NCBI RefSeq assembly: GCF_000264995.1 | Contig: NW_006767437.1 | Location: 1,104,187-1,157,952, forward strand | DNA: 53,766 bases | Direction: 5' to 3' | DNA from: Punctularia strigosozonata HHB-11173 SS5 | Taxonomy: Eukaryota > Basidiomycota > Agaricomycetes > Corticiales > Punctulariaceae | Shown: piece by piece, positions 1-53,766 of the stretch | Layout of the letters: each line of letters starts with the position of its first letter | How positions within the stretch are numbered: position 1 is the first letter of the stretch | The notes under the pieces: model-generated | Seen by the model: the letters and a program-made list of their open reading frames with translations, nothing else | Databases searched by the model: none | What the model was told of the DNA's origin: nothing | Position numbers and translations under genes: made by a program

Positions 1-930
1 AAGAATATTCTAGAAGGGTTGTGCAATTTTAGAACCTTTGTGGAAGGTACGGCACTTGATGCAAGAAGAACTCTTTTTGCGGGAGTTTGAGCATCGCGAG
101 TCAGCCACCAGATTCAGCACAGCCACTTCACGGTGCTCTGCAGGAGGGAGCACGTAGTTTGCAGGAACCAATGGAGTTCAAAATTGATAAGATAGTAAGA
201 TATGTCATTTTGTTTATTTTGTAGAGCTTTGCCGAATTTATGACTTGGGAGAAAGGTCGAGGAATGGGGATGGACACCCAACAACGTGCACATCAAGTAG
301 ATGTGTGGCAGTGTAACCGTGGGATTGGTTACGCCTACTTCGTAGGCGTTGCCCAACCCCACTGCTCCGCAAAACAAGAAAACGACAAGCACAAGTCACA
401 TGGCACCAAGGACCGTGAGAACAGGCTTGCCCCTTTGGGACGCCGATGGAAATCTGGTGTCACGGATTGTAGAGAGACTCGGCCGAGTCGGCCGGGGGCG
501 AGCCGTCGCGCTCGCACCCGGCTGACGCCCAAGCCAAGAGGCTTCACCCACACCTGCCGGTGTCTCTCAACGCGCCGTGGATACACGGGCTGCAGGACCG
601 TAGCCCGCCCAAGAGAATGATCCGGCGTGCGATTGAGGAAGATTGGATTGTCGTATATTTTCCGGTTCATACACGCTTGTTGCACAGAGGTAGGTTGAAC
701 ATTAGTCTTATCGTTGCCTTCCGCTTCTGCGTAGGTTGAAGGCAACGTCCTCGGTGCTGAGCAAGTCCGCTCTGACGGTTATCATGGTCTCTCCCATAAG
801 GTGTTCTCAGATCATACAAGCGTACAGGTACATACTGTACAGACGCTTTGCTTCTACCGAGCACTCCGTGCCCAGTTAACATTCTCTGCTGCGCCTGGTT
901 CCTACTCGAACTCGGGCGCATCGTACGTGT
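1..930. other. No gene recognised; left-edge spacer
   Basis: The short open frames here overlap on both strands and show no family motif or consistent splice signals. The only clear structure is an inverted repeat at 321-360, listed separately. A small palindrome, GACTCGGCCGAGTC, lies near 477-490. I see no promoter or RNA gene. Confidence 0.5.
321..360. repeat. Imperfect inverted repeat (hairpin)
   Basis: Two arms of about 18 bases flank a TTC loop. The inner eight pairs, ACGCCTAC with GTAGGCGT, are perfect, and the outer part (GGGATTGGTT against GCCCAACCCC) pairs with a few mismatches. It is not part of any recognised gene. It could be a hairpin-forming repeat or the remnant of a small inverted-repeat element. 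Confidence 0.6.
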
Positions 931-999
931 TTACCGGATCTGCACAAGAAGGCAGGCGCGGACCATCCCAATCAGCGACGGGAACAAGTTACACAAGGC

Positions 1000-2800
1000 A
1001 GAGGATCAACGCTTACCTTGGCTCGTGCCCAAGACATAGTCCCTGTCCTTCCGGGCCAGGTGCAACACGTAGCTCACCCCCTCGTGCGCGTCCACGGCCA
1101 CCTTCGGGTCCACCCTCGCCCCGCCCCGTATCGCCGCCGCCATGACATGGTATCTCGAGGTGTGATTACACAACATCATCTGTCCCATCCCCGTTCCGCC
1201 ACCTGCTCTCCATCCACACCGCAACGAAGGCGCAGTCACGTCAAACTGACTTGTCGTCCCCTCCTCCCGGCTGGTGGTGTCGGGCGAGAATTCGAACGAG
1301 GGGATCACCCACCGACACACAGCCCCATCGGCACTTCCCCACAGTCTCCAGCCTTGACAGCGACCTCTGCGGCGTCGGGCGCACTGTCCTCACGAGCTAT
1401 CACCGCTGCCCTTGCAGCACCAGCCACCACCCAAGGCGAGCCAACCAGCGCCGACGCCTCGCGCAAACTTCCAAGTACGTCGCGCCCCGTTCATGCCGGA
1501 CATACGTTGCTCGAGATCGCGTTGGCCCTCCTGTAGTGTAAGATCGCCGACGCCATCTACACGTTCAACGGGGTCGCCGAGCCCTCTACCCACTTCTCTC
1601 CGCGATGACGAACGTGTCGAGACTTCTCCACCGGCAGGTCGAAGGCCAACCTACAGTCAAACGAAAAAAATAAGCATCTTCGGCCTTACATTTCCGACCT
1701 CAAGGAGAGGTTACTGTCGCAAACTCACTTCTCCTCGGTCGTGCACCGTTTCGCGACACCTCTGAGATCGAGCGTACCACCCGTTCTTCTTGTTCATGAT
1801 CCCCTTCGCCTCGGACACGTCCACGTTCGTCGCGTGCGCGGGATCGTGGGACATGCGGCCGGCGGTGTTGGTGTAACGGAAGATCAGGCTCAGGTGCATC
1901 GCGGCCCCGAGGCCGTGGGACGGGGTAAGGCCCACAGAGATGTTGATGGAACGGCCAGCCTGGATGGGGCAGGTGGAGGCGCTGAAGCCGAGGTAAAGGG
2001 CGACGGTGGATACTTGGGAGGTGGGTTTGCGAACGTGGTGGAGACGGTACGGATGATGTATGTTTCTGCATCGCGTAATATGACGTGAGATGAATCTGAA
2101 GAGGAGAGGGAGAGGAGGCACGTACATTGAAGGCCGTGTTTTTGAGGCTGCATGGGCGCGCGGTCGAGGTGTTGGCGGCGTAAGAGGCTACGCCGGGATT
2201 AAAACCGTACTGGAAGGTTGTGTCGAAGTCATCGATCAAGCGTGCTTTTGGCAGAGATTTGAGCGAGGCTTCAAGGGCTGCCAGGGCGGCGCTGTTGTGT
2301 CTATCCAGATGCAAGCGTCAGCATACCATATCATTTGGAATAGGAAGAAGGAGACACACAAAAACGCGAGGTCGGCGAGAACCTCCATGTAGGGTATGTT
2401 TGGAGGATGAAGGAGATAGCGACAGGCTCGAAGCAGTCGCCGCTGTGTACCACGCGGTGCCTGAACTACTCAAGGTCCTCTTTATCGCGATTTCAATCTC
2501 CGAGTGGTCGAGGAAGAGAGGGAGAGAGCGTGGTCTTTGATGAAGTCTTCCTGCTCCTTCTTGACGTCTTGGCTGGAGTCCGAGTCTTCTCCGACTCGGA
2601 GAGGCATCTTCGTTTTCGGGTGTGAAGCCCGCCGGCCGGGGGAAAAGGTGGTCGATAGAAGGCAAAAATATGTTTTACGATGGGGTCTGATCACGAGGAA
2701 GAGCTGAAAGTACGAAGAGGAACATCTCGAGGGAGGATGAGCCGGCCTTGGCAGCAACGAATTAGTCTTGTCGTTGGGCGGGTATGGTCGTCGTCAGCGA
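1000..2800 (-). pseudogene. Acetate kinase relic A
   Basis: This is a decayed acetate kinase gene, an enzyme that interconverts acetate plus ATP and acetyl phosphate. On the minus strand near 2.78 kb the family's N-terminal phosphate-binding motif reads AGSSSLEMFLF, preceded by an in-frame TAG. Near 2.2 kb there is a segment reading AALAALEASLKSLPK followed by DFDTTFQ, which corresponds to the family's AFDTAFH region. Near 1.85 kb are GLTPSHGLGAAM and MNKKNGWY, matching the family's glycine-rich and NKKSGLL blocks. These pieces lie in different frames with stops between them, so no full protein can be made. Near 1.3-1.6 kb the plus strand resembles the start of the zinc-finger relic at 11.8 kb. 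The relic is divergent from the DUF6535 gene that starts at 3402, as in the other two units. Confidence 0.75.
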
Positions 2801-3321
2801 GCGCAGGAATGAATACCGTGAAGCCCGGATTGTCGACCTGATACGATATGATATCCTCTTTGCGCGCTGGCGGTCGGCCTCCGGGCCCCACGGAGGAACG
2901 CGTCGGCATTGGTCCTGTGTCCCAAAATAAACCCGGACCGTCGCGATATGTTTGATACGCCGACTAACGTGTTCCGACAAGGATAGAGTTGTTGCAGTAT
3001 GTATTATCGAAAGCAATGCGATTGCGTAGCAAAAAAAGGGAAGCCTATCAACGCACGTTCGGGCAAAGCAATTGGTGGCGATGCTCGCGACGAGCGCTCG
3101 TCCTCGCCGACTTCATCCTTCTCCTGCTGAGAGCCTTGCGATGTGTGTCTTCGGTCCTGGATCGAGCAAGGAACAAGAGGATCTCTACGAAACGGGACAT
3201 ATGCACTCATAAGTACATATATGGATTGTAGTGCATACACGCTGTCAACACGCGTACGGCGCAAACTATCTTGGACCGATATGAAGCTTCGCTCTGCGCT
3301 CGAGCGCCTACTGCCTGGAGC

Positions 3322-3327
3322 TATAAA
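3322..3327 (+). promoter_or_regulatory. TATA box of DUF6535 copy 1
   Basis: TATAAA lies 80 bases upstream of the ATG at 3402 and is followed by a C/T-rich stretch, as in many fungal promoters. Copy 2 keeps the same element at the equivalent place. Copy 3 does not. Confidence 0.6.
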
Positions 3328-3401
3328 CGCCTTTCGCCGCGCTCCCTCCGTTCCCTCCTCTCTCCATCCATACCACTCACACCTGTTCAACTCGCTCTCG
3401 T

Positions 3402-6400
3402 ATGGCGTCGCCACCACCCTCCAGCCCGGTATTAGAAACCGCTGAACGAGGACCTGAACCTCCAGAAGAACCCCTGCAGCATGTGAGACGAGGTCTAAGC
3501 CGTACTGTTCAAACGGCGATCACTGATCGGTCGGCCGTAGGACGTGCCGCACACTGGGAACCGCCGATCCACGAGCCAAGGAGGAGATGCTCGTAATGAA
3601 GCTACCCGGCCCGTAGTGGGCGACGAACCAGGCTCAGAAGCTCGAAACGTCGACGAGGAAGCGGGCAATCGCGACCCGCCATCCGAACACAAGCTAAAGA
3701 CGAAAGTAAGGCACGACATGCTCGAATAACGCCGCCAGTGACTAACATGCGATTCTTTGACAGCCCGCGGAAAACAAGCCGACAAAACCTGGCGCCACGG
3801 GCTGGGACTACGTGTACGACCGATTACGGTTATATGATCAGGAAATGATCAAGGGCTACTCCCAGGATATCGACAACCTCCTCATCTTTGTGCGTAATCC
3901 AGTTCGTCCGTTCCCGCTCTTGCTAAGGCAGCGTGCACTCCAGGCAGGTCTATTTTCTGCGGTCCTCACCGCGTTTCTGGTTGAGGTCTACACTCAGTTG
4001 CAGCCGGACAACACTCAGCTTTCCGTCCAACTCCTCTCGAATATTTCTCTCCAGCTCCAGCAGATCTCCTTGAACCAAGCCGCACCTGCGTCCGTCGATC
4101 CGCTCAACATGTCCTTTCAGGCCGATTCCCATGTGGTCGCGATCAACGCGCTCTGGTTCCTCAGCCTCATCCTCGCGCTCGCCTCTGCTCTCCTCGGCAT
4201 ATTCGTGAAGCAATGGCTTCGCGAGTACATGGCATGGCCGAACATCTCCCCCGTTCAGCACGCCATACAGCTTCGGGAGTTCCGCTACGATGCCTTCCAA
4301 AACTGGAAAGTCCCCACTATCGTTACGTTGGTTCCTGGCCTTTTGCAGCTCGCGGTCGTGCTTTTCTTCGTCGGGCTCGTCACTCTACTTTGGCCCATTG
4401 ACACCGTCGTAGCTGGAGTGTGCTGCGCCGCCGCCGGTTTAACCACATTCATGGCGGCGCTGACTGTACTACTACCGCTGTTCTTCGAGACTTGTCCATA
4501 CAAGACACCGTTCGGATGGATGATACGCCCTATTCTACGACCGTTTTACCGCGTCATCAGACCATTTCTGTACTCCCTATACTCTTGGAACCGGCCGGAC
4601 TGGCTCCAAGCCATTATGTGGTACTTTTGGGATTGTCAATATCCCGTCCCTGACATGTACGCGTTCGATGGATGGGATCATCGCGATCTCGCCTTGCGGC
4701 GCTTCGGACATGACTCAGAGAGCAGCATCGCAACTCAAATCCACTCGCTGCTGTGGCTTGCCTCACATGAGGAACCCGGAGACGGTGTGATCAAGAAATG
4801 CATTTCCGATGCACCAGGACCGCGCGTGCGCATCCGTTCTGCCCTCCAACGACGTGATAATTCTTTGCCTGCAACGCCGGAGCAACGCCTGCGTGCATAC
4901 TGGAAGGCCATCTCCGAGCTGTTAGGGATGCCATGTGTCGGATCTAAAATCCCGGCGCTCGATGTACTCGACAAGGAGTGCAAATACAACGATGCCCAGG
5001 GAACCGTCGCAATCAACTACCACAAACTTTATCATGCCTTCGATTCGCTGACATCCTTCAACGACACCCAAATTTCGCTCATATCTGAACTACTCAAGTC
5101 CGGGCTCGATATGCTCCTCCGTGATTCGATGAGCGACATTGACGATTGGTTCGGCCTCTATGTCAACTCACTGGCAATGATGACCTTCATTGCAAATATG
5201 AACATTAGTTTCGGTGCCACATGCATCGTCTTCCTTCTCAAAACCCTCGCAAACTCCAACCAGTCCTCGCTGACAAGCCCCGCGAATGAGAAGATTTTTG
5301 CCTTCATTCACGCATTTGGAAGTCACATGCTGCACATCTGGCCGGGTGCATGCATACCTTTCCTGTGGCGATAGCAAGGCTGACTGGATGTTTGCAGAGC
5401 CGGAAGAAATGGCTGACATGCTTGAGCTTGCATGTTCATGCTATGACCGTGCCGCGTTTCGGACGGATCCATTGCATCGTCTCCGATTCTGGGCGGCGGT
5501 GTCGGTGGTCACCAGGACACGTACATTCTTGAACGACTCCCAACACTGGAGCACGGCTATGAATGTGTTTGGTGACCGTTTGGTAGAGGCGCTCTCGCTA
5601 TGGACCGAGCCTCGCAATGGACAGCCTGTTGCTGCAGGAGACTTGAGGGTGCACTGGTATGATCTAGCCTCTTTTCTGGGATCCCATTCGGACACCGCCC
5701 CCGATTTCTCAAGAAAGGTCGCAAATTTCATTTTAGAGGTTCATCGGCGCGGAACCTTCGCGGATGGAATAATAATGAAGGCATTCATCAACGAGCGTCA
5801 TCGGTGGGGTACACGCTGGGACAATGCAAACGATGTTTACGAATACTTTGGGGTTAACCCAACACCGGGCAGCGGAGGGGCCGTCGGTCCTTCGTCGGAT
5901 ACGCGCCAAGACGCCCTGTCAGTGCTACCACATGCACATTCCGTTCCCGACACGGAGTCAACGCCACTTCTCGGTCCAGAACCTAACAAAGAAACCGTCT
6001 CGTACGACGATGGTCACGATGGCACGCCATCTTATCATAGGGCTTCCGCGTCGAACGCACTCTCGACTTCCGGGACCCTGCAGGCGCAGCGGACCGACTC
6101 TCACTCGAATGGGGAGACCGGAGGTGGACAGGAGAGCATCGTCGATGATGACTCGTTTCCTCGTCGCGGACAAATTGTCCTTCAAGGCCCAAAGATCAGT
6201 GCCCGGGGTAGCACTTCGTCGGCTCTTGCAGGAGAAAGTGGTGCGGGGTTGGAGCGCGGCGTCAGGCGTGCGAGCGCGCCGCTACCGCCTAATACCTTGG
6301 ACACACAGAACACGTCGAGTCGTACTTCACCCTATGACGGAGTCCTGTCGTCGAGTCAAGATCGACCGGTGTCTCGCGTCGAAAGTCAGGACGGTGGTGG

Positions 6401-6461
6401 AGGGCTGGCGGGTGTTCCCATACAGGTGTCGAGAACGATCGCGCCGATAACATTGGGGTAG
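3402..6461 (+). CDS. DUF6535 multi-pass membrane protein, copy 1
   Basis: Five exons join in consistent phase: 3402-3482, 3541-3705, 3764-3889, 3944-5345 and 5398-6461, giving 945 residues. The introns are 58, 58, 54 and 52 nt with GTGAGA, GTAAGG, GTGCGT and GTGCAT donors. The start is the first ATG after a TATA box. Residues 1-124 are hydrophilic and end in the signature GWDYVYDRL...DNLLIF. The DUF6535 core then begins with AGLFSAVLTAFLVE, with four predicted membrane helices near residues 125-143, 188-212, 249-274 and 278-306. About 400 residues of soluble domain follow, and a Ser/Gly-rich disordered tail. The family is expanded in mushroom-forming fungi and has no established function. Compared with copy 2, the last 30 or so codons lie in a different frame, so a small indel near 6.40 kb has probably changed the C-terminus. 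Confidence 0.85.
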
Positions 6462-6839
6462 GGGACGTAGACAACACCGAGTCGTCGCCTGGGACGGAGG
6501 ATGGGTCCTCGGGCTTCTCGGGACAGGACACTGGTGGACGTGTGATGGGGGAATCCGAGGTATGAAGCCCATCTGTTGCCTTGGAGCGCGGAAGGTGACG
6601 TTGTGCACGATAGCCGAGGAGCGCCCATATCGATTGCCCTAGAACATGATGACCTATAGAGTGTTGGGCAGGTCTGAACAAGCAATGTTAGTAATACCGT
6701 GTTGTTCGCGTCTTCGTATCTGAGGATGTATGGACCGTACGTGCTCGTCTTCGCGGTAGTTGGAGCTGACGACGACGCGAAAGCATATCGAATTCAATAA
6801 ATCGTTATTGGTGTCGCGCTGTACCATATTATTCACGAT
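6462..6839. other. Spacer with out-of-frame DUF6535 tail
   Basis: The first 100 bases, read in the next frame, give an acidic tail (NTESSPGTEDG) that resembles the end of copy 2 (GSSPDGGHE). This suggests the ancestral stop lay near 6.56 kb. The remainder shows no gene. Confidence 0.45.
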
Positions 6840-7908
6840 CTTTATCTATTCCGACGGAAACATCAGCGTACGGAAAAGGAGCAGGTGTACAACAGCCAGC
6901 ACCTTGTACGTCTTCACTTCCAAAAAGCATCCTCCAAAACGTACTCTCTCGCCATCTCGTACTACTCGTCCGTCCTACGCACCAACACCTTCCTCCCCCG
7001 TCCCTTTTCCTGTTCCTCAGCCGTGATATCCACCACCGCCCCTCCACATCCCCCACGCCCCCGTTCTTCTTGGGATCCACAGGCCAGAATCCCAAACACC
7101 GCACGCGCTCCGCAACGCGTTCCCGGAGCTCAACCGACTTTTCGCCGATGCCGCCCGCGAATACAAGAGCATCGAAGTTGCCCTGCAGCGCGACGAAGTA
7201 GGCGCCGACGTATCCGAGGATATGGTCCATGAACAGGTCAAAGGCCAACCTACAAACAAAACAGAAAAAAAACGAGGCTGCACGGGCGGGCGACGGAGGG
7301 GTCGATGGCGTGGGAGGAGACGTGGGCGGGGAGTGCGCGGTGGAAGGTGGTGTCGAAGTAGGCGATCGAGTGCGCGTTCGGGAGGGATTTGAGGTAGGCT
7401 TGGATGGCGGCTAGGGCGGCGCCGTTATGTCTGTCCGAGTTCCAGCGTCAGCATGATAGGCGTGAAAGAGAGAAGGAGATAGAAAAAATGTACAGAGGGG
7501 CGAGGTCGGTGAGCTTCTCGGTGTGGTGGTAGGTCTCGGAGATGCTGGCGGGCTCTGCGCAGTCGCCGCCATGGACGCCGCGGTAGTAGACCTGTTGGAG
7601 GTCGCCCTTCTTGATGCCGGATCCATGCTCCAGATGGTCTAGGAACTAGGAGAACGCGGACGTGTGGTCTTTGATGACATCCTTTTGTTCTTTCTGGACG
7701 TCTTGGGACGAGTCGGACGGAGAGGCGTCTTCGTGCTCCAGAGTGAAGCGGGCGGGTAGGGAAGAGGGATTGTCAATGGAAAACTCGAGGTTGTCCGAGG
7801 AAGTGGATCCTGAGGGCTTGAAGAGAAAACCTTGAGGGAGAACGAGCCAGCGTTGACGGAAAGGATCAGGCCTTGTCGTTGGATGGGCATGGTCGTGGTC
7901 GGTACCAA
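6840..7908 (-). pseudogene. Acetate kinase relic B
   Basis: The clearest of the three acetate kinase relics. The minus strand starts MVPTTTMPIQRQGLI and continues SVNAGSFSLKVFSS, the family's N-terminal motif. Near 7.44-7.30 kb it reads HNGAALAAIQAYLKSLPNA then IAYFDTTFHRALPAHV, the conserved AFDTAFH block. Near 7.25-7.05 kb it reads AFDLFMDHILGYVGAYFVAL then DALVFAGGIGEKS, the C-terminal catalytic block of the family (typically DALVFTGGIGEN). The segments are in different frames. The middle of the enzyme, including the glycine-rich loop kept in relic A, appears to be missing, and the whole span is about 1.07 kb against roughly 1.3 kb of coding sequence in an intact gene. It is divergent from the DUF6535 gene at 8549. 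Confidence 0.85.
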
Positions 7909-8456
7909 GAGTGGTCGCAGAAAGGTGAAGTCAGTGCCGTCGATATGGTTGGGTATCCTCCGTGTGCGGCATGATCGGTCTATCTCCAGCGCGTCGACGT
8001 CAGTCCCGTGTCATCGCCGGTGAGCATCTCAGCAGTATTCTTCATTATATACTGGAGACCCGTGGACTAATATCTGAGCGAGTTATTCATGTGTGGTGTC
8101 GCGCGGCAAGGAGAAACCCAAGCACAATTGAGGCGATGCTCGTCAACGCGTTCTGAAGCAAAGAACAGAGATCGGTCATATTGAACGGCCACGATCCCGA
8201 GTCCTCAGGTCTTAGGGCTTGAATCTTATTATTTATCTTTACCAACTCGGTCTCAAACCCACCGTCTGCCTTCCCCCTGCCAAGAAAGTGCCGGCATCTG
8301 GTTGGGGTACAGCGTCTAGATTTGATCAATGAAGGTTTGAAGGGGGTTATGTGCCCTATTGTCGGGATGTAGTGCGGACACACGCTGTCAATACGCATAC
8401 GCTGTGCGAAACCGTACGCTATCTTGGGCTAATTCAAAGCGCCCACTGCACGAAGC

Positions 8457-8462
8457 TATAAA
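8457..8462 (+). promoter_or_regulatory. TATA box of DUF6535 copy 2
   Basis: TATAAA lies 92 bases upstream of the ATG at 8549, in the context GAAGCTATAAAGC. The upstream block beginning near 8370 (TGCGGACACACGCTGTCAA) matches the promoter regions of copies 1 and 3. Confidence 0.6.
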
Positions 8463-8548
8463 GCACCTATCGCCGCTTGCCCGCCGCCCTCGTGCTGCTC
8501 CCTCCTCTCCCTACGCATACGGTCTACACGTGTTCAACCCGCTCTTGC

Positions 8549-11500
8549 ATGGCATCACGACGGACCTCCATCGAATTGGCTAGCGTCGAAGAAGGACGCG
8601 GGTCCAGAGAGGAACCCGGGCTTCAGGTGAGACGAGATCTGGGTCGACTCTACAAGCGAGCGGTCGCTGAGCTGTTCACCGCAGGACGAATCAGTGCCAA
8701 ATGCTGGCAATGACCAATCCTCGACTCGAGAAGGAGATGCTCACGATGAAGCCGTCAGGTCGGTGGAGGCAGAACGAGGCTTCGCAACTAGAAACGGAGC
8801 CGATGCAGCTGGCCATCGCAACGAGCCGCCGTCCACACATGACCTCAAGGCGAACGTAAGACACGACATTCATAATAAGGCCGCATGGTTACTGAGATGC
8901 GACGCCCCGACAGCCCGCGCAAGCGAAGGCGGCGACATCTGATGCCACGGGATGGGACTACGTATACAAACGACTGCAACTGTACGATCAGGAAATGATC
9001 AAGGGCTACTCGCAGGATATCGATAACCTCCTCATCTTCGTACGCTTCATTCTCGTCCATTTCCGCGCTTATTGAAGTAACGTGCGTATTAGGCGGGTCT
9101 GTTTTCTGCGGTACTCACCGCCTTCCTCGTTGAAGTATACACGCAACTGCAGCCGGACAACACTCAGCTCTCCGTCCAACTCCTCTCGAATATTTCTCTC
9201 CAGCTCCAGCAGATCTCCTTGAACCAAGCCGCACCTGCGCCCGTCGATCCGCTCAACATGTCCTTTCAGGCCGATTCCCATGTGGTCGCGATCAATACCC
9301 TCTGGTTCCTAAGCCTCATCCTCGCCCTTGCCTCTGCTCTCCTGGGCATATTCGTGAAGCAATGGCTTCGCGAGTACATGGCATGGCCGAATATCTCCCC
9401 CGTTCAGCACGCCATACAGCTTCGAAAGTTCCGCTACGATGCCTTTCAGACTTGGAAAGTCCCCACTATCGTGACGTTGGTTCCTGGCCTTTTGCAGCTC
9501 GCGGTCGTGCTTTTCTTCGTCGGTCTCGTCACTCTACTGTGGCCCATTGACACCGTCGTGGCTGGGGTGTGCTGCGCTGCCGCTGGCCTGACCACATTCC
9601 TGGCGACGCTGACTGTACTACTACCGCTGTTCTTCGAGACGTGTCCATACAAGACACCGTTCGGATGGATGATTCTGTCTATCCTACAACCGTTCTACCA
9701 CGTGATCAGAGGATTTATGCGATATCTATACCTACTGGACTGGCCGGCCTGGCTCAGATATACCCGTTATTTCTGGATGTATCTCAGCTCTCCCGTCCCC
9801 GACATGTACGCGTTCGATGGATGGGATCATCGCGATCTCGCCTTGCGGCGCTTCGGACGTGACTCAGAGAGCAGCATCGCAACTCAAATCCACTCGCTGC
9901 TGTGGCTTGCCTCACATGAGGAACCCAGAGACGGTGTGATCAAGAATTGCATTTCTGATGCACCAGGACCGCGCGTGCGCACCCGTTCTGCCCTCCAACG
10001 ACATGACGATTCTTGGCCTGTAACGCCGGAGCTACGCCTGCGTGCATACTGGAAGGCCATCTCCGAGCTGTTGGGGATGCCATGTGTCGGACCTAAAATC
10101 CCGGCGCTCGATGTACTCGACAAGGAGTGCAAATACAACGATGCCCAGGGAACCGTCGCAATCAACTACGACAAACTGTATCATGCCTTCGATTCGCTGA
10201 CATCCTTCAACGATACCCAAATTTCGCTCATATTCGAACTACTGAAGTCCGATCTCGATATGCTCCTTCATGCTTCGATGAGCGACATTGACGTTTGGTT
10301 CGGCCTCTATGTCAACTCACTGGCAATGATGACCTTCATTGCATATATGAACCGTAGTTTCGGTGCCCCACGCATCGTCTTCCTTCTCAAAACCCTCGCA
10401 AACTCCAACCAGTCCTCACTGACAAGCCGCGCGAATGAGAAGATTTTTGCTTTCATTCACGCACTTGGGAGTCACATGCTGTACATCTGGCTGGGTGCAT
10501 GCATACCTTTCCTGTGGCGATAGCAAGGCTGACTGGATGTTTGCAGAACCGGAAGAAATGGCTGACGTGCTTGAGCTTGCATGTTCATGCTATGACCGTG
10601 CCGTGTTTCGGACGGATCCATTGCATCGTCTCCGATTCTGGGCGGCGGTGTCCGTGGTCACCCATGCACGTACATTCTTGAACGACTCCCAACACTGGAG
10701 CACGGCTATGAGTACGTTTGGTGACCGTTTGGTAGAGGCGCTCTCGCTATGGACCGAGCCTGGCAACCGACAGCCTGTTGCTGCAGGAGACTTGAGGGTG
10801 GACTGGAATAATCTTGTCGGTTTTCTGGCACACCATTCGCGCACCGGGGCCCCCGATTGTTCAAGAAAGGTCGCGAAGTTTATTTTGGAGGCTCACCGAC
10901 GCAACTCCCTTGCGGATGAGAAAATCATCAGTGCATTCATTAATGATGATCGTTTTTGGGATGACAGCTGGAACAGTGCAAATGATGTATACGAGTACTT
11001 CGAGATTCAGCCCACACCAGACGACGGAGGGGAAGCCCGCCCTTCCTCGGATCCGCCTCATGATGCCCTGTTGCATTCGAACTCTGGTCGGAAATCCGTA
11101 TCTAGGTCGCATCTCGGTACGGAACCCGTCAACCAAGCCGCTTCGTACAAGAGCGATCGCGGTGGTACACCACCCGATCATGGGGTAGATGCGTCAAACG
11201 TACTCTCGACTTCCACAATCCTTCAGGCGCCGGGAACAGACTCTGGCCCGCTCCGGGTCGAGACGCGCAAGCGCGGAACTGGAAAGCAGAACATTCCCGA
11301 CGAACCCTCGCTTTCTCATGGCGAGAGAATTCTCCTTGAAGCCCCGGAGATGATTACAGCCGAAGGCAGCACTTCAGCGACTATTACAGAGGAACAGAGT
11401 AGTGAGATCGAGCGCGACGTCGAGTGTGCCAGCGCACCGACATTGCCTGCATCAGACAGACAGGATGCGGACGATACGTCGGATAGAATCCCAGCCCACC

Positions 11501-11679
11501 ACCCATTTTCTACGTCGAGCCAAGATCCACTGGCGCATCACGTCGAACATCAGGACGGTGGTGGCGAACAGGATGGAGTCAAGGATAACGTTGTGACGCA
11601 GGCAGAGGTCAAACGCGGTAGCGATCAAAATCTAGAGGTGGGCGGCGCAGGGTCGTCGCCTGATGGAGGACACGAATAG
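8549..11679 (+). CDS. DUF6535 multi-pass membrane protein, copy 2
   Basis: Five exons, 8549-8626, 8685-8855, 8914-9039, 9093-10494 and 10547-11679, join in phase to give 969 residues. The intron positions are the same as in copy 1, and the fourth exon is the same length (1,402 nt), so purifying selection or recent duplication is likely. The N-terminal region is the most diverged part (MASRRTSIEL against MASPPPSSPV). The membrane core is nearly identical to copy 1. The helices begin with AGLFSAVLTAFLVE, and the soluble part carries YAFDGWDHRDLALRRFG. The C-terminal 230 residues are rich in Ser, Asp and Gly and look disordered. This copy appears fully intact and is the best candidate for the functional member of the array. 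No function is known for the family. Confidence 0.88.
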
Positions 11680-11815
11680 CGGGACGTTGGTGGACGATGG
11701 AGAGAGAGGTTGAGCCCGTCTGAAACTCGTTCATCTAATTGATCTCATGGTATCGACAGTATGCATGATAGCAAGAGAGCATATATAGCGGGACAGAATG
11801 CTCACTTAGTCCTAC

Positions 11816-12780
11816 ATGCATAACCGTGAGCTGCGCTGGTGTTGCTCAGCACCTCCCAAACCCTGCGCGCATCTGAGGCTGACCATGCCCGTGTCTTTTT
11901 CCCATACCAGTCCTGACACTGAGCCCGGGGATGTTGATAAGCGAGAATTGAAACGAGAGGTCATCCGGGCGCTTGAGCTCAAGCGCCCCGACCGGCGCTT
12001 GTCCCTTCAAATCTCCAGCAGGCTTGGCAGCGTCTGCGGAGTCGTTGTCCTCATGAGCTCCATCACAACCGCCCTTGCACATCATCCACCTCTCAGACTG
12101 AACTACGCCGCGCCCCTCTCGTCTTAGACATCCGTCGCTCATATGCTAACGCACTGTGCAGCGCAAGATCGCCGACGCTATATCCATACCCTAGATGCGC
12201 ACCCTTGACTTCCGACCTCTCGCCACCCTTAATGTGTCATCATGGTGCACGGTCGATATACGCGACTCTGGTCACGTACGGCATCAGGACGAGATAACTG
12301 CGCACCGAATCAGTCGCGTTCAAAATTCCATGTACTCTTTAACTGTCTTGCAGAAGCCCTGGACCGTACTAGCAGTCTCTCACCCAAATGAGAGGCGCTC
12401 GCAAAAGCTCCTCACCTCTCCGCCATCCTCTCCCGCACCGCGTCGTGTCTTAAGAAAGCCGCGTCCATCGCCAGTAACAGCCCAACAAAACATCCCTGCC
12501 GAGGATACAGTTCTCTCCCTCCTCCGCATACCTCAAGTGCTCGATCTACGGCAAGAAGCCTCCTGCAACTGACGCGCCGCCGCGCAGCGCGGCTGAACAA
12601 GTGACGGCGTGACGAAGAACTGGCTGGTGTGCGACTCCCGCGGGGCGTCCCGGGTTATCGTGGGGCGCAAGGGTCTGTCTCGGGACGCTGCGGAGGCGCT
12701 CGTCGAAAAGCAGAGGTTTCAGCTCGCGTCGATGCACAAGGAATCGTGTCCCGTGGAAGACGTGTCCGTGCGATAGTGAG
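11816..12780 (+). pseudogene. C3HC zinc-finger-like gene relic
   Basis: Broken plus-strand coding pieces that together resemble the N-terminal half of a fungal C3HC zinc-finger protein (the Rsm1/NIPA type, nuclear proteins linked to mRNA export or ubiquitin ligation). Near 11.94-12.12 kb the frame reads ELKREVIRALELKRPDRRLS. Near 12.4 kb a Ser/Pro-rich stretch precedes a short hydrophobic run. At 12.6-12.77 kb it reads KNWLVCDSRGAS, then SRDAAEALVEKQ and MHKESCP, the spacing of zinc ligands expected for this finger. A single extra base after MHKESCP shifts the frame away from the expected CPWKT-x-CD ending, and the second cysteine of the first pair is lost. A similar but shorter piece lies in array unit A near 1.33-1.56 kb. 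The family call is from motif memory only. Confidence 0.42.
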
Positions 12781-12879
12781 CGAATAAGCGTCTCCTTTAT
12801 ATCCTCCTGCGAAAGTAGAGTCTCAACTCAGGTACAGACTCGATCCGCCGCATACTGCCCACACTTCTTACGTAGATGG

Positions 12880-14130
12880 CTCCTCGCGAAGTCAAATCCC
12901 GCGCACTATCCGCGATGACGAGCGCGTCGTCGACGCTTCCCCGGGGCGCAGACCAAAATGCGGCCCACCGGCAGTTCGAAGGCAAACCTACAGACATACG
13001 GAAAACGTCAGCATCTCCAACTTCATGTTTACAACAAGCTCAAGCATACGATACCGTCGCAATCGCACCTCTTCATCTCGTCCGTGTCCCGTTTCGCGAT
13101 ATCTCCACGATTGCGGAGCCGGTCATCGTCTTCCATCCCGTCCTTCTTGGACGTGAGCTCTTTCGCTTCGGACAGGCCTACGCTCGTCGCGTGAGCAGGA
13201 TCGTGCAAAATGCGGCCGGCGGTATTGGTGCAACAGAAGATCAGGGTCAGGTCCGCCGCGTTCGTGCGGCCGTGCGCCCAGGGTGGTGTCCATATAGGTG
13301 TCCATGGAAGGAATAGTCAGCCTGAATGGCGCAGGCGGGGGCGCAGGAGCCGAGATGGAAGGTGATGAGGGATACATGGGAGGGGTTTTGCAGCAGAGGG
13401 CAGTAGACACGGGGCAGATGTACGTGCCTACATAACGTCATATGATATGATATGAATGAGGAAGGGCGCTCGAGGGAGAGGAAGCACGTACATGACATCC
13501 AGTGGACCTGTAAAGGTCGTGTTCCTTAGGGCCGCGTAGACGGGCGATAGAAGGGGACGCGACGCGGGCAGGGAGTCCTGTCAGAGTCGGCGATCGAGCG
13601 TGCGTTTGGCAGAGATATCTGGAGCAGGCTTGAAGGGCTGCTAGCGTCGTTATGTCTATCCACATGCAAGCCTCAGCATATCGCGTCGTTCGGCATAGGG
13701 TGGAAGGAGACGTAGAAGCAGGCGAGGTTGGCAAGCATCTCAACGTGGCGGTAGGTTTGGAGGAGATGGCGATAGACTTGGAGTAGTAGTCGCCGTGTAC
13801 GACACCTTGGCGGAACTAACGCCCTCTTGTCCCCGAGATCTAACGCCATGTGGGCCTGGAAGAGAAGGCGGGGGCACGGTCTTTCATTCTGTCTTCCTGC
13901 TCATTCACGAAGTTTTGGCTGGAGTCGGAGAGAGAGGCGTCTTCGTGAACGAGTGTAAAGCGTGCCCGCCAAGAGGAGAGACAGCCGATAGAAGGCTCAA
14001 TGACAAAGTCCACGAGGGTCTGAATGCGAGGATGAGCCTGAAGGTTGGAAGAGGAAGATCTTGAGGGAGGATGAGCCGGCGTTGGCGAAGACGATCAAAT
14101 CTTGGGCAGGTATGGTCGTCGACGGTCTGC
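12880..14130 (-). pseudogene. Acetate kinase relic C
   Basis: The minus strand near 14.11 kb reads IPAQDLIVFANAGSSSLKI then FLFQPSGSSSH, an excellent match to the acetate kinase N-terminus. Near 13.6 kb a degraded version of the AALAALEA block is seen, and near 13.2 kb fragments equivalent to relic A's DPAHATNVDVSEAK, here reading DPAHATSVGLSEAKEL. The pieces lie in different frames. The C-terminal catalytic block recognisable in relic B cannot be found, and the remaining end near 12.97 kb (AFELPVGRI) runs into stops. It is tail-to-tail with the zinc-finger relic at 11.8-12.8 kb, which probably reflects the order of these genes in the ancestral locus. Confidence 0.75.
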
Positions 14131-14492
14131 ACAGTGGACAACGTGAAGCCCCGGTTGTTGACGTGATAAGATGAGTCAGAGTACGATAGCCTCCATGTCC
14201 CACGGAAGAGCGCGTCAACGTCGTTCCCACAACAAAGCTGGACTGTTGCGGCATGTTTGATACGCCGAGTAACGTGTTCCGTCAAGGATGGTGTTGTTCT
14301 TCGGCGTGTATCGAGAGCAACGCGATTAGCGCATAAATGTGATGCCCGTCAACGCCTCGGACAACGTTCGGGAGCGAAGCAGATGGCGAAGGGTCACGAA
14401 CACTTGGCCTTGCCGACTTGTCCTTCTCCTGCTGAGAGGTGTGCGATGTGGGTCTTCGGTCCTGAGTTGAGTTGGAACAAGAATCCGTCTAC

Positions 14493-14495
14493 GGA
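14493..14495. repeat. Left target-site duplication GGA
   Basis: GGA directly precedes the first base of the CACTA-like element and is repeated directly after its last base (34895-34897). Removing the element and one GGA gives TCTACGGAACGGGTCATATG. The uninterrupted paralogous site near 3187-3206 reads the same except for two bases (TCTACGAAACGGGACATATG). Confidence 0.85.
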
Positions 14496-14894
14496 CACGG
14501 CGGTGCGTATGAAGTTCGCACTAGCCTTGGATTTATAACCGGATACAAAACCGAATTTTGAGATTGGTTCACTTTACCGATGGATTCGGAAGAAGTTTTA
14601 ATACTTCGAGTATTCATGTATTTAATAGCGCAATTAGTTATTTCAAAACGGGTGAGGTGTGGATTTTGAGTATGCGCAATGCGCGTATGTACAACCATAT
14701 TACAAGATTGGATGGGCATATATACTACATTAGGATTTCAAGAATGCGCAAGAACGGAATCGAGATTAGAATTTGAAGAATTCGTTTTGCGACGGATGAG
14801 TGGCATATTTTAAATACAAGAAAAGTCCACATTGGTTGACCCAATCAGCGGCCCGTGAGTGGGCAGTCAGCAACCCGTGAGCGGGCAGTCAACG

Positions 14895-15282
14895 NNNNNN
14901 NNNNNNNNNNNNNNNNNNNNNNNNNNNNNNNNNNNNNNNNNNNNNNNNNNNNNNNNNNNNNNNNNNNNNNNNNNNNNNNNNNNNNNNNNNNNNNNNNNNN
15001 NNNNNNNNNNNNNNNNNNNNNNNNNNNNNNNNNNNNNNNNNNNNNNNNNNNNNNNNNNNNNNNNNNNNNNNNNNNNNNNNNNNNNNNNNNNNNNNNNNNN
15101 NNNNNNNNNNNNNNNNNNNNNNNNNNNNNNNNNNNNNNNNNNNNNNNNNNNNNNNNNNNNNNNNNNNNNNNNNNNNNNNNNNNNNNNNNNNNNNNNNNNN
15201 NNNNNNNNNNNNNNNNNNNNNNNNNNNNNNNNNNNNNNNNNNNNNNNNNNNNNNNNNNNNNNNNNNNNNNNNNNNNNNNNNN
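14895..15282. other. Assembly gap (388 N)
   Basis: A run of 388 N bordered by two identical 388-bp segments (14507-14894 and 15283-15670). The simplest reading is two overlapping contig ends inside the terminal repeat that were scaffolded without merging. A genuine tandem triplication cannot be excluded. Any reading frame running through the N run is meaningless. Confidence 0.9.
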
Positions 15283-15619
15283 GTATGAAGTTCGCACTAG
15301 CCTTGGATTTATAACCGGATACAAAACCGAATTTTGAGATTGGTTCACTTTACCGATGGATTCGGAAGAAGTTTTAATACTTCGAGTATTCATGTATTTA
15401 ATAGCGCAATTAGTTATTTCAAAACGGGTGAGGTGTGGATTTTGAGTATGCGCAATGCGCGTATGTACAACCATATTACAAGATTGGATGGGCATATATA
15501 CTACATTAGGATTTCAAGAATGCGCAAGAACGGAATCGAGATTAGAATTTGAAGAATTCGTTTTGCGACGGATGAGTGGCATATTTTAAATACAAGAAAA
15601 GTCCACATTGGTTGACCCA

Positions 15620-15690
15620 ATCAGCGGCCCGTGAGTGGGCAGTCAGCAACCCGTGAGCGGGCAGTCAACGACCCGTGAGCGCGGACGTGA
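15620..15690 (+). repeat. Subterminal direct repeats in the CACTA ends
   Basis: Three successive copies of a roughly 23-base motif, CCCGTGAGYGGGCAGTCA followed by a short spacer, lie inside the left inverted repeat (also at 14850-14894). They are mirrored in the right repeat near 33731-33783 and 34486-34538. CACTA elements typically carry subterminal repeats bound by element-encoded proteins, and these are the best candidates here. Confidence 0.55.
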
Positions 15691-15847
15691 TCGTCCACCG
15701 TGTTACCAGTGGATCGACGTCGGTTGCCGCGCATGCGACAGAAGGGGCGAGATAGGGCAGCAATGCGCTGGCCGACGGCGAGCGACCACACGCTCGCGTC
15801 AGGCAGGCAGGCGGGCATAAATCGACTCCTATGGTGGTCAGATGGGT

Positions 15848-18800
15848 CTAAATAGACTGGAAAAGTATACTGTAAGAAATAATTCGTGAAGATAGCAATG
15901 ACCATACCGATGGCATCAAGCAAACGACAGCAAGGGTGCTATCAGACAAGGGATAGGTGGCGACATGTTGCACAACGATCTGGGGGTCCACAGGTACGAG
16001 GTCTTCATCCATATCGGCTGAACAAATTGACGCTCCTAATTCCGGCCACTTTGCAAACGGGCCAGGCTCCAAACCTTTGAAGTTCCGGACGGCATACATC
16101 CAAGTACCGCAGTAGAGATATATGTACTCGATAGATGCTATTTGGCTTTGGGGGCCTAACTGGTAGGTAATGAGGCTGTTGCCCATGTGAGCTCGACGAC
16201 AACTGAAGACCTGGCGGTGGTATCGCAAGTGACGACGTAGGATGATCTTCGTGTAGCCACGACATATATCCTTCAGGTCGTCGGGTACCGGAGCCGGTTT
16301 TGCGTATGTGTCCTCCTCGTCAGCCATCGCCACAAAATCGTCCCGTTTGGGAGCGTATACTGTGTCCTAGAGACGTTTGCATGCCCGGACAATATCTGGA
16401 CATGAAGGTCGCGAGAGCCATCGTAGGAGACCGCCGGAATAGACGAAGGTACGATGGATCGTGGCCTCCAGTTCCCTGAAGATATGGTTGTGGTTCGTAC
16501 GCTGCAATTTCCCAATGAGTCGCTCGTACGGAAAACACCACCACGATGGAACGGGGCCAAAAAGCGTGAGGAAATCATGAATGTGGAAAGCGAGGTGGTG
16601 GATTGAATTCAGTTGCAGGTTGGGGTACAAAGTCTTCAGCCCTTCGATATAGCTGCGTAAATGATTGCGGTAGGAATCGGCGCGACGTCGGGAAGTCGTC
16701 CCGCGGCAGCCTACAATCAATGCAAGCACGAGTTCCATGGTGTTGTCAACGGTCGCCATGAAATGAGGTGAGGTTGATTGCGACAGTAAGGAGACTAGGG
16801 CAAGTGGTAGATAAAGCCTGAAAAGTGTGCGCCATTCGGCAGCCTTCGGTGTCCCGGCTGCGGCGGCACCAAAATCCTCAGGAATGCCTTCCACCCAGGA
16901 TGGTTTCGTGGTTTCCTTAGCCACGGAACGAATTCGGGTTAATACGTCGTTCGAGGAGACAGGTCGGACGGGGGGTCGAAGTGGTTGAAGACGACGCTGT
17001 AACCGAATGTCAGAACATGACCCTTCACGCAACACGAGAGAACAACTAACCCACTGAATCAACGCAGATACATACTCTTTTTTGGTGGGATATGATCGTC
17101 TCCCGCTCGCTTTGACGTCAAGGCCCAAATCATGGGCGACAAAGTCTAGAGAAAGAGCTAGCCGTTTCACAAGGTGGGCCCGAAGTTCGTCAAAGGAAAG
17201 ACCGTCTGAATCCTCCGAGCCCCGAATGGCGGAGGTGAGCAGATCATGAGTCTTGAACAGATCTTGCACCTGCTTCGGTGTCCAACCCACGTCGGACACC
17301 TCAGCAGGGTATTCAACAGCTAATTGGTCGCCGATCTGAGGCCCGTCCTGACTGGTCGAGGTAAGATCGTCAACGTCCATGACGTCGGTGGACGCGTCGT
17401 CGCCAACGTCACATTCTTCATCCTCAATGGGTGGAAGCGCAAAGGGGAACACGAACGCCGGCTGAGATTTAGGTGCAACCGTTGCATTTGACTCGGACAG
17501 AGCCAGCACAGTGCAGAAATGAAATTTCGCCAAGCCTTCATACAGGCAATGCATTGGGTCAACAACGAGCTGGCGAGTAGGATCCCAGTAGGGCAGGCGC
17601 CACAATTCGGACCAACGCACTCCATGACGCTTGAAAATTTCGTCCTGTTCCCTCGACGAGGTTGCGTTGCGCCATTGTTCCGCATGCCATCGCATCTCTT
17701 GGCCATCCCGACGGCTCCACGAAAGGTGATCCGTGCGACGAAGGAGGTCCCGCCAGCCTCGGATGATATTACCGTCGTCGTCAGTGACGTTCCAACAGGT
17801 GCACGTCGAGCAGAAAATCTTGGAGATGGATGGGGCCAAGGCAGACGTTTTACGAGCAGCGGGTAGATCGCATACGCCAACAACAATCGCGCTGTGCGTT
17901 AAGCGGCCATGCGGGCGAAGAGCGGTTCGTGAAATGTAAATGCCAGGATGCCATGCCTTGAGCATATCGTCGATGAGAGGACGGATGTAATGGTTTGTCG
18001 CAGTGCGGGCCGGTTCCTTGGGTCCAAGAATGATACCCGCCAGATACATGTTCTGTGGTTTGTATCGTATTTCAATAGGTAGGTTCAAGCAGGCTAGCGC
18101 TATTATGCCACACGATGTACGGGCACCACGAATATTCATCCCTTCAACATTGAAGAAGTCTACGCATAACGAGAAGACGAAGCGACCGTTGTCGGGAATG
18201 TCTCGTATGAATGGGTGCGAGTCCGCGCCTAGGAATCCCTGGAGGAAGGAGGCATGGAAGGGATTCCTGATGGTGTCGTCGTCGGCGTCCATGAAGGATG
18301 GATCTGTCATTGAAGCCGTCGACTCGTCCATCACCCTCTCAAGGTCCGGATCCGAAAGGAGGCTAGAGAGATAATCGGGGAATGAATGATAGAGGTACGT
18401 CTTCAGTGGATCGCCGTTGCTATCGACTAGATGTTGACGGCAATGCGTTTCTGGCGACGGCTTGCCGGTGCAAACCTCGGGGTACCGTCCCATGATGGAG
18501 GGTGGATACGTCTGATGGCAGGAAGGACAAACGGCGTATACAATGAAGTTGCCGCCGGCGCCGAATTTTGATAGCAGAGCCTGGAGGGATGTTGGTAGCT
18601 GTTGATATGACGAATGAAGCGACGAGTCTCCCGGGCGGGACGTAGCCACGTCCATGCAAAGTATCATGGCGCCGATGATGAATTCCACGTCACGTCGACC
18701 AATGCCCATGATAATGTGGCAAATGAATGCGATAGTCATCAAGGCTTGCGCCAGGGGGGTGTATCGGCCGATAGGGCGACTGAAGTGATGAGCTGGAAGA

Positions 18801-19282
18801 TATCTATGAGCTATGACGGACCACGTGAGAATTCAACAAGACTCACCACTGTCGAACATGACGGATCGTAGATGAGGACCCAGAGACCTGTTCCACTCCT
18901 CCAAATCCTCTTCCAGGGTGTCGATATGCGCCACTGCGGCCCTCTTGCCATCTTGGACCAACGGTACTTGGCGATTAAGTTGATGTACGGCACATCGAAG
19001 CTCGGCCAAGCGTCCTCGAAGCTCAAGGCACACCTCGACGCTTCTTGGTTGCGTGAACTTCGACCGACAATCCTCAACCCCTTTGTTGATGCTGGAGAGG
19101 ATACGCATCTGCCTACGTGTAGCGTGGTTGCCATCACCTTGTAGGACAGCTGCATCCGAGTCCTCCACAGGTCTCGGTACAGAAGGGGTCGGAAGGGGGG
19201 GAGGGTGTCGGCCAATCAATCGCAGGTGCAAGGCATCCAAGCGGTCTGTGATTAAGTGATGATCTCTGCGTCGAGCAGGCAT
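15848..19282 (-). pseudogene. Tnp2-type CACTA transposase with in-frame stop
   Basis: Transposase gene of the element. Exon 1 (19282-18847) encodes an Arg-rich, partly helical N-terminus. A 54-nt intron (18846-18793, GTGAGT...TTCCAG) joins it in phase to exon 2, which starts AHHFSRPIGRYTPLAQ. Near residue 230 there is CPSCHQTYPP, a possible metal-binding motif. The catalytic Tnp2 region follows, with DFFNVEGMNIRG, CSTCTCWNV and WRLPYWDPTRQLVVDPMHC then LYEGLAKFHF, the last being the most diagnostic. The frame meets a single TAG at 16369-16367 after about 953 residues. It then continues open in the same frame for 172 more codons (KPAPVPDDLKDIC, GNSLITYQLG), which match the conserved C-terminus of the family. 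No intron can remove the TAG. The enzyme is therefore truncated unless the stop is read through or is a sequencing error. Confidence 0.8.
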
Positions 19283-19745
19283 GGCGAATGAAGGGCGATT
19301 GCTGGAAGAATCGGTCTATATATATGTTAGTCAATAACAAGAAAATATAACAACGAAGAACGACATACCGTACAACGATGTCGGGCCAACGAAACAAACA
19401 CCAGACAAGGCATCCACGACAAGGTATCCACATACCCAGTCGTTAAGACAACTCCTCCAAAGCGCCGAGGCAAGACAGGCCGGATATCCACATACCCAGC
19501 CGAAAGGGACGAACTCCAAAGGTAACCATAAAGAGAACAAGGCTCATGGGACTCGTCACGGCGGCCACACACCGAGACAAGTGAAAGTACCCTTGCGCCC
19601 TTGGAGTCCACACCCCAAGGAAACAGCGGGCACGAAAGGGTCCAAACGCACTAGGTGTCTACACACCACGGCGATCGATGGAGGAGGGAGCGAGGGAATG
19701 ACTCCGGTTTCCGCCACAGGCCACCGGTCTTCGTCGGTCACCCGC
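19283..19745. other. Spacer between transposase and satellites
   Basis: No gene recognised. It probably holds the transposase promoter, since the transposase starts at 19282 and reads leftward. The phrase ATCCACATACCCAG occurs twice (near 19425 and 19487) about 62 bases apart. Confidence 0.4.
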
Positions 19746-19868
19746 CCACCGCACAGACCACCCATCCCGCCACCGCACAGACCACCCATCCCACCACCGC
19801 ACAGACCACCCATCCCGCCACCGCACAGACCACCCATCTCGCCACCGCACAGACCACCCATCCCGACA
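19746..19868. repeat. 24-bp minisatellite
   Basis: About five tandem copies of CCACCGCACAGACCACCCATCCCG at starts 19746, 19770, 19794, 19818 and 19842, differing by single bases. The frames stay open on both strands because 24 is a multiple of three. The peptides (HRPPIPPP, GGLCGGGM) have no coding support. Confidence 0.85.
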
Positions 19869-19941
19869 CCACCCGTCGTCTTCATTCGTCTTCATCTGTT
19901 CATCATCTGGCCGGAAATCTCGACGTGAAGGCGGGTGGCCC

Positions 19942-20220
19942 ACCCGCGATGTGGATCGCGGGTGTGGCCTTCACCGTGGTCGTCGTCAACGTCTCCTCTC
20001 TGGTCCTTTGCTGTTGTCGTCGTTGTCGCCGTTGTCGTTGTCATTGTCATTGTCGTTGTCGTCGTTGTCGTTGTCGTTGTCGTTGTCATCTTTCTCGATC
20101 TCCCTCCCACCCCGCAATGTGGATTGCGGGTGTGGCCTTCACTGTCGTTATCGTGGTGGGCATGCTCTTCTCTCGATCTCGCACCTGCGCCCCGCGATGT
20201 GGATTGCGGGATGTGGTTAG
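19942..20220 (+). repeat. Hairpin family, cluster 1 (GTGG loop)
   Basis: Three short inverted repeats share the loop GTGG. At 19942-19962 the stem is ACCCGCGAT with ATCGCGGGT. At 20111-20130 it is CCCGCAAT with ATTGCGGG, a two-sided change that keeps pairing. At 20201-20220 it is CCCGCGAT with ATTGCGGG, with one wobble pair. The first two are followed by GTGTGGCCTTCAC. The same hairpins occur in reverse-complement form at 28.70-29.27 kb. Confidence 0.8.
20012..20088. repeat. GTTGTC/GTCGTT microsatellite
   Basis: A run of interrupted trinucleotide-based repeats (TGTCGT, TGTCAT) about 77 bases long, between hairpins 1 and 2 of cluster 1. It gives poly-Val or poly-Thr frames with no coding support. 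Confidence 0.85.
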
Positions 20221-20331
20221 CGGGTGTAGCCGTCATCATCGTCGTCGTATCCTTCCTCGTCATCACCACTGTCTGCCCACCCCTATATTCTAGTCAAGAC
20301 AGGCAATTGCTCGTATCGTAAGTACTATAAG

Positions 20332-23025
20332 TCAATTCCCGAACGGAAGAACATTTACTAAAGCCCATTCTTCTTCTGTGGGACACAGGACTTCGTTGAT
20401 GTACGCTTCGCTATGCTCTTCCAAGTACGCTGCGTCATAGAGCGATCGCGTCAAACCCTTCACGGGCTCACGCTTCGAAACGCGGATATCGTCAGCCTGC
20501 GGATGAGCACCCTTCAACCACGCCGTAGCTCTGTCAGATCGGCGACGAGGGAGCGGTCTAGTGCCTTGGTTCGCAAATGCCCCTCCCCCTTCGAAGCGGT
20601 AGCTATCGATGGCGTCTAGGAATGCATCCATGTCACGGCGCCAAAGCATGACGCTTGGTTTGAGATATGCCACATGCATGTCTTCGTCGAGGTCGGATTC
20701 ATCGGAACTCATTCCATCAATACCGAGCCTATCGAGGGTAGTCTCGGCCGCCTTCCACACAGCCTGTTCGGTCGTACTCTTCGACGTACAATACTTGTGG
20801 TGGCAAATTTTCTTGCGCCTGTGGAGACGCTGGGGATGTCGTTAGCGCACGACTATTTCCATCTGGTTCATCGACCTACTGCCATTCTTCTAGTTCGCTT
20901 GCGATTTGCATCGCCCTCATCCTTCGCGTCCTTGCGCAACCGCGTATCTCGTTTGCTATCCCTTCCCGTTGCCCCCCTGGCAGTCGTCTCGTGCCTCCAT
21001 GTCCGTTCATTGGGATCCTGCACCAAGCGAGGTCTCGCCTTCATCCACTCCGTTCGCAAGCGCATCCACTTGTGGTAAACGGCGTCCTCCCAATACAGGA
21101 AGGTTGCGACTGGTATCCGTTGAAGAGGTTTACCAACCTGCCATATCTCTGAATCCTGCCTCCCCATACATTTCCGCGCGAGGATAGCACATACTGCGCG
21201 GTTCCAAGTGTTGTCGGCGGGCGAGATGTCGGTGAACGCGTAGTTGACAAAGTCTGCCTCCGTTGGGCCGTCGGTCGAACCATCCAGGAATGCATTAACT
21301 ACTGCTTCCGGGGGTGCGATCAACTGGATCGCATCCTTGTCCATCCCGACTCCGATTACGTTCTCGAAAACCTGACGGACTATCGCCTGGTACTTCGTCA
21401 GCCCCCGTCGAAGGAAGAGGGCAATGATAAACGTACGAGCTGAAAAAGACGACGTGGCCCCTTCATCTCGTCTATCTCGAGCTCCAGGGACGTCTTATAT
21501 CGTTTGGCCGCGGCCCTGTCCTTCGATGCTCGCCCAACCACCGTGTCTTCCCACTCATATATCCTTGAGGTGCCAGCGGGTGGCCCCTTGGACGACCTAT
21601 GACCTGAGCTTGTACGTGGTGGGCCTGGTTCCGACTGTCTGCCAGTGTTCATCCCATCCGCATCTGTTGGCCGAGGTGGCTCGGCTGGCGGTGTCGTCGA
21701 TGGTAGGGCTGGTTCGATTGGCGATGTCGTCAATGGTGGAGCTGGTTCGATCAGTGGCGTCGTTGAAGACGGGACCGACGGGTCTTTGACCGGAGGTGCA
21801 GGCGAGGTGGTGTCGCCCGCGACCGTTGCTTGTCTGGCGGTCTCCAGTTGCTGTATAGCCTGGTTGAGTTTCTTTCCCTCACCCGTAATGAGGAGTTCGT
21901 ACCTGTAAGAATCGCACGAACCGTGTCTCCATCTTTGCCTCCATCTCTTCCATCTTCGTTACAGCGACGCAAACCCGGCTCTGCAGCTCCTGCACCAACT
22001 CGTCCTTTTTGGCTAAGTCCTCCTTCAACGTCTCAAGTTCCTTGTTCGCCTCGACCAGCCTATCTCGCGTGGCGGCGTCCATCTCCTGGGTCCTCGTCCT
22101 CAGCTCCATCATACTCCGAGAGGTGGCACTCAGGGTCGAGTTCCTTTGCGCCAGCGTCCTCCTGAGACGATGATTTTGCTCCAGCTGGACGCTCTGCGAC
22201 GGCGTCAGCTTCCTGCCTGTAGCAGGTGTCGCACTCCGTGCCCGCTTTTGCGCGCGGGTGGTTTCGGGCTGGGACAACACGAAAGTGAACTCTCGTGGAT
22301 GGCCTGTGTATCAACCTCGGCTTCAGCTTGCAGCAGAAGTGAGCTGTATCAGGACCTACCACCATCGTTCGAGGTCTCGGTTGGCGCTACACTTGCCGAC
22401 CTTGCGCGCGGCGTGCTCTGTAAACGATTAGACCGAGAAGTGGACGACATAATATGCAATCTACCTCGTTTGCTTCATTCGTCGTTGAGGAAGGTCCGTC
22501 TAGCGGTGTCGATACTCGAGAACCCTCAGCAGGATATGCCGGTGCGACGGCACTTGAACTGAGAGGAGCTGGAGATGGCAACATTGGGAATGCACCAGGC
22601 ACGTTAACCTCACTGGGAGGTCTGTGTACGAAGAGATCAGGCACTGGGCCGAACCGGGTTGTGGACAGTGACATGGGGAATACGTTTCCCTCGCTAGTGG
22701 CCGCCGGTGCGAAGAGGATAGGCATTGGGCTGAGGGGAGCCGCCAACGACAATGTCGGAATCGCGGCGGGCGTCGTCCAACCGCTTGCGTGCGTCGCCGC
22801 AAATCCTACCTCGCTCGCAAGCAGCGCCGCCTGAGTTATGAAAGTCAGCTCATGCGGTTTGACGCCATTAGGATCTCATACCTCTGTGCCGGACCATACG
22901 GCGGACTCGGACATGTCCACGTCTCCCGGGGAGCCGGATGACGCAAAGTCACCGTCGGACATGGAGACATCGTTACTGTTGGCTTGGTTGCCGCTCCTGT
23001 TCAAGTCAGGATGTTCAGCAGACAT
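20332..23025 (-). CDS. Coiled-coil companion protein of the CACTA element
   Basis: A multi-exon gene starting at the ATG at 23025. Exon 1 (23025-22882) encodes an acidic Ser/Asp-rich N-terminus. A 51-nt intron leads to exon 2 (22830-22465, Ser/Pro-rich), then a short exon ending TSNDG and an exon starting GHPREFTFVLS. A coiled coil of about 90 residues follows (RLRRTLAQRNSTLSATSRSM through AKKDELVQELQSR). Next come a Pro/Thr-rich linker and a conserved block (DKDAIQLIAPPEAVVNAFL). The last exon carries GIDGMSSDESDLDED and MLWRRDMDAFLDAIDSYRF and ends at 20332. This matches a family common in Agaricomycetes beside transposons and of unknown function. Near 21.90 kb the coil exon (RFVRFLQ) and the next block (YELLITGEG) are one base out of phase, which is either a frameshift or an unrecognised intron. 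The gene may be broken there. Confidence 0.7.
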
Positions 23026-23600
23026 GGCGTAGGTATCTGCTTTGTGCTCAGCGCCCTCCCAGTTTTAACTTTATGGCAGAGATTGTTACCTATCACGTGC
23101 TCTGGTCTCATCGCAACAATAGGAGACGACTTTGCCACCACCTGCGGATGCCAATCCTTATTATTTTCTACGACGCGTGGACGCCGTGACAATGCATTCC
23201 CTCGTTGTCTTTTAGTGAGGGAGTGGTCCCTTGCTACCGGATGCCTGTGTTCCGAGAGGTTCCGCGTCAATTCGACGACCATAGTACCCTCCCCACAATT
23301 GCCGACGTCCCGTCTTTTAGTGAGGGAGTGGTCTCTTGCTACCGGACGCCTACGTCTCCGAGAAACTCTGCGTTGATCCGACGACCGTTGTACCTTCCTC
23401 ACACTCACCGACGACCGGTCACCGAGTTCAATTGTAAACGAGTCCGCCTCCATTGGTGCTCCCGTGCGGTATTGTCTGTGCGGCGGAGCTCGGAGGCCCT
23501 CAACGCTACGGTCGTTGCAGCACAGGGGAGTTGGACGATCATCTCGTCGACATAAAATGCCCACCATCGGCGACGTTTGTCATTCACATTGACCCCGTAT
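23026..23600. repeat. Spacer with two copies of a ~105-bp repeat
   Basis: CTTTTAGTGAGGGAGTGGTC followed by TTGCTACCGGA appears near 23207 and again near 23312, each followed by a related but diverged tail. The stretch lies between the divergent starts of the companion gene and the small plus-strand gene and may hold both promoters. Confidence 0.65.
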
Positions 23601-23752
23601 CAGAATATGCCGTCCTCTCGTCGCCGCTGCACACCCACCCATGGAGAGGTCGTACCATCGGATCAATCTCGTCGTTACTATGCTGACCTCTGCAAAAGAT
23701 CCGTAGCTTCAAAATCACCGGACGCATTTACTCGCATCGATTGCCATCTCCT

Positions 23753-24243
23753 ATGGGGGTGAAACTCGATGTGGACGACGATACTGTTACCCGATTTCCA
23801 CTACTCGAGCGCTATCTTGACGATGAAAGGGTGCAGCCATTTATTCACGATTGTATCGTCACCTTGCACGAAGGTCCCCGCATCCACCGATACCTCGTGT
23901 TCTTCAAGCGCCATGTGCGGCTGCGAGTGAACGTTGGTTTACCTGGAAATTCTACCGGTTCCATTCCTTTCCGCGGTGACGTTCTGGTTGCGCGAGCCGG
24001 CGTCCGCAGGCCCGGATGCATTGTCAACATGCGCAGTCGTGACCACGCTTTGGCCGACTTGGCACTTGGATTGTAGGTGCATTCTATTCAACCATCGGTT
24101 AATCTGAACTCTTCCTTCTATTCAGGTTCATTCGGGACTTCGCCAAAGTCTGTCGCACCCGGAAATCGTGCTTGCCACGAGAGATTTCATTCGACGTAGA
24201 TACCACAGGTCCTCGCCGTTCTGCGCGTCTTGCTAGCATATAA
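23753..24243 (+). CDS. Small basic protein, unrecognised family
   Basis: Exon 1 from the ATG at 23753 to 24072 is joined by a 53-nt intron (24073-24125, GTAGGT...TTCAG) to exon 2, 24126-24243, for 145 residues. The frame stays open about 60 bases upstream of that ATG. An alternative upstream exon beginning near 23608 (MPSSRRRCTPTHGE) is possible, so the start is uncertain. The protein has an acidic start (KLDVDDDTVTRF), a central basic stretch (YLVFFKRHVRLRVNVGLP) and a basic C-terminus (RRSARLASI). I recognise no domain. It sits inside the CACTA element and converges on the gene at 24252. Confidence 0.55.
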
Positions 24244-24251
24244 TTGAGTAG

Positions 24252-24795
24252 TTATGAATACATTTTAAAGCTAGCATCATTAATGAATAATGAACGGATG
24301 CGACCATGTCGCGAGTGCAAATAAGGCGAAGTTTGCAGGGGTAGCAGCCCCACCCGTCCGACACCGTCGATAATAACCGTGCCTCCGCGAAATTGGCATG
24401 AAGCCCGCTGGCCGTCGGCAGTCGCGAAGTAAATCCGGACACACTGTTCAGCAATCCAAACAAACTTGCGCACAGGACCGAGGCGCTGTAATGGTGATGA
24501 GCTGTTATTGTCTCTGAAAGACGGCCGGAACCGTTACCTCGCTCCACGTACGCAGTGCCTGCAGTCTGCGGCTCTCCTCTTTGCGGATGCCAGTGATTTC
24601 CAATATGTACTCAGGGAATACGCGACTTGTGAACGTATGTAGATCAAACAATTGAGGGGCAGACTGGTTTCTCTCATCCCCAGAGTCATCCGACCACTCG
24701 GAATACTCGGTGGGCATGGTAAAAAGTACGGGGAAGTATTTTTTGGCCTTCCTTCCCAAACTGGACTTTATATCGAGTGCTTTGACAATTTCCAT
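24252..24795 (-). CDS. Small hypothetical protein, two exons
   Basis: Exon 1, 24795-24538, begins MEIVKALDIKSSLGRKAKKY. A 52-nt intron (24537-24486, GTAACG...TTACAG) joins in phase 0 to exon 2, 24485-24252, which begins RLGPVRKFVWIAEQCVRIY. The product is 163 residues with an acidic central patch (EWSDDSGDERN). I recognise no family. It lies just downstream of the gene at 24836 on the same strand, 40 bases after that gene's stop, so the two might be read from one transcript. Confidence 0.55.
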
Positions 24796-24835
24796 TGCAT
24801 AACGTAAAAGAATACACGTGTACCACTAGATTGAG

Positions 24836-25844
24836 CTACGATACATCTTTATTGGACTGGGGAACGGGGCGACCCTCTCTGTGACGGCCCACGGTATATC
24901 TCAAGCGTGCATTGAGAAAATCATCGATGGGCCAGGCACCGACGTAGCGCTCGACCAACTCAGGAAAGGCGGTTCCAACCGCAGCACGTGCACGCTTTCT
25001 TGCCTCAGCGGTCTGAGCACTCAATAGTTTGCGATGGTCGCAATGCTGCGCGACAATCTCGTTGATTGTGTCCTGACAATCTCGTCAGAATAGATGCGGC
25101 AGAATAGATGCGGTAGATAAGCCAACTCCTGACCTTCATATTGGCGTACTCCTTCGCGGTGACTGCAAGCGCACTCTCGAGCGTGTATCCACCCCGTGAG
25201 GGGCGGCCACAGTCCCCTGCAGGCTTTTTCAGAGGCGGTTCAGCATCCGACGGCTCAAGCTCGTCTACTTCTTCTTCATCAGTCGCGCCGGAATGATTCC
25301 AGCGTACACGCCGGTCCTCGGATGGGAGCCCGACTACTTCCTCCACCACAGGAAGAAGACGGCCGGGACCCGGTGCAAGTTTTCGGGATTGTCGGGAGAT
25401 ATGGCGAGGTGTCGCAGCGCGAGGAGGTTGTGACGAGGGACGAGGAGGGACAGACGTCTGCCTAGGGGGCTGTGATGAGGAGCGACGAGGAGGCGCCAAC
25501 TGCGGTGCAATGAACGGCTGCACCGTAGAAGCACGCGTTGCTGATGTAGGCATAGTCGAGGGGATGAGCTTCGACTCCGGTTCCGGCGGGGAGGAATAAG
25601 CACGATCGCCGGGTGGCTTGGGGCTGCGCAGCTGGCGTATCTGATATGGGTGGCCGCAGATAGTGAGTTTCCTCCTGGTATGGCGGTCGGGGCCACCAGG
25701 GACAACCTCGATGTTGGGTAGAGCCGATGGTGGAGATGACGGGTAAAGGATACTATCGAAGTCGAGCAATGGGAGTAAGACATATCTGAGAGGGGGGGGC
25801 GACGGCGGTTGATAGAAAGGATAGATAGACAATGTCGACTCCAT
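24836..25844 (-). CDS. Pro-rich protein of a transposon-associated Agaricomycete family
   Basis: Exon 1, 25844-25134, encodes a Pro/Ser-rich N-terminus. It holds an acidic patch (DEEEVDELEPSDAE) followed by a conserved signature, CGRPSRGGYTLESAL. A 61-nt intron (25133-25073, GTCAGG...GTCAG) joins in phase 0 to exon 2, 25072-24836, with DTINEIVAQHCDHRKLLSAQ and a final block ELVERYVGAWPIDDFLNARL. The product is 315 residues. The GRP-x-RGGY-x-LE signature, the intron just after it, and the terminal W-P-x-x-D/DFL block are all features of a family seen repeatedly in mushroom genomes near DNA transposons. Its function is unknown. The structure looks intact. Confidence 0.68.
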
Positions 25845-25959
25845 GTTGTTGGATCATAACACCCGGACGCAGACCACTTGGACTTTATCCTGAGTTGGGA
25901 TGCTGTCTTATTGTGTTTCTGTGCAGCGGCTTGTCCCAAAAAGGAAATTACATGTCAAC

Positions 25960-26560
25960 TGCGTTGAAACGTCGCGAGGGACATAACAAAAGTGCTGACA
26001 ATAAAGTCCATCCCGGGACGTCACCACAGGCAACGCGATATCGCAGAGAAAGCGGCGGGATAATAGGTAACCAGCGGAGCCTCCGGTAGATCCGTGGCGG
26101 GGAGACGTTGCCACCACAGGCAACGTTGCAAAGGGAATGACAGAGAAAGCGGCGGGATAATAGGTAACCAGCGGAGCCTCCGGTAGATCCGTGGCGGGGA
26201 GACGTTGCCACCACAGGCAACGTTGCAAAGGGAACGAAACAATGATTATTCACAAATGAGCGGCATCTGAGGACGTCGCCACCGCAGTCAACATCGCAAA
26301 GAAAGCGATGAGACAATAACTCGTAACCAGCGAAGCCTCGAGGAGATCCACGGGGTGGAGACATCGCCACCACAGGCAACGTCGGAAAGGAGACGACAAA
26401 TTTGTAGTCGACAAATGAAGGACAATCGACGCTTGCCAAGAAAGCCGCGGAATAATAGCTTGTAGACAGCGGGGAATAATAGCTTGTAGACAGCGGAGCC
26501 TCGGGTGATTCCATACGTCGCTAGCACAGGCAACGTCGCAAGGGAGACGACACAATAGCA
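25960..26560. repeat. Tandem repeat block with ~97-bp unit
   Basis: Two nearly identical 97-base units start at 26052 and 26149 (core GATCCGTGGCGGGGAGACGTTGCC). More diverged, shorter copies continue to about 26.5 kb. Each unit carries the inverted motif CGTTGCC/GGCAACG around CACCACA, a small hairpin. It occupies the whole interval between the divergent genes at 25844 and 26645, so it may include both promoters. Confidence 0.75.
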
Positions 26561-26644
26561 GTCGCCCAACGAGCGACACTGACAATTGGAGATGTAAGCA
26601 TTATAAAACGGTCAGAAGCTCTGCACGAACGCTAAATACTCACC

Positions 26645-28103
26645 ATGTCATCGTTGTCGTTGTCGTCGTCGTCATCGCCGGAACTCACAAAGTGGATGCG
26701 CTCTGCCAACCGTTTCACATGCGCTGGTCGTGTCCAGATCCGGAATGAGAAAGCGGTGTATAAGCTCGCGTTCTCCCCCGACGGAAAATCACTGGCTTGT
26801 GGAGGTGAGGACCACGACAGCCGGACACGTCTTTTCACTGACTGGCGCAGGGGAGTTCGGTTTCCATGTGGTATGCGTCGAGACGGCGTCTATTCAAGGG
26901 GGTACTCCAGTATACGACCCACGGGTCTACGGAGCGGTGATGGCCATCGAGTGGATCGGCGATACGCTCGTGTTAGGCACCGCATATGGCTACATCAAAA
27001 TCTGGGGACAGCGAGAGGGTGCGCTCCAGGAGTGGCATACTATTCGTGTTGCAGAAGGGACGGAGGTTACCTCCCTCGCAACGCGCGGGCAACCAGCCCA
27101 GTTCAAGCTGGCGATTGCCACAAGGGACCGTGTTAACGCACTGTTCGATATTACACCCCTCGCCGTGATGGAGGTCTACGCTGTGCAGATGGAGAAGACG
27201 GTCGCCAGGACGGTCGCGTTCTCTGGGGACCAGGATATCTTTGTCCTCGGGATGTTCGATGGCATGATGTACGTGCAACTCCGCGTTCTCAGGCATACGC
27301 GCATTCATGAATGAGCAGTTACACGATCCGTAATGAGGAGGGGGAGGTCAAAGTTGGCACGCCGCGTCAGGTGTGCAGGGTAATGTGAGTAGAACGGTTC
27401 CTTCGGATCCCGGTGTAACTCAGATAACGCGCAGAGGTAACGGAACTTTTGACGTGGAACGCGGAGAAGTACTTGTCGACAACACGGACGCCTTTGCGGT
27501 TCATAGCACCGAAACGGGAAGCTGCCTTAACGTCTTCTCGACGGGGCGACCAACACGAAGGGTTCCGAAGCAAGCCGTTTTTGGAGAGCGAGGGCAAACA
27601 GTGGTTGTGGGGAGCGACCACGGCGATGTATACGTGTTCGAAAGGGCTGGGGGACATCCGCAGGCAATCCTCCATCACGGGGAGAGCGGATACACGCAAA
27701 CAGTCGCGGTGCGTTGGATTCCACAATCCAGAGGACGACATCACTGAAATATGTCCAGACATTTGCAGATGACCAAGAATCCTTGGTTGCATGTGGGACA
27801 TCGAGTAGCGGATTGCCAAGCTCGATATCGATATGGAAGGGTAAACTGGTGAAGCCATTGGAGCAGCAGCCGCCGCCGAAGACACGGTCCATAACAAACG
27901 TGGCGCGAGGGATTAGCGATATCATAAAGACAATGGGGAGTTGGCTTTTCGCCATCTGGATGATATATAAGATGTTGGTACGTGCCAGGCAGGAATGGGG
28001 AAGTGAATATTATCTGATTGGCCAACAGGAAACGCAGCCTGGGTCAGATATCAAGTCATACTGGCAGGGAACTGTGCGACCAGCATTGCTCGGCGTTCTG
28101 TAG
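26645..28103 (+). CDS. WD40-repeat protein with C-terminal membrane segment (transposon cargo)
   Basis: Five exons join in phase without any disruption: 26645-26804, 26851-27268, 27319-27384, 27435-27708 and 27759-28103. They encode 420 residues. All four introns are 46-50 nt with GTGAGG, GTACGT, GTGAGT and GTGCGT donors. The N-terminus is a Ser run, followed by the first clear WD40 blade (AVYKLAFSPDGKSLACGGE). Later blades include WIGDTLVLGTAYGYIKIWG and QTVVVGSDHGDVYVFE, suggesting about six. Near residue 365 there is a single hydrophobic stretch, WLFAIWMIYKMLV, which may anchor it to a membrane. WD40 propellers act as protein-binding scaffolds; the partner is unknown. Intact splicing and frame suggest the gene is, or was recently, functional. 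It looks like a captured host gene. Confidence 0.8.
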
Positions 28104-28135
28104 TCCTCATCGAATTCAAGAGTTTTGCTTTTGGG

Positions 28136-28400
28136 GACGCTGACGGCGTCTTGCAGCGTTTCGCAGAAGGATGGACGAGGATGTTACCGGGACGCTAGAT
28201 GTCTACCGTAGTTCGCGGTCCACACCGCAAACATCACGAAAAAACGGCATAGCGTCTTGGCGAATCCAGGGGTTTTGCGTTCCGGGATGCTGACGGCGTC
28301 TGGCAGTGTTTCACAGGAGGATGGGTATGGACACTAGCGCGGCCGGATGTCTACCGTGGTTCGCGGACCACACCGCGAACATCACGGAAATGGGCCGATG
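28136..28400. repeat. 150-bp tandem repeat carrying GTTCGCGG hairpins
   Basis: Two units 150 bases apart start near 28136 and 28286 (GCTGACGGCGTCTKGCAG). Each contains GTCTACCGTRGTTCGCGG, a loop, and CCGCRAAC. In the second unit (28359-28380) the stem GTTCGCGG/CCGCGAAC is perfect with the loop ACCACA. In the first it has one mismatch. This lies just after the WD40 gene's stop. Confidence 0.75.
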
Positions 28401-28703
28401 GAAGATGCAGAAAGTGTCTATCCTGCCCTGTAAGAGCATGAGACGGTATAAGAAACAGGACGAGATCAGGACTTACGGCGTCGACGGTCTGGATATCGGG
28501 CGCAACTCACGCCGATGTCCAACGTCCAAGCCGACACATATGTTGCCCTTGAGGTTCCGTTCGGGTACTAGTCGGTGCGCTCTGACGGAGCTGGGCTGAT
28601 GGAGTACCGAGACGTAAGAATGAGAGTAAATGGGATCAGGTCAAGAAGACTTACAGAGGCCGCACAATTCACGCCGGCGAGGAGACTACGGTGACTTGCC
28701 CGC

Positions 28704-29267
28704 GCTTGCAATCCGCATCGCGAGCAAACGAGAGACGGTGCAAAGAAGGAGACAACACGATGAAGCTGCGCTCGCGATCCACATCGCGAGCAGGCTTAAG
28801 ATCAGGCTACGGCGACGGCACGGGCGACGGCAATGGCAATGGCGATGAGGGTTTCAGCAGAAGAGAACATCAATCCACATTGCAGGCGGGTTCAAACAGA
28901 AGGGGATGGCTCAGGATAAGGCAACGAGGAAGGCGAGGGGGATGGCGACGAGGATGGCAAGGAGGATGGCCACGAGGATGGCAACGAGGATGGCCACGAG
29001 GATGGCAACGAGGATGGCAACGAGGAGAGCGACGACAGCGATAACAGCGACAACAGCGACGACCTCCACGAGGACGACAGGGCTGCGCTCGCGATCCACA
29101 TCGCGAGGCGGGTTGAACGAAAGGAATTGGCTAAGCATAAGGCAACGGCGAGGACGGCGCCGAGGAAGGCGAAGGTTGAGGCCAGGGAAGATGAGCGGCG
29201 AAGTCCAAACAAATTAAAGGGTGATGTGATAAATGCCGCGTCGTGTGCTCGTGATCCACATCGCGAG
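28704..29267 (-). repeat. Hairpin family, cluster 2 (CCAC loop)
   Basis: Reverse-complement members of the cluster 1 hairpin family. Perfect 8-bp stems CTCGCGAT/ATCGCGAG with loop CCAC lie at 28771-28790 and 29088-29107. Variants with a changed base are at 28704-28725, 28873-28884 and 29248-29267. The motifs are spaced roughly 65-205 bases apart. Confidence 0.8.
28930..29035. repeat. 12-bp minisatellite (GAGGATGGCAAC)
   Basis: Seven or more copies of GAGGATGGCAAC or GAGGATGGCCAC, followed by related GACGACAGC and AACAGC triplet-like sequence to about 29060. Both strands are open only because the unit is a multiple of three. Confidence 0.85.
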
Positions 29268-29409
29268 GCGGGCTGAACGAAAGGAAATGGCTAAGCATAA
29301 GGCAACGGCGAGGACGGTGCCGAGGAAGGCGAAGGTCAAGGCCAGGGAAGATGAGCGGCGAAGTCCAAACAAATTAAAGGGTGATGTGATAAATGCCGCG
29401 TCGTGTGCT
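29088..29409. repeat. Exact-length 160-bp tandem duplication
   Basis: Units 29088-29247 and 29248-29407 differ at only a few positions. Each opens with a CTCGYGAT-CCAC-ATCGCGAG hairpin and contains AAGTCCAAACAAATTAAAGG. The hairpin is therefore the unit boundary. Confidence 0.85.
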
Positions 29410-30172
29410 ACTTCTTGGCTAAAGGCCGCGTCGTGCGCCATTTCCTGGGGTAGGCGCCGCCTCGTGTGCCGCCTCGTGGGGTAGATGCCGCTAACGTGCC
29501 GACTGATGCCGACTCCCCATTGGTGGGGTGCTCTCGGCCGAATGCGACGGCGGCGCGGGATTGGTGCGTCATTGGTCCCTCTTGGCACTGCGGTGGGACA
29601 GTCGGCGGACGGTGACGATATTGTATATCTATTCCTTCCGCTCCTTTCTCTCCCCTTATCCTCTTACTTCGACGTCGCAGAGGGAGTGGTCCCTCTGTTG
29701 TCTCAGCCTCACTGCCGTTCCTCTCGCCCTCGCAAACGCCGTGGTCTCGTCTCGGTGCCGTTGAGTGTGGACCCAACGCCATTGAGTGTGGATTCGAACC
29801 TACGTCTGCTCTTGTCATCCCGTTGGTCGGCTGGTACTCGTCTCAGAGGTGTGGTCCTCTGGGGCAGGTATTCGGCACCGCTCGTGCATCGTCCTCGTAC
29901 TAAAGGCGCGTTTTTTTTTGGTACTTTCTTCTGTAAGGCGACCCTAATATTATCTCTCTGCAGTCGAATATCGAATAACGCATCCCTCCGTGCTTGAGAA
30001 CCGTTCGTTGGAGTCATGCTTGGGTCAGTTTTGTTTCGCACTTTCCTGTTTGAGTAGCAACTGATGGCAATACAGAAACAGGCAATTGTACGTGTTCAGG
30101 CGCGACGGAGTCCTCTGGGCGTCGCCTACTCGCAATCATGCACCGCCGGAAGGGACCCCGACGCAGCCTGAA
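29410..30172. other. Spacer upstream of the 1,116-residue gene
   Basis: No gene recognised. It begins with short repeats of GCCGCGTCGTGTGC. Near 29900-29950 a T-rich run (GTTTTTTTTTGG) is followed by CTTTCTTCTG, typical of fungal upstream regions. The stretch likely holds the promoter and possibly a 5' non-coding exon of the next gene. Confidence 0.4.
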
Positions 30173-33100
30173 ATGAGTGTCCCTCCCCTCGAGTACCGTA
30201 TCAAACATCTGCACGAACGTCAATGGCTACACAATAGCTGCTACTTCGCCCCGTTTTACCCTCAACCTACCCAATTCCACGGCACTCCGTTGGAGTCTCT
30301 CTCCTATGTGCCTCGCGACAAAATGAATATGATCCCCAACGAGGAGTCTTGCTTCCGATGTGTGCACGCCGAGAGCTGGGCAGGACTCGAAGAGCGGTTC
30401 CTCACCGCCATCGCATGGTTGGAGAAGTGGATCTCCACGATGGCTTTTTTGCCTCAGACGTTCATGGTCAGGTTTTTGCGTCCGTTCGATCCACCCTCGT
30501 CGTTCTCCTACATGGAATGGACCAGCGAGACCCTCGCTCGCGATAATGCTTTCGCTGCGAGGCGTGCGCTCGTACTCCTTGCAACCAAACTCGCGTTCTT
30601 GGTCGCCATGGTCAATGATACCGCAAGCAACCCAGACGCCTGGAGCACCATACTTGAAACTTACAATTACGGTCCACGTCTGGACCCCGCGTTCGTCGAC
30701 GTCTTGTCGAAGTCGTGGGTGGTTCGGAACGATCGCAGTTTGCCCAGGATCGGGTTCTATTGGTACCCGGGGAGTCTGCTTCCGGACTGCTCTTTTCGAT
30801 TTTTCATCAACGCCAACGTACCGATCTACATTTACTGGGGTGACGCACAGACCCTTCTTTTGAAATTGCCACGCGAACTATCGGCGGACCTTCGACCCAC
30901 ACCTGAACAAGCTCGCAGTGCGATCGACCTGACAGGCCACCCACTGTCCCCCGCACCCCGCCCGCGCCGTTCTCGTACCACGGCCGCGTCGACGTCGACG
31001 TCTGTACCTGGTTCTTTCCCGTCGCAGGACGAGCCGTGGATTCCAAGCACCGGCTTACCGGCCCCTTCGTCTTCCAACTGGGGGACGCCGGGAAATTGGG
31101 CTGATCCTTCACCTGGTTGGGGATCAAGCGATTGGCATTCGCAGGACTGGGGGATGAGTACCTGGGGAACTGCGTCACCGCCCCGCCCGTCCACACCGTA
31201 TCAGCCCGTACCGCGTATGGAGCCTTCGCTGACGGAGTACGGCATCGTACCGGCAGTTCGCCCGCCGCATATATTTGGCAACACACAGGTCCTCGACGCC
31301 CAGCGAAACCACGAGAAGAAAAGGTATCACGCCGGGGAGGTTATACCCAGTCTTCGATGGGAAGAGGGTCAGGATTTCCGCACTTTCCACATCCGTCGCC
31401 GCGATTACCACAACTATTATATCAACCACCTCGAGAATCCTCGACTCCGCCAAAGCCGATTGTCCCGTGAAGCCAACGCAGCCAGATATCCTTTGCCTTC
31501 GCAAGGTGGTACAGCTGTAATCTTTGAGTGGCAGGACGGTATTCGTCAGAGGGTTCCTGAGTGGAATCGGGAAACGATATGGAATGACTTGAGGAACCCT
31601 TGGAAGAAGAAGTATGACTCCGTCCTCGACGAATGGGATTTAAGCTATGACTTTGTTACCCATGGCTCCTATTGGAAGAAGAAGGAGGAGGAGGAGAAGC
31701 GCGATCCTTATGCCTGCATGGACGAAGACGAAGACTATGTGTCTGCTTACGGTGACGAGGACGACAACCCCGATGAACTCGTTCCTACACCGTTGTACCG
31801 TGACATTGACTTCAACCCCCCCCTCCCGCCCGGGGAACCCGAGCCGATGCGTGTGCCCTCACTGTCGGAGCCCGCTCCGGCCTCAGCTTCGACGTCCAGG
31901 CCGATGCCAACGCCGCCCTCGCCCTCTGCGCCAGCCCTCACGCCCTCGTCGTCTGCGCCGGCCCCCCCGCCATCGTCGTCTGTGTCGTCCCTGCCCTTGT
32001 CTGCGGTGTCGTCATCGTCATCCCAAGTACCATCGTTGTTGTCGACGGCGTCGCCAGCCTCATCTTCTGCGCCACCACCGACCTCTCCGACCCAATCATC
32101 TGCGTTCCCGCTTCGGTCGACTACGCCGTCCACTTCGACTTTGTCAGGTCCCTCGTTCGGGACCGTGTCGGGGGCTTCGACGTCTTCGTGGGTGCCTGTA
32201 TCGGTATCGCCGGATGCGTCGTTGGTTAATACTACCCCACGCGGGACGACGCCTACAGCGTCGCTGTCTTCGGATGTGGATCCGATGGACATCGATGCCC
32301 CTGGTCCTCCTAGTCTCACTCCTGCTCCGTCGGATGTGGATCCGGTGGACATTGACGGGACTACCAATGCCCAGGATGATGGTGCTGTCTTCGTGCCTAA
32401 CCGACGACGTCCCGATCCCATGTTTTTGGACGACATGACGTTCCCCGTGAGGCATCCTCTTAGACTGTTGCGGGAGCATTTCGGTCTTCTGCCCCTCCCG
32501 GGTACAGCTTTCCCCGTTAATACCACAAACCTCCAGGTCGATACGTTATATCACGCTTATAAAGTCCTGGGGTACTTCTTGCCGGGTGACCGTGAGGAAC
32601 ATCTCGACGCTGGTATATCGGCTCAGACCGCAAATGAGGTGCTCGGGTTCATCGGGTCGCTTATCCTCGGTTCCAAGATGTCGGCCCCTGCCAACTCAGC
32701 CTTGTTCCCTCCGCCCCCGTCATGGCTATACCGGTTGGAATCATCGCACATACTTCAGATGAGGCTGACGAACAACTGGCGCTGCGTACCGGTTCAAAAT
32801 GGTTGGGCTCTGCGGTCCCTTGGCATCGAGGATCGTTGTGTTGTTTACCTTCAGGATCCCGCGTTCGTTCTGGAGATCATCACCAGCGCCATGCAAGCCG
32901 TTGAAGACGTCGCCGTCTGGTTGTTGCAGATGGGTGTCCCTTTTAATCTACTCGACCGGAGGAAGAGGCCGTCGTCGCGGAAAATCGTGATCCACTCGCC
33001 CGTCCGCGTCATACGGGATTTTCAATCGTATGTGGACGACCTAAGTGACTACCTGTCTTGTCGGGATCATCGCAAGGTCCTTCGTGCAGCGTTCCTAGCA

Positions 33101-33523
33101 GGCGGTATAATATGGCGCATCGTCCAGCACATGTACGATGAGTCTGTCGCGCTCGGCCCTCCGTCGGATAGAGCTCATCATGACAACATCGGCCTTCACA
33201 TTGTCGTTGACAACGTTGAATACGTCGACGACTTGCTGACGGCTGATGAGATCAATCTCATCATCGGCAAACATTCCTCCGGAACTGCGTCATGGTGGCC
33301 ATCGCCTGATACTTGGAATGGATCTTCAATTGGTCGAGGATGGTGGAGCGAAAATGCCGAGGACTTCTTCCAGCGCCGCCTTCTGGATTGTCGAGATCCT
33401 CGCAGAAGCCAGGTGCTGAGAAATTCAGTCTGGAAAGATGTCTTGAAGGCGGATCGACGCGTCAAACCCGTGCTAAATGCATTGAAGATACACGCCGAGA
33501 AAGCGCTTGAAGCTGTCCTTTAG
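30173..33523 (+). CDS. Large uncharacterised Agaricomycete protein carried by the CACTA element
   Basis: A single uninterrupted frame of 1,116 residues. I chose the ATG at 30173 (MSVPPLEYRIKHLHERQWLH) because the 29 open codons before it contain no ATG. Residues 1-250 form a Trp/Phe-rich globular region (WLEKWISTMAFLPQTFMVRF, IGFYWYPGSLLPDCSFRFF, IYIYWGDAQ). A Ser/Pro/Trp-rich stretch follows, then a charged segment (KKYDSVLDEWDLSYDFVTHG) and an acidic loop. Next is a long low-complexity Ser/Pro/Ala region with two DVDPxDID motifs, and finally a folded C-terminal part of about 350 residues (LEIITSAMQAVEDVAVWLLQ, VDDLSDYLSCRDHRKVLRAA). The family recurs in mushroom genomes, often near transposons, but I cannot assign a function. 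It is intact, 57 bases from the right inverted repeat. Confidence 0.75.
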   Translation: MSVPPLEYRIKHLHERQWLHNSCYFAPFYPQPTQFHGTPLESLSYVPRDKMNMIPNEESCFRCVHAESWAGLEERFLTAIAWLEKWISTMAFLPQTFMVRFLRPFDPPSSFSYMEWTSETLARDNAFAARRALVLLATKLAFLVAMVNDTASNPDAWSTILETYNYGPRLDPAFVDVLSKSWVVRNDRSLPRIGFYWYPGSLLPDCSFRFFINANVPIYIYWGDAQTLLLKLPRELSADLRPTPEQARSAIDLTGHPLSPAPRPRRSRTTAASTSTSVPGSFPSQDEPWIPSTGLPAPSSSNWGTPGNWADPSPGWGSSDWHSQDWGMSTWGTASPPRPSTPYQPVPRMEPSLTEYGIVPAVRPPHIFGNTQVLDAQRNHEKKRYHAGEVIPSLRWEEGQDFRTFHIRRRDYHNYYINHLENPRLRQSRLSREANAARYPLPSQGGTAVIFEWQDGIRQRVPEWNRETIWNDLRNPWKKKYDSVLDEWDLSYDFVTHGSYWKKKEEEEKRDPYACMDEDEDYVSAYGDEDDNPDELVPTPLYRDIDFNPPLPPGEPEPMRVPSLSEPAPASASTSRPMPTPPSPSAPALTPSSSAPAPPPSSSVSSLPLSAVSSSSSQVPSLLSTASPASSSAPPPTSPTQSSAFPLRSTTPSTSTLSGPSFGTVSGASTSSWVPVSVSPDASLVNTTPRGTTPTASLSSDVDPMDIDAPGPPSLTPAPSDVDPVDIDGTTNAQDDGAVFVPNRRRPDPMFLDDMTFPVRHPLRLLREHFGLLPLPGTAFPVNTTNLQVDTLYHAYKVLGYFLPGDREEHLDAGISAQTANEVLGFIGSLILGSKMSAPANSALFPPPPSWLYRLESSHILQMRLTNNWRCVPVQNGWALRSLGIEDRCVVYLQDPAFVLEIITSAMQAVEDVAVWLLQMGVPFNLLDRRKRPSSRKIVIHSPVRVIRDFQSYVDDLSDYLSCRDHRKVLRAAFLAGGIIWRIVQHMYDESVALGPPSDRAHHDNIGLHIVVDNVEYVDDLLTADEINLIIGKHSSGTASWWPSPDTWNGSSIGRGWWSENAEDFFQRRLLDCRDPRRSQVLRNSVWKDVLKADRRVKPVLNALKIHAEKALEAVL

Positions 33524-33580
33524 GTGCGTTTGTTTCCCGCATGCAGAGACGGAACATCGTGATTTATTAATCTCGTCTGT

Positions 33581-34894
33581 AGAAGTCGATTTAGGCCCGC
33601 CTGTCCGCCTGACGCGAGCGTGTGGTCGCTCGCCGCCGGCCAGCGCATTGCTGCCCTATCTCGCCCCTTCTGTCGCATGCGCGGCAACCGACGTCGATCC
33701 ACTGGTAACACGGTGGACGATCACGTCCGCGCTCACGGGTCGTTGACTGCCCGCTCACGGGTTGCTGACTGCCCACTCACGGGCCGCTGATTGGGTCAAC
33801 CAATGTGGACTTTTCTTGTATTTAAAATATGCCACTCATCCGTCGCAAAACGAATTCTTCAAATTCTAATCTCGATTCCGTTCTTGCGCATTCTTGAAAT
33901 CCTAATGTAGTATATATGCCCATCCAATCTTGTAATATGGTTGTACATACGCGCATTGCGCATACTCAAAATCCACACCTCACCCGTTTTGAAATANNNN
34001 NNNNNNNNNNNNNNNNNNNNNNNNNNNNNNNNNNNNNNNNNNNNNNNNNNNNNNNNNNNNNNNNNNNNNNNNNNNNNNNNNNNNNNNNNNNNNNNNNNNN
34101 NNNNNNNNNNNNNNNNNNNNNNNNNNNNNNNNNNNNNNNNNNNNNNNNNNNNNNNNNNNNNNNNNNNNNNNNNNNNNNNNNNNNNNNNNNNNNNNNNNNN
34201 NNNNNNNNNNNNNNNNNNNNNNNNNNNNNNNNNNNNNNNNNNNNNNNNNNNNNNNNNNNNNNNNNNNNNNNNNNNNNNNNNNNNNNNNNNNNNNNNNNNN
34301 NNNNNNNNNNNNNNNNNNNNNNNNNNNNNNNNNNNNNNNNNNNNNNNNNNNNNNNNNNNNNNNNNNNNNNNNNNNNNNNNNNNNNNNNNNNNNNNNNNNN
34401 NNNNNNNNNNNNNNNNNNNNNNNNNNNNNNCATGCGCGGCAACCGACGTCGATCCACTGGTAACACGGTGGACGATCACGTCCGCGCTCACGGGTCGTTG
34501 ACTGCCCGCTCACGGGTTGCTGACTGCCCACTCACGGGCCGCTGATTGGGTCAACCAATGTGGACTTTTCTTGTATTTAAAATATGCCACTCATCCGTCG
34601 CAAAACGAATTCTTCAAATTCTAATCTCGATTCCGTTCTTGCGCATTCTTGAAATCCTAATGTAGTATATATGCCCATCCAATCTTGTAATATGGTTGTA
34701 CATACGCGCATTGCGCATACTCAAAATCCACACCTCACCCGTTTTGAAATAACTAATTGCGCTATTAAATACATGAATACTCGAAGTATTAAAACTTCTT
34801 TCGAATCCATCGGTAAAGTGAACCAATCTCAAAATTCGGTTTTGTATCCGGTTATAAATCCAAGGCTAGTGCGAACTTCATACCCACCGCTGTG
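33581..34894 (-). repeat. Right terminal inverted repeat (with gap and duplicated segment)
   Basis: Reverse complement of the left repeat. The unit is 95 bases at 33581-33675 plus 464 bases at 34431-34894, again exactly 559. Bases 33676-33996 are repeated at 34431-34751. Differences from the left copy seen by eye are about eight single bases, for example TTCGGAAG left against TTCGAAAG right, and two near the extreme ends. Confidence 0.85.
33997..34430. other. Assembly gap (434 N)
   Basis: A run of 434 N inside the right inverted repeat, bordered by a 321-bp direct duplication. As on the left, this looks like unmerged overlapping contig ends. Collapsing it restores the same 559-bp repeat length as on the left. 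Confidence 0.9.
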
Positions 34895-34897
34895 GGA
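34895..34897. repeat. Right target-site duplication GGA
   Basis: GGA follows the last base of the element (CACCGCTGTG|GGAACGGG) and matches 14493-14495. Confidence 0.85.
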
Positions 34898-35115
34898 ACG
34901 GGTCATATGCATTCATGAGTACGGATATGGGATGTCGTGCATACACGCTGTCAACACGCCCTACGCCGCAAAATATCTTGAGCCGATATGAAGCTCCGCG
35001 CTCGAGCGCCTACTGCCTGGAGCTACTTACAAAACGCCTTTCTCTGCCTGAGCCGCGCTCCCTCCGTTCCCTCCTCTCCATCCATACCACTCACACCTGT
35101 TCAACTCCTTCTCGC

Positions 35116-36373
35116 ATGGCGTCGCCACCACCCTCCAGCCCGGTATTAAACATCGCTGAACGAGGGCCTGAGCCTCCAGAAGAACCCCCGAAGGATGTGA
35201 GACGAGATCTAGGCCGTGTTGTTCAAGTAGTGGTCGCTGACCTCTTTACCGTAGGACGTGCCACACATTGGCAATCGCCGATCCACGAGCCAACGAGGAG
35301 ATGCTCGTAATGAAGCGGCCAGGCCCGTAGTGGGCGAACCAGGTCCAGAAACTCAAAACGGCGGCGGTGCAGCGGGCAATCGTGGCGACCTGCCATCCGC
35401 ACACGACCTGAAGACGAAAGTAAGACACGACATGCTCGGATAATGCCGCCAGTTACTAAGATACGATTCTTTGACAGCCCGCGGAAAACAAGCCGACAAA
35501 ACCTGGCGCCACGGGCTGGGACTACGTGTACGACCGGCTACAACTGTATGATCGGGAAATGATCAAGGGATACTCGGAGGATATCGATAACCTCCTCATC
35601 TTTGTGCGCTATTCTCTTGATCTAATCACCGCTCTTGTTAACGCGTCGTGTATTGATAGGCCGGTCTGTTCTCTGCGGTCCTCACGGCGTTCCTGATCGA
35701 AGTGTACACCCAGTTGCAGCCGGACAACACTCAGCTTTCCGTCCAACTGCTCTCGAATATTTCTCTCCAGCTCCAGCAGATCTCCTTGAACCAGGCCGCC
35801 CCTGCGTCCCTCGATCCGCTGAACATGTCCTTTCAGGCCGATTCCCATGTGGTCGCGATCAACGCACTCTGGTTCCTAAGCCTCATCCTCGCGCTCGCCT
35901 CTGCTCTGCTCGGCATATTCGTGAAGCAATGGCTTCGCGAGTACATGGCATGGCCGAACATCTCCCCCGTTCAGCACGCCATACAGCTTCGGAAGTTCCG
36001 CTACGATGCCTTTCAAAAATGGAAAGTCCCCACTATCGTGACGTTGGTTCCTGGCCTTTTGCAGCTCGCGGTCGTGCTTTTCTTCGGCGGGCTCGTCACT
36101 CTACTTTGGCCCATTGACACCGTCGTAGCTGGAGTGTGCTGCGCCGCCGCCGGTTTAACCACATTCATGGCGGCGCTGACCGTACTACTACCGCTGTTCT
36201 TCGAGACTTGTCCATACAAGACACCGTTCGGATGGATGATACGCCCTATTCTACGACCGTTTTACCGCGTCATCAGACCATTTCTGTACTCCCTATACTC
36301 TTGGAACCGGCCGGACTGGCTCGGATCCATTATGTGGTACTTTTGGACAATGCTAGTGACCAGTCCAGTCTAA
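35116..36373 (+). pseudogene. DUF6535 gene, copy 3, 3'-truncated
   Basis: Exons 35116-35196, 35255-35419 and 35478-35603 have the same lengths as in copy 1 (81, 165, 126 nt). Exon 4 starts at 35660 after a 56-nt intron. The frame is intact through all four membrane helices and up to IMWYFW, then similarity to copies 1 and 2 ends abruptly at about 36346. Thirteen bases short of a full codon row later the new sequence gives a short tail (TMLVTSPV) and a stop at 36371-36373, for 361 residues instead of 945-969. The soluble domain and disordered tail are lost. The CACTA insertion lies about 220 bases upstream of the ATG, and the TATA box found in copies 1 and 2 is not preserved (GAGCTACTTACAAAACG). 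It could still encode a short membrane protein if transcribed. Confidence 0.8.
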
Positions 36374-36779
36374 TAAAACACCTGCTACAGCAGCAAAAAC
36401 ACCTTGCACAAACCGCCTGCAACTGAGCCTTGCCTTCCTCGTAAACAAAACGCAGTATCAACACCTGGACTCGCGTGGGCCTCGCACGCGTGCGCCCGTG
36501 CAGTATAAACTGCAGCTTCTTCAGAGCACCAAGCCGCCCAATAAAGTTCAGCACGCGATGCTAGACTCGTCCGCAGATGGGCAGCCAAATACGGCAGGGG
36601 TGGCACGTGTTCGTGTCGTGCTCTGATTGAACCTCTCTTCTTATTAATTCACATACTCATCTACTGGCTTATTTGATGCGCGCGCACTGCTAATTCGTAT
36701 CGGACGCGCCACACTAGTAACTAAGGCGGATGGGCAGGGCAGGACTCTACTGTGAACACTGATATGTAGGATAACACAC
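36374..36779. other. Sequence after the breakpoint; no gene seen
   Basis: Starts within about 30 bases of the point where DUF6535 copy 3 is cut. It is unrelated to the array. I see neither a protein family nor a recognisable transposon end. Confidence 0.4.
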
Positions 36780-37445
36780 GTACAAGATATGTTAGCAGCG
36801 GCATGAGACGATTCATCACGGTGAGCGCGAGCACGCCGGCGCGATCTGGCTGATAATCTCCAGCAGAATCACGAGGAGGTATGCCTACTCTCGGGCTCAA
36901 CCTCGACAACAAACTCCAGCAGCCTCGCACAACGAACGCGAGCACGCCTGCGCGGGTTGGTTGACAATCCCCGGCAACAGCATGAGGAAGATAGGCGCCG
37001 TGCTTCAGCCCGGCCCCGTCGAGATACGCCAGCAGCGGCACGAGACGCTCCGTCCTGGTGAGCGCGAGCACACCGGCGCGATCTGGCTGATAATCTCCAG
37101 CAGAATCACGAGGAGATATGCCTACTCTCGGGCTCAACCTCGACAACAAACTCCAGCAGCCTCGCGCAACGAACGCGAGCACACCTGCGCGGGCTGATTG
37201 ACAATCCCCGGCAACAGCACGAAGAAGATCGGCGCCGTGCTTCAGCCCGGCCCCGTCGAGATACGCCAGCAGCGGCGTGAGACGATTCATCACGGTGAGC
37301 GCGAGCACGCCGGCGCGATCTGGCTGATAATCTCCAGCAGAATCACGAGGAGGTATGCCTACTCTCGGGCTCAACCTCGACAACAAACTCCAGCAGCCTT
37401 GTGTGATGAGCGTGAGCACGCCTGCGCGGGCTGGTTGATTGTCCG
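36780..37445. repeat. 237-bp macrosatellite, open on both strands
   Basis: Full units at 36958-37194 and 37195-37431 (boundary TTGACAATCCCCGGCAACAGC) follow a partial unit from 36780. Each unit contains two related half-units sharing GCGAGCACRCCKGCGCG. Because 237 is a multiple of three, long frames stay open on both strands. The minus frame repeats DRAGVLAL and ARAGVLAF and the plus frame repeats AYSRAQPRQQTPAA. There is no start context or intron evidence for a gene. Confidence 0.85.
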
Positions 37446-37955
37446 CATGTCGGCACCCCCGATGCATGCGCAGTGCCGCTTTGCGTCATTCATCCATTTC
37501 AGTGACTTCACATAAATAAATGTCTTGTCGTCGACACACGGTGTACATCGTCACCGCGTCATACTGCGATGGAGTATTAAATTGAACCACCCGCGTGTCA
37601 TAGCCTACAATGAGATCGCCGTCACCGAAGGTTGCGTGCAGCGTACGTTTTGCAAGGTTGATGATGGGTGTATATGACCATGACCATGGTATTGTCAAGA
37701 AATTCTATATGATACTACTCGCAACGTGCAATTGACTGACTATGCAAGACTATCGCTCGCTATCTAGGGCACAGATTAAGCTGCATGTTAGAAATATAAG
37801 GAACGGACTACTAGTACTCTGATAGAAAGTGAATGGAGCAAGGTCATAACAGAATTAGAGATACTCTGTACGCGAATCGAACTTGATGCTACAAGCGAGG
37901 TCGCCTGATGAGAATGAATGAGTACGTTTGAACTAACTGAGATCGCGACATCTAC
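37446..37955. other. AT-richer spacer, no gene seen
   Basis: Downstream flank of the 982-residue gene, whose stop codon is at 37956-37958 on the minus strand. Probably its 3' untranslated region and terminator. No distinct poly(A) signal stands out. Confidence 0.4.
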
Positions 37956-40900
37956 TTACTTGCGGGGCGGCTGCTTCTCGTTTTCTTCGTCGTCTCTCGC
38001 AGAAATGCCGCTGGCGGCAGCTTTTAAAACCCAGCATAGATCGTGGGCGCCTGTAGCCAGTTTCTGGCAGAGCTCCTGCTCTTCGGTCGACAGGTAGAGG
38101 CATACGAGAGATGCGACCACGGTGACAACACCCATTTGACCAGTTTTGATGTCAGGGTAGCGAGCCCCAGGAGGGGTTTCACGAGAATGAGGCATGATGG
38201 CACCGCGCCATGCCGGCTGCAGTGTTGCCCACCACAAAAACCACCCCGCGATGTCTTGCCCTGGGTCCCACGACTTCATGCTTGCGAAGTCTCGTTTCGG
38301 GCCCGTCATCCATGTCTGGATGACTTTGGGTCGGTTGATGGCCTTGGTGCGAGACTGACAGGACGAATGAAACACAAAGTTCACAGACAGCTAAAGCACT
38401 CACATTCTGTGCTCGGAATTGTGACTTGGCTTCGAAAACAATAAAAGCTTTGAGCATCTGCAGAAAATCGTTGTAGGGGCCGTATTCCTGAGATCCCATG
38501 AACTTGACTGCGGATGTAAAATAGGTAGGCAGACTTTCGTCTAGCACAACTTTGCCGATGAGCTCAGCGGCCGATAGTCTTGCATCCAATGCGGTGAATG
38601 CGGTGGATTCGAGGGATGCCAACTTCTGCGATGCTTTACGAACACGCCCGGACTTCCTGGTAGAGATTGGATTGGGCATAGCACGTGTCGGTTTGCCGCT
38701 GGTCTCAGAATTAGTCAATTATAAGGCCATAGAATGTGTACACACTACGAACCTGTTGAGCGCCAAAATCTCCTGCCGCTCCTCATCATCCAAATCATTG
38801 GAGGTGACGCCAAGTGGAATGTCATCAGCCCCATCCTCATCCTCATCCTCATCTGCGTCCAAATCAACGAGGCCATTGGCGGGGGCTGAAGAAACATTGA
38901 GATGTCTCCGTATTGTGGTCGTTTGAGTACGTGAGTCAACCGCCGCTTGAGAAGCGGCCGCGGGTGGTGCAAGCGGTAGCGGCAGCGCTGACAACGAGAC
39001 CTGAGGCATCGCAGAGGGCGGGATTTGAGGTGCCGCAGAGGGCACGACCTGAGGCGCCGCCGAGGACGCGACGTGAGGCATGGCCTCGGGCACGACCTGA
39101 GGTGGCGCCGAGGGCGGGACTTGAGGCGCCACTGAGGGAGGGACTGGTGATACTACCGAGGGCGGGACCTGTAGTGGCGCTGTAGGCAGGGCATGAGGTG
39201 GCGCTGAGGGCGGGACGTGAGGCGCGGCCGAGGGAACGACCTGAGGCGTGGCCGATGGCACGACGTGAGGCGTGGCCGAGGGCACGACCTGAGGGGGCGC
39301 CGAGGGCGGGACTTGAGGCGCCGCAGAGGGCGGGACGTGAGGCGTGGCCTCGGGCACGACCTGAGGTGGTGCCGAGGGCGGGACTTGAGGCGCCGACGAG
39401 GGCGGGACGTGAGGCGTGGCCTCGGGCACAACCTGAGGTGGCGCCGAGGGAGGGACCGGAGACGTTATGAAGGGCAGGACCGGAGACGTCGGGGAGGGCA
39501 GAACATGAGGCGCCGCAGGGGGGGGGACGTGAGGCGCCGCCGAGGGCAGTACTTGAGGCGCTGCCAAGGGAGGGACCAGCGATGTCACAGAGGGCAGGAC
39601 CTGTAACGGCGCTGTAGGCAGAACATGAGGCGGCACGGAGGACGAGACCTGGGGCGGCGCCGAGGGCAGGACTGGAGATGATACAACGGGGGGCACGGCA
39701 GACGGGGCAAGGAAAGGGTTTGATTCCGATCTGAACACCTGTTCTTCTGCTTGTACCAGAATTGTCTTCTCGCGACGGGCTTTCGCCTTCTTGTGGTTGG
39801 AAGCCACTTTCTCGGCTCTACGACGCTTCTTCGAAGGGGCCGGCACCGTGCCTGATGAAGGATCACCAGGGTATTCTATGATAGACGTTGCTGCAGTGGC
39901 AACAAAATCGAGCGAAACGTCTGTGACGAGGGTCATGTCCAGCAATGATGGATCTATCACAGCGGGGTCGAAACTGGCATTTGCGGTAGCCGAAGTTGGG
40001 CCAGTCGAAGTCGAAGTCGAAGCCGCCATCAAGCTCGAGGCATTGAACGTCGAAGTCTGTATCCGGGTGAGACTTAATGCCATACATTCGGCTGGAGCTA
40101 TTGGTTCCTGATGTGAGCTTCAAACTTAAGTCTGCAATTGAATTGACTCACAGAAGGTTGCATCGCAGAACTGACGAAACCTGCGTATGTCTTCCTTGTA
40201 TTCCGAGTTCCAGTCGGACCATTCCATGCCTTGCTTGCATTTTCCAACGGATAGGCTAAAGACGATAAGTGGACAGCCGAATCGGTGTCATGTTGACTCA
40301 CTGCAAAGTATTCACTTTGCCGTTCGGGGCCCGAGGTAAAGGACCTCCACAGGTTATACTGAAGTTCCAGCCCGTCTGCTTGTGAAGACTTTCCGCGACA
40401 CGTTTCAGGGTATGGGGAAGATTGTCGAGAGACCTAAAACAGATTAGACTATGAATGGCATCGGGTAATGCTGTACTCACTCTTGAATCTGTTTCGCACG
40501 AATCATGTCAGAGTCGTCGAAGGGGCTGACCTCGATATAGCGCTCCACGTCGTCCTTGAGATATCCTGTCTCACGGTACTCGTCCACGAGCGCCCTCGCT
40601 GCATGGTCCGCGTTCTCAAGCTGCTGCCCTGCCCACATATTACGAAAAGAGATCTCCTTCTTCTCATCCCACCCGGCCGTGACTGCTGCTTCCCACGCCT
40701 GATCATACGCGGCCTTCACCTCCGGTTTATCGTAGAAGACGCGCATCCATGCGTGGACAGGCTTCGTCGAATGTTAGACTCTAGAGAGCACGGTAATTGT
40801 ACACTGGATGATGCTCACTTGTGGTTTCCTTTTTTCCTTGTTTGTTAGGTTGAGTAATCTGGCGCGATTAGGGGCCACAAAACCAGACGCCTGCTCAGCC

Positions 40901-41278
40901 GCAGCACGCTTGCCGTTGTTCTGATACCAGTAAGTCATTTGCTGTTGTTCGAAGTAACACCTGGTTAGTATCACATAGGGCTGGGCTGGGTTAAAGCAGG
41001 CAACATACCGCGAGCCGTCGTGCACGACGTTGAGCACAACCTAGGTGCCGAAATGCCTTCATGGCATCGCCTCCGCTCTCGGCGATCTCTTCCGGGTTAG
41101 GCATCACAGGATGTGCGCGGAGGTATATGCACCATACGCGTCTGTAGAACGACTGCTTGTCGCTTCCGGAGTTCACATATTCGGTTGCATGGCTGGAGAG
41201 CAGTGCTCGCTCCGCCTCGCTCCACACAGATGGTTGTGATATTACAGGCGTAACAGGTGGTTGCGACACTGCAGGCAT
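37956..41278 (-). CDS. 982-residue uncharacterised protein with long Pro/Val repeat, eight exons
   Basis: Eight exons join in consistent phase: 41278-41009, 40941-40819, 40761-40481, 40433-40302, 40255-40152, 40097-38753, 38698-38404 and 38354-37956. The introns are 46-67 nt, and several have GTGAGT or GTATGT donors. Residues 1-130 include WSEAERALLSSHATEYV and QMTYWYQNNGKRAAAEQA, which look like a small helical DNA-binding fold. Residues 132-270 contain a conserved block (SLDNLPHTLKRVAESLHKQT, WNFSITCGGPLPR). Next comes a basic stretch, KKRRRAEKVASNHKKAKARR, probably a nuclear localisation signal. About 240 residues of a decapeptide-like repeat (APQVPPSAPPQV, EATPHVPPSA) follow. The C-terminus has WFLWWATLQPAWRG and TGQMGVVTVVASLVCLYLS. 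The same block order is known from an Agaricomycete family of unknown role. Every splice junction and frame is intact, which argues for a real gene. Confidence 0.75.
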
Positions 41279-42000
41279 TCTCGGATGAAGCTGAGGGTAG
41301 TTGCTGCGGTTTTTCCAGGCCCTTTCTGACTTTATTCATCCTCTAGCTCAAGCTGCGAATACTCCATGGTGACGAGAATTCCGATGAACGGCTACAGCTG
41401 CCGCTGTCCTCCAATGTACGTTTCACCACAGTACATCGCCGTCCTTCTCTCTTAATCTCATGATAGCTTCCACGAAGAGCACGGTACATGTCATAGTGCG
41501 CTATACTCCGTCAAAACAATCCAAATCCGTGCAGATCACCCACCATGAAAATTGATGAGGGTACGGCTAGATCCGATGGTCTGTGCATATTGTATCATAA
41601 CCATTTCTCCTTCGCTGAGTACTTGTTCGATGATGAATACTTTACATAGGATTTCGACGATCCAGCACGTCGCCACCCTCGCCATTTCCCGTTGACTTTG
41701 CATCGCTAAGCTTGTAGCAATGGGTGCAATCCCAACGATCGCGGCCCGTAAATACAACAACGAAGCGCATTGCGCACGACCTGGCCGATTGGGTGCGTTG
41801 CATTCTCCCGGGGATTTCCGTGAAGTTTATGCCGATATGGCAATGTTGGCAGTGGGCCGCATAACGCCGAGTGAGCCAACAGATAAACCAGTAACTTCTC
41901 CTGTCATTGGTGATTTGTGCAATAGCTGAACGGTGCGTTGTCGCGGTCGCGATCTCCCGCGCACCGGATGTTGATAACTCAATTAATGATCCATGCATTG
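41279..42000. other. Upstream region of the 982-residue gene, no gene seen
   Basis: Short open frames on both strands with no motif or splice support. It presumably contains the promoter of the gene starting at 41278. Confidence 0.4.
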
Positions 42001-42640
42001 TCGGGTTATAGGCCATGCGACGACGTCTCCCGGCGTCACCGGCGCCTTGCGAAGGAGCTTGACGGCGCGTGCGCCACGGCGCTCGCCATTCACTGAAGTT
42101 AACTCGGAAGTACTTCGTGTGATGCTAGTGCTACCAGCAGAGAATGCTGTGATATAGTCCATCACCGACATCTCACGAAGGAGCTGAATAAATTCGATGC
42201 GCCGATTCATGCGCTATCCACTGCGAATTTAACACTGACACTGTGAGTTTGGCAGATTTGAGTGATGCCGATCTCAAGATCATCCAACGACATCTTCCGT
42301 GCCCGGCATCTTGCAAAGGAGCATGACAGGCCCATGCACCACGGCATTTTGTCATGCTTATGACAATGTTTGGACATTGATGTCACAAGCTTGGGAAGAC
42401 TTCGTGTGATGCTATCGCTACCAGCGGAGGAAGACCGCGATCTAGTCCATCGGTCTCGCGAAGGAGCTGTACGATCCGGTGTGCCCCTTCGTATGCTATC
42501 CGCGGAGCGTTTCATCCTGACACTACAGATTTGGTAGGGATTCGGGCGACGCCGATTTGAAGATTATGCAATGACGTCCCCCACCAACGGCGTCAAGTTC
42601 GCGGGAGTTTCACGATGCTGTACGCTGCGGTGTTCTCCTT
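42000..42640. repeat. Degenerate ~291-bp tandem repeat
   Basis: CTTCGTGTGATGCTA occurs at about 42112 and again at about 42403. The surrounding phrases (GCGAAGGAGCT, ACCAGCRGAG, ATAGTCCATC or CTAGTCCATC) recur in the same order. A third partial copy starts near 42550. Copies differ at many bases. The frames (MNRRIEF, MKRSADSI) are not conserved between copies, so this does not look coding. Confidence 0.7.
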
Positions 42641-43362
42641 TCACCGCAGATCTACATGAACACTGGTATCCACTCCTGCGAAGCAAAGTTCATGGCCGAT
42701 AGCGGCTTCTATCACAAACACTTTGCTCAGGAGCTTGAAAACTCGACAAGTCGTCTGTACGAACGATGTCAGATCAGTAAAAATGCCTCGATCTCACTTG
42801 GAACGTCTAAGAATGGCCAGATAACATTCAAATCCGGAAATAAATCGCTCATGCTTTGATAATAATCCTCAACCATAATAGCTCCCTCATGGCAGCTCTG
42901 CAAGACACCCTGGACATGTATACCCCGGCGGATGATCCACAGACGGTATCAAGGGACCTTTCTTGGACTTAATGTCGCCATGCAGCGCAGGGTGCCTGAT
43001 GCGGCAACAGGTGGTAATTATAGCAGGTCCACGTTGCACCGTGGCAACTCAATCTCACAAGCTTCTCCGCCACCGGTTCTCCGCGGTCAAAACGTCGCTG
43101 ACTATCCATCGCAGCGCGGTATTCCTTCATGTTCAAGCTGGGTGTCTCTCGTCATGGAGGGCGCCCTCTGAACTGGCATCACTGCCGACGAAGTACCATT
43201 TGCATCACACTATGTGAAATTGCGTATCACCCGGTTCACCGTCTTCTTTGTGCAATGTGAAGTGGCATTCGTGGAGTAAGTCTTCACATGCACTCTCTAA
43301 TAGGTTCAGAATTTGCTACTTTCGAGTATCCTTGCTCGCTCATGTGAGCACTTCCATCGCAA
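42641..43362. other. Spacer, no gene seen
   Basis: Open frames under 85 codons on both strands, with no recognisable motif. The last part probably holds the promoter of the gene at 43363. Confidence 0.35.
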
Positions 43363-44198
43363 ATGACAAGTCCACGTCCCATTCAAGTGAACGCTCAGAT
43401 TACGAACCCCACCCTGATTCTCGGACCCCGATCGTCCGCGAGCCATGCCGTCAAGTCATTCCAGCGCCGAGCATCTGTCCGCCGCATGCCTTCGGGGATA
43501 AAAACTGGCATGTGCTGTCAACGCCCCTCCAGTCCACTTTTCCCCCCGACTTGCACAGCGATAACTCTCTCTTTGCCAGCATCCCCTCAGACTTGTTCGT
43601 GCTCGTTATCTCCAATGTCAGATCGTCGTGCTTATCACCCATGTAGTAGGTTTTTGATGGAGGAAGGAGGTTATGAGTCGCTCTTGAAGGCGGCCGACAA
43701 CTTTCAGATGCCGCGGCTGCGAGAGACTTCGACCGGATCCGCGATCCAAAGCAAGCCTCTGACGGAGTCGCAGTCTGCGTTCCTCGCGCTGTCAGCGCTC
43801 TGCAACTTCTGGCTCCGTACGTGTTCAATTTTTTGTCCTGACATAAGCTAACACGATCTTCAGCGACACCTGCCCAGCGGTACGGTGCGCGTGCAACGAT
43901 CTCGTGGCCATATGTTTTTCCGCCCGCCCCTCCTCCATCGCCGTCCCCTGACTATGAAAGACTGGATGAGGAATATCTTGTTAGTCGTTGTTTGCCGTCG
44001 GGGCCGTCACGCCCTGTTACGAACCCTCTGCCGGATAAGTCTCCGCGCAACGTTCCCGTAACGCCGCCCGGGCTGCGTATTCGAGCGCCGCTTCCCATGT
44101 CTGGCGTCTTCCCGCTCTCTCGTCGTAGGAGCCCCCGTCCTAATGGCCCTCGTACCAATGGTGTTGCTGCATCGCCCAAGTCTCCTTCGTCGACATAG
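43363..44198 (+). CDS. Two-exon Ser/Pro-rich protein, unrecognised
   Basis: From the ATG at 43363 the frame is open to 43816. A 47-nt intron (43817-43863, GTACGT...CTTCAG) then joins in phase 1 to 43864-44198, giving 262 residues. The central part includes FLMEEGGYESLLKAADNFQM and SQSAFLALSALCNFWL. The C-terminal exon is Pro/Arg/Ser-rich (PPAPPPSPSPDYERLDEEYL, GVFPLSRRRSPRP) and likely disordered. I recognise no family. The first 100 residues are Cys/Ser/Pro-rich in an unusual way, and a competing frame is open over 43248-43646, so an additional intron may exist in this part. The exon 2 junction is the better supported part of the model. Confidence 0.5.
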
Positions 44199-44810
44199 AT
44201 GTCTCGCGGCGTACAGTTGACCGGCTCCGCACTTCCATTCATACCTCAGTGAGTTGTCTCACCTTTCTCTACTGACTTGGCATGACGGAGACTTCCAGTC
44301 ACGGTTCCCGACGACTGCCTGTCTGGGTTTCTTGTAGATTCTTGTCCTTTGGCGTGCGATGTGATCGCTGAGTCATAGTATGGTGCCGTGGTACCGACAT
44401 CGCGGCCGCACATCGAATAGTATATCCAGGTAACAATAAGGTTCTGTCTGGGTCATATGTAGTAGGCATCTCGTCACAAAACTCCACATCAACAGCACGA
44501 AATATTCGCTCATGTATGATATTAATTATATGCAAAAGCGAGGCGTCTCACTGACTCCCATTAATGTCTACCACTGTGATGTAAGAACTCAATGCATATT
44601 TGACCAAAATATTGCCGTGCGGGGGTTAGACCGCTGGAATCGTTAAGCTGATTATGCTGTGTATTGTTGATCATCTCAGATTGTCTCGCTTGCCTGTGGT
44701 AGTACCGTCGCAGACGATCTTGTTATCGCATCCAAAACAAACAACCTGCACTGCATCTACATGTGCTGCTCGCTGTCATTTTCTGAGCACTCATTGTCAC
44801 CATACAAGCA
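44199..44810. other. Spacer before the KDZ gene, no gene seen
   Basis: Mixed-composition sequence with no motif. I looked for a transposon end matching sequence downstream of 48782 and did not find a convincing inverted pair. Confidence 0.35.
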
Positions 44811-47800
44811 ATGCCCCGCTCCAAACTGCCGAAGTTCTGTGGCAAAGATGTATTAGCAACCCCGAAGACAGTGGCTGAAGATGTAAGACTGAAGATATCG
44901 GAGAGAACGGGGCGGTTAAGCTCCAGTGTCACCTCTGCAAAGCGGCTCCATCAGCAATCGTCTCCAGATCAAGATGCACAAACCTCCCGGGATGGGAACG
45001 CAGAAGGTACTTGTGCCGACTCTGAGACTCTCGGAGGCTCAAACGGTACTGGGACACGCAAGAAACCTCGAAAGCAGAAGAAAAAGCCTACGAAGACCAT
45101 CTCGGTAAGTACTATCGCTTACTTTGAGAAGATCGAATCAAACCAGATTGTAGTATCGTATGGAGCAGTGGCTGCCCCAGATGCGCCGAAAATTCCTTGA
45201 TATCCTACTCACCCAGGAGGCCTTGCCGACCGAAACACCAGCGCCCTGCGAGGTTTGCCTGTCGACAACGCAGCCTGGAATGTATCGTTGTGAGGATTGC
45301 CTCGGCGAGTGCTTGATGTGCAAGACTTGCGTAGTAGAGGTCCATCGCCAACTTCCACTCCATCATATTCAAGTGAGTGATTTGCTATACACTTTATAAC
45401 ACCCAATGACTCGCACAAGTATTGGGATCATGACTGCTTCTGGCCGGTGTCACTACACGAGCTAGGGCTCCAAGTTCAACTCGGCCATCGATGCGGTGAA
45501 GGCTGCGGTAATCCACACCCAGCTCATCAGTCGTTCCTCGTTCTCGACGCAAACGGCTACCACTCCGTTAATGTCAAATACTGCGGATGCTCCACTACTC
45601 TTCCGTACGAGCAGCTTCTGAACGCCGGGTGGTTTCCTGCCTCTACTCAACAGCCCCGTACCGCATTCACATTTTCTTTCCTCGACACCTTTCACCGCCT
45701 TACGCTCCAGGGGAAAATATCCCTTCATGACTATTATCTGGCCGTCGTTCAGAAGACGGACAATGCTGGTCTATCCCATCACGCGGTGAGTCAGATCCTA
45801 TAGTAGTGAACTAAAGCTAACGCGATGTGTTTTCAGTCGAGATACCATGAAGCAACCCTAGCTACGAGGCAGTGGGCTCATCTCATGGCCCTTAAGCGGG
45901 CAGCCCGTGGACATGACCCGTCAGGAATCGAGGCAACGTCGAATGGCGCCCTGGCTGTCGTTTGCCCGGCGTGTCCCCAACCAGGCTGGAACATCCCGGA
46001 TGATTGGAACCAGCGTCCTCCAGAAGAAAGGTTGTTTTACGATTTTCCGCATGATTCATACTGACCTACATCTGTGCAGATGGATTTACTCACTATTCCT
46101 CGCTGTCGACGCCTGTTTTCGTCTGAAAAATAAGGATAGGAAGATTAACGATCCGGAACTCGGCAGCGGCTGGGGATATTACGTGCCTGAAAAGGAGTAC
46201 AAGGAGCACATCGAGTCGCACGTGGAGATTGAGGAGGTGAGTACCTAAATTTCTACCGCTCGCCAGTGACCAAATGTCTTACTGACTACTCTCTGAAGAC
46301 CACGGACCCCTGCGACTCGGCGTTCAACGCTATCAAACATATGAACGCGACGAAGTCGAAACCTGGTGTCATGTCAGTAAGTGGTGTCGGTGCCGTCAAG
46401 TGCGCAAGGCATGCGCTTGTCCGGCCAAATGGAGTTGCTGATCTGCAGAAGGGCGAAAAGTATGTTATGTTTGCTTTTCTCTCATGTCTGCAAGCTGGTG
46501 CTCATTTGCGTCAGGTACGTGACAATGGACTACATTTTTTGGTCCACGCTTCTTCTTCTCGGGTGCGTGCTCCCCGTCGTTGTCAGTTACGACATCGCAT
46601 GCCAGTGGAAAAAGAACCTTAAGACGCGCCACGCCGCCCTCCCAGCACGTTTTGCGGCACTCTCAGCGATTACTCTACGCTTTTTTATTCCAAACCTCCA
46701 TGTCCACGGGCACGCATTGCTCTGTCAATTATTAATGTACTTCCTTCTTCACGAGTATGTCGGCCTCACGCACGCAGAGACCATAGAGCAAGAGTGGGCC
46801 CACATCGGCGGCGTTTCTACGATGACGCGGGACATGGGCCCGGGCGCACGTCATCATACACTTAATGATCACTGGGGATTTTGGAATTTCCGGAAGGTCG
46901 TCGGGATGGGTGAGTTGGCTAAGATGCTACTGTTTTCAGTCTCAATACTAATTGCCGATAGGTGACTTCTTCTTCAAGTCATTGATCACAACTCTTCACG
47001 AGCGCGCTCGACATCGACGAGTTTATGAAGAGCACACCTCGCGATTTAGTCCCGCTCTCATTCAAAAGTGGGAGGAGATGATCCGCCTATGGGAGCTTGA
47101 CCCGAACAAAAATCCAAATCCGTACGAAGAGCCCGAACAAGGCAAGTTCGGTGACTTCCTCCTGGAATTTTAGATGCGCGTATTGATACTACATGCAATC
47201 CAGCCATCAATGTCAGTCAATTGCGGAAGGAGCTTGCTGACCAAGACGCCCGAGATGCCAACATCAACAAAGCTACGCTTCATCCCACAACTGCCAATCT
47301 ATTCATTCGACAGGGATTCATTCTGCGCGATCAGCAGTGAGTTCGAAGTGACACATGTGAGCTAGGCTGACTACCCCCATCACACCAGATGGTCCATCGA
47401 GGCTCAGGCCAAGCAACTCAAAGCAAACGCAACGGACACGGCGACGTCCACATTGCAAGAGCGGCGCACGGCGCTCTATCGGAGCATTCAGGAGTGGTAC
47501 AGCGTTCAAAACTCTTACATGCCAGCAGCCATCACCCGTCGCTCTTCTCGGCTTGCGGAGAACGACGAAACGTCCGATGCCATCATCAAAGCTGAGCATC
47601 TTCCGATCCTGATGCCCTCCGACATCCCCGATGCTCTGCGCATTTCCGGGTGTGTCGGAGGTGTTGTTGACATGGAGAAGCAATACGTCATCGCTAGAAT
47701 GAAGGATGGACTGGTCAACGTTCGACGCTTCCTGGGCGTCAGGGCTTCCGTGCGTCAAAAGATCAAGCATTCGATGGGCGGTACGGGAACTCAAATTTTG

Positions 47801-48782
47801 GATTGATCTCTATATTAACACATGTTCAGGCCAGAAAGATGGCACGCGATCCAAAACGCTCTGGGACGGGATATCGAAGAAGCTCGAACAGTCTGTGTTT
47901 ACGTACCGCTCGGCATACGCAGCTGTCAAGATCTTGGATCCATCCGGAGAATGGTGGAACTACTACCGTCGTTTGTCCGACGACGATATCCGTGGTCCAT
48001 ACCGTGATGATGTATTGGATGATTCGGAACGGCGGAGGACACCTTCCTGGGTATGGACTGCGCCTGATGCCCGCACTGGCAACACGGAGACTGATGACAG
48101 GGATGCCGATGAACACTTGCGCAGCGAATGGGCGAGGCAGCGGGCACGATCGCGCAGATGCGCCGAAGAGGTCGTGCTTCTTGTGGAGGAAATGAGACGT
48201 GTCCTGACCTATCTCCGTGCGAAGGCTTCCTGGTGGGATGAACAGCAAGACCAACGGATCGAAGTGGACCTCCGTCTCATGCGCGGACTGAACGCTTACG
48301 CTCGACGCCAATCACGCATACTCACGAGGCTTGGGACAGTCTTCTCGTCCAGATGGTTACCCTTGCTCAAGGTTTCGGCGCTTGGAGGCAAATGGATACC
48401 GCAGTTCGATACAGTCAAGGTCTCGTCTGGTACGCCTTCTCCTGTGATCAGATACTCTGCAACGCCAGCCTGACAGAACTCCAGACGCGCCTTCTAAGAA
48501 GTCTTCGCAATTGAATGCACGCCAGGCAATGATGGCAACGGCAATGTTGACGGATGCCACAGCATGCACGGAAGATGCATTTGCTGAAGAAAAACTCTTG
48601 GGTCAGTCGTTTGGACGTATCCGTGGATGTCGCTGCCGACTCATCCTCTATCGAAATCACACTCGGCGTGGACAGGTGTAGATGTTGAGGACGATGAGTA
48701 TGCGGCTGACACGGAGGACGAGGATAGCGACGAGAGCGGCGCGGAAGATGACACCCCAGACTGGGCGCGGATCGAGGAATGA
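44811..48782 (+). CDS. KDZ transposase with CxC2 cysteine cluster
   Basis: KDZ (Kyakuja-Dileera-Zisupton) transposase. Exons confirmed by phase: 44811-45104, 45154-45372, 45420-45785, 45837-46030, 46080-46236, 46299-46459, 46515-46909, 46962-47141, 47174-47336, 47389-47780 and 47830 onward. The last one or two junctions, from 48.38 kb to the stop at 48782, are uncertain. A basic N-terminus precedes the CxC2 zinc cluster (CEVCLSTTQPGMYRCEDCLG, CLMCKTC). The family block LQGKISLHDYYLAVV and CPACPQPGWNIP follow. The catalytic region carries SLFLAVDACFRLKNKD, ALVRPNGVADLQKGEK, VTMDYIF, VVSYDIACQWKKNL and TIEQEWAHIGG, supplying candidate D, D and E metal ligands. The C-terminus has SWVWTAPDARTG, VLLVEEMRRVL and an acidic end. 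No internal stop was found, so the gene may be active. The intron at 47142-47173 is only 32 nt with a GC donor. Confidence 0.85.
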
Positions 48783-48896
48783 TCGCGATGCTCTCGTAAT
48801 ATGATGCTTGCAATTGACTGTCATGATTCTTTGAAAAACATCGTGTAAGGCGAGCACCGACCGTTCTCGTCAACTCCCACTAGTACAGCGCGCGGG
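48783..48896. other. Short spacer
   Basis: Between the KDZ stop and the next ATG. Too short to hold more than the KDZ terminator and a compact promoter. Confidence 0.4.
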
Positions 48897-49518
48897 ATGG
48901 GTTGCCCTGATCAATCAATCCCCATGGATCCTCTCTACATGGATCCCCTCCACATAGATCCTCTCTATGTTATCGAGAAACCTAGACGCCTTGGCCCTGA
49001 TGGGCGTAAGCTCACTTTGAGGCAGATGCTGTCGCCGATGGCGCCCCTCTTCAAGATGCATTGGCCTCGAATTAAAGTCAGTTTCTACTACTTGACGCGC
49101 TATTGCATTCGACTCACATTAGCACCGGGGAAAATGCAGAAGCACATCTGCAAGCTAGCGCATGAGACTTGTGTCATAGGCCGGGTCTATCAAGACCAGC
49201 CAACATTCGCGACGGGAATCGTGGTGTCCGAGGTACGTCGCTTTGTCTTCAGTGCTGGCAAATCTCATGAACTCGCAGGTTGCCAACGTCGAGGCTTGGC
49301 GCTACCTGTGGCACTACGAAGATCTTTGGCCGCTTCGAATATACCTTCGATTTGTCCTTTTCGCTCACGCAGATCTCCGCCAACCGCGCTTGATATTGAA
49401 CCTTAGGTTCTCCGATGATCATGTTGTACAATCTGAAGCTGCCACTCCATCTACTGCTTCCGTGGAATCTGTCAGTGACGCTGAAGCTTTCACAAGTGAG
49501 GGCCCGGAGCAAACTTAA
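48897..49518 (+). CDS. 170-residue hypothetical protein, three exons
   Basis: Exons 48897-49076, 49140-49232 and 49279-49518 join in phase 0 with introns of 63 and 46 nt (donors GTCAGT and GTACGT). The start MGCPDQSIPM leads into a small repeat of MDPLYMDPLHIDPLYV. Then come KHICKLAHETCVIGRVYQDQ and a Trp/Leu-rich block (ANVEAWRYLWHYEDLWPLRI), and a Ser/Glu-rich tail (TASVESVSDAEAFTSEG). I recognise no family. It follows the KDZ transposase by only 114 bases on the same strand and could be a second gene of that transposon. Confidence 0.5.
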
Positions 49519-49957
49519 GATGTAAGACTCTAGCACAATGAATTGACTGACACACTCACTCACGAAAGTGCAGAATATCGCATCGATAACGTCCTGAACA
49601 TCCGCGCTCAATTCTTCAACAGGCATCTACCACATGAGGTCTAGGAAACTCTAGAAGTAGATATATCGTTACATATCTTTGGTCCTTTCCATGATCAAGG
49701 GCGAAGGCCAGCTCTACTACGAACCCCATAACGTGCTGAATCTGTTTGAATACCATGTGTATGTTTTGCTACAATACACGTCCACATCCTGTACATTGGA
49801 GCGGAAATGCTGCATACGAAGTCCTCCAATCCGCCGTAAAGTTGACCCCGAGGCTTCAGATGTGGTCCCCACGTCGTACACCGAGGGCATTGCTAGCCAA
49901 TTATCAATAGTATACACACTAGAGACATTCACGAGCATGTTCCCATGACAACTTCAC
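49519..49957. other. Spacer, no gene seen
   Basis: One open frame of 89 codons on the plus strand shows no motif or splice context. Nothing else is recognisable. Confidence 0.35.
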
Positions 49958-50287
49958 GGATCCGATGGCGCGCGTTGATGTCTGTCTGGCTCCCGCGCGA
50001 GTACAGGCGTAGAAAGGTTGCACGAGTACCGGGCGAGGCCCTTGCGCATCCTCATCCAGGGCCGACTACGAGAGCGGACCTCACGAGGACGGCTGCGAGA
50101 GGCGATAATGTGTTGTAGTCCGGGATCCGATGGCGCGCGTTGATGTCTGTCTGGCTCCCGCGCGAGTACAGGCATAGGAAGGTTGCACGAGTACCGGGCG
50201 AGGCCCTTGCGCATCCTCATCCAGGGCCGACTACGAGAGCGGACCTCACGAGGACGGCTGCGAGAGGCGATAATGTGTTGTAGTCCG
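49958..50287. repeat. 165-bp tandem duplication
   Basis: Units 49958-50122 and 50123-50287 begin GGATCCGATGGCGCGCGTTG and differ at only about two positions near the middle (GGCGTAGAAAGG against GGCATAGGAAGG). Such similarity implies a recent event. No coding meaning is apparent. Confidence 0.85.
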
Positions 50288-50929
50288 GAGTGAATCGCTG
50301 CACCACTGACGCCGTCAGCACTCCTATATCTGCCACAGGCGCGTGCACGTACATACTGAAACCGTACCGGACAAGCATGGACGCGGGCTGCAGGTCTTGC
50401 GCGACGACCGCATCTCTCACACCTGGCACACGCGCGCGCACATAACGTCGATCATTCTGCGTTAAGGCAAAAATCCGATTAGACCGGGGCAAACGTAGAG
50501 CGAGCTTGTGACGTACCAGGCCTCTGCAGCCACATGATGTAGAGCCTAACTGCCGATACTCAAGTCCTAGCGTTGAGGGTCCTTCGAGAACGCTCGTCGC
50601 ATGCAGAGTTGTCGGGCAGCTGCTCTGCGTGTCGTTGTCGCTATCGAAGCGTCCACAATCGCGAGGGGAGTGTTGCTGAGCATCTCAACCGGTAGGGTGA
50701 CATGGCAGCGCCCGGCGCCAATGTGTCTCTCGATTCACGGCACGCGCGGTATAACCAATCGGGCTTTCGACGATGAAGGCGTAGACAATGACCCGCCGCA
50801 TCGTAAGCCGGGTCGTGAATTTGAAAGTGCAAGCCGGCAAGAAGCAGGTTACGGCTGTCGCCTTCTGGGCGGCAGAAGACCTCGTGGCGGAGGCAGAGAG
50901 GAGCTGATATGAGTGTAGCACCCAGCGAT
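50288..50929. other. Spacer with possible remnant of the rhamnosidase 3' end
   Basis: No intact gene. On the minus strand the segment 50.93-50.68 kb is open over short frames that could be the decayed C-terminus of the GH78 relic next to it, but no motif is clear. Confidence 0.35.
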
Positions 50930-51990
50930 TCTAAACTAGTGAGGAACCAGCGCGCGGCTGATACGTGCGTCGAGGCTGTACGGCGCGTAGAGCAGCGCGC
51001 CAGTGGCCGAGTAGCCCTGTATGAACGTGCTATTCATCATCCGCGGGTCGTCGAGCATGAAGCCCCACTGGAGACGCATCAGTCGAGTGCGGCACTGACC
51101 TTGCCCGCAAAGACGTGAGCCTGCAGCTCAAAGCCGGATATGAAGGGCGAGATCGCATCTGCCGCCTCCGCCGTCGGGGTGCCGTACGCCGTCCAGCGCA
51201 TGGCGAGGTCGGAGCTGATGGAGCGGGACTGGATTGCGCTGAGGGTGAGATGGGCGACAACGGCCCAGGCGTTGCCGTCTTGGGGGTGGAGCGTTGTCGT
51301 TTCGTTGTCACGGTACATCCCGGCGGAGTCATCCCAGAGGAGCGTGTTGGCGGACGACTTGAGGGTGGAGGCAGTCTGGGTCCACGAGGCGGCGAGGCTG
51401 CTTTCGTTCAGAGCGGCGGCCAAAGACGACAATTGGTTCAAGGTGTGGTATAGGATCGTGTTTGCCTGCACGAGATGTCAGAGTTCGTCGGAGGAGGTTT
51501 AGGCGTGAGGCAGACCGTACTTCGATGTTGTGCCCGCCCATTCCATATTGCAGCCAATCATTGGGAGAAGTCACGCTCATGGGAAGCCGAGGGCGCAATC
51601 GACGGCGAGCTTGACATCGTCCCACATGTTTGCGATATACTCGATGTCGTTCTACAAAGGTATCAGCAGGACCCCGAGTTTGTGAAACCGACTTACCGAG
51701 TAGAAATAAGTAGTATTTCGCGACGCCAATGAGCGTATACATGTGGTACGTCTGCGAGAGTATGAGGGGGAAAGGTTGGCCGGCGTACAGCAGCTGACCA
51801 CTCGTCTTGTCCTGAACCGTGAACAGCAAGTTGAGGGAGTTATGAACGGATCAACGACGCTTTCGGCGTTGAAAACGGTACCGTTGACCCCATAGACCGC
51901 CACGGGGTGTAACGTACGATTGGAGGGCACCAAGATATACTGCTCGTACGGAACTGCGACCACCGTCATTGCTAGGCTGGCTGCAAGGCG
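50930..51990 (-). pseudogene. GH78 alpha-L-rhamnosidase relic
   Basis: Remains of a secreted glycosidase that removes terminal L-rhamnose from plant polysaccharides and glycosides. The start near 51.98 kb reads AASLAMTVVAVPYEQYILVP then SNRTLHPVAVYGVNGTV, a signal-peptide-like start followed by the family's N-terminal block. Sequence for about 300 residues expected next is missing. The frame resumes with DKTSGQLLYAGQPFPL and SQTYHMYTLIGVAKYYLF. An intron follows, then MWDDVKLAVDCALGF, a frameshift at about 51.58 kb, MSVTSPNDWLQYGMGGHNIE, a 55-nt intron, and a long good block (ANTILYHTLNQL, LHPQDGNAWAVVAHL, ISPFISGFELQAHVFAGK). A second frameshift at about 51.08 kb precedes LMRLQWGFMLDDPRMMNSTF then IQGYSATGALLYAPY, after which the frame soon ends. 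The catalytic half-domain (alpha/alpha barrel) is partly present but cannot be translated in full. Confidence 0.8.
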
Positions 51991-52640
51991 CGAGGCGGGC
52001 TTTGTATTGGATCTTGGTCTACATACCCCGCGCCCGGAATGGTTGTATATACGCACATCTTGCTTGGATCGCAAGACACTTTGATTGTCTGCGATGCTCG
52101 GGAGGAAATGGCCAGGGCGAATGTGCGACCGCAGGCGTGACACGGTACCGGTGGCTCAAACGTCTCTTGGTCAAGCAGCTTCGACCCTGCGCTGGGATCG
52201 GGCATGAACGCCGCCGCGAGCTCGTGCGCGAGCGAGAATTGGCTGCTGCCGCTTGGTGCTTGCAGCACGAGGAGGACGCGCTTCTTCCGGCATGCGCTGG
52301 TCCACCGCGCGGCGCGCTAGCTGCGTCTTCGATGGTGGCCGGCGCACTGCTTGAGGGGCTGCTGGCCGTCGGCCGGGGCTGGCGCGGTACCTCCGGAGTG
52401 TTTTGGTCGAACGCCAACATTGACGACGCGGTTGACGACGAGGGGTGGGGTACGATTGACGACGAGGGAGGGATACGGTCCGCAGAGCGCGTTGACGGAA
52501 AGGGTAAGGGCAGGATGTAGTTAACGTGGATGACAAAGATGGAGCATGGTTGACGGATTGAGGTGTGACATTGACCAGACCGTGGGAGAATGGTGGATAT
52601 CCCCCGACATGTGGGTGGTAGCAACCCATTCTGGGGCTCA
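51991..52640 (-). other. Unassigned coding-like stretch upstream of the GH78 relic
   Basis: The minus strand holds a frame from about 52268 with SSQFSLAHELAAAFMPDPSA and a small Cys motif (PCHACG) followed by SCDPSKMCVYTTIPG. It is preceded by Pro/Ser-rich frames up to 52.54 kb. It could be part of an adjacent broken gene or an extended 5' part of the rhamnosidase relic. I cannot join it in frame to either. Confidence 0.35.
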
Positions 52641-52719
52641 TAGTGCGGAGAGTGTACTGTTCTTGCTGAAGTATCTAAAGTTGGGTATAAGAATGGTTGG
52701 TGTGACGTAGAGATATCTG

Positions 52720-53231
52720 AGGCATATGCGCGAAGGGTCGCCCGCGCAGCTGGCGTATATGCACCAGATAGCGCCTGTGCATGAGCCGATCCCGGTAGCG
52801 GTGTGATTCTTACCGAAATATATGCGCGAAATGTTGGTTGGGTTGCCCGTGCAGCTGGCGTATATGCACCGGATAGTGCCTGTGCATGAACCGATCCCGG
52901 CAGCGGCGGTTCTTACCGGAATATATGCACGAAGGGTCGCCCGCACAGCTGGCGTATATGCACCGGATAGTGCCTGCGCATGAGCCGATTTCTTACCGGA
53001 GTATATGCGCGAAGGGTCGCCCGCGCAGCTGGCGTATATGCACCGGATAGTGCCTGCGCATGAACCGATCCCGGCAGCGGCGGTTCTTACCGGAATATAT
53101 GCGCGAATGGTTGCCCGCACAGCTGGCGTATATGCACCGGATAGTGCCTGCGCATGAGCCAATTTCTTACCAGAATATATGCGCGAAGGGTCGCCCGCGC
53201 AGTTGGCGTATATGTACCGGATAGTGCCTGC
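52720..53231. repeat. 80-100-bp satellite array
   Basis: Six copies of GCGCGAAGGGTCGCCCGCGC with AGCTGGCGTATATGCACCGG at about 52729, 52830, 52926, 53008, 53101 and 53180. Units with and without CGATCCCGGCAGCGGCGG alternate, which explains the two spacings. The minus frame repeats CAGDPSRIYSGK and YTPAVRAT but has no start or splice support. The last copy is cut by the next feature. Confidence 0.85.
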
Positions 53232-53766
53232 TGTCACGTGTCGATCCAGACCGACCTACGCCGATCCGCTCCGCCGATCGTCACCGATCTACACCGATCT
53301 CCTCCGATCCGATCTCCGACCTTTCGCCGACTTCTTCACCGACGCCGATCCCGACTTTCCCGTTTCGGTCAAGGGCGGGATACGCCTATCACATGCACCG
53401 GGCCACCGGCGGCTCAACGCCCCGGTGGTTCCAGATCTTGAACGGATTCAACTCCGATTTTCCTGTTTCCTGTTCCCTTTGTCTGACATCATAGCTTCCC
53501 TTTGTAGACTTTAGTTTCCCGTCGCTTGCGACGGATCTTTCGGTCCGATCTTTCCGCCTCTTCCGTAGATATGTTCCCTTTGTGTTCCATACGATATCTC
53601 TTGTCTCCGAATGTTCCCTTTGTGCGCCGAACGGCGCCTCCGATCTCCGACATCTCCGACTTTACCATTGTTCTCTTTTGTACATATAAACCGTCGAACT
53701 GTACCGTAGATAGTCAGTTCGAATATCGACTAAGCTTCACTCTATTCCTCCTGCGGACTCAGAGCG
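53232..53766 (+). mobile_element. Probable LTR of a retrotransposon (partial)
   Basis: At 53232 the satellite stops in mid-unit and TGTCACGTGTCGATCC begins. TGTCACG is a common start for Ty3/gypsy LTRs in basidiomycetes. The sequence that follows is non-coding and rich in CGATC and TTCCCTTTGT repeats. It then carries TATAAA at 53685-53690 and a transcription-start-like tail (AGTTCGAATATCGACTAAGC). It runs off the right edge before any CA end is seen, so the call rests on the boundary, the TATA box and the composition. Confidence 0.5.

Follow-up and report, generated by a model that had tools for sequence, protein, structure and literature searches.

A giant, probably autonomous EnSpm/CACTA transposon with a putative co-inherited accessory gene set in Punctularia strigosozonata

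An element inserted into a paralogous array

The stretch of DNA analyzed here (the window; 53,766 nucleotides, C5:1104187-1157952) comes from the genome of Punctularia strigosozonata HHB-11173 SS5, which spans 33.6 Mb in 32 contigs. When compared with PDB chains, a laccase exon of this genome matched 33 of laccase type at E up to 1e-30, the best being 9gly_A (5.4e-56); together with the DUF6535 and KDZ genes, this points to a basidiomycete. A CACTA element, named E, occupies positions 14496..34894 of the window. Its left end reads CACGGCGGTGCG at 14496, and its right end, as the reverse complement, reads CACAGCGGTGGG at 34894, giving a raw length of 20,399 bp. The element is flanked by a 3-bp target-site duplication, GGA, with the left copy at 14493..14495 and the right copy at 34895..34897. 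A first-pass annotation had described a complete CACTA element with CAC ends at these borders and GGA on both sides, and this description was confirmed. CAC termini with 3-bp duplications were also found in four other elements of the same genome, which places the borders beyond chance. A search of the whole window for tRNA genes returned none.

The element interrupts a unit whose paralogue is intact elsewhere in the window. The array unit at 2221-4630 is unbroken at the point where E splits the window copy; its left part (2221-3178) matches the left flank of E (13579-14482) at 70%, and its right part (3191-4630) matches the right flank (34897-36346) at 89%. Once joined, the flanks of E align with this unit through the insertion point, where the uninterrupted target reads GAA (3189..3191). 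The empty site that had been proposed in the paralogous unit was borne out in this way. Over positions 3187-3206, three differences between the empty site and the flanks were counted, one more than had been stated.

Transposase and accessory genes

A spliced gene for a tnp2-type transposase lies on the minus strand at 15848..19433, with predicted exon borders. The main exon is contained in the ORF at 16370-18832 (minus strand) and matches the Pfam family PF02992 (Transposase_21, tnp2) with 31.6 bits against a cut-off of 28.6; the C-terminal exon at 15848-16359 is conserved in a sibling element, A. A PDB search with the transposase exon gave no match. Catalytic residues were compared in an alignment of eight of the nine related transposases of this genome (see below), with the C9 copy left out. 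D385, E930, C504, C506, H906 and H910 are invariant in all eight. The second D, located in CDLPA or ADLKA, is present in seven of the eight, the C13 model being without that stretch, and the first Cys of the C(2)C motif is shifted in C12 and C18. The DDE residues expected of EnSpm/CACTA, together with the C(2)C and H(3)H motifs, are thus seen in the aligned transposases.

Five further genes, g2 to g6, lie to the right of the transposase gene. They were modeled with a spliced-gene script of our own guided by sibling A, so that their exon borders are predictions. The gene g2 (20332..22082, minus strand; predicted 534 aa) has homologues in A, C5b, C9, C13 and C12 and a weak one in C18. It is followed by g3 (23607..24243, plus strand; predicted 178 aa), which is 69% identical in A and has homologues in C12, C18 and C11, and by g4 (24252..25844, minus strand; predicted 466 aa), which is 51% identical in A with shorter matches in C5b, C13 and C27. 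The gene model of g6 (29506..33523, plus strand), supported by homologue searches, includes a main exon ORF at 30065-33520 (1152 aa). No Pfam family was matched by g2, g3, g4 or g6 of E. A PDB profile search with g3 gave no match. With g6, a search using the sequence alone also gave none, and the profile search matched two Immunoglobulin G-binding protein A chains (E 0.028 and 0.11), which were taken as chance matches. In the C5b model of g4, an N-terminus resembling a RING domain was observed (PF00097, 21.8 against a cut-off of 21), possibly derived from a neighboring gene.

The remaining gene, g5 (26616..28042, plus strand; start and last exons uncertain), resembles a WD40-type beta-propeller. 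Matches to WD40-type propeller families were weak and below the Pfam cut-offs in both members scanned (E and C5b). Among five g5 models, a hydrophobic stretch after the propeller is strong in C5b and C13 (2.6-2.7 on the Kyte-Doolittle scale), moderate in A (1.8), weak in E (1.2) and absent in C27.

A usual CACTA element contains one or two genes. The first-pass annotation had counted at least six non-transposase genes and considered the element out of the ordinary. Five conserved genes are supported and the sixth is not; the element does stand apart from a usual CACTA element, although it is one of nine related loci in this genome. Pfam scans covered 17 of the 31 interior ORFs of E of at least 150 aa, together with the complete models of g2, g3, g4 and the g6 main exon, and found no polymerase, capsid or recombinase family. 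Ten further ORFs from C27, C12, C5b and C13 likewise gave no Pfam family above the cut-off.

Related loci in the same genome

A genome search with the transposase exon identified nine related loci: E, A, B, C5b, C9, C13, C27, C12 and C18. At least one homologue of the five accessory genes of E was found near each of the nine. Sibling A retains all five. Genome searches recovered only g6 for B, only g5 for C27 and only g3 for C18, and local tblastn added weaker matches. Searches for g3 in C13, C9, C5b and C27 and for g4 and g5 in C12 found no homologue; C18 yielded no g4 and a single very weak match for g5 (the middles of C9, C13, C12 and C18 were read in part).

Grouping the exon matches of the g2-g6 genome searches by our own procedure gave 23 accessory loci, 22 of which are no more than about 46 kb away from one of the nine related transposases. 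The exception is a copy of g3 on C11 with no related transposase near it, and this was also the only possible host copy of an accessory gene in this genome at the search cut-off. The nine other PF02992 loci of the genome have no accessory locus within 700 kb. When E and A are set aside, 12 of the 13 remaining loci are near related transposases, in regions amounting to about 3% of the genome; these loci are not independent, C9 and C13 being about 95% alike.

Five elements could be read at both ends (E, A, B, C13 and C9), and all five have EnSpm-type CAC..GTG termini with 3-bp duplications, which are GGA, TAT, ATA, TAC and AAC, respectively. The siblings A and B have insertion sites separate from that of E. 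Other copies whose ends differed had been named as the observation that would speak against the element. A and B begin with CACGGCGGT at both ends, and the more distant C13 and C9 begin with CACGCCCAGAG. Spans range from 12.7 to 60 kb. Sibling A (C1:483522-502827) contains a 296-bp N gap and sibling B (C1:2913461-2926207) a 3.5-kb N gap. C13 (737898-774187) spans 36.3 kb and is free of N at both ends and in the intervening parts that were read, and C9 (29956-90044) spans 60.1 kb. The left repeat of C9 holds a 6.7-kb nested insertion with the ends TGTCAG..CTGACA, and the extra length of C9 and C13, whose middles were read in part, may likewise consist of nested elements. An inverted repeat of 526 bp (99.8%) was found in C5b, which runs into N, and one of 458 bp (99.6%) in C27, with one arm at a contig end. 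The parts of C12 and C18 that were read showed no inverted repeat.

Gene order is mostly kept among relatives whose transposases are about 29-70% identical. With the transposase placed on the left, E reads tnp(-) g2(-) g3(+) g4(-) g5(+) g6(+), C13 reads tnp(-) g2(-) g4(+) g5(+) g6(+), and C5b reads tnp(-) g2(-) g4(+) g5(+). C12 and C18 share the order tnp(-) g2(-) g3(+) g6(-), in which the g6 match is weak in both, as is that of g2 in C18. A different order, tnp(-) g5(-) g4(-), was found in C27. In A the order is tnp(-) g5(-) g4(+) g3(-) g2(+) g6(+), so that the segment g2-g5 runs in the opposite orientation with respect to the two ends of A.

Terminal repeats and the age of the insertion

The left terminal inverted repeat (14496..15831, plus strand) contains an N run of 388 bases at 14895-15282, and the right one (33580..34894, minus strand) an N run of 434 bases at 33997-34430. 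Both gaps are bordered by duplicated sequence: 14507-14894 is identical to 15283-15670 on the left (388 bp, 100%), and 33676-33996 is identical to 34431-34751 on the right (321 bp, 100%). The simplest reading is that these borders are unmerged contig ends. The repeats had been described as 559 bp long. They are not contiguous in the assembly; once the duplicates are collapsed, a repeat of about 560 bp is obtained. Comparison of its left copy with the two right pieces showed 3 differences in 464 aligned positions for one and 5 in 417 for the other, at eight distinct positions altogether. The size of about 20 kb given earlier agrees with the raw length and falls to about 18.9 kb after collapse.

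Near-identity of the repeats had been taken to imply recent movement. This argument does not hold. The left and right repeats are 82% identical to each other in A and 87% in B, and A and B share about 97% identity along their corresponding ends. Left-right divergence has thus been carried through transposition, so repeat identity was rejected as a clock for insertion. Furthermore, the repeats of E sit at assembly gaps. A subterminal motif of the CCCGTGAGCG type recurs in the repeats of E; A and B each have a single related site, and C13, C5b and C27 have none. A genome search with the left repeat of E for small non-autonomous derivatives found, its own copies aside, a single 66% match, which is the right end of A. 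A search with the C13 repeat matched only C13 and C9.

Selection and CpG decay

Comparison of E with A gave omega values of 0.06 for the transposase, 0.09 for g3, 0.15 for g4, 0.13 for g5 and 0.23 for the C-terminal part of g6; these are indicative only, since saturation of dS was reached in g2 and in the remainder of g6, dS is at least 1.6 elsewhere, and the masking of columns with low local identity lowered dN. The accessory genes therefore show signs of purifying selection, at saturated or high dS. The close pair A and B showed weak constraint, with omega 0.88 for the transposase and 0.44 for g6. Two aligned stretches of A and B contain 86 sites at which a CpG of B corresponds to TpG or CpA in A, and 20 with the opposite pattern. 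The ratio of observed to expected CpG is 0.53 in the flanks of A; in the interior of E it is 1.11, equal to that of the E flanks (1.10 and 1.09). On this base composition, A looks methylated and decaying, and E does not. The contrast with A hints that E may be young or may have escaped silencing, and it is a better hint than repeat identity. An apparently silenced (A) and an apparently unsilenced (E) state of one family can thus be compared within a single genome.

Interpretation

Taken as a whole, the first-pass annotation was confirmed in part in what it observed and supported in part in how it was interpreted. The explanation that we consider probable is that E is a giant, probably autonomous EnSpm/CACTA DNA transposon, in which g2-g6 form a co-inherited accessory set that most likely aids the element's own propagation. 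The tnp2-type DDE transposase would bind the inverted repeats of about 560 bp, cut at the CAC..GTG ends and insert the element with a 3-bp duplication. Movement would be of the cut-and-paste type, carried out by the tnp2 protein, and E may be active at present. The genes g2-g6 would represent an accessory set of the lineage rather than chance passengers, with varying subsets kept down to about 29% transposase identity. Their proteins may be DNA-binding partners of the transposase, factors acting against host silencing, or both. Sibling B, which occupies an insertion site of its own, carries none of g2-g5 outside its N gap; a helper role may therefore be dispensable or supplied in trans.

An extension of this explanation is offered tentatively, as something that may well prove too bold. 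E and its relatives might belong to an undescribed lineage of giant CACTA elements that occur in Basidiomycota and span up to 36-60 kb, in which up to five conserved proteins (a WD40-like propeller, in some members hydrophobic-tailed, and four of unknown fold) would form a transposition or anti-silencing machine as complex as those of virus-like giant elements. One or two proteins are generally considered enough for a cut-and-paste transposon. A lineage that keeps up to five extra genes through deep divergence would make extra needs testable, such as targeting, tolerance of size and escape from silencing.

It is unlikely that g2-g6 are passengers picked up from the host by a CACTA transposon, as Pack-type or adaptive cargo that serves the host or nothing. 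The accessory genes are without a known function, their content varies among relatives, and the g3 copy on C11 stands away from any related transposase, all of which would suit cargo. Such cargo is harder to reconcile with the location of the other 22 accessory loci beside related transposases and the lack of a host copy other than that on C11 at the search cut-off, with a gene order largely conserved at about 29-70% transposase identity, and with the signs of purifying selection. That two short inverted repeats at contig gaps were wrongly scaffolded around host genes is very improbable: both repeats do contain N gaps and duplicated sequence, but A, on another contig, has the same genes between its own repeats with only the 296-bp gap, C13 is N-free in its ends and the stretches read between them, and the target duplication and paralogous empty site are consistent with insertion. 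Hardly any weight can be given to a virus-like giant element (Maverick/Polinton) or a Starship into which a CACTA-like gene has simply been taken up. Size, long inverted repeats and several genes would suit it, but it is contradicted by the 3-bp duplications and the tnp2 transposase, and the ORFs and models scanned gave no polymerase, capsid or recombinase family.

Comparison with known systems

The KDZ group (Kyakuja-Dileera-Zisupton) is characterized by 7-8 bp duplications and a KDZ transposase; the E family has 3-bp duplications, and no match to PF18758 was found among the 17 interior ORFs scanned. Maverick/Polinton elements carry genes for a protein-primed DNA polymerase, an integrase and capsid proteins and produce 5-6 bp duplications. 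The 3-bp duplications of the E family do not fit this pattern, and no such polymerase, integrase or capsid gene was found among the 17 of 31 interior ORFs scanned. Starships are described as giant multi-gene mobile elements of fungi moved by a tyrosine recombinase (PMC13066641). The E family is also giant, multi-gene and fungal; it carries a tnp2-type DDE transposase instead, and no tyrosine recombinase captain gene was found among the same ORFs. Plavaka is a related transposase group in mushrooms, for which termini of TGT..ACA or CATCA..TGATG are given in one section of a recent report (PMC12730594, section 3.2.2). These are not matched by the E family, which has CACGGCGG or CACGCCC.

The closest likeness is to fungal EnSpm (CACTA) elements, for which the features given in that report include CAC..GTG termini, 3-bp duplications, and C(2)C and H(3-4)H motifs between the second D and the last E (Kojima 2025, PMC12730594). 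The E family is alike in its termini, duplication length and C(2)C/H motifs. In the TET-bearing members, the extra gene examined in that report is a TET/JBP dioxygenase (PMC12730594); E has five other accessory genes, and the Pfam scans that were run gave no dioxygenase match. Enlarged EnSpm elements of 16-20 kb with 4-5 ORFs have been described in the red alga Chondrus crispus, according to a review (PMC6431247). These are also multi-gene CACTA elements of similar size, in another kingdom, and were compared by description only. No description of the fungal gene set g2-g6 was found in the literature searched, which was that outside subscription papers and Repbase, and its novelty is provisional, as judged with this one eukaryote genome searched. 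On the best reading, these elements form a fungal EnSpm lineage of giant size that has conserved accessory genes of its own.

Insertion site and neighboring sequences

The giant CACTA element was found to be inserted in a tandem array of DUF6535 genes. Its insertion site is the array unit bearing a gene remnant at 35660-36370 (+), which was recognized by its Pfam match (PF20153), as were the array genes at 3761-5371 (+) and 9093-10520 (+). The array also contains an acetate kinase fragment on the minus strand (6832-7410; PF00871, 44.7 bits). To the right of the element, a diverged tandem repeat array of 24/48-bp units, G-rich on the plus strand, occupies 38998-39677 and is contained in an open frame on the minus strand (38722-40119) for which a Pfam scan returned no match. 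A KDZ transposase fragment (46381-46962, +; PF18758, 109.8 bits), which represents a different transposon type, is located ~11 kb rightward of the element.

Related loci on other contigs

The accessory gene g3 has a homologue on contig C11 (227847-228224) with one stop within the matched stretch. No transposase of the element's own family was found on this contig, and the homologue may be either a remnant or an independent gene. In the more distant relative on contig C9, the left repeat is interrupted by a 6.7-kb nested insertion (C9:30011-36675) with termini TGTCAG..CTGACA and a 5-bp duplication, GGAAT. The flanks of sibling A, a related element on contig C1, are poor in CpG (observed/expected 0.53; region C1:480001-506000), and CpG-to-TpG/CpA change is in excess in A when compared with its sibling B. 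Together, these two sequence features are a sign of cytosine methylation at sibling A.
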